A DNA stretch of 64,000 nucleotides from NCBI RefSeq assembly GCF_002744755.1, contig NZ_KZ319288.1, forward strand, positions 620,001 through 684,000, read 5' to 3'. Below are positions 1 through 64,000 of this stretch, one piece after another. This DNA is from Leeuwenhoekiella nanhaiensis (GTDB lineage Bacteria > Bacteroidota > Bacteroidia > Flavobacteriales > Flavobacteriaceae). The number at the start of each line of letters is the position of its first letter. Within the stretch, counting starts at the first letter, position 1. The notes beneath the pieces were generated by a model. That model was not told the origin of the DNA. It searched no databases and saw only the letters and a program-made list of their open reading frames with translations. The translations under genes were made by a program, and so were the position numbers.

Positions 1-1377
1 ACCCACAATATCAATCTGCCCGTATAATGGATACACATCTTCAAAAGCAATATCCTTAAAGGCAGCAAACTTGCCGGCATCCTGATTTTTGATAAAGCGT
101 TTGGCTTCCTCTTCAAAAATCCATAATACGCTCGGATGAATACTGGTACACTCACTTTGTATAACCGCTTTGATTCGGTTTTCCAAATCATTGCGTTTGC
201 GCTCAACGGTAGATACGATAAAGGGCATTACATCATCAAGCTTGGTTGCGTTTAGGCTGTGCAGCTTGTTGCGGGTTTCAGAGACCAGTTCTAAAACAGC
301 CAGCAACTCATTGCCTTTAGCAATGGGCGCAAGAATACAACTCTTAGCTCCCTGAGTGAGTAAATTTTCAGCCAGTATGTTATGCTTATTTTTACGTGCA
401 TATTCCTCAACGTCGGGGATGATAAAATAGCTTTTATCCTTTATCAAAGCGTTATAGGCACTATCGCACATACTCTTACGGCAATCATTTCGGGCGTCCT
501 TATTCAGGATAAAGCTCGTAAGCATAGTCTCATCAGAGATCTGGGTAAAAAGATCGTTACTCTTGTCAAATTCGGTAAAACCAACTCTAAGGTCGGCTAT
601 ATTGAATATTGCACTAAAGATTTCCTGAAACTGCTGTGAAGTATTTTCGTTGAGTGTTTTTTTAGAAAGAAGCGTGCTTTTCAAATCTGAAATCGAATCG
701 TCAACGGTAACGTCTGTAAGATTTAAAATGGTGATTCCTTTTAAAATCCAGCTTTGAGGAGGGAAGTATTCCTTCCACAGATCGTAATCGTAACCATTAG
801 CGATAAGCTTATCTGCAATTTCAGTAGTAATTTCAATCGCTTTGTCAGTGGGTTCACAAAACGTAAAATCAGCATTCATTGCCGCACGATAACTGCGTAT
901 AATTCCGTTTTTATCTGGTATTTCGTAGTACAGGGGTCTGCTGATGTCCACCTCGTAACCGTAATACGAATTCAGAATTATAACACACCCCAGAATGTAG
1001 TAAAACTCGGTATCCAGATCTCTGATTTTCAATTCAAAATCAGGCCCTGCTTCTTCGAGAATCGTTGCAAATCTGCGTGTGGGATTGAAAATTTTATTTT
1101 GGAAAGGAATGGTCGCTGCTTTAATCTCATTTTTAGTCAAAGCCGCAGGAAAAAGATTGTCAAGTAACGTACTTAAAGGCTCGTCGTATTCCTGAAGGTT
1201 GTCAAAGTCTTTTATCCCTTCAGCCAGCTCAGGATATCCTTCCGCATAGTCTAAAATAGACTTCATATACTCACGCGTAATGGGGTTTTGAGACTGCTTC
1301 ATACGTTTTTTCAGCATCTCAAAAACCTTGGTAAGACTTAGCTGTACCTGCAAGGGAAAATCCTGTAACTCCTCCAT
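1..1377 (-). CDS. GAF-domain protein, partial (C-terminus beyond window start)
   Basis: An open minus-strand frame runs from an ATG at 1377 to the window edge: 459 codons with no stop, so the C-terminus is missing. The product starts MEELQDFPLQ and shows no signal peptide or membrane segment, so it looks cytoplasmic. Residues about 230-400 read as a GAF-like sensory fold, with stretches such as AKSCILAPI and GNELLAVLEL that are typical of GAF strands. The residues after that continue the pattern of large soluble flavobacterial GAF proteins. I recognise no kinase or cyclase domain in the visible part, and the ligand is unknown. It is divergent from the thioredoxin gene at 1592 and is probably a neighbour of the PUL, not a member. 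The plus-strand frames over this stretch are shadows. Confidence 0.75.
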   Translation of the reverse strand, partial: MEELQDFPLQVQLSLTKVFEMLKKRMKQSQNPITREYMKSILDYAEGYPELAEGIKDFDNLQEYDEPLSTLLDNLFPAALTKNEIKAATIPFQNKIFNPTRRFATILEEAGPDFELKIRDLDTEFYYILGCVIILNSYYGYEVDISRPLYYEIPDKNGIIRSYRAAMNADFTFCEPTDKAIEITTEIADKLIANGYDYDLWKEYFPPQSWILKGITILNLTDVTVDDSISDLKSTLLSKKTLNENTSQQFQEIFSAIFNIADLRVGFTEFDKSNDLFTQISDETMLTSFILNKDARNDCRKSMCDSAYNALIKDKSYFIIPDVEEYARKNKHNILAENLLTQGAKSCILAPIAKGNELLAVLELVSETRNKLHSLNATKLDDVMPFIVSTVERKRNDLENRIKAVIQSECTSIHPSVLWIFEEEAKRFIKNQDAGKFAAFKDIAFEDVYPLYGQIDIVG

Positions 1378-1591
1378 TAGACTAATTTTAAAAGAATTTA
1401 ATCAAAAATGATTACAAAAATAACAGGTAGTTAGTCTTTAACATAGGTTTAAACTTACAGGTGCTGTGTATTCTTAAGAACATTCTAAATTTCTTTAGCG
1501 CTCCTTTTTGAAGATCTACCCGTGAATACACGAATTGTCTGTTTCAAAAAGCTACAAATCCCGTATATTGCGGCATTATATCTTAAAACTT

Positions 1592-2734
1592 ATGAAACAA
1601 TTAATTCTTGCCGGTTTGGCTTCGGTATTAGCAATTTCCTGTGCTGAAGAAGCAGACTTTAAAATTAAGGGGACTACTCCTGATATCGACAATAATACCA
1701 AGGTTTACCTTCAAAAAATAGACGAAAACAACCGCCTTGTGGGTGTTGACACCACGGTGATTGAACAGGGAGAGTTTAGCTTCGACCCTTCTGAAGTAAA
1801 AAATCCTGAAATGATGGTTTTAGGTTTTGAGGCTGCTCAGGGTACAGTTATTCTTATTGCTGAAAATGAAAGCATCAGCGTTCGTGCCTATAAAGACAGT
1901 CTGTACACCTCAAAAGTAAATGGCGGCGAAGAAAATGACTTTTTCAAGTTGTATTACAATGATGTTGTTGAATCTAATAAGAAGAAAAACAAATTGCAGG
2001 AACAGGCGATGAACCTGCAACGCACCGGCGATACGGCTGGAATTACCGCATTACGCGCTGAGTTTGAGCAAATCAACACCGAGGATACCGAACGACGCAT
2101 AGAGTTGATAGAAGAAAACACAGACAAGTTTGTGAGCATCATCGTCTTATCTGACCTGGTGGGTACGCGTGCTATAGATGCGAATCAAGCGGAAGCTTTA
2201 TTTGATAAGCTTGATAAAAGCCTGCAGGAAATGCAAAAAGGAGTAAAACTGAAAGAAATGATTGCTCAGGCTAAAGAGCGTGAAGCGGCTGCCTCACTTG
2301 CCGAAGTGGGTAACAAAGCTCCTATGTTTACTGCTCCTACTCCTGATGGTGACGAGTTATCGCTGCAGGAAGCTATGGGGTCAAAATACACCATCATCGA
2401 CTTCTGGGCCAGCTGGTGTAAGCCCTGCCGCGCAGAAAATCCAAATGTGGTTAATGTTTACAACCAGTACCACGAAAAAGGTTTAAATATCATTAGTGTT
2501 TCTTTAGACCGTGCCTCTGCCCGTGACAAATGGCTGGCCGCAATCGAAAACGATAAGATGACCTGGTATCACGTTTCAAATCTGATGGAATGGCAGGATC
2601 CTGTTGCCCGTAAATATGGCGTAACTGCAATCCCTGCAACGTATCTTTTAGATTCTGAAGGTACTATTATCGAAAAAAATCTGCGTGGAGAAGCTTTGGT
2701 TTCTAAAATGCAGGAACTTTTAGGAGAAGGCTAA
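1592..2734 (+). CDS. TlpA-family thioredoxin lipoprotein with DUF4369-like N-terminus
   Basis: A probable periplasmic thiol-disulfide oxidoreductase of 380 aa. I use the ATG at 1592 instead of an in-frame ATG at 1535, because it begins a clean lipoprotein signal: MKQLILAGLA... with the lipobox AISC and Cys17. Residues about 23-120 resemble DUF4369, a beta-rich domain often fused to flavobacterial TlpA proteins. A charged helical stretch follows (about 130-235), then a thioredoxin/AhpC-like domain (about 240-380) with the active site WASWCKPC (Cys276, Cys279) and the cis-proline segment AIPATYLL. The usual role of the family is reducing periplasmic disulfides, for example in cytochrome c maturation; the partner here is unknown. 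It converges on the GH31 gene and shares a terminator with it. Confidence 0.87.
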   Translation: MKQLILAGLASVLAISCAEEADFKIKGTTPDIDNNTKVYLQKIDENNRLVGVDTTVIEQGEFSFDPSEVKNPEMMVLGFEAAQGTVILIAENESISVRAYKDSLYTSKVNGGEENDFFKLYYNDVVESNKKKNKLQEQAMNLQRTGDTAGITALRAEFEQINTEDTERRIELIEENTDKFVSIIVLSDLVGTRAIDANQAEALFDKLDKSLQEMQKGVKLKEMIAQAKEREAAASLAEVGNKAPMFTAPTPDGDELSLQEAMGSKYTIIDFWASWCKPCRAENPNVVNVYNQYHEKGLNIISVSLDRASARDKWLAAIENDKMTWYHVSNLMEWQDPVARKYGVTAIPATYLLDSEGTIIEKNLRGEALVSKMQELLGEG

Positions 2735-2754
2735 ACTTCCTTTTTTAACCCATT

Positions 2755-2793
2755 AAAAAATCCCTTTGAAAGTTTATTTCAAAGGGATTTTTT
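2755..2793. terminator. Bidirectional rho-independent terminator
   Basis: A long inverted repeat reading AAAAAATCCCTTTGAA on one arm and TTCAAAGGGATTTTTT on the other, with a short loop. It has A-tracts and T-tracts on both sides. It lies between the convergent thioredoxin (ends 2734) and GH31 (ends 2814) genes and can serve both. Confidence 0.88.
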
Positions 2794-2813
2794 ATTTCCG
2801 GTATAGCGTACTC

Positions 2814-5267
2814 CTAAAGCTGTATCTCAATTGTAGTTCCGGAATAGTCTACAGTCTGTACTTCAGAAATAGATCCATCTTTTCCAATTTTTACAATCTT
2901 AAATTGGCGATCCTGAAGCATCCCCTCAAACTCCCCTTTTCGGTCTGCGATTTTAAGAGTTTTTGCTGCGTCATCCCACGTAAAGCTTATGGTAGAATAT
3001 GCTCCATTTTCATAATTATAATTGTCAAATTCATCCTCATACAAGCTAAAACTGCCGTTTGCTCCCTCATAAACCCGTATCTCCAGATTATCCCACGGCT
3101 TTTCTTCGGCATACTGTACTTCAGGGCCCATTGGCAAAATGCTTCCGGCTTTTACGTATAGGGGTATTGTATTTATGGTGGTTTCTTTACTTAGTTCCCG
3201 GCCGCCTTCAAAGCGTTCGTTGGTCCAGAAATCATACCAGCTGCTTCCTTGCGGCAAGTAAACGCCTGCAGATTTAGTTTCGGTAAAATCTACAACAGGC
3301 CATCCTTCTTCACCACGTTCCTTTCCCTTATTCCAACCGGTTTCTTCATCTACTTTCACAATTTTTTCCGGGGTGTATTGCGCTTCAAGCACCGGTGCGA
3401 CCAAAATCGCATCGCCAAACATATACTCGTCCTTCAAATCCCAGGTTTTTTTATCCTGAGGAAAATCCATCACTAGCGCACGCATAAAACTGTCCTGATT
3501 ATGCGTGACTTCCCAGGAGGTGGTATAGATATACGGCAATAAGCTATAGCGTAATTCAATCGCACTTTGAATCGCATCGTAAATAGCTTCACCCTTTTCA
3601 CCAAACTGATAGATCTCACGCTTCATTTCGGTACCGTGTGAGCGCATCATCGGCGTGAATGCACCATACTGCAACCAGCGTACATACAATTCCTGAAACA
3701 AGGGATTTTTAGAAGCCGTGCCGTCATTCCACGACTTGTTATAAGCCCCTGCGAAAAATCCACCGATGTCTGTATTAAAATTGGGATTTCCGGTAAGTGT
3801 AAAATTAAGACCGGCAGGAATCTGGTTGCGTAGAGACTCCCAGGACGAACCTAAATCGCCTGACCATACATTGGCACCATAACGCTGCTGCCCGGCAAAA
3901 CCCGAACGTGTAAGAATAAATACGCGCTTAGCGGACGATTCTTCCCGCTGGTGTTTGTAAACGCCTCCCACCGTTTCCAGCGGAAAAGCGTTGCGCACTT
4001 TCCTAAACGAACCTAAATAGGTCTCGTTGTTATAATCTTCATCTTTAATCTCTAAATGATCGGGCTCTGTAGAATCCATCCACCAGCCGTCAATACCTAA
4101 TGAGAAAAGATTTTTACTCAGGTAATTCCAATACAGATCGCGTGCTTCCGGATTATACGGATCGTACACCTGAACTCCGGAAGGATAGTTCATATCCGGC
4201 GGCCAACCCTCCTTGCCTGATTGCGGCCAGGTCTGAAAGTCCATCAACATATTCTTTTCCTTTAGTTCTTTAAACTGAGGCGTTTCGGGACCAAAAGAAG
4301 ACCATATAGAAATAATCAAATGCGCGTTGAGATCGTGAACGTCATTTACAAATTTCTGAGGCTCGGGAAATGCCGGATTTCCAAAATCCATTGCATTCCA
4401 GTGGTAATTATCTCCCCAATATTGCCAGTCCTGAATGATTCCATCAAGCGGAACGCCCAGTTCGCGGTGCTTTTGAACTACACCTACAGTTTCTTCCTGA
4501 CTTTTATAACGCTCGCGGCTTTGCCAAAACCCATACGTCCATAGCGGAAACATAGGCACCTGCCCGGTAAGATCGCGCATTTCGGCAATGACCGCATCTG
4601 CATTTTCGCCCGCCATAACATAATAATCAATCCCATCGCCTACTTGAGAGGTAAACGAGGTTTCATTGTTAGCATCTGCAAATGTTGTAGGCGAATAATT
4701 GTCCCAGAAAACGCCATATCCCTTTGGAGACTGAAAAAAGGTCGAAAAATCCCAGGTGTTGTTCTGTACCATTTCAACCTTCTGATTGCGTTGCGACATT
4801 TTACCATTCTGTAAAATTCCAAGACCGTAAATGGGCTCATCTGCCTCTAAAGACCAGCTTTGTCCCACGGTAAACGTGTTTTCGCCATTATCAACAAAGG
4901 GTTTGAAAGAAGTGGTGTTCTCGCGAAGCAAGAGGCTGCCGTCCGGTTTAAAAAAGCTGATCGCTTTTGCGATGGTATCAAACTCCACCCGCAACCCGGC
5001 CGTTTTCAAAGCAACTCCATTAGCAAGGTCTTCAACCTCTACTAAAAGCTTTTCGGGTTCTTTGATTACTGAAAGGCTTCTTTTTTCAAAAGCATGATCT
5101 TTGAGATGCTTCCTGATGCGTACAATGGAAGGCGAGACAAATTCGATCTGTATAGCTAATGAAGCGGTTTGAGTTTTAATGCCAGAATCGTAAACTTCAT
5201 AGGATTTACTGGCGCAACCTCCACAAATGAATAAAAAGCAGATTGCCCAAAAGAAAATGGATTTCAT
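2814..5267 (-). CDS. GH31 glycoside hydrolase lipoprotein, probable alpha-xylosidase
   Basis: A retaining alpha-glycosidase of family GH31, 817 aa. I use the ATG at 5267 instead of one at 5309 because it gives a proper lipoprotein signal (MKSIFFWAICF..., GGC lipobox). Domains are an N-terminal beta-sandwich, the TIM barrel (about 215-600) and C-terminal sandwiches of the DUF5110 type. The nucleophile is Asp398 in GWWMDSTEPD and the acid/base is Asp471 in WSGDLGSSW. In GH31 the WMDSTEP type of nucleophile motif is common in alpha-xylosidases but does not exclude alpha-glucosidase. No PA14 insert is visible, unlike xyloglucan alpha-xylosidases. The gene has its own promoter and a LacI-type palindrome upstream, matching the sites at both susC genes, so it belongs to the PUL although transcribed alone. 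The likely job is removing alpha-xylose side groups from xylan fragments (inference). Confidence 0.88.
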   Translation of the reverse strand: MKSIFFWAICFLFICGGCASKSYEVYDSGIKTQTASLAIQIEFVSPSIVRIRKHLKDHAFEKRSLSVIKEPEKLLVEVEDLANGVALKTAGLRVEFDTIAKAISFFKPDGSLLLRENTTSFKPFVDNGENTFTVGQSWSLEADEPIYGLGILQNGKMSQRNQKVEMVQNNTWDFSTFFQSPKGYGVFWDNYSPTTFADANNETSFTSQVGDGIDYYVMAGENADAVIAEMRDLTGQVPMFPLWTYGFWQSRERYKSQEETVGVVQKHRELGVPLDGIIQDWQYWGDNYHWNAMDFGNPAFPEPQKFVNDVHDLNAHLIISIWSSFGPETPQFKELKEKNMLMDFQTWPQSGKEGWPPDMNYPSGVQVYDPYNPEARDLYWNYLSKNLFSLGIDGWWMDSTEPDHLEIKDEDYNNETYLGSFRKVRNAFPLETVGGVYKHQREESSAKRVFILTRSGFAGQQRYGANVWSGDLGSSWESLRNQIPAGLNFTLTGNPNFNTDIGGFFAGAYNKSWNDGTASKNPLFQELYVRWLQYGAFTPMMRSHGTEMKREIYQFGEKGEAIYDAIQSAIELRYSLLPYIYTTSWEVTHNQDSFMRALVMDFPQDKKTWDLKDEYMFGDAILVAPVLEAQYTPEKIVKVDEETGWNKGKERGEEGWPVVDFTETKSAGVYLPQGSSWYDFWTNERFEGGRELSKETTINTIPLYVKAGSILPMGPEVQYAEEKPWDNLEIRVYEGANGSFSLYEDEFDNYNYENGAYSTISFTWDDAAKTLKIADRKGEFEGMLQDRQFKIVKIGKDGSISEVQTVDYSGTTIEIQL

Positions 5268-5353
5268 GATTTTAACTAGTTTTATGTGAAAACTTAATGC
5301 GGAAAACACACTATTTAGAAGTCACAATTTGACAAGGCGAAAGGTTTCGAATT

Positions 5354-5369
5354 ACGAAATCGATTACGC
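5354..5369. promoter_or_regulatory. LacI-type palindromic operator (site A)
   Basis: ACGAAATCGATTACGC matches the window consensus ACGCAATCGATTGCGT at 13 of 16 positions and has the central CG of LacI-family operators. It lies 87 bases upstream of the GH31 start and about 20-35 bases downstream of the transcription start predicted from the promoter at 5398-5430. That is a position suited to repression by blocking polymerase. Confidence 0.55.
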
Positions 5370-5397
5370 TTTTAAATGTTTATTTTACATTTAAAAC

Positions 5398-5430
5398 CAA
5401 AAATACATATAAACCCGAGAAGTATCCAAA
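5398..5430 (-). promoter_or_regulatory. Bacteroidota-type promoter for GH31
   Basis: On the minus strand the -7 element is TATTTTTG (5398-5405), fitting TAnnTTTG. A TTTG -33 element lies at 5427-5430, with a 21-base spacer. The predicted start is near 5391, giving a leader of about 120 bases that contains operator site A. Confidence 0.5.
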
Positions 5431-5443
5431 TAAATTGGGAAGA

Positions 5444-8400
5444 TTATGACTTGATTTTGAACAGGGTAAGCGGCCTGTCGTTATTGGCAATGATAAGATA
5501 GGGACTACTGCCAACGACCACCTGCTTCATCTGTTTCGCGTTAAGATCGTTGTAAAAACTGATGTCTTTAAAGGGTTTCATTCCACCCTTTGAATCGCCG
5601 AGCAAAACATAACCCACGTTAGAATCATACTTTACAGTTTCCACTTCCGCTTCATGAATTGCACCTATACCTATTACGTCCAGATGGCCATCCTTATTTA
5701 CATCAGCAAAGGTGAATGACATCGTTGGGCCCAGCTGAGCCAGAACAGGCAGGTGTTTGATTTTAAAGTTTCCGTTACCCAGATTTTCAAGGTAAACCGA
5801 TTCAAATTCTTTGGCTTGTTTGTGGTAGGAATTGGCAATCTGCTCGCTACCGTAAATGTCAGTCAGTGTTGAGTTCGCAAACTCCTTATAGGTTTTGATT
5901 TTTTCGCTCACAAACGAATTTTGCATCGTAGAGCACTCCTTACCGCGTACAGGCACTAAACTGCCTTTATACACCTTACTTAAAATCATATCGTAATTGC
6001 CGTCGCTGTCGAAGTTGTTCCCATAGATATGCAAGGGTTTTTCTACGGAAGGATGAAATTTATTGTTTGCGCCCAGGTTTCCTACGAAATAATCCAGGTC
6101 GCCATCCTGGTCAAAATCAATTTCAGAAATAGTATTCCACCAGCCGGAGGTTTCTTTTAGCGCTTCAATTTCTGAAGGCTGAAAGCTTCCGTTTTCATTT
6201 TTGAAAACTGTAACAGGCATCCACTCCCCTGCTACCAACAAATCGCGATCGCCGTCACCGTCGTAGTCCGAAAGGATCAGATCATTAATCAAGCCTGCTT
6301 CTGCAAAGGCAGGGGCAACTTTTTCAGTTACATCGCTAAATTTTCCAACCTGATTTTCTAAAACATAGGAACGTGGCGACAAGGGGTATTTACCGGGAAC
6401 AATTCTTCCTCCCACAATTAGGTCGAAGTCACCGTCCTGATCGTAATCTAGGGAAACCACGGCTTTAGAACCGGTTAGCATTTTTGGCAAAGCCGAAGAA
6501 GCGCGAAAATTCCCCTTTCCGTCATTCAGATAGAGGCGGTCTTGCAGTTTGCTGTCATTTTCCTGCAACTCATAACCGCTGCTGGCAACATATAAATCCA
6601 TATCACCATCTCCGTCAGCGTCAAAAAAGTGCGCTCCGTTATCTTCAAAGGCCTTATCAGCCGCAAATGCAGGCTGAGTTGTTTGTGTAAACGTCCCACC
6701 GGCCTGTTGCAGGTACAATTGTGCCGCCTGACCGAGACCTCCACCCAAAAATACGTCTTCGAGACCGTCGTTATTTACATCTGCAGTTTCAAATGCGGGG
6801 CCTTGTTGCGATTGCTTTTGTGGCAGTAATACCTGTCTTGAAAAATCATTAAAATCATTTTCTTCGTGCGCATAGGTCAGCCCAAGTTCCCGCGGATCTA
6901 CGCGTTCAAAATGTTCAGGACGTTCATAAGGCGTTTCAACAGCATTACCAGCTTCAGCCTCATTTAAAGTCAGGAATTGATTAGCCTGAACATCTTCTAA
7001 AATTGAAACCTTTCCGGTGTTCCAAACCACTTCTATTTTGGAGATTTGCTGCTCTTCACCTACCCCAAAATTTAAAATCGGGGAAACCGAAGATTGATAT
7101 CCCCGGGATAAATAAAGCTCCTGATATTGTTGCGTACTGTCTGTGTACACTTTTACCTTGGAGCCTATTGCAAGCGGGTTTTTAGCATTGCCTTTCAACT
7201 TAAGGCTGATGAAATTTGCGGTGGAATTATTGCGGTAAATACCGGCCTCATCCTCCAGATTGTTTACAACCAGATCCAGGTCACCATCGTTATCCAAATC
7301 CCCGTAAGCCACTCCGTTTGAATTCACCGCCTGAGTAAAGCCCCAGTCTTCAATCACTTTTTTGAAAGACAAATCCTTATTATTCTTAAAGGCATAATTC
7401 TGAAGCTTATCTGAAGGCATTTCTTTAAGAATGCTATCGATAGGCATTTGTTCCAAAGAACCTTCGTTGGCATCAAGAAACCTGCTAAAATCCTGATTGG
7501 CAATTTCGCGTTTGATCCCGTTTGTAATGAAAATATCCTTGTAGCCATCACCGTCAAAATCTGCGATAAGTGGCGCCCAACTCCAGTCAGTCTTCGACAC
7601 TCCTGAAACCTGTGCGATATCTGTAAAATAACCGTTTCCGTTGTTTAGATTAAGCACATTAGACATATACGGAAAATGAAAACCGGCCTCAACAATCCAC
7701 CAAAATCCTTCGGTGTTCATACTGGCCATATTTTGTTTTCCGCGCTGGTGATCTTCCGCAGACATATCTAAAACCAGTAAATCAGGTAAAAAGTCATTGT
7801 TGATATCCGCAAAATCAGATCCCATACTGCTGTAGGAGATGTGTTTCATTTTGGTATTGATATCGTTAGCAAACGTGCCATTCTTGTTGTTGATGTAAAG
7901 CTTATCGGGCGTGATGAAGTCGTTAGCCACAAAAATATCGGGCCAGCCGTCGTTGTTAAAGTCTCCAATAGAAGCACTAAGACTGAATTCCTTATTAATC
8001 AAACCGCTACCCGGAGTAACATCGGTAAAAGTAGACCCGTCATTGCGGTAGAGGTGATCTGAAGTTTGCGGGTAAAACTGGTCGTCATTAACGATTGCAT
8101 TAAGGTCAACCGAATTTAAAAAGTCATCCCGGTGATTGATCAAATACATATCGAGATCGCCATCCCGGTCGTAGTCTAAAAAGTATGCCTGAATGGAAAA
8201 ACCGTCGTCTGCAATTCCCCATTTGGCAGCTTCTTCGTTAAATGTACCGTCCTTTTGATTGACAAACAGCTTATTTTTACGTTCAAGGCTATTTCCCATA
8301 GAAGCCGATTTGCAAACGTAAATATCCAGATAGCCGTCGTTATTAATATCTATCATCGTGACGCCGGTAGTCCAGCCTTCGGCATCTGCAACACCTGCTG

Positions 8401-8728
8401 CATCGGTAATATCTTCAAATTTAAAATCTCCTTTATTCAGGTACAGCTTATTGGCATTTTGGTTTGAAGTGAAATAGACATCCTCGAGCCCGTCGTTATT
8501 AACGTCGCCTATAGCCACGCCACCCCCGTTATACATATCGTAATAATTGAGGATGTTGAAGGCTGCGGTTTCGGTCACAGTGTTTTTAAAGTGAATCCCG
8601 GTATCCGCATTTGATATTTGGGTAAAAAGCGTTGTGGCCGTACTCGTCTTCTTCTCAAAACCCGAATCTTTACAGGAAAATGTCAATGCAGACAAACCAA
8701 TTACGCTAAAAAAGTATAGAAAACGCAT
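5444..8728 (-). CDS. CRTAC1-like FG-GAP/VCBS repeat lipoprotein with ASPIC/UnbV domain (copy 1)
   Basis: A large lipoprotein of 1094 aa (signal MRFLYFFSVI..., lipobox TFSC, Cys19), probably on the outer membrane surface. The body is built of FG-GAP/VCBS beta-propeller repeats, each with a calcium-loop motif of the type DxNxDGxxD (DVNNDGLEDVYF, DYDRDGDLDMYL), in two blocks. Between them, around residues 500-580, is an ASPIC/UnbV domain (SRGYQSSVSPILNFG). No catalytic motif is recognisable. It follows the SASA esterase by 30 bases as the last gene of the GH3-SASA operon that diverges from susC1. A paralog of nearly the same length lies after SusD2 (48077-51415). Such proteins often accompany SusCD pairs in marine Bacteroidota, with unknown function. 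A glycan-binding or scaffold role is my inference. Confidence 0.85.
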   Translation of the reverse strand: MRFLYFFSVIGLSALTFSCKDSGFEKKTSTATTLFTQISNADTGIHFKNTVTETAAFNILNYYDMYNGGGVAIGDVNNDGLEDVYFTSNQNANKLYLNKGDFKFEDITDAAGVADAEGWTTGVTMIDINNDGYLDIYVCKSASMGNSLERKNKLFVNQKDGTFNEEAAKWGIADDGFSIQAYFLDYDRDGDLDMYLINHRDDFLNSVDLNAIVNDDQFYPQTSDHLYRNDGSTFTDVTPGSGLINKEFSLSASIGDFNNDGWPDIFVANDFITPDKLYINNKNGTFANDINTKMKHISYSSMGSDFADINNDFLPDLLVLDMSAEDHQRGKQNMASMNTEGFWWIVEAGFHFPYMSNVLNLNNGNGYFTDIAQVSGVSKTDWSWAPLIADFDGDGYKDIFITNGIKREIANQDFSRFLDANEGSLEQMPIDSILKEMPSDKLQNYAFKNNKDLSFKKVIEDWGFTQAVNSNGVAYGDLDNDGDLDLVVNNLEDEAGIYRNNSTANFISLKLKGNAKNPLAIGSKVKVYTDSTQQYQELYLSRGYQSSVSPILNFGVGEEQQISKIEVVWNTGKVSILEDVQANQFLTLNEAEAGNAVETPYERPEHFERVDPRELGLTYAHEENDFNDFSRQVLLPQKQSQQGPAFETADVNNDGLEDVFLGGGLGQAAQLYLQQAGGTFTQTTQPAFAADKAFEDNGAHFFDADGDGDMDLYVASSGYELQENDSKLQDRLYLNDGKGNFRASSALPKMLTGSKAVVSLDYDQDGDFDLIVGGRIVPGKYPLSPRSYVLENQVGKFSDVTEKVAPAFAEAGLINDLILSDYDGDGDRDLLVAGEWMPVTVFKNENGSFQPSEIEALKETSGWWNTISEIDFDQDGDLDYFVGNLGANNKFHPSVEKPLHIYGNNFDSDGNYDMILSKVYKGSLVPVRGKECSTMQNSFVSEKIKTYKEFANSTLTDIYGSEQIANSYHKQAKEFESVYLENLGNGNFKIKHLPVLAQLGPTMSFTFADVNKDGHLDVIGIGAIHEAEVETVKYDSNVGYVLLGDSKGGMKPFKDISFYNDLNAKQMKQVVVGSSPYLIIANNDRPLTLFKIKS

Positions 8729-8758
8729 ACCAAAAACTGCTCAAAAAAATTCAACTTA

Positions 8759-10717
8759 TTATAACTCAATTCTAAATGGCGACGCCGGAAGCCCTTCTTT
8801 ATTGTACAAATTGGGATTGTCCGGGTTATCTGCCCAGGCATAGCGCAAATACTTTGGCTCTGCCACCTCATCACTCCAGACGATCACACGATCACCTTCA
8901 ATTTTGGCATTTGCCCACACAAATTTCCCGTCTTCACCTGCCAGCGCAAATTCGCTCAGGGTTTCGCCATCATTGCTCACCAAGCCACTGCCTGTGTGTT
9001 TAAACTGTAGAAATACTTTTCCATCTTGAATGGTATGGCTTTCGTAAACAGGTCCCGAATAAACCAGGTCCTCGCCGTAGGCCAACTTCAATCCTGCAAG
9101 CGCCATACGTTCGCCCACATCTTTTTTATTATCGGGGTGAATATCATTCCACTCCCCCAGATCAATATTTACGGTCATAGCAGTGTTCGGGTTTTTCAGC
9201 GCCTTTAGCTGGGCTTCACGCAACTCGGCCCAGTTGCTTTCAGAAGGCAGATAAGACACATCCATAAAATTAGGTAACTGCGCATAAATAAAAGGTGCTT
9301 CATGCTGATCTAAAACACTGCGCAAACCTGAAATCAAAGCCGCCATATATCCTTCGTAAGCCTTTGGATTACCGGTATTGCTTTCGCCCTGATACCATAA
9401 AATACCCTTAACCGGAAGTTGCTTATAAGGAGCGATCATCCCATTGTATAAGGCTGTTGGTTCGTTTTGTGGATTAATACGGCGCACGCGCGCTCCGGAA
9501 TCTCTGTCCGCAAAAGCGGATCGATCAAATGGCTTAAAAACCTCGCCTACTTTATACTGCCAATAGCCTTTTAAATCTACCGTATCCTGCTCAGTAAAAA
9601 TATAATAGGGTTTGTCTGGTACAAAGCCTCCCTTACCATTGTAATTGGTGACTTTAATTGTAAAATTATTTTTTCCGGCTTTGAGTAAGGTATCGGGCAC
9701 CTCATAGCGGCGCTGTGGATATTGATAGGTTTTGTTACCCACCAGAACGCCATTGATGTACACCTCATCGGCATCAACGATGCGGCCCATAAAAAGTCGG
9801 GCTTTTTTGCCTGTCATAGATTCGGGAATCTCGACTTCCCTGCGGTACCAGACTGTGCCGTTAAGGTCTCGTACACCCTGGTCTTCCCAATACCCGGGAA
9901 TGTTGATACGTCGCCAGTTTTTAGGCGTAAAATTATTACTATACCACGGCGTACCCATAAGCCCTTTATCGGTTTCCTCTTTTACTGATTCTTCCGGTTG
10001 AGGACGGTTTTGACGCTGCGCATTTACAAACGCCGTGTCTTTATTTTCTTCGATAGTTTTTAAGATTTCCGGATAATCGGTATAGCCTTCCTGGGGGATC
10101 CAGGCTTCAATGGGCGTACCACCTACGCTGGCATTGATTAAGCCAATGGGAATCTGGTATTTTTCGAAGATTTTTTTGGCAAAGAAATACGCGACAGCCG
10201 AAAACGGACGAACTTCTTCCCCCACTGCTTTTTGCCATTCGCCTTCGGTAAGATCTTCCTGAGGACCTGAGATAGCAGGAGTTGTGGGCACTTTAAAATG
10301 CCGGATTGCAGGATTATCTGCAGTCGCTATTTCTTCCGCGTAGCGCACATCGTGAATATCCAACTGATGTACCATGTTAGACTGACCGGTGCACAACCAC
10401 ACATCACCAATCAAAATATCATCGATTTCGACACTGTTTTCACCCGAAATCGTCATTTTGAAAGGTCCGCCGGCTTTCATTTTTGGGAGTTCGATACTCC
10501 ATTTTCCATCTTTAGGGGTGGTGGTTTTATACTTTTTTCCTTTAAACGAAAGCGTAATTTGTTCGCCGGGATCTGCCCAGCCCCAAACCGGCACTTTGGC
10601 ATCCCGTTGCAGCACCATCCCGTCACTTATTAAAACAGGTAATTTTATTTCGGCCTGTACAGAAAAAATCAGGCTGAACATAAAAAGGATGATTCCGCTT
10701 ATTCTTTTTAAAATCAT
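8759..10717 (-). CDS. SASA-family carbohydrate O-acetylesterase (CE20-like)
   Basis: A secreted SGNH-fold esterase of 652 aa with a signal peptide ending near SVQAEI. The catalytic Ser113 lies in WLCTGQSNM, the glycine-rich block is WYQGESNTGN, and the Asp-His pair falls in NDIHPDNK. The SASA core is split: about residues 255-390 form an inserted beta-sandwich of the GH2 sugar-binding type (WYRREVEIP, DADEVYINGVLVG). This split architecture is that of sialate O-acetylesterase-like enzymes and of acetylesterases of family CE20 acting on hemicellulose. Removal of acetyl groups from xylan is the likely role given the context. It starts 7 bases after the GH3 stop and is co-transcribed with it. 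Confidence 0.85.
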   Translation of the reverse strand: MILKRISGIILFMFSLIFSVQAEIKLPVLISDGMVLQRDAKVPVWGWADPGEQITLSFKGKKYKTTTPKDGKWSIELPKMKAGGPFKMTISGENSVEIDDILIGDVWLCTGQSNMVHQLDIHDVRYAEEIATADNPAIRHFKVPTTPAISGPQEDLTEGEWQKAVGEEVRPFSAVAYFFAKKIFEKYQIPIGLINASVGGTPIEAWIPQEGYTDYPEILKTIEENKDTAFVNAQRQNRPQPEESVKEETDKGLMGTPWYSNNFTPKNWRRINIPGYWEDQGVRDLNGTVWYRREVEIPESMTGKKARLFMGRIVDADEVYINGVLVGNKTYQYPQRRYEVPDTLLKAGKNNFTIKVTNYNGKGGFVPDKPYYIFTEQDTVDLKGYWQYKVGEVFKPFDRSAFADRDSGARVRRINPQNEPTALYNGMIAPYKQLPVKGILWYQGESNTGNPKAYEGYMAALISGLRSVLDQHEAPFIYAQLPNFMDVSYLPSESNWAELREAQLKALKNPNTAMTVNIDLGEWNDIHPDNKKDVGERMALAGLKLAYGEDLVYSGPVYESHTIQDGKVFLQFKHTGSGLVSNDGETLSEFALAGEDGKFVWANAKIEGDRVIVWSDEVAEPKYLRYAWADNPDNPNLYNKEGLPASPFRIEL

Positions 10718-10724
10718 GTTGTCT

Positions 10725-12992
10725 TTAGTTTACTGCAAATTCTATTTCGGCCATTTTAGGAGCTCCTAATGCCGCGCTACGTTTCATAGGGCTTGCACCT
10801 CCCACATAAAGCCGGAATGTACCAGGCTCAATAGTCTTAGAGCCATCTTCAAGCACAAGCTGAAAGTTTTCGGGCTTGATCTCAAATGTTATTTTCTCAG
10901 AAGCACCGGGTTCTAGAGTAACGCGTTTGGTATTTATAAATTGAAAATTAGGCACCCGAACCGAAGCTTCCAGGTCTGAAATGTATACCTGTACCACTTC
11001 GTCTGACTTCACCTTACCGGTGTTGGTCACGGTCACTTCAAGATTCAGACTTTCGTCCTTTGTAACCTGAGTTTTATTTAAAGCGGCATTACTGTATTCA
11101 AACTGTGTATAATTCAGCCCAAAACCAAACGGATACAAGGGCTCCTCGTTCATATACTTATACGTACGCCCTTCCATGGAATAATCTTCGTAGGCAGGTA
11201 ACTGATCTAGTGATTTAGGGAAGGTAATAGGTAATCTTCCTGACGGAGAAACATCACCAAAAAGTACATCTGCAATCGCAGTACCACCTTCTTCGCCGGG
11301 ATACCACACGAAAAGCACAGCATCAGCCAGCTCCTGAACCCGAGCAAGATCTACAGGACTACCTCCTGTAATAAGTGCAATAATTGGTTTACGATCTTCA
11401 GGATTTCTATCAGCCATTTCACGCAAATCTTCCAAATATTGAATTTGATTAGGAGGCAAACCATAATCCAAGCGATCTCCCGCTGTATCTGAATCTATCG
11501 AGTCGCCTTCCTCACCCTGAAGCGTGCTGGATAAACCCAAAACGACTAGCGTCACATCGCTGTTTGCCGCATTCCCGGTTGCATAATTAATAGGGTTTCT
11601 AGAGTCTTTGTTTAACATGGCTCCCTGGCGGTATTGCAACTGACTGGTAGGACTTATCGCTTCGCTGATACCTTCAAGAATGGTTACCATATTTGAATTA
11701 ACACCATAATAATTACCCAGAAGAACTTCCGTACTTGTGGCGTTCGGGCCGGTTAGGAAATATTTGGGCAGGTCCTTTTTAAGCGGAAGAATTCCATTAT
11801 TCTTTAAAAGCACAATACTTTTTTGAGCAGTTTCGCGTGCTAAAGCGCGGTGTTCTTCACTATTAATCACCTCAAGCGAAAGCGCATCGTATGCATTGCT
11901 TCCTTTAGGATCGAATAATCCCAGCTTAAAACGGGTTTTGAGCAAGAGTGCTAGTTGCTCGTCTATTTCGGCTTCCGTAATTAAACCTTGCTCTACCGCT
12001 TCAGGCAATGCACTGTAGGTGTCTCCGCAATTTAGGCTTACTCCGCTTTTTACTGCCATTGCAGCAGCACCAGCCTTGGAAGGCGCAGTACCGTGACCAC
12101 CCTGACCTTTGGCAACATATAAATCAACAAGAGCAGCGCAATCGCTAAGAATATGTCCGTCAAAATTCCATTTTTGCTTTAAAACCTCATCAAGCAAGTA
12201 CTTATTAGTACAACACGGTTCGCCGTTAGTACTGTTATAGGCACACATAACGGCTTCCACATTCTCATTGACTAAAGCTTCAAATGCGGGCAGATACGTC
12301 TCATACATATCTTTTAAAGTCGCGGTGGCATTAAACTCGTGTCTTACCTGCTCGGGACCACTGTGCACTGCAAAATGCTTGGCGCAGGCAGCTGTTTTTA
12401 GATGATCAGGATCATCACCTTGCAGACCTTTTACAAAAGCAACACCAATCAATGACATCAGATACGGATCTTCGCCGTAAGTCTCCTGACCTCTACCCCA
12501 ACGCGGATCCCTGAAAATATTAATATTAGGCGTCCAGAACGTGAGACCGTTATAACGGTTAAAATTTCCCTTTTCGCTGGTTGCGTTGTATAAAGCCCGG
12601 GCTTCATCTGAAATGGCATTGGAAATTCGATACGCCAAATCTGCATCAAAGGTGGCACCTATCCCTATCGCCTGCGGAAAAACAGTGGCAGCAGAAGCAC
12701 GCCCGACTCCGTGAAGGGCCTCATTCCAATAATCATAAGGAGGAATATTTAATCGCTCAATAGCCGGGGTACTATTCATCATCTGAGCCGCTTTTTCTTC
12801 AAGGGATAACCGCGAGATCAAATCTGCTACACGCTCATCTACAGATAACGAAGTATCATAAAAAGGGAACTCAGGATTTTCAGACTGGTTTTTTTCAATC
12901 GTTTGCGGAGATTGTTTTTGATCTGTATTACAAGACAGAGTCAACAGGCAAGCAACAAAAAAAACTATTCGGTAATAAAAGAGATTGTTCAT
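10725..12992 (-). CDS. GH3 beta-xylosidase-like lipoprotein (no PA14 insert)
   Basis: A retaining beta-glycosidase of family GH3, 755 aa, with a lipoprotein signal (lipobox LTLSC, Cys21), so anchored in an envelope membrane. The order is TIM barrel (about 50-370), alpha/beta sandwich (about 395-620) and C-terminal Fn3-like domain (about 660-750). The nucleophile is Asp284 in HILSDCAAL; the Ser-Asp-Cys context is typical of xylosidase/arabinosidase GH3 enzymes. The acid/base Glu is probably in LQGEEGDS. It is the first gene of the minus-strand operon GH3-SASA-CRTAC1-like, divergent from susC1, with a LacI-type site 73 bases upstream of its start. The likely role is trimming xylose from the non-reducing end of oligosaccharides; arabinosidase activity is possible. 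Confidence 0.9.
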   Translation of the reverse strand: MNNLFYYRIVFFVACLLTLSCNTDQKQSPQTIEKNQSENPEFPFYDTSLSVDERVADLISRLSLEEKAAQMMNSTPAIERLNIPPYDYWNEALHGVGRASAATVFPQAIGIGATFDADLAYRISNAISDEARALYNATSEKGNFNRYNGLTFWTPNINIFRDPRWGRGQETYGEDPYLMSLIGVAFVKGLQGDDPDHLKTAACAKHFAVHSGPEQVRHEFNATATLKDMYETYLPAFEALVNENVEAVMCAYNSTNGEPCCTNKYLLDEVLKQKWNFDGHILSDCAALVDLYVAKGQGGHGTAPSKAGAAAMAVKSGVSLNCGDTYSALPEAVEQGLITEAEIDEQLALLLKTRFKLGLFDPKGSNAYDALSLEVINSEEHRALARETAQKSIVLLKNNGILPLKKDLPKYFLTGPNATSTEVLLGNYYGVNSNMVTILEGISEAISPTSQLQYRQGAMLNKDSRNPINYATGNAANSDVTLVVLGLSSTLQGEEGDSIDSDTAGDRLDYGLPPNQIQYLEDLREMADRNPEDRKPIIALITGGSPVDLARVQELADAVLFVWYPGEEGGTAIADVLFGDVSPSGRLPITFPKSLDQLPAYEDYSMEGRTYKYMNEEPLYPFGFGLNYTQFEYSNAALNKTQVTKDESLNLEVTVTNTGKVKSDEVVQVYISDLEASVRVPNFQFINTKRVTLEPGASEKITFEIKPENFQLVLEDGSKTIEPGTFRLYVGGASPMKRSAALGAPKMAEIEFAVN

Positions 12993-13064
12993 TTCAATTT
13001 GAATTAATGCGATTCACAGGTAAGGAGTTCAGTATTTTTATTAATAAAAAGACAGAAAGCATTT

Positions 13065-13080
13065 ACGCAATCGGTTGCAA
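13065..13080. promoter_or_regulatory. LacI-type palindromic operator (site B)
   Basis: ACGCAATCGGTTGCAA matches the window consensus at 13 of 16 positions. It lies 73 bases upstream of the GH3 start and overlaps the only candidate -7 element for that operon. Confidence 0.5.
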
Positions 13081-13378
13081 ACTAAAAATAATTTGTCACA
13101 TTATCATCATTTTTAGAAACATAAACAAAATGATAGTCCAGATTTAATTTTAAGACAACTATTTTTCTAATTAAAGATATCATTCTATATGAATGAGCAT
13201 TCCTACTTTAAAATCAGAGACGCAATCAAACAGTCTTATGAGTTTAATGGGTTGCAGATATTCGGTACTCTAATATTTTATTTTGAAAATCTAAAAAAAT
13301 GGAAAACTTACCAATTATTTGATATTCAATAGTTTAAATCCTATTATTGATGGATTAGTATATTCTTAACAAAATTTT

Positions 13379-13394
13379 GCGCAATCGGTTGTTT
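13379..13394. promoter_or_regulatory. LacI-type palindromic operator (site C)
   Basis: GCGCAATCGGTTGTTT matches at 12 of 16 positions. It overlaps the -33 TTG (13389-13391) of the susC1 promoter, so a bound protein would compete with sigma factor. Confidence 0.5.
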
Positions 13395-13419
13395 TATAAG
13401 TGTGATTTCTATACATTTG
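13389..13419 (+). promoter_or_regulatory. Bacteroidota-type promoter for susC1/susD1
   Basis: The -7 element is TACATTTG at 13412-13419, a full TAnnTTTG match. The -33 TTG is at 13389-13391, 20 bases away. The predicted start is near 13426, giving a leader of about 190 bases to the ATG at 13615. Operator site C covers the -33 element and site D lies in the leader. Confidence 0.5.
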
Positions 13420-13502
13420 AAAACATAACATATAGTACAAAAGACAATAAGCGTCCGTCGTACATTTTAAATTTGCCTTTATCGACTTTATGGAACAAAT
13501 AC

Positions 13503-13518
13503 ACGAAATCGATTGAGT
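13503..13518. promoter_or_regulatory. LacI-type palindromic operator (site D)
   Basis: ACGAAATCGATTGAGT matches the consensus at 14 of 16 positions, jointly the best in the window. It lies in the predicted susC1 leader, 97 bases before the start codon. With site C it could support cooperative binding or a repression loop. Confidence 0.55.
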
Positions 13519-13614
13519 AGAAATTTCGGTCGAGCGCCAGTTCCAAGTTCTATATGTAAAAAACCAATTCAATTAAACTCGAATGACTAATTAATTCAAT
13601 CTAAACTAAGTTTT

Positions 13615-16600
13615 ATGGAAAGCGTTCTACTTTTTCAGAAGAAAACTCTCAGGTATCTTGGGCTATTCTTCTTAAGTGTATTTTTCTGCTCCGGAATTTA
13701 TGCTCAATCAACAATTACAGGTACAGTGACCGACGGTACTGGTCCCATTCCTGGCGCAAACGTTATCGTTAAAGGAACCAACAACGGCGCAGTTACCGAT
13801 TTCGACGGAAATTATACCTTAAACAATGTACCCGGCGATGCTATTTTGGTATTCAGCTTTGTGGGTTATGAGGCCAAAGAAGTACCGGTAAATAACCGTT
13901 CTCAGGTAAATGCGGTACTTGAAAATGACCTGCAATCTTTAAGTGAGGTTGTGGTTATTGGTTATGGTACTCAAAATAAGGAATCTGTAACGGGATCTGT
14001 TGTATCTCTTGATGGTGAATCTCTTGAAGAGGTTCAGGTAGCAAACTTTCAGCAGGCTTTACAGGGTCGTGCGCCTGGTGTACAAATTACAACCACCAGC
14101 ACCAGACCGGGAGCTAATAATGCATCAATTCGTATTCGTGGGGTTCGCTCTTTATCAGGAAGTAATGATCCATTAATTGTACTTAACGGTATTCCCTTTT
14201 CAGGAGGAATTAACGATATCAGTATTAATGACATAGAAAGTCTTGATATACTCAAAGATGCTTCTGCAACCGCTATTTATGGTTCTCGAGGGGCTAACGG
14301 GGTTATTCTGATTACTACCAAAACCGGTAAAAAAGGACAAAAGGCAACGTTTAGCTACAACACTTACTATGCTGCTAAAGAAGTTTTTGCGAAATACCCT
14401 ATGATGAATGGTCCTCAATTTCTAGCTCTGCGAGAAGCGACTGGGATTACAAGGGATGGTGTACCTATCTATCAGAATTTAGGAGCGGATGAAGATCCCA
14501 ACGTAAACACAGACTGGCAGGACTTAATTTACGGAACAGGTTTGCAAACCAATCACGACTTTAGTGTTTCTGGAGGAACAGAAAATGGAAGCTACAGCTT
14601 TGGTGGGGGTTATTTTAAAGAGACTTCTGTTTTACCTGTTGAAGATTTTCAAAGATATTCGCTTCGCGTACAGGTCGATCAGCAAATAGGTGCATTTCGT
14701 TTTGGCTTGAATTCTATTATGAACTGGAACGTCACTAATGCTGCAGGAACCGGACTCTACGGAAATTTAAGTGCTACACCTATTTTAGATCCGTATAATG
14801 AAGATGGTTCTTTAAAACGAGTTGTAAGTATGCCAGCTGATGACTTTTGGGTCACTACGCGTAGTACTCTAGAAGCTATAGGGGATGGTCGTGTTAACCT
14901 GCAAAAGGATTTTGGAACCTATAATAATTTGTACGGTGAAGTTAGTATTCCTGGAATTGATGGATTAAAGTACCGTTTAAATATTGGTTTAAACCTCCGC
15001 ACCAGTAGAGATGGTTTCTTTAACGGACAGGGAGTTGCAAATATTGACCCATTGTCGCCCAATAATGCTGGAAACAGCAGCAGCTTATTTCAGGATTATG
15101 TTGTTGAAAATTTATTGACTTATGACAAAACCTTTGCTGACAAGCATAAGGTTAACATCGTTGGTTTATATTCATTTCAAAATTCAAAATTCGAAGATTC
15201 CTTTTTAAACGCCAGAAATATTCCGAATGAGGATTTTTTATTCTATAACCTTGATGCGGCTTTATTGGAAGACATTACCGGTTACGGAAGTAATTATGGT
15301 GAAAATGGTTTAAAATCTGTGATGGGACGAGCCATCTATCAATATGACAACAGATACCTGTTAACAGCTACTGTTCGTGCAGATGGATCTTCAAGATTAG
15401 CACCCGGAAATAAATGGGTTACCTACCCCGCAATCTCTTTGGGATGGAATATTGCGAATGAAAAATTTATGGAAGATGTAGAATGGGTTAATTCCTTAAA
15501 ACTCCGTGCAGGTTATGGAGAAACCTCTAATCAGGCGGTTAACAACTATGCTACACTCGGAAACCTTGGAATTCGCAATTACAACTTTGGAGAGACTTTC
15601 GCTACCGGATATTTTGTAAACGAACTTCCTAATGCTACATTAGGCTGGGAGTTTTCAGAAACTTATAACTACGGTATCGATTTTGGTTTGTTCAACAACC
15701 GTCTTTCTGGTACTGTTGAATATTATCTGACTAAAACGAACGATATTCTTTATCGCGTAGGTCTGCCATCAACATCTGGGGTGGGATCCTTTGTTGGAAA
15801 CATTGGTGCCACAGAAAACAAAGGGGTAGAAGTAGCTTTAAATGCTACAATTCTAGACAATCCAGATGGTTTTACCTGGGATTTTGGGGTCAACCTCTAT
15901 ACGAATAGAAATGAAATCACCTCACTTGCGAGTGGTCAGGATAGAAACGAAGGTCAGCTCTGGTTTGTGGGATCTCCTATAAACGTAATTTATGACTTCA
16001 AAAACATAGGTCTTTGGAATGAAGATGATCCTGATTTCCAGTATTTACAAACCTACGAACCGGGTGGAAATGTGGGTATGATCAAGGTAGAATACACCGG
16101 TGAATTCAATGAAGATGGTTCACCTGTACGTCAGATAAACGCAGACGATCGTCAGATCATCGATCCAACTCCTGATTTTCAGGGAGGTTTCAACACCCGC
16201 TTAGCTTACAAAAACTTTGATTTTAATATGGTTGGTGTTTTTCAAAGCGGTGGTACTTTAGTAAGTACTTTATACTCTTCAGGAGGTTACTTAAACCTGC
16301 TTACCGGTAGAAGAAACAATATTGACGTAGATTACTGGACTCCTACGAACACCGATGCTAAATATCCTGTTCCAGGAGGTATTCAGGCAGGCGACGGACC
16401 GAAATATGGAACAACAATGGGATATTTTGATGGTTCGTTTTTGAAGGTTCGTGCTATGACATTAGGTTATAATTTTGAATCTAATCTAATTGAACAAGCT
16501 GGACTACAGAGTTTACGCCTTTATGCCACCGTTCAAAACCCATTTGTTCTGTTTTCACCTTATCATAAAGAATCTGGAATGGATCCTGAAACCAACTCGG

Positions 16601-16734
16601 GATCAGATGGTGCAGGAAACGCTCAAAACTCAGCAACCGGAACTGCTGGTTACATCTCTAGAGGTATTGCAACCATAGGAACAAACGTTCCTACCACTCG
16701 CAATTTTCTTCTTGGATTGAATTTAAAATTTTAA
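13615..16734 (+). CDS. SusC/RagA-family TonB-linked outer membrane transporter 1
   Basis: A TonB-dependent importer of 1039 aa that with SusD1 forms an outer-membrane oligosaccharide uptake complex. A signal peptide ending near SGIYAQ is followed by a carboxypeptidase-regulatory-like domain (about 33-105: ITGTVTDGTGPIPGANV, FSFVGYE). The TonB-box-like stretch EVVVIGYGTQ is next, then the plug (about 120-225, with RIRGVRSLSGSNDPLIVLNG and DASATAIYGSRGANGVI) and the 22-strand barrel. The barrel ends in LLGLNLKF, with the C-terminal Phe typical of outer membrane proteins. The SusD1 ATG lies 12 bases after the stop. Import of xylan-derived oligosaccharides is inferred from the surrounding enzymes. 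It is not a near copy of SusC2 (995 aa), so the two pairs probably handle different ligands. Confidence 0.93.
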   Translation: MESVLLFQKKTLRYLGLFFLSVFFCSGIYAQSTITGTVTDGTGPIPGANVIVKGTNNGAVTDFDGNYTLNNVPGDAILVFSFVGYEAKEVPVNNRSQVNAVLENDLQSLSEVVVIGYGTQNKESVTGSVVSLDGESLEEVQVANFQQALQGRAPGVQITTTSTRPGANNASIRIRGVRSLSGSNDPLIVLNGIPFSGGINDISINDIESLDILKDASATAIYGSRGANGVILITTKTGKKGQKATFSYNTYYAAKEVFAKYPMMNGPQFLALREATGITRDGVPIYQNLGADEDPNVNTDWQDLIYGTGLQTNHDFSVSGGTENGSYSFGGGYFKETSVLPVEDFQRYSLRVQVDQQIGAFRFGLNSIMNWNVTNAAGTGLYGNLSATPILDPYNEDGSLKRVVSMPADDFWVTTRSTLEAIGDGRVNLQKDFGTYNNLYGEVSIPGIDGLKYRLNIGLNLRTSRDGFFNGQGVANIDPLSPNNAGNSSSLFQDYVVENLLTYDKTFADKHKVNIVGLYSFQNSKFEDSFLNARNIPNEDFLFYNLDAALLEDITGYGSNYGENGLKSVMGRAIYQYDNRYLLTATVRADGSSRLAPGNKWVTYPAISLGWNIANEKFMEDVEWVNSLKLRAGYGETSNQAVNNYATLGNLGIRNYNFGETFATGYFVNELPNATLGWEFSETYNYGIDFGLFNNRLSGTVEYYLTKTNDILYRVGLPSTSGVGSFVGNIGATENKGVEVALNATILDNPDGFTWDFGVNLYTNRNEITSLASGQDRNEGQLWFVGSPINVIYDFKNIGLWNEDDPDFQYLQTYEPGGNVGMIKVEYTGEFNEDGSPVRQINADDRQIIDPTPDFQGGFNTRLAYKNFDFNMVGVFQSGGTLVSTLYSSGGYLNLLTGRRNNIDVDYWTPTNTDAKYPVPGGIQAGDGPKYGTTMGYFDGSFLKVRAMTLGYNFESNLIEQAGLQSLRLYATVQNPFVLFSPYHKESGMDPETNSGSDGAGNAQNSATGTAGYISRGIATIGTNVPTTRNFLLGLNLKF

Positions 16735-16746
16735 AAAAAAGTGATT

Positions 16747-18675
16747 ATGAAACGATTACAATTTAAAATAGCCTGTATAGCTTTTTTTGCTATCGGTGTC
16801 AGTATTACATCCTGTTCAGATGATATTCTGGAAGAAAACCCCAGAAGTGTTTTCACTCCGGAATTCTTTCAAACAGAGGCAGGTGTTGAAGGCGGAATCA
16901 CCGCATTATATACGCATTTACGCTTTTTATACGGTGCCTGGAATTATTATAACTCAACTGAAACGGGCACAGATGAATATACCTGGGCACAAAGTGCTGA
17001 CGGTAACTTTAAAGACATGGACCTATCTGGTGTTGGCTCAATTATTTCGACCTCTGCACCTCCTGCCGGACCCTGGTTCAGTTGCTTTGGCGCTATAAAC
17101 ACCGCAAGTGGTATTATTGAGAATGCTGAGGCTGTGGGAATCGCAGAGTCTTTGGTTGCAGAAGCCCGGTTTTTCCGCGGATTTGATTACTTCCTTCTGG
17201 TTCAAACCTATGGAGGGGTACCTCTAGATCTGGGCTCTGGAGAATTGGCTTTTAATACCTCAACTTTCCGAGGTTCGGTACGCAATACGGTCCCTGAGGT
17301 CTATACAAAAGCTATTCTTCCTGATTTACAAAGAGCTGTACAAGATTTACCTGAGCAGCCTCGTTTAACGGGTACCGTAACAAAAAATACAGCCCGTTTA
17401 TATCTGGCTAAAGCGTATTTAACCTATGCCTGGTGGTTGCAAAACCCCAATAACATCCCAACGTATCCGGAAGCTCCACGTCAGGACCCTGATGGTCGCG
17501 ATGCTGCATACTATTTTCAACAAGCCTATAATGTTGCGACTACTGCCATTGACAATCCGGGACCGTATTCCTTGCTTGAATATTTTTACGATGTGCACTG
17601 GGCACCAAATGACAGACACGCTGAAATGATGCTTTATGCAGATCATACTGAAGAAAGTGAAATTTACAATGGCGCGAGTTTAGGTTTTGGTATTTCAGGG
17701 GCACAGGATAATGCATCAGTCTGGATGGCAACATGGAATTACACTCAGATCAGAAGTGCCGATGGTGTTGCTGTTGTTCAGCGTGAAGCTGCACAAAGCT
17801 ACGGGCGTCCATGGACACGTATGGCGCCGCCTATTGGAGTATTTAAAAACACTTTTGCCGATAAGGAGAATGACTCAAGATATGACGGAACGTTTGTAAC
17901 CAGTTATCGTAATAACCGTGATAAATTGTCTCCTCCTGACTTTACTGAATATCCAAACGCAAATAACATTCCCGTAGGTCCTGGTGAAGCCGTACTTACT
18001 TTCTTGGATCAAGATGATCCTGCTATTGATTATTCAGGAAATAAAGCCTCTATTGGCGCAGGTTCTCTTGCAGGGCGATCTGATTTTGTAATCAACCCTG
18101 GAGGTATTAGTCGTGTTGTGTATCCCGGATTGTGGAAATTAGGAACCTATAGAACCGATAATAACGGAGGATTAGGCTCTCCTAATGCCGGTTTAACCAG
18201 ACCATTCCCTATCGCTAAATTCTCAGAATTTTATTTTATAGCTGCCGAAGCTGCAGTGAAAGGTGCCGCGACTCAGGGTGGTAAAACCGCTCGTGATCTT
18301 ATCAATGTGATTCGCGCCCGCGCGGGTAAATGGAGGTTTGATAACGGGGAACAAGAAGTGCGTATGGAGGATAACAGCGCAACACTTGTAAATAATACTC
18401 CTAATCCAATCACAATTGACTTCATTCTACAGGAACGGTCCCGTGAATATTTTGGTGAAGGATATCGTTGGTATGATCTGGTACGTACTCAAAAGTGGGC
18501 TGAAGTTGCAGCTACCTACAGTATAGCAGGTTCAGCTTATGGAGATCATACACCACAAACATTTACAAGAACAATAGAACCTTATCATTATTTGAGACCG
18601 GTTCCACAGGGCCAACTTGATGCGATGGATGTGTCGGATGCCGAAAAAGATACCTATCAAAACCCAGGCTATTAA
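16747..18675 (+). CDS. SusD/RagB-family glycan-binding lipoprotein 1
   Basis: The surface lipoprotein partner of SusC1, 642 aa. I chose the ATG at 16747 instead of the GTG at 16741. The signal is MKRLQFKIAC... with lipobox ITSC, Cys23. The SusD hallmarks are an N-terminal TPR-like helical region (RFFRGFDYFLLVQTYGGVPL, LYLAKAYLTYAWWL) and a C-terminal substrate-binding region ending ILQERSREYFGEGYRWYDLVRTQKW, followed by LRPVPQGQLDAMDV. It is longer than many SusD proteins (around 500-600 aa), the extra length lying in the middle and suggesting added surface loops. A strong terminator follows directly, so no surface glycan-binding protein is co-transcribed after it, unlike the classic PUL order. 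Confidence 0.93.
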   Translation: MKRLQFKIACIAFFAIGVSITSCSDDILEENPRSVFTPEFFQTEAGVEGGITALYTHLRFLYGAWNYYNSTETGTDEYTWAQSADGNFKDMDLSGVGSIISTSAPPAGPWFSCFGAINTASGIIENAEAVGIAESLVAEARFFRGFDYFLLVQTYGGVPLDLGSGELAFNTSTFRGSVRNTVPEVYTKAILPDLQRAVQDLPEQPRLTGTVTKNTARLYLAKAYLTYAWWLQNPNNIPTYPEAPRQDPDGRDAAYYFQQAYNVATTAIDNPGPYSLLEYFYDVHWAPNDRHAEMMLYADHTEESEIYNGASLGFGISGAQDNASVWMATWNYTQIRSADGVAVVQREAAQSYGRPWTRMAPPIGVFKNTFADKENDSRYDGTFVTSYRNNRDKLSPPDFTEYPNANNIPVGPGEAVLTFLDQDDPAIDYSGNKASIGAGSLAGRSDFVINPGGISRVVYPGLWKLGTYRTDNNGGLGSPNAGLTRPFPIAKFSEFYFIAAEAAVKGAATQGGKTARDLINVIRARAGKWRFDNGEQEVRMEDNSATLVNNTPNPITIDFILQERSREYFGEGYRWYDLVRTQKWAEVAATYSIAGSAYGDHTPQTFTRTIEPYHYLRPVPQGQLDAMDVSDAEKDTYQNPGY

Positions 18676-18701
18676 TTTCAAAGTAAGAGTTTGAAATAGC
18701 A

Positions 18702-18739
18702 ACTGCCCAAAAGTTTAAAACTTTTGGGCAGTTTTTTTT
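18702..18739 (+). terminator. Rho-independent terminator after susD1
   Basis: A 12-base perfect stem ACTGCCCAAAAG / CTTTTGGGCAGT with a 7-base loop is followed by a run of T. It closes the susC1-susD1 operon. Confidence 0.92.
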
Positions 18740-19101
18740 ATGACTAAGACGTATTCAGAATTTTGCTTAACAAATCACTCGGTATTATTCCCTTTCAATA
18801 AAGGAATAGGTTTGCGCTTTTAGGTAAGTCGTTAGTATTATCCTTGAACTTTGATAATTGGCTCAAAAAATATCCATCACTAAAAAATCTGATTCTTGAA
18901 AATTGAATTTAAGAATACGAATTTTATTATTTCAATTAACTTACGTATACGACAGAAAAGGTTGCACTCAAAAGATTTACACTAAACGATCTTAGGAGTT
19001 CTAAGCCACTTGTGATCGAATGAAAGCTCTCCCAAAGCTTTAATTCACAAGGCATTTACCCAGCATTTCAATTAAAATCAAATCTTAGGATAGTATCCAA
19101 C
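18740..19101. other. Intergenic spacer between convergent operons
   Basis: About 360 AT-rich bases between the susD1 terminator and the terminator of the minus-strand catabolic operon. I see no gene, no operator of the LacI type and no repeat. Confidence 0.6.
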
Positions 19102-19127
19102 AAAAAAGAGGCCCGAAGGCCTCTTTC
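19102..19127 (-). terminator. Rho-independent terminator of the GH43/GH97/CE catabolic operon
   Basis: Read on the minus strand, the stem AAAGAGGCC / GGCCTCTTT with a tight TTCG loop is followed by T residues. It lies 22 bases after the stop of the last operon gene (19150). Confidence 0.9.
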
Positions 19128-19149
19128 ATCTTTCTTTTAAATGTAATAA

Positions 19150-20883
19150 CTATTCTAACGGCTCAATACTATTACCCGAAGTGGCATACAATCCTACTAA
19201 GGCTCCGGTAAAACCACCGGCTACATTGGTAGATAGAATATCTCCGCTTACAGTTCCACCTAAAGTTTTATAATTAGCTCCGTCTGTGGCATAACTGAAT
19301 TTATAATCAGCATTATCCCCTTCTACTTTTAATGAAAGTTTACCATCTAAATCAATTTTTTCACTGGCAATAATCGTTGACTCCCCTTTTTCGGTGCGCT
19401 GCAATACAACATAGTACTCCTTGCCTTTTTTTGTCACCCCGAAAGCATAATTAAATCGTTCATTTTGTAAAGCTGTTATACCTGCAAAATCTTCATCCGA
19501 TTTTGGCGTATAGGTTAAATCAGTTTTAAAACTGAACGTCTTATGCATTTGACGGTGAAACAACGTCGAAGTGGGTTTCAATTCGGTAATTTCTGTTTCA
19601 AAAGGTTCGATTTCCAGACCTTTTTTGGTTTGCTTTATAAAAGCCTCGCGAGGTCCGCGAAGACCAATCCAGCGATAATCCAATTTATCTGCGCTGAAAT
19701 CTTCTTTAAACGTAAAATTCCCGTTAGGAAAATACCCTTCTTTTCCGGTCTTATTCTCCACTCCTTCCGGAAGGTCTAAAGTAGGCTCTATAGGCACTAA
19801 ACCATTTTCAAAAACCGGATAGGTTCCAGACCAGTCAACCGGCAGAATAAAGGTTTCTCTTCCTGTATTTACCTGGCCGGCTGCATTTGGTCTAATGGCC
19901 AGAAAAACACCATACCATTCACCATTAGGTCCTTCAATAATGTCTGCGTGCCCTGCCCAGTCCACGTTGTTTTCACGATCTTTCGGAAAATAACGCTGCG
20001 TCAAAATGGGATTGCTTGGTGCAGGAACGAAAGGACCTTTAGGGTTATCACTCATAAAGATAACCTCACTATGCCAGCCTCCGGTTCCTCCTTCGGCACA
20101 CATTAAGAAGTATTTGCCATCTTTCTTGTAGAGATGTGGTGCTTCAATCCAGATGGGTTTATCAGCTAAATCAACACCTCCGTTTACGATGATTTTATCA
20201 GTCCCTTTGATGATTTGATCTTTTTCAACATCATATTCCCAAATTTTAATTACACGGTGACCCTGATACAATTCTTCTCCTTTATTAGGCGCATCATTGT
20301 GAACTACATAGGCTTTTCCGTCATCATCAAAAAAGATGGAAGGGTCAATCCCGGCAAAATCCAGTTTAATAGGCTCGCTCCAACCCTGCATCGGATCTTT
20401 GGTTTTCACAACAATATTACCGAGACCACCCGCAAAAGCAGTTGTGATCATATAAAAAGTATCGTTGTTTTCATTGTAGGTAATTCCCGGTGCGTAAACG
20501 CCCTGACTGATCCCGGTGTCGTGTACATCCAATTGCGACACCCTATCTAAAACGTGACCGATTTGCTTCCAGTTCACCAAATCCTTCGAGTGGAAAATAG
20601 GCACACCCGGAAACATCGCAAATGACGAAGCTACCAGGTAGTAATCATCTCCTTTGCGGGTGATTGCGGGATCAGGATAGCAACCCTGAAGAATGGGATT
20701 GTAAAATTCATTGGTCTCTAGCGGATTTTCATTGTATACAGCATCATTTCCTTCATATACGACATTAGAGAATACCGGAACTCCCTTTTTAGGTGGGTCT
20801 GGCCTTTCCTTTTTTAAGTCGAAACTCGTAAGACTCAATATGAGCGCCAGTGCCGGCGCAAGTATTAGATTTTGTTTTTTCAT
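19150..20883 (-). CDS. GH43 beta-xylosidase/alpha-L-arabinofuranosidase with C-terminal beta-sandwich
   Basis: An inverting GH43 enzyme of 577 aa. The five-bladed propeller (about 60-370) is followed by a C-terminal concanavalin-like sandwich (about 385-577). The start gives a hydrophobic N-terminus (MKKQNLILAP...) consistent with export. The catalytic set is visible: base Asp71 in NPILQGCYPDP, pKa modulator Asp180 in AGIDPSIFFDDDG, and acid Glu247 in IEAPHLYKK. The NPILQGCYPDP...FPGVPIFHSKDL pattern is that of the xylosidase/arabinofuranosidase group often assigned to subfamily 12. It is the last gene of the long minus-strand operon, 45 bases after the 695-aa GH43, and is followed by a strong terminator. 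Xylosidase and arabinofuranosidase cannot be told apart from sequence alone. Confidence 0.9.
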   Translation of the reverse strand: MKKQNLILAPALALILSLTSFDLKKERPDPPKKGVPVFSNVVYEGNDAVYNENPLETNEFYNPILQGCYPDPAITRKGDDYYLVASSFAMFPGVPIFHSKDLVNWKQIGHVLDRVSQLDVHDTGISQGVYAPGITYNENNDTFYMITTAFAGGLGNIVVKTKDPMQGWSEPIKLDFAGIDPSIFFDDDGKAYVVHNDAPNKGEELYQGHRVIKIWEYDVEKDQIIKGTDKIIVNGGVDLADKPIWIEAPHLYKKDGKYFLMCAEGGTGGWHSEVIFMSDNPKGPFVPAPSNPILTQRYFPKDRENNVDWAGHADIIEGPNGEWYGVFLAIRPNAAGQVNTGRETFILPVDWSGTYPVFENGLVPIEPTLDLPEGVENKTGKEGYFPNGNFTFKEDFSADKLDYRWIGLRGPREAFIKQTKKGLEIEPFETEITELKPTSTLFHRQMHKTFSFKTDLTYTPKSDEDFAGITALQNERFNYAFGVTKKGKEYYVVLQRTEKGESTIIASEKIDLDGKLSLKVEGDNADYKFSYATDGANYKTLGGTVSGDILSTNVAGGFTGALVGLYATSGNSIEPLE

Positions 20884-20928
20884 TATATGAGTATTTAATT
20901 TTTGGTATTTATAAATTATGTGGCTAGA

Positions 20929-23016
20929 CTAGTCAAACCCTACATAATAGGTTTTCACTTTGCCCTTGTAATCAAATTTGACAACAGCTTTTTCTGAAGC
21001 AGATGATGCCTGCGTGATAGCAATTTTAACTTCCGGGTTGTCCGATTTTGCAGATATTACAGGAACTGAGGTAGTCTCTTCTAAGTTAAAACTCGTTTCG
21101 TAAATATCGTAGCCTGTAATGCCGTTATCTTTGGTCGATCTCACCGGAGTTTCGGGTAAGTCAAGTGCATTGTCGTTTGCAGAGATGAATACCTCAGGAA
21201 CAACCGGACGCTCAATCGGCTTGTCTTTAGAACTAAAACCAAGCCCGACAAGCTCCCCGAGCGATTCTGCTTCAGGCCCTACTATCTTGAGGAATAGTGC
21301 GTGTTTTTTATCCAGCTTATCCACAAATTCGGAAACATCAAGTGTAAATTGCGTAATCTCGTTTTCAGTATTCGGCGGAACAGTAATTTCTCCTATTTGC
21401 GTTCCGTTCCAGGTAACGTTATCCCAGGGACCATCTAACCAAACCTGTACCTTGAAGGATTCTGCTGTTTGTGGTTTAAGGAAAAGATTGAACACGGTTT
21501 CATTGCCTTCTTTCGTACCTTCAAAAGCCGTAACACCTTTCTGGTCTTCCGCTAATCCACCAAATCCAAAATATTTATAGCCAATAATATGACCATTCTT
21601 CAAACCGGAAATAGGCATATGGTTGTCCCAAATATCCCAGGCGTCTTGCTGAATGCTTATATCAGAAAGGTAACAGGCATAACCGGCAGAATAGTATTGA
21701 TACGGATCCAGTCCATAAATATGAAATCCTTCGGAAGTAACTTCAGCACCTTTATACTCCAACTCATCTGAAGCTTTTGCCGTCCAGATTTCGTCTGCAG
21801 CATAGGGATCGTACCCGCGCAGGTAAACAGAACCCCCATCTTCTACTGATTCTTCATCCCAGGAAACCGTGATAGGCGCTACCATTGCCTGACGGGCAAA
21901 GCCGAAACCGCGCGGTGGGCGATGGTAAAAAACATACCATTGATTGTTTATCTTCTCAATACTTCCGTGGGTATTGTGACCGGAATAGGTGGTCTGAATA
22001 GCCGTACCATCTTCATTAAGTACCGGCGCACGCGAATCAACAAGGACCCCACCACTTCTCCAAGGGCCTAATGGCGAATCGGCCACTGCATAGCGCAAGG
22101 TGGAGTTTGAACTTCCCACACCATAATCTGGCCCGGAATACCCGCTGAAAACCGTTACATATTTATTTCCTACTTTACGAATGGAAGACGCTTCAAAGAA
22201 ATTAAAGCTGCCCAAATCCTCGCCCTCATAGATTTTTGGAAACACGGTTCCTTCCGGATCCCGAATAACGCCATATCTGCGGCTGGCGGGCAGTAAGCGT
22301 TCAATGACCTCGGTACCCGGCCTTAAGGAATACATGGTATTTTGATCCAGTTGTGCAGCAGAAGACTTCTGAAAACCCCAATACCCATAAGCCCTAAAGC
22401 CAATTTCATAATCCGGGTCAGCCGGGTCGTCAATGTATTCTATATAAATGGCCGGATCAAAGCCCAAAATACTTCCGGGTACGGTTCTTTTTCCGTCTTC
22501 GGTAAGGTTAATGGGTGTAAACGGACCGTCCGGACGGCTTCCTTTAGCCACCATGGCTTCCCGGTTATAACCCCGGCTATGTGGATATAAGTAATAGGTT
22601 TTATTACCCTCTTTATCTTTTACCTCAACCAAATCAGGAGCATACATAACATCCCATTCCCCATCAACCTGGTAGGTAAACACGGGGCCTTCATCGGTCC
22701 ATTCAGATAGGTTTCCAACCGGTGCAGACCAGATCCGGATATCCGGACCACAATAACTGGTGTATCTCACATCATGCGAACCTATGATGTATGCCCGGTA
22801 TTTTCCGGGATTGTCAGGATCTTCAAAAACCCGTGGCTCCCCGTCAGGCAGGTGCTCCCAGAGTGGCAAATACGGATTTCCCATAGTTTGATGCACAGCG
22901 GGTTGATCAATATCTGTTGTTTCCGCTATGTAATTCTGTGATCGCATTCCCGTTGCTGCGAGTAGAAATACAGCAACTTTCAGCAACTTTAAACAGGCAT
23001 ATTTTAATTTCTTCAT
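20929..23016 (-). CDS. GH43-like five-bladed propeller hydrolase with large C-terminal extension
   Basis: A secreted protein of 695 aa; the signal peptide ends near GMRSQN. Residues about 45-400 form a GH43/GH62-type propeller. The candidate base is in GEPRVFED (Asp66), the modulator in GSILGFDPAIY (Asp187) and the acid Glu275 in FNFFEASSI. The repeated SGHNTHGSIEKINNQWYVFYH blade is typical of the clan. Residues about 400-600 hold a sugar-binding-like sandwich with strands such as FNLFLKPQTAESFKVQVW, and about 610-695 a small beta domain. I cannot assign a GH43 subfamily. It follows GH97 after a 140-base gap that has no recognised promoter, so it is probably still in the operon. The target is likely arabinose or xylose linkages. 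Confidence 0.8.
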   Translation of the reverse strand: MKKLKYACLKLLKVAVFLLAATGMRSQNYIAETTDIDQPAVHQTMGNPYLPLWEHLPDGEPRVFEDPDNPGKYRAYIIGSHDVRYTSYCGPDIRIWSAPVGNLSEWTDEGPVFTYQVDGEWDVMYAPDLVEVKDKEGNKTYYLYPHSRGYNREAMVAKGSRPDGPFTPINLTEDGKRTVPGSILGFDPAIYIEYIDDPADPDYEIGFRAYGYWGFQKSSAAQLDQNTMYSLRPGTEVIERLLPASRRYGVIRDPEGTVFPKIYEGEDLGSFNFFEASSIRKVGNKYVTVFSGYSGPDYGVGSSNSTLRYAVADSPLGPWRSGGVLVDSRAPVLNEDGTAIQTTYSGHNTHGSIEKINNQWYVFYHRPPRGFGFARQAMVAPITVSWDEESVEDGGSVYLRGYDPYAADEIWTAKASDELEYKGAEVTSEGFHIYGLDPYQYYSAGYACYLSDISIQQDAWDIWDNHMPISGLKNGHIIGYKYFGFGGLAEDQKGVTAFEGTKEGNETVFNLFLKPQTAESFKVQVWLDGPWDNVTWNGTQIGEITVPPNTENEITQFTLDVSEFVDKLDKKHALFLKIVGPEAESLGELVGLGFSSKDKPIERPVVPEVFISANDNALDLPETPVRSTKDNGITGYDIYETSFNLEETTSVPVISAKSDNPEVKIAITQASSASEKAVVKFDYKGKVKTYYVGFD

Positions 23017-23156
23017 AATTGAGACTGATGACAGTTTATTGTTATTTTGATCATTTATTAAAAAATATTAATCGCTATAAACCTGTCGTTTAACAGGGCT
23101 ATACGATAAGATTTGGTCCTAAAACTCGGCTTTCATTTTAAAGTTTTGGTGAACTG

Positions 23157-25103
23157 TTAATCTACTTTTTCGAGATAGGCTGAAAATCCGCCACGGCGCA
23201 ACATTCTAATATCTATCTCTGTGGAAGCATCAACGACCCGATGCTCGGTTTTCAACTTTTTATCGTGTTCTCCATCGCTAATTAAGGTTAATTGATAGGA
23301 CGCGTTTTGGGGAATAAATGAAAACGAGAGCTTGTATTTTTTTTCCCGGTCTTCGGCATTGATTCCTCCTATGTACCAATTATTTTGAGCTCTTCGGGCC
23401 AAAACCACATCCTTACCGGGATAGCCGGAAAGCAATTGAACCGCATCCCAACTTGCCGGAAGGTTTCTGAGTAAGACTTTAGCCGCATCGGGCAATTCCA
23501 GATAGCCATCGGGGCGGTCTGCCATATGCTGTAAAGCCGATTCAAAAACAATGCCCAAAGCCAACTCGTGACCGTAAGAAGTGAGATGAGGGTGCTGGGA
23601 ATTGGTGAACGTAACCGGTGTATAATCCATCGAACCCACCACATTGCGGGTAAACGGAAGAATGGTGTTGTGAACCGGAGCTTCAAAAGTAAAATCGGGT
23701 ACGTTGTTGTACCACTCTGCTCCGCGTACCGCTTCATAGGTCATCAGATTAGGATAGGTACGCGCCCAACCACGGGGCACCAGACTTCCGTGAAAATAAA
23801 CCAGCATCTCAAAGGCAGCAGCATCTTCCAAAATATCCAAATAATAATTGATCATATCCTGCTTTTCGCTTTCGAAAAAATCAACCTTCACCCCTGCAAC
23901 TCCCAACTTTTTCAGTTTGGAAAACTCGGCCACCCGATTTTTGTGCGTAAGCATACGATCTTTAGGCGTGGCACCCACCCAGGTATGATCACCTCCCGAA
24001 TTGTACCACATTAAAGGGGTCACCCCTTTACTATGAATATATTTGAGCGCATCTTCCAGATTACCGCCATTGCCCATCGCATCCCATTCCCAATCGAGAA
24101 GGGTATAGCGCCAACCCATAGTTGCCGCCAGATCTCCAAAACGCGTTACTACCTGATAATCTTTAGTGCCGTGATTACTTGACCAATAATTCCATGAGAC
24201 CAGACCTGGTTTGATCCATTCTGTGTTTTTCAGAACGTTGGGTTTTGAGACATCTTCAACCAGAGTTGAAGCAACGATATCTTCAAGTGCTCCTATAATA
24301 ATTACCCGCCAGGGAGATTGCCAGGGTCCGGTTATCTTTGGAAGCCGTTCTCCCTGCCCCCTGCCATTCCAGTCGTCCGGAAAGCTTAGGGCATACTTAC
24401 GGGCATCTGCAGTGTTGTTCAATTTGGTGCCCGCATAATTACGCATCAGGTTGGCTTCGTGAATTAAAAACCATGCTGTCGTATCCGGCGTGTGAAATAA
24501 AGCAGGATACGCCCAATCGTTTTGTGCTTCTGCATAATTTGATTTTCGGTAATAGCCTTCGTTGGCCGGATTGAACTTTTGCAGCCAGCGCACCGTGCTA
24601 TCGGGAATGGTATAGGCAGTCTTTTCTTCAGTTACAACTTGCCTATCTGACTTTTCAGGAAACGCATAGCTAAAAGCCAATCCATCATTATAAGCTCTTA
24701 AGATAAGGTCGAACTTAATTCCCTGTAAATTTTTAAAGTGTACGTGTACTTCGTTCGCTTCATTTTCACGCTTGTGTGACTTTCCAAGGACCATCGTATA
24801 ATTTTCCTGAATCAACTTCGGTTTTTCGGCCTTAATAAAACAAAGACCCGATGCGAAATCCTGATCCTCAAGTACCAATCCCAATTCTATTTGCGGGATG
24901 ATCTCTACCTGTTCAATTTCAGTATTGTAAAAAACCTTTAAAAACCACTCGCCTTTAGCGTCTTCTTGGGTATTGAATAGCGACACCTTTATTTTATCAT
25001 TAGGTGAGGTCAATTCAACACGCTGAGCATAGCCGGAATGACCAAGAATGCACAAGATTATAGCCAGAAGAACCTGTCTTATTGAAAGTCTTTTAAATAC
25101 CAT
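23157..25103 (-). CDS. GH97 alpha-glycosidase (retaining type), copy 1
   Basis: A family GH97 enzyme of 648 aa with a signal peptide ending near SGYAQR. The N-terminal beta-supersandwich (about 25-290), TIM barrel (about 295-560) and C-terminal sandwich are all present. The barrel shows GVAGVKVDFFESEKQD with Asp408, the position of the nucleophile in retaining GH97 alpha-galactosidases, and YEAVRGAEW with Glu457 as the probable acid/base. Inverting GH97 alpha-glucosidases of the SusB type lack that Asp, so a retaining alpha-galactosidase-like activity is favoured. It starts 12 bases after the triple esterase. A second GH97 (38949-40883) is the first gene of the same operon; both keep the retaining residues but are clearly diverged. 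Removal of galactose (or glucose) side groups from complex xylan is the inferred role. Confidence 0.9.
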   Translation of the reverse strand: MVFKRLSIRQVLLAIILCILGHSGYAQRVELTSPNDKIKVSLFNTQEDAKGEWFLKVFYNTEIEQVEIIPQIELGLVLEDQDFASGLCFIKAEKPKLIQENYTMVLGKSHKRENEANEVHVHFKNLQGIKFDLILRAYNDGLAFSYAFPEKSDRQVVTEEKTAYTIPDSTVRWLQKFNPANEGYYRKSNYAEAQNDWAYPALFHTPDTTAWFLIHEANLMRNYAGTKLNNTADARKYALSFPDDWNGRGQGERLPKITGPWQSPWRVIIIGALEDIVASTLVEDVSKPNVLKNTEWIKPGLVSWNYWSSNHGTKDYQVVTRFGDLAATMGWRYTLLDWEWDAMGNGGNLEDALKYIHSKGVTPLMWYNSGGDHTWVGATPKDRMLTHKNRVAEFSKLKKLGVAGVKVDFFESEKQDMINYYLDILEDAAAFEMLVYFHGSLVPRGWARTYPNLMTYEAVRGAEWYNNVPDFTFEAPVHNTILPFTRNVVGSMDYTPVTFTNSQHPHLTSYGHELALGIVFESALQHMADRPDGYLELPDAAKVLLRNLPASWDAVQLLSGYPGKDVVLARRAQNNWYIGGINAEDREKKYKLSFSFIPQNASYQLTLISDGEHDKKLKTEHRVVDASTEIDIRMLRRGGFSAYLEKVD

Positions 25104-25115
25104 AATATTCCGTGT

Positions 25116-27812
<2,697 letters not shown>

Positions 27813-28949
27813 TTAGTCTTTAAATAATTTTTGAGCAAATTGATGCAAACAGCGTCTCCAGGTGTGCCACTCGTGTGCGGTTTCCGGTGATTCGTAAAAC
27901 GTGTACGTTATTTCCTGAGCCTTGAGCATATCAACAAAGGCATTTATCGTCTTCGGAAAACGTTCCGGTTCTTTGGTGCCCAGTCCCAGCCATAACAGGT
28001 TAAGCTGCTCATCAACCTGTGCACCATCACTAAAGGCACCATTTAAGAAAGTATCTACATCAATGGCGCCTTCAATACCGAAGTTTGCCGTACCGCTAAA
28101 CCCACCGTAATACGAGAAGGTATCCAGGTTGTTCATAATGATACGCATCGTTTGATTAGCTCCCATGGAAAGTCCGGCGATGGCACGATGCTCGCGGTCT
28201 GCAAGGGTTCTAAACTCCGCATCAGTCATCGGGATGATTTCTTTAAGCATTACCTCCTCAAAAACCGATTCGGGTCTGCCTTCTTTGGGTGCGTCAGGCT
28301 TATACGCGTAGCCGTTATCCATCACGATAATCATCGGCTCGGCCTCTCCATCAGCGATCAGGTTGTCTAAAATAAGATTGGCGTGACCCTGTGAAGACCA
28401 TCCGGTTTCATCTTCGTAGCTTCCGTGCTGCAAATAGAGCACAGGATAACGTTTATCTGAAGTGGTATAACCCGGAGGGAGATAGATAAAATTGCGTCTC
28501 CACTGCTGGGTAATTTCAGAGAAATACAGGTTTTCCACAACGTTTCCGTGAGGGACTTTTCGCATGGCGAAAATAGCATCGTCCGGAGCCGGAATCTCGA
28601 TACCACTACCCCAACGACCTGCTCCGTAATAGTATTTGGTACCGGGATCAGGTACCGAAGCACCATCTATATTGAGCTGGTAATAATGGAAGCCCACATC
28701 CTGAGGCGCCGACTCGCCCGTCCAGACGCCTTCTGCGTCTTTGGTCATTTCATATTTGACACCGCCAATATCAAGTTTAACCGAAGTAGCTTCGGGAGCT
28801 GAAATTTGCGCGCGCACCTGGCCTTCGGCATTCACCTGCGGAAAGGCTTTCCCGGCCTGATTTACCGACGAGGGTTTGTATTCCTGAGCCTGAACTAAAC
28901 TGAGACCGGCAAGCCAAAAAAGACAGGTAATGTGTTGTAGTGTTTTCAT
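27813..28949 (-). CDS. CE1-family esterase with N-terminal Ig-like (CBM48-type) domain, copy 1
   Basis: An exported esterase of 378 aa with a signal peptide ending near LVQAQE. Residues about 35-120 are an E-set/CBM48-like module (DVGFHYYQLNIDG, YYYGAGRWGSGIEIP). Residues about 135-378 are the CE1 alpha/beta hydrolase, with Ser261 in AGLSMGAN and His359 in ETAHEWHTWRR. At the acid position the protein reads GLGTKEPER, so a Glu (Glu327 or Glu329) probably replaces the usual Asp. The TAHEW.TWRR ending is typical of Bacteroidota feruloyl-esterase-like CE1 proteins. It starts 3 bases after the preceding CE1 gene and 18 bases before the triple esterase, in one operon. The likely substrate is ferulate or acetate esterified to arabinoxylan. 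Confidence 0.88.
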   Translation of the reverse strand: MKTLQHITCLFWLAGLSLVQAQEYKPSSVNQAGKAFPQVNAEGQVRAQISAPEATSVKLDIGGVKYEMTKDAEGVWTGESAPQDVGFHYYQLNIDGASVPDPGTKYYYGAGRWGSGIEIPAPDDAIFAMRKVPHGNVVENLYFSEITQQWRRNFIYLPPGYTTSDKRYPVLYLQHGSYEDETGWSSQGHANLILDNLIADGEAEPMIIVMDNGYAYKPDAPKEGRPESVFEEVMLKEIIPMTDAEFRTLADREHRAIAGLSMGANQTMRIIMNNLDTFSYYGGFSGTANFGIEGAIDVDTFLNGAFSDGAQVDEQLNLLWLGLGTKEPERFPKTINAFVDMLKAQEITYTFYESPETAHEWHTWRRCLHQFAQKLFKD

Positions 28950-28952
28950 ACG

Positions 28953-32662
<3,710 letters not shown>

Positions 32663-32705
32663 TTTAAAACTTTTGCATTTCGTTATAAATAAGCCAAAGC
32701 CTGAA

Positions 32706-35120
32706 TTAATTTTCAGGTTCTAAAAGCCGTATACTGTAAACCGCTCCGGCAGTATTGTAGGGCAATGCCTGAAACTTTACCCGAATCTGCTCTTTGCCTT
32801 CAATCAAAGCATTGGGAATATCGTATTCCACATCTTTAAACAGGGATTGCTCCCAGCGTTTGGTATTGTCTTCGGTCACCAGTTTCTGATCATCAATATG
32901 AATATCAAACTTGCGACCACCCCATTCTGCTCCCCAATAACGCACCATCAAAGTCAACTCTTTTTTAGACTTAGTGGCCAACTCATAACTGAAATAGCCT
33001 TCTGCAGGGGCTTCTCTAAAGAAATCTTCGTTTGCGTTACCGCTTCTGGATTTTTCTTCCTGCATGTTGTGATCGGTTTCCGGCTGTTGCTCGCCGGTTG
33101 CCACATAGTCGAGCGTACGGTTTTCGATTTCCAGTTTTTGCTTCTCGATTGCGGCTAATGAATCGGTATAACTGGTGTAGCCTTCAGGCGTAAGCGAAAG
33201 CCAGTACGTCATATACCGCGCATCGTGAATATTCGCAAAAGGCTCTAGCTCAAGAGTCTTGTCGCTATTTAAAACTCTGGTATCTAATGTAAAATGCAAA
33301 GGTTTGTTTGCAACCGGCTTTAATTGATTCGCCAGGACCGAAAGATCTTCAGTTATAAGGATAGGCGCCTGATCAACAGGAAGAAATTTCCCTGATGGGT
33401 ATTGTCCCCAGCGGCCGTCTCCTGCTATCAAACCGCCTAAATCCTCAGTACCTGTTTTAGCACTTAACAAAATGGGGCCGTGCATAAAAGCCTGATATTC
33501 GGGCACATTCGGCATCGCTACAACAGTATTTTCCATAGGAAATTGTACTAAAACAACATCGCCTTCCTTCCAATCACGGCTAATGGAAACATAAGAGCCT
33601 TTTTCTGCAGTAACCTCAACCGGTTTTCCATTTACAGTAATGCTAAAACTATTCGCTTTTGCCCAGGACGGATAACGCAATTTCAAGTCAAATGAAGCCT
33701 GTCCTTTTGTAATTTCAAGTTTTGTTTGCTCTTCTTCCGGAAAGCCTGTGGTTTGTCTTAAAGTAATCCCTTTTTCGCTCCAGTTTACTTCTGAAGCAAT
33801 AAATAGGTTTACGTACAAGGCGTTATCGCTGTGGGTATAGATAAACTGATTGTATTTTCCGTGGTTTTCCATCCCGGTACCTACGCAACACCACATAGCC
33901 TCATTGGGCGCCGAATATACGCGGTAATGTCTGGGACGGGTAGACGTAAAATACACGTAGCCACCATGTTCCGGATGCTGTGATGAGCGGATGTGATTGA
34001 AGAGCGTTCGCTCGTAATACTCCGCATATTTTGCCTGAGGATCCATACGAAATAAATCTTCGGTTAGCTTGAGCATATTATAGGAGTTGCAGGTTTCCGG
34101 CCCGTCAATCACGTTAACATAATCAATGCTCGAAGCTTTACTGGGAAAATGCTCCCTGCGGCTGTTACCGCCGAAAGCCAAAGTTCTGTTTTCTACTACT
34201 GTTTGCCAGAAAAACTCACTCGCATCTTCATATTCTTCAGCCTCTGCTAACTCGGCTATACGCGCAAAACCTACAAACTTGGGGATCTGGGTATTGGCGT
34301 GCATATTATCTAAAATGTCTTCCCTTTCCGCAAGCGGATTGAGTAATCTTTTATGCGAAAAGCGTTTTGCGGCTTCCAGATATTTAGGATCCTTGCTAAT
34401 CTCAAAAGCATCCGCATAAACCTCATTCATTCCGCCGTGTTCTTCATCAAGCATTTTTTCCATTTGGGCTGCATCAAGGTCAGCGGTGATCGCTATTCCC
34501 CAATCGCAATAGTTGAGAAAAAGCTTTTTGGCAAGGTCATCATCGGCATACAACCAGGCATCGCGTAAACCAGCATACATTTTATGCAGATTGTACCAGG
34601 GTGCCCACGTCTGCTTATAGGCTGAAAGATCTCCTTTTTTGAGGTTTGTCCATACTTTTTCACTACCGGGCATTCCTCCTAAATAACCCACACCCCAGTT
34701 AGGATTATTAACTGCATTCGCCTGTTGAATGGTATCCAGCTCGGCAATCATATAATCCATTCTGCTTTTACATTCTGAGTTACCGGTCGCAGCATAATTC
34801 ATCGCCATAGCTGAGAGGTAATGTCCGCCCACATGACCATCAAGACCGGCCCAGTTTGCATACGGATCCGATTTAGGTTCTAATCCTGCCTGAATTCTAA
34901 ACGGTGCCAACAATCTATCCACATCATACTGTAATAAGACCTCAATATTGAGATCACGTCCATCCTTCATAGGGCCTTCCAATAGCGCTACCTCATCCAG
35001 ATCAAATTGATTGGAGTACAATTTACTTTGTGCCAAAGCCTCTAAACCTGAGCCAGGCAACATCAGGCAGCATACCATACTGAAAAAAAGTAGTCCTCTG
35101 GTTAACTTTAAAGTGCTCAT
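32706..35120 (-). CDS. GH146/GH127-type beta-L-arabinofuranosidase (DUF1680)
   Basis: An exported enzyme of 804 aa with a signal peptide ending near EALAQS. The (alpha/alpha)6 barrel of the DUF1680 fold spans about 30-440. The zinc-thiolate catalytic set is present: Glu342 and Cys344 in GPETCNSYNM, and Cys411-Cys412 in MWCCVGTG. This corresponds to the Glu-Cys...Cys-Cys arrangement known from Bifidobacterium HypBA1, in which a cysteine is the nucleophile. The length and C-terminal domains resemble GH146 more than GH127. Released L-arabinofuranose would come from beta-linked arabinose, known mainly from pectic arabinan and extensin-like glycans; its presence in a xylan operon suggests a broader or mixed substrate. 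It is separated from GH95 by 4 bases. Confidence 0.87.
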   Translation of the reverse strand: MSTLKLTRGLLFFSMVCCLMLPGSGLEALAQSKLYSNQFDLDEVALLEGPMKDGRDLNIEVLLQYDVDRLLAPFRIQAGLEPKSDPYANWAGLDGHVGGHYLSAMAMNYAATGNSECKSRMDYMIAELDTIQQANAVNNPNWGVGYLGGMPGSEKVWTNLKKGDLSAYKQTWAPWYNLHKMYAGLRDAWLYADDDLAKKLFLNYCDWGIAITADLDAAQMEKMLDEEHGGMNEVYADAFEISKDPKYLEAAKRFSHKRLLNPLAEREDILDNMHANTQIPKFVGFARIAELAEAEEYEDASEFFWQTVVENRTLAFGGNSRREHFPSKASSIDYVNVIDGPETCNSYNMLKLTEDLFRMDPQAKYAEYYERTLFNHIRSSQHPEHGGYVYFTSTRPRHYRVYSAPNEAMWCCVGTGMENHGKYNQFIYTHSDNALYVNLFIASEVNWSEKGITLRQTTGFPEEEQTKLEITKGQASFDLKLRYPSWAKANSFSITVNGKPVEVTAEKGSYVSISRDWKEGDVVLVQFPMENTVVAMPNVPEYQAFMHGPILLSAKTGTEDLGGLIAGDGRWGQYPSGKFLPVDQAPILITEDLSVLANQLKPVANKPLHFTLDTRVLNSDKTLELEPFANIHDARYMTYWLSLTPEGYTSYTDSLAAIEKQKLEIENRTLDYVATGEQQPETDHNMQEEKSRSGNANEDFFREAPAEGYFSYELATKSKKELTLMVRYWGAEWGGRKFDIHIDDQKLVTEDNTKRWEQSLFKDVEYDIPNALIEGKEQIRVKFQALPYNTAGAVYSIRLLEPEN

Positions 35121-35124
35121 CTCT

Positions 35125-37569
35125 TTACTGTTCTAGCGTTAGCGTATACGTTTTACCGGGTTGCGTATTCAATTCGTATTCAAAAACAGGTTTGAGTTCC
35201 GGCTTTGTCAATTCCTGCGGATTTGCAATCAGGGGTTCAGGGATTTCAGGTGTTTGGAAAAATTGATTTTCAACTTCTCCATTAATTTCTGATAAACCTT
35301 CGCCTTTTAAAGGTTCATACGAACGAACACGACACACACCTCCCAATTCTGAAGTAATTTTGATTGTTTTCACTTTATTATTTTCCCATTCCAGATCTAC
35401 CTGAAAACCACCACGGGTTTTAAGACCGCTTATCGAGCCTTTGCTCCAGGCATCGGGTAAGGCCGGTAAAATATGAATGGCCCCATCGTGACTTTGCAGC
35501 AGCATTTCAGCAATCCCGGCCGTGCAGCCAAAATTCCCATCAATCTGAAAGGGTGGGTGCGCATCGAATAAATTGGGATAGGTACCTCCGCGTTGCTTGC
35601 CATCAGGCTGAATGGATGGTGTGAGCTGATCCTGAATCAGTTTATACGCGTGATTGCCGTCGAGCAGGCGTGCCCAAAGGTTTACCTTCCAGCCCATAGA
35701 CCAACCGGTAGACTCATCACCACGTGCTACCAAAGACGTTTTAGCCGCCTCAAAAAGCTCAGGGGTGCGATAGGGTGAAATTTGATTGGAAGGATACAGG
35801 CCGTATAAATGCGATACATGTCGATGATTATCTTCTGGATTATCCCAGTCGTACATCCACTCCTGTAATTGTCCCCATTTGCCGATTTGCATTGGCGGCA
35901 AACGCTTAAGACTCGCTTCAATCTGCGCTAAAAGTTCGCTTTCTTTATTTAGAATTTTTGCAGCTCTCAGGGTTTTGGTAAATACATCAAAAACCAGTTG
36001 ATTGTCCATCGTTGCTCCCGCAGTCACCGATTCAGGATGATCGCTGTACGGCGCATTTTCAGGTGAAATAGAAGGCACGATCACCAACCAGTTATGCTCG
36101 GGCTCTTCTACCAGAAAATCCTGTAAAAAGCGTGCTGAACCTTCCAGAATTGAGTAAACTGAATCTAAAAATTGCGTATCGCCGGTGTATTCATACTTAT
36201 CAAACAAATGCTGCGAAAGCCAGGCGCCGCCCATAGGCCACATTCCCCAGAAGGACCCGTCTACCGGACCGGTAATGCGCCAGATATCGGTATTGTGATG
36301 TGCAACCCAGCCTGAAGCTCCGTACATGTCGCTGGCGGTTTGTTTTCCGGTTTCAGACAATTCGCGTATCATTTGAATCAAGGGCTCGTGCAGTTCTGAA
36401 AGATTGGTACTTTCAGAAGGCCAGTAATTCATTTCGGTATTGATGTTTATGGTGTATTTACTGTCCCAGACCGGTTTTAAGTCATTTGCCCAAATACCCT
36501 GTAAATTGGCCGGTTGGCCGCCGGGGCGCGAAGACGAAATGAGCAGATACCGCCCAAACTGAAAATACAAAGGCACCAGGGTCAGATCGGTTCCGTCTTT
36601 AAAATTAGCAACGCGGGCATCGGTGGTTTCCGAGTTGGAAGTGATTTCGCCCAGACTGAATTGAACCCGATTGAAATAGGATTGATAATCTGCTATATGT
36701 GCACGCTTTAAATCTTCAAATTCCTGTTGAGAAGCGGCGTCTAAAAAAGACATCGCTTTAGCTTCGGCATCCCCGCCGATATCGTTATAGCTTTTAAAAT
36801 TGGTAGCCATTGAGATGTATAAAGTGGCAGCATCTGCGTTGGAAATTTCCAGTTTGTTTTCACTTTGCGAAAGGCTTCCGCCGCTGGTTTTTGCTTTTAC
36901 CTGAGCTTCAAATTTCACGGCACCTGCAACACCCTCGTGATCGCTCGAAGTTCCCTGTAAACGAAGTATATGTTCATCATCAACAAAAGAAGTGGCTCGC
37001 TCTTCCCTGGTTAAAGAAGCTGTAAAATTGAGTTTTCCTTGTTCACTTGCGGTAAGTTGAACCACAATAACCTGATCGGGGAAAGAAGAAAAAACTTCCA
37101 TCTTATAAGCGACACCATCTCGAGACCATTGCGTGGTCGCCACAGCCGTTTCCAGGTCTAAGGTGCGCTCATAATCGGACACTGCTCCTGTATTTTTAAA
37201 GTCCAAATGAAGTTTCCCGAGCGTTTGATACGGCATTCCGCTTTTACCGCTAAAGAATTTTTGATTGACCAAATCCTGAGCTTCAGCGTATTTCCCATCA
37301 AAAATAAGTTGGCGTACCTGCGGCAGGGCTTCTTTAGCATTTGGATTGTCATTTCGATGTGGCTGCCCGGCCCAGAGTGTATTTTCATTCAACTGAAGAA
37401 TCTCGTGATTCGGATCGCCATAAATCATGGCTCCCAGACGGCCGTTCCCAACCGGAAGCGCCTCCACCCAAAGTTTAGCCGGCTCATCATAACGCAGCGT
37501 CATATCGGGCTGTTGGGCAAAAGCGGAAATACCCAGAAAAATCAATATTATGGTACTTTTAATCCTCAT
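35125..37569 (-). CDS. GH95 alpha-L-fucosidase / alpha-L-galactosidase
   Basis: A secreted inverting enzyme of family GH95, 814 aa, with a signal peptide ending near SAFAQQ. The N-terminal beta domain ([25 protein letters not shown]) leads to the (alpha/alpha)6 barrel. The asparagine pair activating water appears in [11 protein letters not shown], the acid is probably the Glu in SISPENAP, and FQIDGNFG matches the conserved Asp segment near the end of the barrel. GH95 enzymes split alpha-1,2-L-fucose or alpha-L-galactose. In Bacteroides ovatus a GH95 in the complex-xylan locus acts on L-galactose, so L-galactosidase is a fair guess here. It lies 13 bases after GH43/CBM6 and 4 bases before GH146. 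Confidence 0.9.
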
Positions 37570-37582
37570 TGTTTTTCTCTAT

Positions 37583-38956
37583 TTAGTTCTCTGAAAACAT
37601 CCAGTAATCAAAGAACATAATTTTAGTTGCTGCTTTTCCTCTAAAAACAAAATAGAGATCGTGCACGCCGCTTACTTTTTCAATCTCCTGAGAAACCAAA
37701 GCCCAGCGGTCGTCGCCTCCCGTCATCGGCACCTTGAACGAAGTTACCAGCGGCCCCTCTTTGCTGTCGAGGTGAACTTCCATACTTACATCGCTGTTGT
37801 GGGTGGTTCCCACACGAGCCGTAAAACGGGTTGCTCCTTCTGCTCTAAAATCAACATCCTTTACTTTGATGTAAGCATCATTCTTCATCGCGGTCACAAA
37901 AACACCAACACTCTCATTTTCGTGAGCTTTGACGCCCTCTGACCAGGCAATGGTTTCCGCTTCGGTTTTGATAAAGGGATTTAAAACCTGCAAACTTTTC
38001 TCAATTCCATCGGTCATTTGAAGCTCCGGGATGGTTCCATCTTTATCAAATTTCAACTCTTCAACCGCCACCGAACGCGTAAAACCACTACCTCCGGGAA
38101 GTGCCGCATTGTGATAGAACAGATAGGTTTTCCCTTTATAATCTATCACTCCCGGATGGTTTGTAAATGCCCCGCCCTGTCTGGGCATCACTTTGCCCTG
38201 GTAGGTATACGGTCCGGTTATGTTTTTGCTGGTAGAATAGCCCAGGTGCTCTGGTAATGGCCCTGCGGCAAAAAAGAGATAGTAGAGTCCGTCGCGTTTA
38301 TACACCCAGGGACCTTCTTCATAGGTTGTGGGACGTCTTTCATTGGGTTCCCCTTCCCGCTTCCCAAATGCTTCGATGGTATTGGGTATTTGCTGAATTT
38401 CGCTTCCCAGCGTGATCATATCTTCATTAAGCTTTGCGTAATAACATACCGGATTACCCCAAAACAAATAAGCCTGCCCGTCATCATCAACAAACACCGC
38501 AGGATCAATATCTGCCTGACTTTCCTGAACTAGTGGTTTTCCTAATGGGTCTATAAAAGGGCCATACGGACTATCGCTCACTGCAACACCTATCCCGTTT
38601 TGTCCATTTCGGTCTGTTATAGGCACATACATATAAAACTTACCATCACGCTCTGTAGCTACCGGAGCCCAGGCATTGCGTAGCGCCCAATCAAAATCCT
38701 TATAACTCAGCACGGTACCATGATCGGTCCAGTTTACCATATCTTCGGTGGTATACAGGCGCCAGTCATCCATGGTAAACCAGGTAGAATCGTCCTCATC
38801 GTGTGAGGTATACAGGTAGACCTTACCGTTATAAACCATAGGAGCAGGATCTGCAGTATAATTGGTCTGTATAATGGGATTCTGGGCAAAAACCCTAGTA
38901 AAAGCCAGTAAGCTTAACAGTTGAAAAAGATTTTTTTGCTTCATCGTTTTATTCAT
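37583..38956 (-). CDS. GH43 beta-xylosidase/alpha-L-arabinofuranosidase with C-terminal CBM6
   Basis: A secreted enzyme of 457 aa. The GH43 propeller spans residues about 27-325: base Asp36 in TNYTADPAP, modulator Asp151 in [13 protein letters not shown], acid Glu214 in [13 protein letters not shown]6-type xylan-binding sandwich follows at about 330-457 ([14 protein letters not shown] to [11 protein letters not shown]). The ATG at 38956 overlaps the end of the GH97 gene by 8 bases. A second ATG at 38944 ([10 protein letters not shown]) gives an equally good signal peptide and no overlap, so the start is uncertain. GH43 with CBM6 is common for debranching arabinoxylan. It is the second gene of the operon. 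Confidence 0.88.
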
Positions 38957-40883
38957 TTACAATTACAAAACCACCTCCCGATTGCATGGTCAGGTTTAGT
39001 TTTCCGTTTTTAGGAATCTTTATTTCTTTGGTAAAAGTTTCTACATTTTTATCATCATTTATTAGCCTTACAGTTTTACCGGCTAAGAAAGAAAGGTCCA
39101 AATTCAGTTTTTTAGGCTCTGCTTCGGCATTTACTCCCGCAACATACCAGGTATCTCCATTTCGCCTTGCCAGTACCGAAAACTTCCCGGGATAGCCATC
39201 CATAAAACGGGTTTCATCCCAGGTTGTGGGTAATTCTTTGAGGAAATCAAGCTGAAAGTTCGGTGCATCGTCCAGGTTATTGGGCGTAAGCGCAAACATT
39301 TGTACCGGGTTTTGAAACAACACGCCCGTCGCCAATTGAAAGGCATCAGTAGTCAGCCGTTTTTGTCCGGATTTGTTTCCTCTATTTAAGTAATCGTTGA
39401 GCACCACGCCGCCAAATTCCATACTGGCGACAGCGTTGCGAATGAAGGGATGCAAAGTAGCGTTATAGGCCTCTTTTTTACGCACATCTTCCACAAAAAC
39501 CAGCATTTCTGAAGCTACAACCGCTTCACTACCCACAAAATTGGGATACATGCGCTCCCATCCGCGAGGCAGGGTGGTACCGTGAAAGATAATCATCAGT
39601 CCATAATCATTAGCATCTGAAAGAATGTCTTCGTACATGCGCATAGTTTCCTGCTTATCTCCACCAAAAAAGTCTACTTTAAGCCCTTTCACACCGGCTT
39701 TCTGAAGCCATTTCATCTCTTTTTTACGCTCAATAGAGGTATTCATTTTATTTAACGGAGTCTGGAAGGCGTCGTTTACAATCCCATTGGAGTTGTACCA
39801 AAGAAAAACACCCACATCTTTAGAAGCTGCGTAATCAATAAGTTCTTCCATTCGCTCGTAACCGATACGCTCATCCCACCAGGCATCGATGAGGATGTAT
39901 TTAAAATCCATTGCCGCTGCCAGATCGATATAGGCCTTTTGATCCTCGTAGTTCATACTGGCATCCTGCCAGATGATCCAGCTCCAACTGCCTTTACCGT
40001 ATTCGTATTCCTGAGAAGGCTCGTAAAGCGGCTCAACCACATCCCAGGGAATTGTGGTTTCTACCACAGGTTTTAAGCTTTTACCCACAGTAATTGTGCG
40101 CCAGGGCGTTATTCCCGGTAGGCCCAACTGAGCGCCGCTACTGCCAAAACCGTTATTTTCCTTTTCATTGGGGTATTCAATATAAAAAGTACCATCCTGA
40201 TACGCGCTTAAGTGCGAAGCCGGATATAAACTGCGCACACCGGTTTCGGAAAGTAAAACCCAATATTCATCCTTTACCTTATAGAGCGCGGGAAAAACAT
40301 AACCACCCGCAGCGGTTTGTTCAGCTATGGGCTTATCTGCCGTGTAGGCCGACTCATAACTGGGAGCGGTACGCGCAAAACCGGTCATAGGCCGCATCAC
40401 ATTTGATAAAAAAGAAGTAGTTTCCTGCGGAAAGCTAAAACCGGTAAGTTCCTTTTCTACAACAATAGCGCGGGTCTCACCCCATTTATCGATCTCATAC
40501 CGAAAAGCGATATCGTTATCGCTCACCTGAACTAAAACAGAAAACCGGCGATCTTTAGAATCCTTTACCGTATACCGAAGGGTGTTTGCATTATAAGTAA
40601 TCTGAGATTGTTTGATTTTATCCTGCTCATAGGTTTTAGAAACAGCATCCTTTACAGCTTCCACAAAAACCAAATCGTTGCTGAAATCCCCTTCATTTGT
40701 AACAAACCCTAAAGGCGCACCATCTATTAAGAGCACATCATCATAAGCAACCGAATACATTAATTTCCCTTCAAGTACGTTAAGCTCCATCTTGAGCGAT
40801 CCTTCCGGACTGGAAACCTGCTCTTGCTGAGCTTGTAGTAATAGGCTAAAACAAAGTAGAAAAGCGCTAAAAATTTTCTTCAT
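38949..40883 (-). CDS. GH97 alpha-glycosidase (retaining type), copy 2
   Basis: A secreted GH97 enzyme of 644 aa. I use the ATG at 40883 ([10 protein letters not shown]...) in place of one at 40895, because it starts the signal peptide directly. The fold order is N-terminal beta-supersandwich, TIM barrel and C-terminal sandwich. [14 protein letters not shown] provides Asp404 at the retaining nucleophile position, and [10 protein letters not shown] provides Glu453 as probable acid/base. It is the first gene of the eleven-gene minus-strand operon and is divergent from the HTCS regulator across 394 bases. With the GH97 at 23157 it forms a paralogous pair within one operon. Alpha-galactosidase is the favoured activity; alpha-glucosidase cannot be excluded. 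Confidence 0.9.
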
Positions 40884-41277
40884 AAAGCAGTTCAAAATAA
40901 TTCGGTTTATGGTTAGACTAAAAAAATATCAAATGGTTTAAAAGACTATAAGTCTAAAATGCGTAAATTACAAAAAGTGTTTTGATTACATTTATGCATA
41001 GGTTTCCAAAGCTTTAATCTGGATAATTTTTGAGGATAATCATCTATTTTTGACATTATAAACATTTTAATTCAAAAAAGATTTAGAAACAGACCCTCTC
41101 AATGATTTATCTGTAACATCGTGATTTTCGGAACAGAAAAATAATCCACGTACTTTGTTATACTAAAAAGCAGAATAGGGCATTATTACATAGAATCAAC
41201 CAGGTATGGAAAGCTCAAAGTGTAATTAAATAAAATGCATCACATTCAATAATTACTGGCAAAGGCTCAAAAAATTT
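40884..41277. promoter_or_regulatory. Divergent region between catabolic operon and HTCS gene
   Basis: There are 394 AT-rich bases without a gene. Short copies of AGACT occur upstream of the GH97 start: TAGACTA at 40914-40920 and the small palindrome AGACT-ATA-AGTCT at 40944-40956. They are possible HTCS binding elements. A TATTTTTG that fits the -7 element lies at 41045-41052 on the plus strand but has no -33 at the right distance. No LacI-type site is visible here, unlike the susC upstream regions. Confidence 0.4.
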
Positions 41278-44200
41278 ATGACTCTCAAAAACTTCATCAT
41301 AGCATTGCTTTTGATTTGCGCAACAGCTTTTACCGGCTTGTTTTCGCAGGAGTTAAAAGAAAAACTTCAGTTTACTGAAGTTAAAAACCTGCCGGTTCAG
41401 CGGGCGGTTACGGCTTTTGCCCAGGATACTAATGGGTTTCTGTGGTTTTCTACCTATGGTGCCGGTCTTTATAAGTACGACGGTAGCACATTTACAACCT
41501 ATAAAGAAAGCTGGAAAGATGAAGAATCGCTTAGCAGCTCTTTGGTGCATGCGATTTATACAGATGATGCCGGTAATATCTGGCTGGGTACCGAAAAGGG
41601 GCTAAACCGCTATCGGCCAGAGACCGATGACTTTGAAAATACCAGCCTTCTCCATGAGAATAATGAAAAGCCCTTTGCCATTCATTGCATTGGGAGCATA
41701 GATGCTAAAACATTGATTGTTGGCTCTCATAACAATGGGGTGTATAAAGTAGATAAGTCTACCGGGGAAATCACAAAAATTCCTTTTGAAACTCCAATCA
41801 AAAATGACTGGCTTCGCTTTAACAGCATCGAAATCTTGCAGTCAAAGATTTATTTAGGTACTTCATTTGGACTTTTTGAGTATAACGAGCAGACTGGACA
41901 AATTGATCGTTGTGAATTTCTCTTAAACGGCGTTAGATCACGTATTCCCTATCATATAAGCAAATTGTGTACAGACTCTTCCGGCAATATGTGGATAGGT
42001 ACTTACAGTCACGGTCTTTTCAGACTTGACCTAAACGAAAAAATCTACAACTACCGGGAGCTTCCCATAACCACAAAACGTATTCTATCTATTGCCGAAA
42101 TAGATTATGGCAAAATGCTGGTAGGAACTGAAAATGACGGTCTTTTTATCCTGAATCAGGAAGGAAGGCTTTTAGACAATTATACACACAGTAAATTTGG
42201 TGAAAACCTGATTCAGTCTAATTCAATCTGGAGTCTGTTTACCGATAAGGATGATCGCATCTGGATAGGCTATTACAGCGACGGTATCAGCTTTTACGAT
42301 CCCGATTACGATAAGTTTAAAGACATTGAAAGTATACCTTTTAAAAACGAAAGTCTGCAGGACGGCTCAGTTACTGCAATAATAGAAGATCAACAATCAC
42401 GCCTTTGGATTGGTATGGACGGCGGTGGAATTGACGTATACAATAAAAAAACAGGTGACTTTACTCACCTCATAGATCCCAAGAATACCATCGCAACGGG
42501 CTTAAGTAGCGGAGACATTCAGGCGCTGTTTTTTGACAGTAAGGGCAACCTTTGGGCGAGTTCATGGAACGCCGGAATCTTCTTTCTTAAAAAAGGCTCG
42601 AAACAATTCATCAATTATACCGGAGAAAGCGGACTCGCTTCGCGAAGTACCATCTGCTTTGCTGAAGATTCAGAAGGCACGATTTACATTGGCACTTTTA
42701 ACGCGGGCCTATTGACTTTTGATCCTACAACTCAAACCTTCATACGCCTGGATAGTGAACCTTTCAGTAGTGCCGGAATGGCCAATTGTGATGTTCGTAA
42801 AGTGGTTATAGACAAAAACGGCTTGCTTTGGGTAGGTACTACCAAGGGTCTGTTTACCGTAAAAAAGACCCGGGATGGATACGAAGTACAAGCCCAGAAC
42901 ACAAAAATGTATGCTGCAAGACAAAGTGATGATTTACAATATTACATACTTTCTCTCTTCTTGGACGATGAGGAAAATGTGTGGATAGGTACAGATGGCG
43001 GAGGGCTATGCAAATACGACAAGAAAACAGATGCCTACATCTGGTTTCAGGAGGTCATAAATAAGCAAACTATCGCCTCAATTATAAGTGATTCTCAAAA
43101 CAGGCTATGGCTGGCCGGTAATAACGGGATCACCAGTTTTGACCCACGTAGCGAAGAGGTTATAAACTATACAGCCAATGATGGCCTTTTAGCGAATGAT
43201 TTCCATAACAATTCAGTCTTAAAAGATAATCAGGGCAGGTTGTATTTTGGCAGTTATAAAGGCATCAACTATTTTGATCCCACGGCTCTCAACACCTATA
43301 TGCAACAACCTGAGCTTTATTTTGCAGAGCTACGCTTATTTAATAAAAAGGTGACTCCCAAAACCGAAAATTCTCCGTTAAATGAGGTTTTATTTTCTAC
43401 CGATGCAATTACCTTAAAATCGCATCAGTCTGTATTTACCATTGAGTATGCCGCAATAGATTATACCAGGCCTTCTGATAACAACTATGCCTATATCCTA
43501 GAAGGTTTTGACAACTCGTGGAATTACGTTGGAAACACCCGAAGTGCCACCTATACAAACATTCCTCCGGGTAACTATACTTTTAAGGTCAAGGCCGCCA
43601 ATAATGACGGGGTTTGGACCGAAAAACCCATAGCTTTGAGTATAACCTTATTGCATCCCTGGTATGCGCAAACCTGGGCTATACTTCTGTATATATGGCT
43701 TGCGCTCATTTTGATCTATGTGACTTATCAATTTACGCAAAGCAGGATTGCCGAAAAGCGACTTATACAATATGAGCGCGACAAGAGGCGTCAGGAAGAG
43801 GAACTCAACAACAGAAAGCTTCAGTTTTTCACCAACATATCGCACGAGTTTCGTACCCCGCTTACGCTCATTAAAAATCCTATTGAGGATATTATATCTA
43901 ATAAAGAATACACCTTTCCCAAGTCTATTGCTGAAAAACATAAAAGTATTTTTCGCAATACCGAACGCCTAATCAGACTCATCAATGAATTGATGGATTT
44001 CAGAAAACTTCAGTTTAAAAAAACTACGTTAAAGGTTGAAAAAATAGCCATTACGCATTTCTGTGAGCAAATAGTTGCTCATTTTAAGGAGGAGGCTAAT
44101 CAGCGTAATATTGCCCTGGAAGTTTCTTCTGAAGAAGAAGACCTGCACGTATACGCAGACCCGGGAATGCTTGAAAAAATCATATTCAATCTCTTATCAA

Positions 44201-45408
44201 ATGCGTTTAAAGCAACTCCGGATAATGGTTTAGTTTCGGTTGCACTCAAACGAACGGACACTTCCATAATTCTGCCGGAAATCTCTTCTGAAACCCCGGT
44301 TGAAGCGCTAGAGATTCAGGTTGAAGACACCGGTTTTGGTATTCCGAAAGAGGAAATTGAAAAAGTATTTGACCCGTTCTATCAGGTTGAAGGTATGAAC
44401 AAGCAATACTATGGCGGCACGGGTATTGGTCTTGAGGTCGTGCGCAGTTTTCTGATTATGAATAAAGGAAAAATAGAAGTAAGTAGTAAGGTAAATAAAG
44501 GAACTACTTTTAGAATCTATCTGGGACTGGGTAAAGCTCATTTTTCTCCTAACGAACTCGCAACCAGCGCAGATTTGATACCGGAAGAAGAACCGGTAAA
44601 TCAAACACCTAAAGAGATTTCTATCTCCCACAATAATCTTCCGCAGATCAAGACAGCAGATAAAAACAACACGCTGCTTATTATTGAAGATAATTTTGAA
44701 CTTCGAAAATATCTGAAAGAACAACTTAAAGATTCCTATAAAATTGTTGAAGCCATCAATGGCGAAGAAGGACTCAATCTCGCCAGCAAGATCATTCCTG
44801 ATGTTATCATAACCGATGTGCTTATGCCGCAAATGGACGGTGTCACCTTCTGCCGAAAGCTTAAAAATGATTTAAAAACCAGTCATATCCAGGTGCTGAT
44901 GCTTACCGCAAAAGCGCAAACTGATGACTGGCTGGCAGGTCTTGATGCCGGTGCTGATGCTTATATCAACAAACCATTCAATATCAAAATTGTGCGGTCA
45001 CAGCTCAAACAGCTTATCGCTAACAGGCAAAAGCTATTCACCAAATATTTTCAGGAACTGAGCACGGCAGATCTGAAACTTAACAGCAGTTCTATTGATA
45101 AGAAATTCATTGCAAAGGTCATCAACTACATCTATCAAAACATCAGTGATCCTAAGCTTAATGTTGAAAATCTGGCTGAGGAATTGTCGCTGAGCCGTAG
45201 CCAGCTTTATCGCAAAATCAAAGCGCTTACCGGTCAGACGGCTAATGAATTCATACGCAAAATACGGTTGGAGAAAGCCAAAGAACTGCTGGAAAATGGC
45301 GAAGAATCGGTGAGTGAGGTAGGTTACAAAGTAGGTTTCTCAACCCCTTCCTACTTCACGCGCTGTTTTAAATCTGAATTTGGAAAGCTGCCTACAGAGG
45401 TAAAATAA
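41278..45408 (+). CDS. Hybrid two-component system (HTCS) sensor-regulator of the PUL
   Basis: A single-chain membrane sensor and transcription factor of 1376 aa. A signal peptide (to about residue 24) precedes a periplasmic two-bladed propeller sensor made of Reg_prop repeats (about 30-690, e.g. NIWLGTEKGLNRY). A Y_Y_Y domain (about 720-790) and one membrane helix (about 800-822, AILLYIWLALILIYVTY) come next. The cytoplasmic part has HisKA with His856 in NISHEFRTPL, the HATPase motifs NLLSNAFKATP and DTGFGIP, a receiver with Asp1180 in IITDVLMPQMDG, and a C-terminal AraC-type HTH (about 1290-1376). HTCS proteins bind an oligosaccharide in the propeller and activate neighbouring PUL operons; xylan oligosaccharides are the obvious candidates. 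The stop codon is 2 bases from the convergent GH10 stop. Confidence 0.95.
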   Translation: MTLKNFIIALLLICATAFTGLFSQELKEKLQFTEVKNLPVQRAVTAFAQDTNGFLWFSTYGAGLYKYDGSTFTTYKESWKDEESLSSSLVHAIYTDDAGNIWLGTEKGLNRYRPETDDFENTSLLHENNEKPFAIHCIGSIDAKTLIVGSHNNGVYKVDKSTGEITKIPFETPIKNDWLRFNSIEILQSKIYLGTSFGLFEYNEQTGQIDRCEFLLNGVRSRIPYHISKLCTDSSGNMWIGTYSHGLFRLDLNEKIYNYRELPITTKRILSIAEIDYGKMLVGTENDGLFILNQEGRLLDNYTHSKFGENLIQSNSIWSLFTDKDDRIWIGYYSDGISFYDPDYDKFKDIESIPFKNESLQDGSVTAIIEDQQSRLWIGMDGGGIDVYNKKTGDFTHLIDPKNTIATGLSSGDIQALFFDSKGNLWASSWNAGIFFLKKGSKQFINYTGESGLASRSTICFAEDSEGTIYIGTFNAGLLTFDPTTQTFIRLDSEPFSSAGMANCDVRKVVIDKNGLLWVGTTKGLFTVKKTRDGYEVQAQNTKMYAARQSDDLQYYILSLFLDDEENVWIGTDGGGLCKYDKKTDAYIWFQEVINKQTIASIISDSQNRLWLAGNNGITSFDPRSEEVINYTANDGLLANDFHNNSVLKDNQGRLYFGSYKGINYFDPTALNTYMQQPELYFAELRLFNKKVTPKTENSPLNEVLFSTDAITLKSHQSVFTIEYAAIDYTRPSDNNYAYILEGFDNSWNYVGNTRSATYTNIPPGNYTFKVKAANNDGVWTEKPIALSITLLHPWYAQTWAILLYIWLALILIYVTYQFTQSRIAEKRLIQYERDKRRQEEELNNRKLQFFTNISHEFRTPLTLIKNPIEDIISNKEYTFPKSIAEKHKSIFRNTERLIRLINELMDFRKLQFKKTTLKVEKIAITHFCEQIVAHFKEEANQRNIALEVSSEEEDLHVYADPGMLEKIIFNLLSNAFKATPDNGLVSVALKRTDTSIILPEISSETPVEALEIQVEDTGFGIPKEEIEKVFDPFYQVEGMNKQYYGGTGIGLEVVRSFLIMNKGKIEVSSKVNKGTTFRIYLGLGKAHFSPNELATSADLIPEEEPVNQTPKEISISHNNLPQIKTADKNNTLLIIEDNFELRKYLKEQLKDSYKIVEAINGEEGLNLASKIIPDVIITDVLMPQMDGVTFCRKLKNDLKTSHIQVLMLTAKAQTDDWLAGLDAGADAYINKPFNIKIVRSQLKQLIANRQKLFTKYFQELSTADLKLNSSSIDKKFIAKVINYIYQNISDPKLNVENLAEELSLSRSQLYRKIKALTGQTANEFIRKIRLEKAKELLENGEESVSEVGYKVGFSTPSYFTRCFKSEFGKLPTEVK

Positions 45409-45410
45409 GT

Positions 45411-46493
45411 TTATTCTGACAGGCCTTTTCTAAAACCATAGTACGCCGGTTTAGGCTGTAGCTCGCTGTCATAAATCGTTGGCCAGTCTTTAAGATCGAA
45501 AAACGGATTGATCCAGGTATCACGATCTGTAAAATCCCAAAAGGTGATTCCAAATTGCTGCGCCTCCGGAACTTCTTCGCGATAAATTTGTGCCACGGTT
45601 TCATACTTCTGTGCCTGTTCTTCTAACATTTCCGGGGTTACTCTGCTGTACAACTGCTCCCCTCCTCCACGTGTGTCATCGTGCCTGTTGAAGATGATGT
45701 CGAGCTCAGAAAAATGGATTTTAAGCCCTGTAGCAGCCATTTTACGTACACTTTCGCGTATCAGACTATCGGGAATATCCATACGTAAGTGCATCTGTAC
45801 GCCTAAACCTGTGATGGGTACATTATCAGCTTTCAGTTCTTCAATCATTTTAAGAACTCCGTTTAGTTTAGCTGTATCGCGTTCCAGATTAAAGTCGTTG
45901 TAAAACAAGTCTGCTTCAGGATCTGCCTCGTGAGCGTATCTAAAAGCATTGGCGATGTATTCCTTTCCTAATTTGTTGTACCAAAGGGTTTCTCTGTACT
46001 CGCCGCCCTGGGTATCAAAACCTTCATTAACCACATCCCAGGCAGCAACCTTTCCTTTATAACGCCCTACATATTCCTGAATATAGGTTTTGAGGAAATT
46101 GCCCAGCCATACGCTGTCTTCTGAAGCTTTCTGAAATACCCAACGTGGAGTTCCCGAATGCCAAACCAGCGTATGACCAAAAAGGCGTAAATCATTTCTT
46201 TGGCTGAAATCAACCAGACTGTCAGCCTTATCCCAGTTGTAAACACTATCCCGTGGTGCAATAGCGTACATTTTCATATCTGAAGTCGCCGTAATGCTAT
46301 TGAAATTATTTAGTATGATGCTTCTCAAACTGCTATCCTGCAATACCTGTCGAATCTCTACAGCGCCACCAATTGGAAACGAACTGACTTCTTTCAGTCC
46401 TTTATCATCAGAAGACGGTTCTGAAACGCAACCGGTGATAAGGGTTAAACATAAAATGAGTAAAGTTGAATACGTCTGGGCTGCTTTTTGCAT
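45411..46493 (-). CDS. GH10 endo-beta-1,4-xylanase-like lipoprotein with altered glycone subsites
   Basis: A retaining GH10 enzyme of 360 aa, anchored as a lipoprotein (lipobox ITGC, Cys22) and probably surface-exposed. The barrel is complete: acid/base Glu157 in AAWDVVNEGF, nucleophile Glu263 in IHFSELDI, and GVQMHLRMD and TFWDFTDRDTW. Two normally conserved glycone motifs differ. The AENxMK segment reads ATSDMK (Thr70-Ser71 for Glu-Asn) and WHSQ reads WHSG (Gly114 for Gln). In characterised xylanases these residues bind the xylose at -2 and -1, so substrate preference may be shifted. It is the last gene of the SusC2 operon, 16 bases after the haloperoxidase, and the only recognised backbone-cleaving enzyme in the window. 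Confidence 0.9.
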   Translation of the reverse strand: MQKAAQTYSTLLILCLTLITGCVSEPSSDDKGLKEVSSFPIGGAVEIRQVLQDSSLRSIILNNFNSITATSDMKMYAIAPRDSVYNWDKADSLVDFSQRNDLRLFGHTLVWHSGTPRWVFQKASEDSVWLGNFLKTYIQEYVGRYKGKVAAWDVVNEGFDTQGGEYRETLWYNKLGKEYIANAFRYAHEADPEADLFYNDFNLERDTAKLNGVLKMIEELKADNVPITGLGVQMHLRMDIPDSLIRESVRKMAATGLKIHFSELDIIFNRHDDTRGGGEQLYSRVTPEMLEEQAQKYETVAQIYREEVPEAQQFGITFWDFTDRDTWINPFFDLKDWPTIYDSELQPKPAYYGFRKGLSE

Positions 46494-46509
46494 CTTTTAA
46501 GTTTTGTTA

Positions 46510-47997
46510 CTAGTATTTGTTCTGTCCTACATGGTAGTTGTAAAAATCCCAAACCTGGTGCGCCACATCACGACCAAGTTCAAGACCTGCTATATTATCT
46601 GCCTGAATGTGGTAGCCACCCATAACACGTGATATTCCCGCCATTTCTGCGGCTTGCGTAAAGGTGGGGAAATCAAGTACAATAGGCTCTCCCAGCGCCT
46701 GAGGCTCTGTCAATGCACCCGGCACCAATTCTACCTGTACATCGAGGTAATCACTGCCTGTCCATAATTTTAAGAGTTCGGCACACGCACCGCTAATGGT
46801 ACTGTGACCGGAAGTATAACTGGGAAACGGAGGACAAAGAAAAGCTGATGGCGAGTAAGGCCTCCAGTCTTCACCTTTGATGGTTCCGGTGCCTAAACCG
46901 GGGCCTTTCCAACCTTTGATCTCTTTATCTTTAAAATAGTGATGTACCAAAGCAAAAGGTCTGGCGGAGTCGTAGAACATCTTAGAATCCCAGGAAGCGA
47001 TAAACGCATCCATCGCGGTGACCTGATTGGCAAAAAACATTTTTACATCTTCGTCAAGCGTATGGTTATCGCGTTTTGATACCTGCTGTGCAAACTTGAG
47101 CCAGTGCCCTGCCTGCTGTACAGATTGCGGACCATCACGCATAAATTCTACCAAAGCACGCTCCTCGTCTGTTAAATTAGCCTGCAGTTCAACCACTTCT
47201 TCCACTTCCCTTTGAAGTTGTTCTGACCCCACTTTGGGTGGCGGACCGGGTCTAAACTGGTCTGCGCTGCTCAGAGCAATGGGTTTAACCAGCTGCCAAT
47301 ATGGAGTAAGGCAAGAGGGTGCAAATTTTTCGCCAGTATCTCGTGTAAAGTATTTGGGTTGCCAGCGATCGTAATCGTTGAGCTGGTCTACGGTATTCAC
47401 CGGTTGATAATTGGTATAGTCCTGATAAGGCTCTGGGAAACCTTCCACTTCCCCATATTGATTAGAACCATCGTTATACCGTGCCTTAATCGTAGCCTGT
47501 GCCGCCAGATTGCCTATTCCCGCGGGTGTGGTTGGGTCTAAAGAATCATCATTTGGGTCATAGCCCAGGTGCAGCATAAATTTTTTAAACTGAAGGCTGT
47601 CATAAGGATAGTATTCCCGCAAGGTGTGATACGCCGCATAACTAATCGCCTTTTCTTTATTTGCCAGAGTTTGTTTGCCAGCAGGAAATTTATCATAGGC
47701 TTCCATATAAACCGGAATGGCTGCATCATCAAAGGCCGACCACGCATCAAAAACAGCCACAAAAACCAAAGCCAAAAATCTGGAGGTAACCGTGGGTCTC
47801 GGCGCAATACGATCAGTATCGTTTGCGGTACCAAGTATCGCCATTTCAGACCATTGATAGGCTACATTTTGATCTTTAATAGCTTCCAGACGGTCTTCAA
47901 CTTTCATTACCGGAAAGTATTCCTGCGCATAAAAAGGAACACTGCAAACCAGTAGAGCAAGAATTAAAAAACCCGTTTTGTAATTCAAAATATTCAT
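46510..47997 (-). CDS. Vanadium-dependent haloperoxidase-like PAP2-superfamily protein
   Basis: A secreted helical-bundle enzyme of 495 aa; the signal peptide ends near PFYAQE. The vanadate/phosphate pocket of the superfamily is intact: KMFYDSARP (Lys339, Arg346-Pro347; KX6RP), PSYTSGH (Ser396-Gly397-His398) and SRVMGGYH (Ser456-Arg457 with His463; SRX5H). His463 would be the axial vanadate ligand. The fold is shared with PAP2 phosphatases, so either haloperoxidase or phosphatase activity is possible. It lies 79 bases after the CRTAC1-like gene and 16 bases before GH10, inside the SusC2 operon. Halide oxidation in a xylan locus is unexplained; acting on phenolics released by the CE1 esterases, or in defence, is only a speculation. 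Confidence 0.85.
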   Translation of the reverse strand: MNILNYKTGFLILALLVCSVPFYAQEYFPVMKVEDRLEAIKDQNVAYQWSEMAILGTANDTDRIAPRPTVTSRFLALVFVAVFDAWSAFDDAAIPVYMEAYDKFPAGKQTLANKEKAISYAAYHTLREYYPYDSLQFKKFMLHLGYDPNDDSLDPTTPAGIGNLAAQATIKARYNDGSNQYGEVEGFPEPYQDYTNYQPVNTVDQLNDYDRWQPKYFTRDTGEKFAPSCLTPYWQLVKPIALSSADQFRPGPPPKVGSEQLQREVEEVVELQANLTDEERALVEFMRDGPQSVQQAGHWLKFAQQVSKRDNHTLDEDVKMFFANQVTAMDAFIASWDSKMFYDSARPFALVHHYFKDKEIKGWKGPGLGTGTIKGEDWRPYSPSAFLCPPFPSYTSGHSTISGACAELLKLWTGSDYLDVQVELVPGALTEPQALGEPIVLDFPTFTQAAEMAGISRVMGGYHIQADNIAGLELGRDVAHQVWDFYNYHVGQNKY

Positions 47998-48076
47998 AAT
48001 AAAATCTTAAAAAATAGCATATAAAGAAACAAAATATTTAGTGTGAATCAAACACGTTAATCTTTTTTTGATCAGC

Positions 48077-51000
48077 CTAATTCAGTTTTAAAGCCTGCAT
48101 ATAATCTGAGTTCTTTGCCGCCAAAATATAGGACGTCTCCCCAAATTGAAAGGCTTTGAGATTCTTTACATCCCCCGGTATAAAAACTCCGCTTTTTGCA
48201 GGACTGAGTGCTGTGAAATTACCCTTACCATCGCCTGCAAGAAAAATTCCTCGTGATGAGTCATTGCGTGGGGTTTCAATTTCAGACTGGTACAGATTAC
48301 CCGCGAGTACTGCATCAAGATTACCGTCATTATTAAAATCATTTACCACAATCCCGGTTATGCTAGACAATTGTGCTGCTCTGGGCAATTGATGCATCAC
48401 CATCTTACCGTTTCTATTTTCCAGATAAATACTTGCAAATGATTTTACCTGATAATGCAGCGAACTGTTTAATAATTTTTCAGAATACACCTCTCCAAGG
48501 GTTGCTTCCGAAAAACTCGCGTAGTCTTTAAATTTCTGCTTGATACCCGGAATTTGCTGAGATGAGCATTGTCTTCCACGCAGCGGATATTGCTTACCAT
48601 CGTTGTAATAGCCCAATACAATGTCTTCATTTTCATTGTCATCGAAGTCTCCCGCATAGATATCGAAAGGCTCTTCTTCAGAGGCCTTGTATTTATAATT
48701 GAGGCCATTATTACCCAGCATATAATCGGTATCGCCATCGCCATCAAAATCGCCCGAAGCGATACTCCACCACCAGCCCGTAGTATCCTGATTGGGTAGA
48801 ACCTTCTGTGAAACTTCCACAAAGCCATTTGTAGTATTTTCAAAAAAACGAATGGGCATCCACTCCCCTACAACTATGATGTCTGGTCTGTTATCTCCAT
48901 TGAAGTCAGAAACCGAAGCAGCGGTTGCCATGCCTAAATCTTTGAATTCTTCAGGCTGCAAATTTTTAGCTACTTCAAACTTAGGATTACCGGGAGTTCC
49001 ATTATTTTTCAGGAGAAATGAGGAAGCCGGAAGCGGATATTTCCCCGGCGTCTGACGTCCCAGAACCAGTAAATCCTGCTTTCCGTCACCGTCAAAATCC
49101 TCGGCGTATACCTTGGCACCGCTTATGTGTAAATCAGGTATAGCGTTGCCTGCTACTGTAAAATTCCCCTTTCCGTCATTAAGGTACAGCCGATCATTGA
49201 GCAAATTTGAATTTTTGAAGAATTCGTACCCGCCGCTGACCACATATAAATCCTGATCGCCATCGCCGTCGGCATCAAAGAATGTAGCATCAATGTCTTC
49301 GTAGCTTTTATCTTCGGTAAAAGCGGCTACAGTTTTTTGAATAATTCCCTGTGAATTCTGAACAAAAAGAGAAGCTGCCTGATCTTTAGCGGCTCCTACA
49401 AAATAGTCCTGCAGACCATCGTTATTGACATCACCCACGGCAAGTGCAGGACCGAATTCAGACATTTTATGAGGCAATAAAACCTGATTTTTAAAGTCAT
49501 CATAGCTGTTTTCGACATGCAAATAGACGGGAAATGCATCTTCATCGGCCTGAGCAAAAAGTCTGTTTTCTTTCGGTTTTTGAATACTCGCATCTGGCTC
49601 TGAAGCATTTTGTTCTTCAAAAATCAACTCCTGATTTACTGCAACATCCTGTAGTACTTCTTCTTTCCCGCTGGTCCATACCACACGAACCTCATCAATG
49701 GTCTCAATCTTGTTGAGGCCAAAATACAGCACAGGTGCTACCGAAGATTGAAAACCTCTGGTAAGGGTAAGCTCCTGCATCTGAGTCGTATCGCCTGCTT
49801 TGACATAAACACGATTACCAATACCCATAGCATTGGCAGTTTCGCCTTTAAATTTAACTCTCAAATAGTTTGAGCGCTCTGAAGATTTATTGTTAAATAT
49901 CGAAGCCGGATCGTCAATATTATTAGTTACCAGTTCCAGATCGCCATCATTATCGAGGTCAGCGTAAATACCGCCGTTTGAAAAACCTTTAAAACTAATA
50001 TTCCAGGAGTCATTGACCTTTTCGAAAGCATAATCTCCTTTATTTTGGAACATAAAATTGTCGAGCTTTTCTTCGGGGATGTTTTGGCTCCAAAACAGCA
50101 AACTATCCTGAGCGATTCCTCCCTGCTCTTCAATACGGTTGAAATAGTCATTATCATTGATTTCACGACGTGTTCCGTTTGTGATGAACAAATCTTTAAG
50201 ACCGTCATTATCAAAATCGGCAAATAAAGGTCCCCAGCTCCAATCTGTAGATGAAGTACCTGTTATTCGGGAAATATTGGAAAAATCGGGTATGCCTTCC
50301 GCATTAAAAAACCCGTTATTCATTTGCATACAATTATGCATGTACTGATAGTGAAATCCCGCATCTACCACGCTCCAGAACAAATCAATATTCATACTGG
50401 CCATATTGGCCTTTTTGCGTCGGTTTATTTTAGCATCCATATCAGCCTGAAAGAAATCGAGCAACCCATCATTATTGAAGTCGGCAATGTCAACTCCCAT
50501 CCCGTAAAATGCAGTCTGTGCGGTAGCCTCTTTAACGACTTCAGTAAAGGTGCCGTCGCACTTGTTGAGATACATCATATCTGGTGAGTTGAAATCGCTT
50601 GATACATAAATATCGGGCCAGCTATCGTTATTTAGATCACCAATTGTTGCGCTAAGCGAAAGGCTGTAGGATCGCAAACCAGCTTTATCGGTGACATCTA
50701 CAAACCCGTTGCCGGTGTTTTCGTAGAGGTGATCTGTCTGCAGGTCTGAAGGATCGCGCATATATTGCTCATAAACCCAGGTTGGTGAACTGAATTTTGT
50801 AGGCGGATAATTAGCCTGATACATATCTAAATCCCCGTCTTTATCGTAGTCAAAAAAGGTAGCCTGTATGCTGTTACCTTCGTCAGCCAAACCATATTCA
50901 GTAGCACGCTCTGTAAAGGTATTATCCTGATTATTGATGAATAACTGATTGGTGCGCGGTTCAAACTTTCCGCTTACCGAGCAATAGATATCGAGGTAGC

Positions 51001-51415
51001 CGTCACCGTTGACATCTGCCATCGTCACCCCGGTGTACCAGCGTTCATCACCTCCTACTCCTGCAGGGATCGTAATATCTTCAAATTTTAAATTGCCTTT
51101 ATTCAGATACAGTTTATTCTGCACCTGATTTCCGGTAAAATACAGATCTATAAGTCCGTCATTATTGATGTCACCGGCTGCAACACCACCTCCCATATAA
51201 ATGTAATTGTAGGTGAAATAGTTAAGCGAATCATTTTCGGTCAACGCGTTTGTGAATGAAATTCCGGTGGCTTCTGCACTGAGACTTTCAAAGACTTTAA
51301 AATCGGTATCAAGCTCAGGAGTTTGATTTTCTTCGGTCTCTGCACAAGAACATAGAAAATGGGCCACTAAGCCAATAATCAAAATCTTTGATAAAATCTG
51401 TATCCTAAAAATCAT
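48077..51415 (-). CDS. CRTAC1-like FG-GAP/VCBS repeat lipoprotein with ASPIC/UnbV domain (copy 2)
   Basis: A lipoprotein of 1112 aa (signal with lipobox near LCSC, Cys24), paralogous to the 1094-aa protein at 5444. Repeats carry calcium-loop motifs (DINNDGLIDLYF, DVNGDGYLDIYC, DYDKDGDLDMYQ) in two propeller blocks, with an ASPIC/UnbV domain at about 510-590 (TRGFQSSVAPVLYFG). The first 100 or so aligned residues of both copies are mostly identical by eye. It follows SusD2 after a 90-base spacer containing a strong hairpin, and precedes the haloperoxidase by 79 bases. It sits where a PUL normally encodes its surface glycan-binding proteins, so a binding or scaffolding job beside SusCD is plausible but unproven. 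Confidence 0.85.
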   Translation of the reverse strand: MIFRIQILSKILIIGLVAHFLCSCAETEENQTPELDTDFKVFESLSAEATGISFTNALTENDSLNYFTYNYIYMGGGVAAGDINNDGLIDLYFTGNQVQNKLYLNKGNLKFEDITIPAGVGGDERWYTGVTMADVNGDGYLDIYCSVSGKFEPRTNQLFINNQDNTFTERATEYGLADEGNSIQATFFDYDKDGDLDMYQANYPPTKFSSPTWVYEQYMRDPSDLQTDHLYENTGNGFVDVTDKAGLRSYSLSLSATIGDLNNDSWPDIYVSSDFNSPDMMYLNKCDGTFTEVVKEATAQTAFYGMGVDIADFNNDGLLDFFQADMDAKINRRKKANMASMNIDLFWSVVDAGFHYQYMHNCMQMNNGFFNAEGIPDFSNISRITGTSSTDWSWGPLFADFDNDGLKDLFITNGTRREINDNDYFNRIEEQGGIAQDSLLFWSQNIPEEKLDNFMFQNKGDYAFEKVNDSWNISFKGFSNGGIYADLDNDGDLELVTNNIDDPASIFNNKSSERSNYLRVKFKGETANAMGIGNRVYVKAGDTTQMQELTLTRGFQSSVAPVLYFGLNKIETIDEVRVVWTSGKEEVLQDVAVNQELIFEEQNASEPDASIQKPKENRLFAQADEDAFPVYLHVENSYDDFKNQVLLPHKMSEFGPALAVGDVNNDGLQDYFVGAAKDQAASLFVQNSQGIIQKTVAAFTEDKSYEDIDATFFDADGDGDQDLYVVSGGYEFFKNSNLLNDRLYLNDGKGNFTVAGNAIPDLHISGAKVYAEDFDGDGKQDLLVLGRQTPGKYPLPASSFLLKNNGTPGNPKFEVAKNLQPEEFKDLGMATAASVSDFNGDNRPDIIVVGEWMPIRFFENTTNGFVEVSQKVLPNQDTTGWWWSIASGDFDGDGDTDYMLGNNGLNYKYKASEEEPFDIYAGDFDDNENEDIVLGYYNDGKQYPLRGRQCSSQQIPGIKQKFKDYASFSEATLGEVYSEKLLNSSLHYQVKSFASIYLENRNGKMVMHQLPRAAQLSSITGIVVNDFNNDGNLDAVLAGNLYQSEIETPRNDSSRGIFLAGDGKGNFTALSPAKSGVFIPGDVKNLKAFQFGETSYILAAKNSDYMQALKLN

Positions 51416-51456
51416 ACGTCTAAGGGTTCAAAGAAATTAAAGGTTTCATAAACAAG

Positions 51457-51486
51457 GAAGCAACACTATAAAAATAGTGTTGCTTC
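51457..51486 (-). terminator. Intercistronic hairpin after susD2 (terminator or processing/stability element)
   Basis: A perfect 13-base stem with arms GAAGCAACACTAT / ATAGTGTTGCTTC and a 4-base loop of A (T in the RNA sense). It starts 20 bases after the susD2 stop. On the minus strand the bases after the stem are CTTGTTTAT, a poor T-tract, so partial termination or protection of the susCD message is more likely than full termination. Confidence 0.75.
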
Positions 51487-51505
51487 AATGGAAAACCAAT
51501 TCAAA

Positions 51506-52990
51506 TTAATAACCAGGATTCTGATCCTCCTGACTAATTGCATCATTGGCACTTATTTCCCGGTCAGGAATAGGCCAAAGCTCGTGTTTACCTTGTTGGA
51601 AACCGGTCCCGGCAAGTTCTGTACTTGCGATACCCCATCTTATAATATCATCAAATCGAACCTGCTCTCCGGCTAGTTCTACTTTACGCTCATGAACAAT
51701 CGCATCAAAAACCTGTTGTTTGGTCAAATTATCAGCAATAGGATCAAGCTCTGCACGCTCTCGTACACGATTGATAAGAGTAATAGCCTCTGGAGTGCGG
51801 TTTGTTTCGTTTGCAGCTTCAGCTTTCATGAGCAAGACATCTGCATATCGTATCACTTTAAAATTGATACCTGATTCCTGTTCTTCTGCTGTACGGCGGT
51901 AGTAGTTTTGATATTTTCTCCATCCTGCAGGACGTATTCCCGCTGTAGTTGATAAATCACTTTCTACAATCACACCTTCGCCATTGTTATAGGTGTCTCC
52001 TTCAAAGTAAAAGTTTTCGGCTGAACGAATATCACCTTCTTCGTATTCATCTAATAAATCCTGTGATGGGTATACGTTAAACCAATCTAATACGCCATAG
52101 TCCTGACCTCTAAAGGTAGACTCATTAAAGCCCTGAGCACTAACATTAGAATCCCATTTATTAGCTGTACCGATGGCACGGTCAAACTCAATTTCAAAAA
52201 GAGACTCAATTCCGTGTTCGGTTTCTTCCTTGAAGTTATCAAAATAATTATCCTCTAAGTCGTAACCGGTGATATCATCAAAGGCATCATATGCCAGATC
52301 ATATTGCTTTTGAAACAAAAGTGCTTTACCCAGGTAGGCTAGAGCCGCACCTTTAGTTGCTCGCCCATTCAATTCTTCACCTCTTGCAAGTAAATTATCT
52401 GCTGCAAAACGAAAATCTTCAATAATCTGCGCAAAAACTTCGTCACGTGTAGCACGTGGCAAACCTTCTGAGCTTTCAGGAAGACCACTAAACAACGGCA
52501 CACCCCCAAAACGTGTGGCTAGTAAGAAATAATAATGTCCTCTTAAAAAACGTGCTTCCGCTATATATTTATTTTTCAGTCTCTCTGATAAAATAGATTC
52601 CGGAATTTCATTTATGCGATCAATGTTTGAAATTACAAAGTTCGCTTTATTCACACCTTTAAAACAGCTGTCCCAAAAATCAGCGATTTCTGTATTACTC
52701 GAGTCAAACGTAAACCTGCTATAGGTTAATTTGTTTGCTTCTTGCTGCGGATTTGGACTGTTATCCTGCCCCATATTATCGTACATATAGAACAACAATC
52801 GGCTGTAAAGCGCATTGGTTTGATTTTGAGCATACGATGCATTCACCGCAGATCTCACCTGTTCTTCGTTTGTGAAAAATGTTTCCGGACTTAAGGCATT
52901 TGGATTAGTAAGTTCCAAATTACTTTCGTCGCAAGACTGTGTTACCACAAAAACAAGGGCAAACAGTGCAAAAATTTTATAGTTTTTCAT
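51506..52990 (-). CDS. SusD/RagB-family glycan-binding lipoprotein 2
   Basis: The lipoprotein partner of SusC2, 494 aa; signal MKNYKIFALF... with lipobox TQSC, Cys20. The SusD features are the helical RFLRGHYYFLLATRFGGVPL, the TPR-like LAYLGKALLFQKQYDLAYDAF, and the C-terminal LINRVRERAELDPI...VHERKVELAGEQVRFDDIIRW ending in the common IPDREISANDAISQ tail. It is about 150 residues shorter than SusD1 and of ordinary family length. It starts 11 bases after the susC2 stop, and the intercistronic hairpin follows it. Binding of oligosaccharides imported by SusC2 is inferred from the family. Confidence 0.93.
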   Translation of the reverse strand: MKNYKIFALFALVFVVTQSCDESNLELTNPNALSPETFFTNEEQVRSAVNASYAQNQTNALYSRLLFYMYDNMGQDNSPNPQQEANKLTYSRFTFDSSNTEIADFWDSCFKGVNKANFVISNIDRINEIPESILSERLKNKYIAEARFLRGHYYFLLATRFGGVPLFSGLPESSEGLPRATRDEVFAQIIEDFRFAADNLLARGEELNGRATKGAALAYLGKALLFQKQYDLAYDAFDDITGYDLEDNYFDNFKEETEHGIESLFEIEFDRAIGTANKWDSNVSAQGFNESTFRGQDYGVLDWFNVYPSQDLLDEYEEGDIRSAENFYFEGDTYNNGEGVIVESDLSTTAGIRPAGWRKYQNYYRRTAEEQESGINFKVIRYADVLLMKAEAANETNRTPEAITLINRVRERAELDPIADNLTKQQVFDAIVHERKVELAGEQVRFDDIIRWGIASTELAGTGFQQGKHELWPIPDREISANDAISQEDQNPGY

Positions 52991-53001
52991 AATTCTTTTT
53001 T

Positions 53002-55989
53002 TTAAAATGATACATCAAAACCTAGTAATACAGAAACCGGCTGCGGATAATCCCCACGATCAAAACCAACTTCTCCTGCTCTACTTACCACTTCAGGGTC
53101 TAAACCAGAGTAGTTTGTAATTGTTACCAGGTTTTGACCACTCATATACACCCTTAATCGTTTAATAAAATCAATAGCTCCATCATCAAAAGTATATCCT
53201 ATACTTAAGTTTTTAAGACGCATGTAAGAACCGTCCTCTACAAAACGGTCTGAGGCGACAACGTTTTGAGGAGCTCCATCGTAACGCGGTATAGAAGTCG
53301 ATGGATTATTAGGAGTCCATCGATCTAACACCTCAACGCCGGCATTAAACAAACGAGTCATACCTTGCAAATCATAGATATTTGTGTTATAAATATCATT
53401 ACCTGCAACGCCATTGATAAATAAATTGAAGTCGAATTTCTTATAACGGGCATCAAAATTTAAACCGTAAGTTAAATCAGGATAAGGATTACCTATAATC
53501 TGTCTATCAGCAGAGTTAATAGTACCATCATTATTGGTGTCTACATACCGTATGTCACCAGGCTGCACTACATCCTGATCTGGATTTGCTGTAAAAACAG
53601 CATCTACTTCAGCCTGATTTTGATAAATGCCATCGGTAACTAAACCGTAAAAGTGAAATAGTGGTTCTCCCGGCTCAGCTCTTATTACGCGCTCTCCTTC
53701 AAAACCATCAAAGAAAAACTGCTCTGTACTTCCACCAAGATCCAGAACCTCGTTAGTACTGGTTCCAAGATTCACATTTACAGACCAAGTAAAATCACCA
53801 TCATAATCGTTATATCCTAATGCTAATTCTACCCCTTTAGTTTGAACTGAAGCCGCATTAGAAGCAACAGTAGAGCTGCTATACCCAAAAGAAAGCGGAA
53901 GCTGAATATCTACAAGTAACTCATCACTTTTATTTCTATAATACTCTAATGATGCAGTAAGTTTATTGTTTAGTGCAGCAAAATCAAGACCCAGGTTTAG
54001 CATACTGGTCTCCTCCCATTTTAAATCAGGATTTGCCAGGCCGTTAGGAGTAGTACCTATAGCCGCTAAGCCCCCTACAGGATAAACAAAATCACTAAAT
54101 AATGTCGTTGAATACCTGTAATCTGCAATGCGGTCACTACCGGTAATACCATAACTACCTCTCAGTTTAAGAGTACCTATATTGGAATCACTCATAAACT
54201 CTTCACGGGCAATATTCCACCCTAAAGAGAAAGCAGGGAAATTACCCCATCGGTAATTAGCACCAAATCGAGAAGAAGCATCTCTCCTGAATGAAGCTGA
54301 AAGGATGTATTTATCATCATAATCGTAATTTAAACGGGCCAGATAGCTCAAACGGTTGTTCTCAAAAGTTGTACTTCCAGCAGATTGTTGCTCGCTACCT
54401 AATTCTTTAATTTCATTGGTAATGGTATTACGCGCCTCTGCACTAAAACTTTCTGTTTTACTGGTATACTGCTCAACCAAAGCTAAAGCTTCAAAGTTGT
54501 GAACTTCATTAAAAGTCTTTTTATAGGTTAAACTGTTGTCAAAGGTAATTGCCTGACCCCTTGTACTTCCGCGTAATGCAAAGGCAAAGTTTTGAAAATG
54601 CGTTGCCCCTAAATTATCATCATTAAAGGCCGGAGTAAATTGATTCGTTAATCCATCAAAAAAGTCTATACCTACCTGTGATCTTACACTTAACCCATCT
54701 AGAATCTCATATTCTGCATAAACATTTCCAATCACAGCTACGTTTCGGGTTTCAAAATCACTAAGTGTTTGAACCCGCACCGGATTTTCGGCATCCTGAC
54801 CGTCAGCTGCACTGTTAGGCCCCTGAAAACCACCTAAATTGTCATCATTATAAATATTAAGATATGGAGCTGCCTTTATAGCGTGTTCAATCAATGAACG
54901 ACCACCGCTTTCTAAAATGGGCTTCGATTTACTAAATGCCACCGACATCGTTTCTCCAATCTTGAAGTTACCGGTCGTATATTGAGATGTAGCCCTAAAA
55001 GAAAAACGCTCAAAACCAGAATTTATAACTGCACCTTCCTGATCCTGATAGTTGGCAGAGAATCTATACGTACCATTTTCATTTCCGCCGGAATAAGCAG
55101 CGTTATAATTTTGAATAAGACCCGACTGAAAAATAGCATCCTGGAAATTTGTATAATTATTTAAAAAATCTGCTGGTCTGTCAATCGTTGCACCTATTTC
55201 ATTAGCAAATTGCAAGTATTGATCGGTATTTAAGGTATTATAACGCTTATAGATGGTTTGAAATCCACTTTGGGCACTAAAAGAAAGTGTCCCACGTCCC
55301 TGTTTTCCACTTTTGGTAGTTACTAAAACCACACCATTAGATCCCAAAGATCCATAAAGAGCCGTAGTTGAAGCATCTTTTAAGATAGATACCGATTCAA
55401 TGTCTGATGGGCTAATCCCGGAAAGGTTGCCAACAATAACACCATCTATAACATATAGCGGATCATTATTACCAAAAGTCCCCAGACCTCTAATACGTAC
55501 ATTGGGTGATGTACCCGGTGCACCTGCGTTAGTTACTGTAACCCCCGGAGCTCTACCCTGTAAAGCGGACTCGGCATTGGTAACCGGTAGTGCATCAATT
55601 GCATCAGAATCTACTGTAGAAATTGCACCGGTAACTTTAGTACGGCTTTGAGAACCATAGGCTACCACGACGACATCCTCTAAAGCTTCAGCATTCTCTT
55701 GTAATGTAATATCAAATGTAGTTTGCGAACCAACCGGGATTTCCTGGTTTTCAAAACCTACATAAGTAATAAGAAGTGTATCGTCCGCAGAAACTCCATC
55801 GATTGAGAACATCCCATCAAAGTCTGTTGAAGCTCCTTTATTAGTACCCATTACAGCGACAGAAGCCCCTGGTAAAGGCAAACCTGAAGGATCTTTTACT
55901 GTACCCGTAATGGTTTTAGTCTGCGCAAAAATATCTGCGCCGGTAAGCAGCAGAACAAACGCAAAAATTGCAAGTTTAATTTTGGTCAT
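53002..55989 (-). CDS. SusC/RagA-family TonB-linked outer membrane transporter 2
   Basis: A TonB-dependent importer of 995 aa. A signal peptide ending near DIFAQT is followed by the carboxypeptidase-regulatory-like domain (about 25-100, ITGTVKDPSGLPLPGASVAV), the TonB-box-like DVVVVAYGSQ, the plug (about 115-215, with RIRGLGTFGNNDPLYVIDG and DASTTALYGSLGSNGV) and the beta-barrel. The barrel ends VLLGFDVSF, with terminal Phe. It is the first gene of the operon SusC2-SusD2-CRTAC1-like-haloperoxidase-GH10. A promoter and a LacI-type operator lie directly upstream, as for SusC1, which suggests joint control of both importers. The oligosaccharide taken up is not known. Confidence 0.93.
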   Translation of the reverse strand: MTKIKLAIFAFVLLLTGADIFAQTKTITGTVKDPSGLPLPGASVAVMGTNKGASTDFDGMFSIDGVSADDTLLITYVGFENQEIPVGSQTTFDITLQENAEALEDVVVVAYGSQSRTKVTGAISTVDSDAIDALPVTNAESALQGRAPGVTVTNAGAPGTSPNVRIRGLGTFGNNDPLYVIDGVIVGNLSGISPSDIESVSILKDASTTALYGSLGSNGVVLVTTKSGKQGRGTLSFSAQSGFQTIYKRYNTLNTDQYLQFANEIGATIDRPADFLNNYTNFQDAIFQSGLIQNYNAAYSGGNENGTYRFSANYQDQEGAVINSGFERFSFRATSQYTTGNFKIGETMSVAFSKSKPILESGGRSLIEHAIKAAPYLNIYNDDNLGGFQGPNSAADGQDAENPVRVQTLSDFETRNVAVIGNVYAEYEILDGLSVRSQVGIDFFDGLTNQFTPAFNDDNLGATHFQNFAFALRGSTRGQAITFDNSLTYKKTFNEVHNFEALALVEQYTSKTESFSAEARNTITNEIKELGSEQQSAGSTTFENNRLSYLARLNYDYDDKYILSASFRRDASSRFGANYRWGNFPAFSLGWNIAREEFMSDSNIGTLKLRGSYGITGSDRIADYRYSTTLFSDFVYPVGGLAAIGTTPNGLANPDLKWEETSMLNLGLDFAALNNKLTASLEYYRNKSDELLVDIQLPLSFGYSSSTVASNAASVQTKGVELALGYNDYDGDFTWSVNVNLGTSTNEVLDLGGSTEQFFFDGFEGERVIRAEPGEPLFHFYGLVTDGIYQNQAEVDAVFTANPDQDVVQPGDIRYVDTNNDGTINSADRQIIGNPYPDLTYGLNFDARYKKFDFNLFINGVAGNDIYNTNIYDLQGMTRLFNAGVEVLDRWTPNNPSTSIPRYDGAPQNVVASDRFVEDGSYMRLKNLSIGYTFDDGAIDFIKRLRVYMSGQNLVTITNYSGLDPEVVSRAGEVGFDRGDYPQPVSVLLGFDVSF

Positions 55990-56040
55990 ATTGGTGAATT
56001 TTGAGTTTAACTTTTTTAAAAATTAAAATTCTAACTGGTT

Positions 56041-56056
56041 AATACATCGATTGCGT
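56041..56056. promoter_or_regulatory. LacI-type palindromic operator (site E)
   Basis: AATACATCGATTGCGT matches the consensus at 12 of 16 positions, with one perfect half-site. It lies 52 bases upstream of the susC2 start codon and about 30-45 bases downstream of the predicted transcription start, the same placement as site A at GH31. Confidence 0.5.
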
Positions 56057-56091
56057 AAAACGTACTCAACACAATGCCACACAAAAGTATT

Positions 56092-56120
56092 TGGAGCCCT
56101 CTAATTGCAATAGAACAAAT
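56092..56120 (-). promoter_or_regulatory. Bacteroidota-type promoter for the susC2 operon
   Basis: On the minus strand the -7 element TACTTTTG (56092-56099) fits TAnnTTTG, and a -33 TTG lies at 56118-56120, with an 18-base spacer. The predicted start is near 56085, with a leader of about 95 bases that contains operator site E. Confidence 0.5.
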
Positions 56121-56288
56121 GATGCAACCTCTTTAAATTTTGTTGCATACATAGCGCTCATTACCCGAAAAATCTGGCATTAGCTGTTTTTATAGCTGGA
56201 ATAGGAGTTGTTATCTTAAAAAATATTCTACTTTGGCAGTAGAACGACTTGTTCTTGAATATTTATCATTTTCGCTACTTTTAAACCG

Positions 56289-58394
56289 ATGAAAACTCAT
56301 TTTTTACACCCCTTTTTTCTGGTTTTGACAGTGCTATCTTTTACGGCTTGTAAAAAAGAAGTCGATAGCCAAAAAGAATTTGCCCATACCAATGCCTTAA
56401 TCCACGAAACGAGCCCGTATCTGCTCAAACATGCACACAATCCGGTAGACTGGAAGCCCTGGAGTGATACCCTGTTTGATTACGCCACGCAGCAACAGAA
56501 ACTTGTTTTACTAAGTATAGGTTATGCATCCTGCCATTGGTGTACAGTTATGGAAGAAGAAACTTTTTCCAACGATAGTGTAGCGGCTTTTATGAATAAA
56601 AACTTCATCAATGTTAAAGTTGATCGCGAGGAACGTCCCGATGTTGACCATGTATATATGACCGCCTTACAGCTCATGCGTGGTTCAGGAGGCTGGCCCC
56701 TGAATATGATTTTACTTCCAGATGGTAATCCGGTTTATGGAGGTACCTACCACACCCGAGATGAATGGATGACTTCCATAAAAATGATCGACAGTCTTTA
56801 CAGGGAAGATCCAAAGCGGGCGAAAGAATATGCGAGTGAAGTTACAAGACGCATTCAGGAACTCAACTCGGGCAACAGCACAAATTCCAAAGAAAAGATT
56901 ACTCAGGAGACCTTGGCTGACGGGGTCAACAATTGGCAGAAAAATTGGGATTTTAAAAATGGAGGCTTTGGTAACAATCAGAAATTTATGCTTCCTGCGA
57001 GCCTTAACTATTTACTAGACTTAGCACATCTTACCCAAAATCAGGAGATATTAGCGTTTGTAGAACTTACTCTAGACAAGATCGCGCTTGGCGGTGTTTA
57101 TGATCACCTTGATGGTGGATTTTACCGATACAGTACTAATGCGGAATGGAGCGTACCGCATTTCGAAAAAATGCTCTACGATAATGCTCAGTTAATTAGT
57201 CTTTATTCCAAAGCTTATAAGGCATTTAAAAAACCCCTCTACAAACAACGGGTTACCGAAACAATACAATTTTTAAATGCTTATTTTAAAACCGAAGCCG
57301 GCGATTACATCTCAGCTCTGGATGCTGATTTAGAGGGTGAGGAAGGAGCGTATTATTTATTTAGTGAAGACGAACTTAAAACGATCTCAGAAGAACCCCA
57401 GCTTTTCCGAAATTATTACAATATAGCCTCTAAAAATCAGACTGATGAGGGGCTGTATAATTTATACTTAAGTAAGACCGACACGGTATTTGTGAAGGAA
57501 AATAATTTAAAAGGAGATGAATTCAATACCCTTAAGTCTTCGTGGAAAAATGACTTAAAAGCGATCAAGAAGAAACGCCAATTCCCACTGAAAGACGACA
57601 AAATAATTGTCTCCTGGAATGCGATGATGATTGAAGCCCTTGGAGATGCCTATGCCGCAACAGCAGATGCTGATTATCTTAGACAAGCCGAAGAGACCTT
57701 TCAAGTGCTTACCACTAAGGCGTGGAAAAACGAAGTGTTGATTCATTCCTATAAACCCGGAAGTAAACCCGTAGCAGGCTTTCTGGACGACTATTCGTTT
57801 TTAAGCGCTGCAGCACTTAAATTATATACCCTAACCGGCAAATTTGATTATCTCCATACAGCCAAAGATTTGAGCTCCCAAACCCTCTCCAGATTTGAGA
57901 TTGAAAATTCTTCTTTTTATAAATACAACAGTCAGGATAATCTTATCGCTCCTATCGTTATTACTAATGATGCCGTAATGCCATCGGCAAATGCAGTGCT
58001 GGCAAATAACCTATTGCTGCTGTCGAATATTTTCTATGATGACGATCTTGCGGCGAAAGCTAACGCTATGTTGGCAGCCATTCAGCCTGAAGTTGAAAGT
58101 GCTCCTGATGCCTACGCACACTGGCAATACGTTGCTTTAAAAAAGATATTTCCTTTTTATGATGTAGCAATTGCAGGACCTCAAAGCAAAGCTTTAAGCC
58201 TCGATCTCCATAAATACTATACCCCTAATGCTCTTGTGATTTTTGAAGAGATTGAAACTGAGATTCCGGTATTTGAAAGCAGGTATGTAAACGGTAAAAC
58301 CCTGATTTATATTTGTGAGCAACGCAGTTGTAAATATCCGGTCAGTACAGTTTCTGAAGCTTTGGGATTGATGAATTATCAGCTCTTTCCATAA
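56289..58394 (+). CDS. DUF255 thioredoxin-fold lipoprotein (YyaL/SPATA20-like)
   Basis: A 701-aa protein with a lipoprotein signal (lipobox FTAC, Cys21). Residues about 35-195 are the DUF255 thioredoxin-like domain with [18 protein letters not shown] (Cys82, Cys85), [14 protein letters not shown] and [13 protein letters not shown]. The rest is an (alpha/alpha)6-type barrel related to N-acylglucosamine 2-epimerases ([29 protein letters not shown]). Most family members are cytoplasmic; the lipid anchor places this one in the envelope. The biochemical function of the family is poorly known. It stands alone, divergent from susC2 and 168 bases before the DUF4249 gene, so membership in the PUL is uncertain. 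Confidence 0.87.
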
Positions 58395-58486
58395 AAAAAT
58401 CACGCTAAACAAATAACAATCTAAGAACTGGGTTATTCAGTTTAAGATCGTGAAATATCTTACTTGTGCAATTTAACTTAAAACTA

Positions 58487-58502
58487 AATCAATCGATTGC
58501 GT
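58487..58502. promoter_or_regulatory. LacI-type palindromic operator (site F)
   Basis: AATCAATCGATTGCGT matches the consensus at 14 of 16 positions, jointly the best match. It lies 60 bases upstream of the DUF4249 gene. A weak -7-like TACTTGTG (58461-58468) lies just before it, which would put the site about 15-30 bases after the transcription start, as at sites A and E. Confidence 0.5.
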
Positions 58503-58561
58503 ATAAAAATAAATAAGTACCTTTCACTTGAAAACGAATAAGTTAATCACATTTTTCAGGT

Positions 58562-59683
58562 ATGATTTTTCCGCCTAAAGCTAAATTGCGCCTATTCCTA
58601 TTTTTAATACTGCTAAGCTTTTTAGAATGTACAAATCCGCTTACACCTAGCTATGAATTTAAAGAAGGAATAATTTACATCGATGGATTTATAGGTACTA
58701 CTGAAGGCTCTTCATACGTCAACATCACAGAATCTGATGTCGCACTCTACTACAGGAATATTTTTGTGAGTGGCGCCAGTGTATTTTTTGTTAATGATGC
58801 CACAGGCGAAAGAGTCGCGTTAGTTGAAGAAGATTTTAAGTATATACCTCAAGATAATAACTTTAAGGGAGCGGTTGGTGATAAATGGTATCTGGAAGCG
58901 AGTCTGCCCAATGGAAAAACATATTTCTCTGAAGTAGAAACCATCAATCCTTCTGTCCCTATTAAAGCAATAAGCGCTGCATTTAATGATGAACTGGAGT
59001 TTAGCGAAGACTATGGCGACTACATCCCGGGTCACGAGGTTTTGATAAGTTTTGATGATCCGCCTAATCAGGATAATTACTATTACTGGCGTAATAAAAC
59101 CTACGACAAGGCTCGTATTTGTCAGGTCTGTGTAGAGAGTAAATTTAGAGATGGCGACTGCGTGCCCGATGAGAATGTAGAATATTACACCTATTGGTGC
59201 GAATCAGACTGCTGGCAAATAGATTATGGAGACAACATCAATATCTTTTCAGATCGCTTTTCTAACGGAACCACCACCTCCTCCCTGCCCATAGCCCAGA
59301 TTCCCCTGACCAGAAAAACCAAAGTACTGGTTGAAATTCAACAATTTGCTTTAACACCCAAGGCCTATGAATATTATAGGGCCATCAAGGATTTGGTAGA
59401 TAATAACGGTGGGTTTAACGCCCCTTTACCGGCAACGCTCATAGGAAATATTTTTAATCCGGAAGATCCTGATGAGTTTGTATTGGGAAGGTTCACTGCC
59501 GCTTCGGCATTTACACAATCTATTATGATAGATCGTACCACAGTAGAAGCCTCTCCCATAGAAAATGAGATAGTTCCCAGACCCGAGCCCCCATCTACAG
59601 GCCCGGGCCCCAGTTATCTATACGCCCCTTGTGATGAAAGCAGACACAGAACATCAATACAACCTGAGGGATGGATAGACTAA
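58562..59683 (+). CDS. DUF4249-family lipoprotein
   Basis: A lipoprotein of 373 aa (MIFPPKAKLR..., lipobox FLEC, Cys23) of the DUF4249 family, beta-rich envelope proteins nearly always encoded beside a TonB-dependent receptor. N-terminal strands include IYIDGFIGTTEGSSYVNI. A cysteine-rich stretch with five Cys falls between nucleotides about 59115 and 59215 (RICQVCVES, GDCVPDENVEYY, WCESDCW) and could form disulfides or bind a metal. The stop codon overlaps the start of the downstream receptor by 13 bases, so the two are coupled. The cargo of such pairs is unknown. A LacI-type palindrome upstream links this pair to the xylan genes. Confidence 0.85.
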   Translation: MIFPPKAKLRLFLFLILLSFLECTNPLTPSYEFKEGIIYIDGFIGTTEGSSYVNITESDVALYYRNIFVSGASVFFVNDATGERVALVEEDFKYIPQDNNFKGAVGDKWYLEASLPNGKTYFSEVETINPSVPIKAISAAFNDELEFSEDYGDYIPGHEVLISFDDPPNQDNYYYWRNKTYDKARICQVCVESKFRDGDCVPDENVEYYTYWCESDCWQIDYGDNINIFSDRFSNGTTTSSLPIAQIPLTRKTKVLVEIQQFALTPKAYEYYRAIKDLVDNNGGFNAPLPATLIGNIFNPEDPDEFVLGRFTAASAFTQSIMIDRTTVEASPIENEIVPRPEPPSTGPGPSYLYAPCDESRHRTSIQPEGWID

Positions 59684-62109
59684 TTATCAAAGAGATTAAA
59701 CTAAGGCTGGTTTTGGTAATCGCTTTTATATTTTCGGTTTTTACTACAAGCAGTATCTCTGCTCAAGAATACACCCTATCCTTCAAAATACTGAATGACC
59801 TTACAAACAGTCCCATTGAAAATGTTCAAATCAGCCTAAGTCCCTGTTCCTGTGGGGGTGTTACCGATGCTAATGGAGTATTTGAACTAAAACTGCAACA
59901 AGACACGTATACCGCTGTGGTCTCCTATGTAGGGTATAGCACTTTGGAAACGGAAGTTAATCTTAATGAAGATAAAACCTTCCAATTAAAACTCCGCGAA
60001 GAACAACAGCAACTTTCGGAAGTTGTGCTCAATGCTAAGCGCATTAGTGAGCGATTGGAAACAGCTCAGATGGGAGCTGTGAAATTAGCTCCTGCCCAAC
60101 TTAAAAAAATGCCCGCCGCTTTGGGAGAGGTTGATGTTTTGCGAAGTATGACCTTACTACCCGGTGTAAACAATGCTGGTGAGGTAAGCAACGGGCTTTC
60201 CGTACGAGGTGGTTCTCTTGATCAAAATCTGGTATTGTATGATTACGCCCCTGTTTTCAATCCTACCCACTTATTTGGTTTATTCTCTGTATTTACACCC
60301 GAAGCTCTTGGTTCTATAGATCTCTATCGTGCCAATATTCCTGCACGTTACGGAGGAAGAACAACTTCGGTACTCGATGTAAAAGTAAGAAATCCTTATG
60401 TAGATAAGTTGAAGCTAAGCGGCGGTATTGGTTTAGTTTCCAGCCGACTCTCTCTTGAAACACCGCTTATTAAAGATAAACTCTTTCTCTATGCCGGTAC
60501 CAGAGGCGGGTTTACCGATTTTTTATTGCCCCTCTTTTCTAAAAGGCTGAAAAACACCAAAGCCCGGTTTTACGACCATACGATCAAATTACTTTATCTA
60601 CCCACCGATAAAGACCAAATTTCGTTCACCAACTTTTTCAGCACAGATTTTTACCAACTTGATCTGATTGCCAAAATTGAAAATGTAAATGCAGAAAGCA
60701 ATCAATACGATTTTAAAACCTTCAACAACACGCTACAATGGACGCATACATTTAATGATGATTCCAACTTACGAACTGTTTTCGTGCTCAGTAACTACAC
60801 GCCAAAAACCCTGTTTCCTGAAATGGACAGAGACAATGTCATAGCCTATGAATCCCAGATCAATTTTGCCAGTATCTTTTCAGAATATGGAAAAAAAGTA
60901 AATGAAAACCTGAATTACTATGTCGGGATACAGGGCAATCGATACAAAATAAAACCGGGAAAACTGGATCCCGGCACCTCTGAAGGCATTCTTCCGGTGC
61001 TTCTGGATGAGGAAACAAGTTATGAAGTTTCGGCATACACAAATTTTACATGGAAACCCTTTGAACCACTTAGTCTTTCCGGGGGGTTACGATTTACAAA
61101 CTTTACTTTCGTAGGGCCCTATACCGCTGCTACGTTTAATGAAAATACCGGAGAAATCATTAACACCACAACATTTGACGATGGAGAAAAGGTAAAAAGC
61201 TACAACGCTTTGGAACCGCGTTTGGGTCTCAATTTAAAGTTAGACCAAAACACATCGCTTAAAGTCAGCTATGCGCGATTAAACCAGTATTTACAGAATA
61301 TCTATAACGCCACCACCCCGCTTCCTACTTCCAGATGGAAAACATCGGACGTCAATATAGCACCACAAACAAGTAACAGCTACAGCATTGGTCTCTACCA
61401 GAATATTCTGAATAACGCGGTAGAACTTGGCGTAGAAAGCTATTATAGAAATAGTGAAAACAATTTGACCTATAAGCCCGGAGCTGATTTCTTTTTAGAG
61501 GAATTTGTAGAACGCGATCTGGTACAGGCTAAGGGCGAAGCTTATGGTGTAGAATTCAGCTTAACAAAGCCAAAAGGAAAAATCAACGGATGGGTTAATT
61601 ATACATGGTCAAGGAGCTTTTTAAAGACAGAAAGCGAAAGATTAGCAGACCGCGTTAATAATAACCAGTGGTATCCATCAGATTTTGACAGACCCCATGT
61701 TTTTAATAGTACCATTAATTTAGAGGGAAGCAAGTACAATACGCTAAGCTTTAACTTTACCGCACAAACCGGACGACCCTACACTACGGCCAACGGCTAT
61801 TTTGATATAGAAGATATTGATGTACCTATTTTTCTAGAACGTAATAACGTCCGTTTAAAAACCTATCACCGTCTTGATCTTTCCTGGAAAGTTAACTACA
61901 GTAAAAAACTGAATCGACGATGGGCTGGTGACTGGACCTTTACTATTTATAATGTCTACGCCAGAAAAAATCAATACAATGTATATTATACGCAACGAAG
62001 TGGAGACGCCAATGCCAATATATTTCGCGGAAGTCCACTGGGTTCTTACGAGCTCACCATTATGAACAGCCCAATATTCTCACTAACCTACAATTTTGTG
62101 TTTGATTGA
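59671..62109 (+). CDS. TonB-dependent receptor (DUF4249-associated, non-SusC type)
   Basis: An outer-membrane receptor of 812 aa. A signal peptide ending near SSISAQE precedes a carboxypeptidase-regulatory-like domain (about 33-110, ENVQISLSPCSCGGVTDANG and VVSYVGYS). The plug (about 120-240) carries GEVDVLRSMTLLPGV, SVRGGSLDQNLVLYD and ARYGGRTTSVLDVKV. The barrel ends SLTYNFVFD. It is shorter than the two SusC proteins and lacks the SusC-type DASATAIYGSRGANGV plug motif, so it belongs to the general TonB-dependent family and not the glycan SusC group. The start at 59671 overlaps the DUF4249 gene by 13 bases. The substrate is unknown. Confidence 0.9.
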   Translation: MDRLIIKEIKLRLVLVIAFIFSVFTTSSISAQEYTLSFKILNDLTNSPIENVQISLSPCSCGGVTDANGVFELKLQQDTYTAVVSYVGYSTLETEVNLNEDKTFQLKLREEQQQLSEVVLNAKRISERLETAQMGAVKLAPAQLKKMPAALGEVDVLRSMTLLPGVNNAGEVSNGLSVRGGSLDQNLVLYDYAPVFNPTHLFGLFSVFTPEALGSIDLYRANIPARYGGRTTSVLDVKVRNPYVDKLKLSGGIGLVSSRLSLETPLIKDKLFLYAGTRGGFTDFLLPLFSKRLKNTKARFYDHTIKLLYLPTDKDQISFTNFFSTDFYQLDLIAKIENVNAESNQYDFKTFNNTLQWTHTFNDDSNLRTVFVLSNYTPKTLFPEMDRDNVIAYESQINFASIFSEYGKKVNENLNYYVGIQGNRYKIKPGKLDPGTSEGILPVLLDEETSYEVSAYTNFTWKPFEPLSLSGGLRFTNFTFVGPYTAATFNENTGEIINTTTFDDGEKVKSYNALEPRLGLNLKLDQNTSLKVSYARLNQYLQNIYNATTPLPTSRWKTSDVNIAPQTSNSYSIGLYQNILNNAVELGVESYYRNSENNLTYKPGADFFLEEFVERDLVQAKGEAYGVEFSLTKPKGKINGWVNYTWSRSFLKTESERLADRVNNNQWYPSDFDRPHVFNSTINLEGSKYNTLSFNFTAQTGRPYTTANGYFDIEDIDVPIFLERNNVRLKTYHRLDLSWKVNYSKKLNRRWAGDWTFTIYNVYARKNQYNVYYTQRSGDANANIFRGSPLGSYELTIMNSPIFSLTYNFVFD

Positions 62110-62495
62110 TTCTAAATACCCTTAATTGAGAGTTGATACGTATTAAGGAAAGAAGTGAATGCATTTATGTCACTTCAGGCAACATAAATTTCTTCTTCTC
62201 AATCCCTTAAAATTTGGGCATAAAAAAAACCAGTAAAAATGTATTTTACTGGTTTTTAATTTCCACTTGTATGTGGATCGTCGGGGTGGCAGGTAATTTA
62301 AAAACCTCCTTACCCCCTATATTTCCTGAATCTAACAGCTGAATTATTGGGTCTATTCACCGAATAATTCACTATACTTTAAAGAACATTCAAAATGATC
62401 TGATTTGATCGTATTTGATACTATAAAAGTATAAAAAATAATCTAAGGACTTTACAGTGAGCAGGATTGAAGTCAAAAGCTCCTTTAAAAAGGAT
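62110..62495. other. Intergenic region between TonB receptor and Fic gene
   Basis: A 386-base convergent spacer. Apart from the terminator at 62224-62257 I see no gene, operator or repeat. Confidence 0.6.
62224..62257. terminator. Bidirectional rho-independent terminator
   Basis: Stem AAAAACCAGTAAAA / TTTTACTGGTTTTT with a short loop, flanked by A and T runs on both sides. It ends the DUF4249-receptor operon and could also stop transcripts from the Fic gene, although that gene ends 240 bases away. Confidence 0.85.
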
Positions 62496-63599
62496 TCAAT
62501 CTTCAAAGTTGATTTCATAACGTGTACTACGTCCCTCCCCTATAGGTATAAATACTTTTTTTGCTGCTAAATCCTGAAGGTCACGCGTTGCTGTGGCTTT
62601 TGATGTTTTGGTGAGTGCTATATACTTTTTTGCAGTCATTCCCCCCTCAAACCCTTCCGGTTCTTCATCAAGCATACGATTAACGACCTTTAACTGACGT
62701 TCATTAAGGGAATTTCTATTGCGATCAAAAAAACGAGCTTTTCTCAAAGTAAAAGCAACAAGCTCTTCCGCTTGAGATTGAGCTTCTAAAACAGTATTGA
62801 CAAAATAGATAATCCAATCGGTAATTTCATTGGACTGCTGGGCTTTTTTTAAAGCCTTATAATAGGCTTGTTTATCGTGCTCTATTGCTTTTGAAAGACT
62901 CAGCAGAATGGGGCGATTTAAGTCTTGAGATAGCGCTTTTTCAGAAAGCGCTCTTCCTATCCTTCCATTACCATCTTCAAAAGGGTGAATGCTCTCAAAA
63001 TACAGATGTGCAATCGCTGAACGGATAAGTGGCTTTTTAATAGGGTTGGCTCCTTCTGGATGAGATTCATTGAACCATTTTATAAAAGCTTGCATTTCAT
63101 TCGGAAGCAAATGGGAAGGCGGAGCTTCAAAATGGATCTTCTCCCTGCCCCAGCTCCCGGATACGATCTGCATCGGTTCGGAGTGCTTACGCCATTGCCC
63201 GGTATTAATGCGTTTAGCACTCGATAATAGCGTTCTGTGCCATTCGAATAATGCCAGGTCTGTCAAAGGTTCTCCAAAATTTTGCCTAACCCGCACCATT
63301 AAATCCCCCACACCCCGCGCCATTGGATCTTTGACCGCTTTAGGTGTACCATAACCCATATTGTTTCGTATAGAAGACATCACATCTTCCCTGCTCAGGT
63401 ATTCTCCCTCGATTTCTGATGTTTTAACAGCCTCAGCAACCATTAGAGATAAGATAGCTTCCATTTGCATCGTATCTGAAAGTCCTTCCAATATACCATT
63501 AACGCGACCAGCCCTTTGGCTAAATTCAAAGAGCTTCTTTTCTATTTCAGTTGTTGTATACTTAAAATTAGGCCAGTCTTCGTGTTGCCAATTATACAT
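62496..63599 (-). CDS. Fic-domain protein with N-terminal inhibitory helix and C-terminal winged helix
   Basis: A cytoplasmic Fic-family enzyme of 367 aa; such enzymes usually transfer AMP to hydroxyl groups of target proteins. The active-site loop is canonical: HPFEDGNGRIGR with His205. An inhibitory helix lies N-terminal to the core, TSEIEG at 60-65, matching [S/T]xxxE[G/N] with Glu64, so this is an autoinhibited class II Fic. Residues about 295-365 form a winged helix-turn-helix (ERQLKVVNRML, TKTSKATATRDLQDL, GRSTRYEI), suggesting DNA binding. Two palindromes lie at its own promoter. The gene is monocistronic and looks unrelated to xylan use. The target protein is unknown. Confidence 0.9.
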   Translation of the reverse strand: MYNWQHEDWPNFKYTTTEIEKKLFEFSQRAGRVNGILEGLSDTMQMEAILSLMVAEAVKTSEIEGEYLSREDVMSSIRNNMGYGTPKAVKDPMARGVGDLMVRVRQNFGEPLTDLALFEWHRTLLSSAKRINTGQWRKHSEPMQIVSGSWGREKIHFEAPPSHLLPNEMQAFIKWFNESHPEGANPIKKPLIRSAIAHLYFESIHPFEDGNGRIGRALSEKALSQDLNRPILLSLSKAIEHDKQAYYKALKKAQQSNEITDWIIYFVNTVLEAQSQAEELVAFTLRKARFFDRNRNSLNERQLKVVNRMLDEEPEGFEGGMTAKKYIALTKTSKATATRDLQDLAAKKVFIPIGEGRSTRYEINFED

Positions 63600-63601
63600 G
63601 A

Positions 63602-63630
63602 TGAGCCGATTAAACTATTTAATTGGCTCA
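63602..63630. promoter_or_regulatory. Palindromic operator 1 at the fic promoter
   Basis: Arms TGAGCCGATTAA (63602-63613) and TTAATTGGCTCA (63619-63630), 5-base spacer, one mismatch. It lies between the fic start codon and the -7 element, over the predicted transcription start. Confidence 0.7.
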
Positions 63631-63636
63631 AATATA
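63629..63636 (-). promoter_or_regulatory. -7 element of the fic promoter
   Basis: On the minus strand TATATTTG fits TAnnTTTG exactly. It lies between the two palindromes, and the expected -33 region (around 63656) falls inside palindrome 2. No clear TTG -33 is visible. The predicted start is near 63622, with a leader of only about 22 bases. Confidence 0.5.
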
Positions 63637-63643
63637 GTGAAAA

Positions 63644-63676
63644 TATGAGCCGATTAGCTTTTCTAATCGGCTCATA
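63644..63676. promoter_or_regulatory. Palindromic operator 2 at the fic promoter
   Basis: A perfect 14-base inverted repeat, TATGAGCCGATTAG (63644-63657) and CTAATCGGCTCATA (63663-63676), with a 5-base spacer. It repeats the arms of operator 1, centred 44 bases (about four helical turns) away, and covers the expected -33 region. Confidence 0.75.
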
Positions 63677-64000
63677 CTGCTATTTAAACCTAGAATTTGT
63701 GTTTAATTTATTATTATTTGGGAAAAGTAAATTTGTTGAGGACAGCCTTGTATAGCTATAACAGGATTTATTTACTAATCTGTATAGCTAATTTAGGACG
63801 GGTCAAGGACGGGTCACAGGCAGGGCAACTCCCAGGCAAAGGCATAGCAAAGCCTAGGATAGAGTATGAAGAGTGTATGAAAACGGGTTTTGAAAAGCAG
63901 AAAATTAAGATTTCATTAACAATGAATAGCGCATTTTTCTTAATCGTCCATTGAAGGCAGATAACTCAACAAGTCTCCCATCTCCAAAATTTCCTAAGCC
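63677..64000. other. Non-coding region with short direct repeats; possible end of a minus-strand gene
   Basis: No convincing gene starts here. Two short repeats are present: TGTATAGCTA at 63749-63758 and 63781-63790, and a tandem 11-base unit AGGACGGGTCA at 63795-63816. The last 96 bases are open on the minus strand, with a stop at 63905, and could be the C-terminus of a gene beyond the window (31 residues, not recognised). Plus-strand frames of 79-85 codons at 63516 and 63697 have no protein-like pattern. Confidence 0.35.

Follow-up and report, generated by a model that had tools for sequence, protein, structure and literature searches.

In Bacteroidota, the control of xylan loci is mostly discussed as activation by hybrid two-component systems (HTCS) or ECF sigma factors. 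In Xanthomonas, a LacI-family XylR acts over xylanase genes, with TonB-linked uptake. This case is mentioned in PMC12125979, and LacI-family XylR proteins are named as xylan/xylose repressors in the available text of a review, by whose description they resemble the regulator proposed here as LacI-family regulators over xylanase genes (PMC10766802). For Bacteroides, control by HTCS plus sugar regulators has already been predicted: in B. thetaiotaomicron, AraR of the NrtR family acts together with HTCS, and three loci are under dual control (PMC4666351). Similar to what is proposed below, a cytoplasmic sugar-responsive regulator there has loci including SusC-SusD in common with HTCS (PMC4666351; PMC3878776), whereas AraR differs in its protein family, its response to arabinose and the genus. 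Xylose use in B. thetaiotaomicron is assigned to XylR, also of the NrtR family, and uronate-use regulons are predicted for the LacI-family proteins UxuR, UxaR, KdgR and UxmR; by description, these four resemble the regulator considered here in family and in the predicted link to uronate use, and differ in being placed under monosaccharide pathways (PMC3878776). The xylan loci of Gramella flava carry an annotated lacI among susC-susD, GH67, GH43 and xylAB, and their genes are induced 2.3-89.6 fold by xylan; the likeness lies in gene content, as the available text describes no operator or regulon (PMC5306329). Neither this operator nor a LacI xylan regulon in Flavobacteriia was found among the matches listed in a search of titles and abstract beginnings that covered few subscription journals. 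The regulon proposed here would be new and its kind of control known; the preliminary description had put forward a second repressor layer on the importers as new, and the concept of a sugar regulator on top of HTCS control already exists in Bacteroidota (PMC4666351; PMC3878776).

The window analysed here is a stretch of 64,000 nucleotides from Leeuwenhoekiella nanhaiensis, in which six 16-base sites (Table 1) probably bind, as operators, a single LacI-family repressor whose gene lies outside the window, on contig C5. All six 16-mers were recovered at exactly the coordinates given in the preliminary description, with the same range of agreement with ACGCAATCGATTGCGT (13, 13, 12, 14, 12 and 14 of 16 positions in the order 5354, 13065, 13379, 13503, 56041, 58487). 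Its reading of an even palindrome of LacI type was supported in general; in the same order, 6, 5, 4, 6, 4 and 6 of the 8 base pairs are palindromic, and 13379 and 56041 are only half-symmetric. As had been claimed, all six lie in upstream regions, being intergenic in a window of which 7.8% is intergenic by our gene list. The proposed resemblance to the PurR operator, a 16-bp even palindrome with ACGCAA...TTGCGT arms and the centre ACGT, stood with regard to length, symmetry and arms, while the centre of the window sites is TCGA.

Table 1. Genes, predicted promoter and putative operators of the locus, and the LacI gene on C5.
Feature	Position	Strand	Remark
GH31 gene	2814..5309	-	Pfam
Candidate GH31 operator	5354..5369	no strand	about +31 from predicted start
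GH3 gene	10725..12992	-	first gene of presumed operon
Putative operator, GH3-esterase-FG/GAP operon	13065..13080	no strand	72 bp upstream of GH3 start
Putative susC1 operator 1	13379..13394	no strand	overlaps -33 element; centre about -38
Predicted susC1 promoter	13389..13419	+	TTG, 20 nt, TACATTTG; 9/9 consensus positions
Putative susC1 operator 2	13503..13518	no strand	about +86 from predicted start
susC1-susD1 importer pair	13615..18675	+	Pfam
Hybrid two-component regulator (HTCS)	41278..45408	+	presumed activator of same locus
susC2-susD2-FG/GAP-DUF6851-GH10, presumed operon	45411..55989	-	Pfam
Putative susC2 operator	56041..56056	no strand	one strong half-site ACGCAATCGATG on - strand; about +28
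Putative operator, DUF4249-TonB receptor pair	58487..58502	no strand	overlaps predicted -33 element
DUF4249 protein and TonB-dependent receptor	58562..62109	+	Pfam
C5 LacI gene	G000:C5:221003-222037 (from first codon)	-	beside GH67, with uxuA and SDR genes

Counting within the window places the signal in the full 16-mer. The consensus was matched four times with at most three mismatches against 0.19 expected, a number reached in none of 100 shuffles; the core AATCGATT by itself is not unusual (3 found, 2.1 expected; AATCGRTT, 11 found, 8.1 expected). Across the whole genome, loose scans gave no excess, neither for ACGMAATCGRTTKCGT at three mismatches (141+130 matches; reversed control, 198+183) nor for the consensus of the relatives, ACGCAAYCGRTTGCGT, at up to three (40 against 41 in the control). 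The informative matches are the closer ones only. Equal density inside genes, an outcome raised in the preliminary description, was not found among the nine of these 40 with at most two mismatches, as eight lie outside genes, counting one on C10 (position 50614) within an over-extended ORF, where the site begins 49 bp before the likely ATG. Three of the nine fall into the window, which makes up 1.5% of the genome (p = 2.5e-4). Of those with exactly three mismatches only 7/31 are outside genes; most are inside, in line with chance.

Nor is a LacI-family gene absent from the genome, the second such outcome, since six exceed the Pfam cut-off. The one on C5 adjoins GH67 in a second xylan locus, has two operator-like sites nearby and encodes an N-terminal LacI helix-turn-helix (PF00356, 39.3 bits, cut-off 27) and a periplasmic-binding-protein-like effector domain (PF13377, 111.8 bits; PF00532, 100.3 bits). 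In a LacI tree the protein belongs to a 78-row clade supported at 100/98, and the other five LacI proteins of the genome fall outside it. The PurR family model NF007979 gave 162.4 bits against a cut-off of 501, and PurR membership was rejected; the closeness to PurR thus ends with the resemblance of the operators. None of the 18 named NCBIfam LacI equivalogs listed (CytR, RbsR, CcpA, GalR and others) reached its cut-off, the best being CytR with 225 of 436 bits. A single-sequence structure prediction was poor (mean pLDDT 43, pTM 0.32) and remained unused. An even palindrome with central CG is present in the sequence near the C5 LacI gene and its putative targets: good sites precede GH10 xylanase and GH67 genes on C5, a GPH-type symporter gene on C1 and, on C14, a gene for a xylanase-like protein that carries a sorting tail; the site upstream of the C5 susC is weaker. 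As for a LacI gene with its own site, which the preliminary description advised looking for, two sites are adjacent and none is directly upstream in this genome. In L. polynyae and L. aestuarii a site scoring 18.3 precedes the LacI gene, which in these species resides in the counterpart of the window locus, between DUF255 and GH67.

Instead, a different LacI paralogue, or more than one if their specificities overlap, might bind the window sites, which we consider improbable. The C19 LacI gene carries ACTTAATCGATTTAGT, with the same AATCGATT core, at its own promoter, so that cross-binding is possible, and an identical ACGAAATCGATTTCTT precedes two susC genes, one of them outside both xylan loci. 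However, the best score within 3 kb, using a matrix derived from the relatives, is 19.8 for the C5 gene and 2.3, 4.8, 11.5, 6.5 and 3.6 for the other five, and across genomes the motif tracks the C5 clade.

In the loci of 20 relatives around orthologues of the C5 LacI, de novo k-mer counting, with no input from the window, returned CAATCGGTTG in 13/20 against 0.05 expected. With the relatives-only matrix, five of the six sites take ranks one to five in the window, and 56041 ranks eleventh. The GH3 promoter site was found in 15/16 relatives and the susC1 promoter site in 13/16; GH3 homologues (53-59% identity) from genomes lacking the orthologue had it in 0/11 cases (p = 9e-7), and these may be paralogues. 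Exact CGCAAYCGRTTGCG occurs in 11/24 genomes with an orthologue (49% identity or more) against 8/275 others (p = 4e-9; reversed control, 8/299 genomes), while it is missing from 13/24 orthologue genomes and from this one; of its nine sites in non-orthologue genomes, five are situated ~160 bp before the gene of another LacI relative. Among the 112 genes scanned behind putative operators in relatives were 28 GH67, 20 TonB receptor, 17 GH3 and 15 LacI-type genes, ten of the latter by the HTH model. Exceptions occur: one of the 20 orthologue loci (L086) is without a site at 13.5, another (L088) contains just a weak site, located within a gene, and 32 of 80 named loci are without a site scoring 20 or more. 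Motif, regulator clade and predicted target genes travel together in the relatives, and the comparison shows regulator clade, palindrome and xylan genes to be linked.

In the window, five of the six sites are supported as putative operators of one LacI-family repressor; an equal standing of all six was ruled out, and with this correction the shared-regulon reading of the preliminary description is supported. Best supported is 13065, which ranks first (score 24.8) and is identical at 16/16 bases in three congeners; the nearest NCBIfam models of the GH3 behind it are beta-xylosidases, with scores below their cut-offs. In the same congeners 14-16/16 bases are kept at 13379 and 15-16/16 are identical at 13503. 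The site at 58487 scores 19.4 and is identical in Leeuwenhoekiella sp. SP167; a counterpart was found in 0/4 more distant DUF4249 homologues, three of which come from one genome. An origin of 58487 as a leftover LacI-promoter operator was not supported by alignment (score 64, shuffled mean 62). Least supported is 5354 (score 12.2), missing from all three congeners examined and found in 0/6 homologues (best score 8.1). It might be argued that 5354, and possibly 56041, are chance look-alikes while 13065, 13379, 13503 and 58487 are real, a reading compatible with a single C5 repressor and one that we regard as evenly balanced. The absence of 5354 in the congeners speaks for it, as does the score of 6.2 at 56041, a half-strong site with several coding positions above it, whereas three congeners retain 56041 in the same position (14-16/16 bases) and both sites directly follow promoters with 9/9 consensus positions.

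The positions relative to predicted starts at GH31, susC2 and susC1 agree with those remarked on earlier (Table 1). At susC1, the TTG at 13389-13391 within the site is that of the -33 element, and the promoter layout is the same in L. polynyae. The putative operators are placed on predicted promoters or just downstream of them, suggesting repression as the mode of action. Of 185 pairs, 16 have a -7 box whose position makes the operator overlap the -33 element (shuffled sets: mean 2.8, maximum 8); an operator just after the start gave no significant excess (12/185; shuffled 6.6, maximum 15), and 157/185 pairs show neither arrangement. Alternatively, the C5 protein might be an activator, or activator and repressor depending on position, which appears slightly less probable still than binding by a paralogue. 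A protein bound where the site centre is at -36 to -38 could, in principle, touch RNA polymerase, whereas the remaining sites at +28 to +86 would be unusual for activators. Activators do not normally work at such positions, and LacI-family activators are rare.

If the C5 protein is a repressor, its dimer would, in a cytoplasm without xylan sugar, lie over the -33 element or over the bases transcribed first, blocking transcription of the importers, the GH3 gene and the GH10 operon, until released by a breakdown product, with xylo-oligosaccharide, aldouronate, xylose or glucuronate as candidates. The HTCS of the locus would add a periplasmic signal, so that the importers would require both; the region upstream of its own gene (40896-41277, intergenic and shared with the large debranching operon) contains no operator. 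More broadly, it might be hypothesized, in a proposal that could with about equal chance hold or fail, that the regulon extends across Flavobacteriaceae, other Bacteroidota having a related operator, and that one LacI-family cytoplasmic sensor of glucuronoxylan breakdown connects uronate catabolism and an inner-membrane symporter with xylan loci lying apart from each other, and controls the outer-membrane importers in addition to HTCS, uptake needing both periplasmic and cytoplasmic signals. If true, a conserved repressor acting on importers as well as intracellular steps would account for the coordinated expression of unlinked xylan loci, a considerable number of marine and soil genomes would gain an assignable regulator, and a defined operator would be usable for expression control in Flavobacteriia. 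The two-signal model becomes directly testable.

Another palindrome, overrepresented around the LacI orthologues, was located where the uxuA coding sequence begins in 8/11 places found and was rejected as an operator. In L. polynyae, the LacI gene lies beyond DUF255, at the place that is held by DUF4249 in this genome.

The LacI-type operators predicted in the window, in which a Pfam profile search identified a xylan-type locus, constitute a real and conserved set as judged by comparative sequence analysis. The six 16-mers claimed in the preliminary description are present (Table), share 12-14 of 16 positions with the consensus and, as it held, all lie upstream of genes in intergenic DNA, which makes up 7.8% of the window by the gene list made here. 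Allowing up to 3 mismatches, the consensus matched 4 times in the window vs 0.19 expected, and 0 of 100 shuffles reached 4; the core AATCGATT by itself was not enriched there. A matrix derived from the six sites themselves returned those six at ranks 1-6 and the coding site at 55793 at rank 7. As this ranking is circular, independent evidence was sought.

Operator sites and genes of the xylan-type locus, with sites on other contigs (scores by the matrix from relatives; positions of operator centres relative to the predicted start; promoter match to the consensus)
Feature	Position	Strand	Score (window rank)	Operator centre	Promoter match
GH31, FG-GAP, esterase, GH3	window	-			
GH31 as called, GTG start	2814-5309	-			
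susC1-susD1	window	+			
Long enzyme run: GH43, GH97, esterases, GH3, GH127, GH95, GH43-CBM6, GH97	window				
HTCS, GH10, second FG-GAP gene, susD2-susC2, DUF255	window, after enzyme run				
DUF4249 gene, TonB receptor	window, beyond DUF255				
Site, GH31	5354		12.2 (5)	+31	9/9
Site, GH3	13065		24.8 (1)	+48	8/9
Sites, susC1	13379, 13503		17.8 (3), 16.8 (4)	-38, +86	9/9
Palindrome in susC2 coding start	55793-55808				
Site, susC2	56041		6.2 (11)	+28	9/9
Site, DUF4249-receptor pair	58487		19.4 (2)	-36	8/9
Site, GH10 on contig C5	L027:4164		24.3	-36	9/9
Site, susC on contig C5	L026:10736		10.2		

A LacI-family gene in the genome (4.37 Mb, 49 contigs; window at C2:620001-684000), on which the preliminary description had made its regulon depend, does exist: six exceed the Pfam cut-off, and one, on contig C5, has sites adjoining it, with AGACAATCGATTGCGT and TCTCAATCGATTGCAG between this gene and a GH67 gene. 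This part of C5 forms a second xylan locus: it contains two GH10 and two GH43 genes, one glucuronoyl-esterase-like gene, a susC gene and a gene which, judged from the start of its translation, resembles a hybrid two-component regulator (HTCS). The nearest relative of the C5 protein is that of Leeuwenhoekiella sp. SP167 (93%). In a tree of 107 rows, of which L258, L262 and L271 have very long branches and may be wrongly picked genes, the C5 protein falls into a 78-row clade (support 100/98) that excludes the other five LacI proteins of the genome. The helix-turn-helix stretch T-[IV]-S-R-A-L served as search key in the clade loci with a readable motif (74 of 77), and its constancy is thus uninformative; variation is seen at the two positions that precede it (S or A, followed by T, P, A or S).

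Searching 299 family genomes with the C5 protein yielded 24, L. nanhaiensis included, with a best match of at least 49% identity, and 20 kb around the orthologue were taken from 20 of the 23 others. Counting k-mers in the non-coding DNA of these 20 loci, with nothing from the window used, recovered CAATCGGTTG in 13 vs 0.05 expected. The window-trained matrix found a site scoring at least 17 in 17 of the 20, and in one locus no site at 13.5. The exact 14-mer CGCAAYCGRTTGCG, which has no match in the L. nanhaiensis genome, occurs 28 times in 19 of the 299 genomes (reversed control, 8 occurrences in 8 genomes), namely in 11 of 24 orthologue genomes vs 8 of 275 others (p = 4e-9); 5 of the 9 sites in the latter precede a gene for a more distant relative of LacI by about 160 bp. 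Among 80 named loci, the best of 401 and some from genomes already in the training set, a site of at least 20 was present in 18/22 at identities of at least 60%, 18/33 at 50-59% and 12/25 at 43-47%, compared to 0.3-0.4% with column-shuffled matrices; weaker sites go uncounted at this cut-off, the SP167 site (19.9) being one example. By sequence, the assignment of the C5 protein to the predicted operators is well-supported.

A second matrix, built without window sites, drew on 23 sites that came from 15 of the 20 loci in relatives (Table). It exceeded 12 in 3 of 171 upstream regions from stretches of the L. nanhaiensis contigs, a sample that includes targets and excludes cut genes such as GH67; the three precede GH10, a xylanase-like C14 gene with a sorting tail (xylanase model score below cut-off) and a GPH-type symporter gene on C1. 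A further good site precedes a C10 gene lacking an NCBIfam match, where GCGAAATCGATTGCGT (L030:9614) begins 49 bp before the likely start. The region between the enzyme run and the HTCS (40896-41277) contains no operator site (best -7.6). Relatives carry a site at the GH3 promoter in 15/16 cases (63-90% identity; a 49% second copy without site in one genome is excluded) and at susC1 in 13/16 (at least 57%; ten homologues of 36-41%, best score 13.1, are excluded). Upstream of susC2, nine relatives (53-58%) were mixed, with one at 20.3, three at 10-12 and five lower. No site was found at the promoters of six GH31 relatives (best 8.1) or four DUF4249 homologues, three of these in one genome. In 11 genomes lacking the LacI orthologue, GH3 homologues of 53-59% identity had a site in 0/11 (best 5.8), a contrast weakened by the fact that these may be paralogues.

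In SP167, the sites at 13065, 13379, 13503, 56041 and 58487 are all identical within flanks of 74-87% identity, and L. aestuarii and L. polynyae keep the first four at 14-16 of 16 bases (flanks 66-71%). This conservation is above that of most 16-nt windows but not extreme, as 5-26% of windows are equally conserved. The site at 5354 is absent from all three congeners, and L. marinoflava has no GH31 match at 1e-100. The proposal of a shared LacI regulon is supported at the sequence level, with one of the six sites doubtful (5354) and one half-strong (56041). For GH31, the GTG called as start probably lies too far upstream, as the congener proteins align from residue 14-15. A seventh palindrome, ACTCCATCGATTGAGA, lies at the beginning of the susC2 coding sequence and 248 bp away from 56041; it recurs at the equivalent place in three congeners, and may be a second operator or simply reflect coding conservation. 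L. aestuarii and L. polynyae have the gene order susC2-DUF255-LacI-GH67, with sites ahead of LacI (18.3) and GH67 (29.3); in L. nanhaiensis and SP167 the DUF4249 pair lies beyond DUF255 and LacI on a different contig, which explains why the window contains no LacI gene, as described. The position of the LacI-GH67 block (L028:1000-2037; L071; L292) indicates that a rearrangement has separated the locus from its regulator.

Promoters of Bacteroidota follow the consensus TTG-N17-23-TAnnTTTG. The earlier remarks on promoter positions at GH31, susC2 and susC1 were confirmed (Table), and operator centres in L. polynyae lie at -38/+84 (susC1) and +32 (susC2); no promoter reached 8/9 at the susC genes on C5 and C3, at the symporter gene on C1 or at the C14 gene. 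Of 185 site-gene pairs from 93 loci, which count related genomes separately and are not independent events, 63 have at least one exact -7 box within 160 nt; of the 72 boxes, 40 start at -28 to +35 relative to the operator centre. The operator would fall on the -33 element in 16 pairs vs 2.8 in shuffled data (maximum 8), and just after the start in 12 vs 6.6 (maximum 15; not significant). Operator positions on and after the promoter fit repression, and the effector would be a xylan-derived cytoplasmic sugar. Among genes downstream of operators (112 scanned of 145, a sample in which the neighbourhoods of LacI, GH3 and susC are over-represented) were GH67 (28), TonB receptors (20), GH3 (17), LacI-type (15; HTH model, 10), UxaC (5), GH43 (5) and GH10 (3).

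No account of the regulon or of its operator was found in the literature searched; the kind of regulation is already known. The suggested novelty of a second regulatory layer would apply to the regulon and not to the concept, since work on B. thetaiotaomicron reconstructs dual HTCS and AraR control at three loci (PMC4666351; PMC3878776), with uronates under LacI regulators and xylose under an NrtR-type XylR (PMC3878776). Further reports describe LacI-type XylR and AraR repressors in other bacteria (PMC10766802), xylan-induced loci containing lacI in Gramella flava (PMC5306329), and regulation by LacI-family proteins or HTCS for the systems that Bacteroides ovatus, Prevotella bryantii and Xanthomonas have for beta-1,4-xylan (PMC12125979).

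Two further observations concern related palindromes. An identical ACGAAATCGATTTCTT is located ahead of two different susC-type genes (L026:10736 and L034:9694), one of which, on C3, lies outside both xylan loci. A separate palindrome, ACTTAATCGATTTAGT (L032:12040), belongs to the C19 LacI gene; in it, the core is shared and the arms are different.
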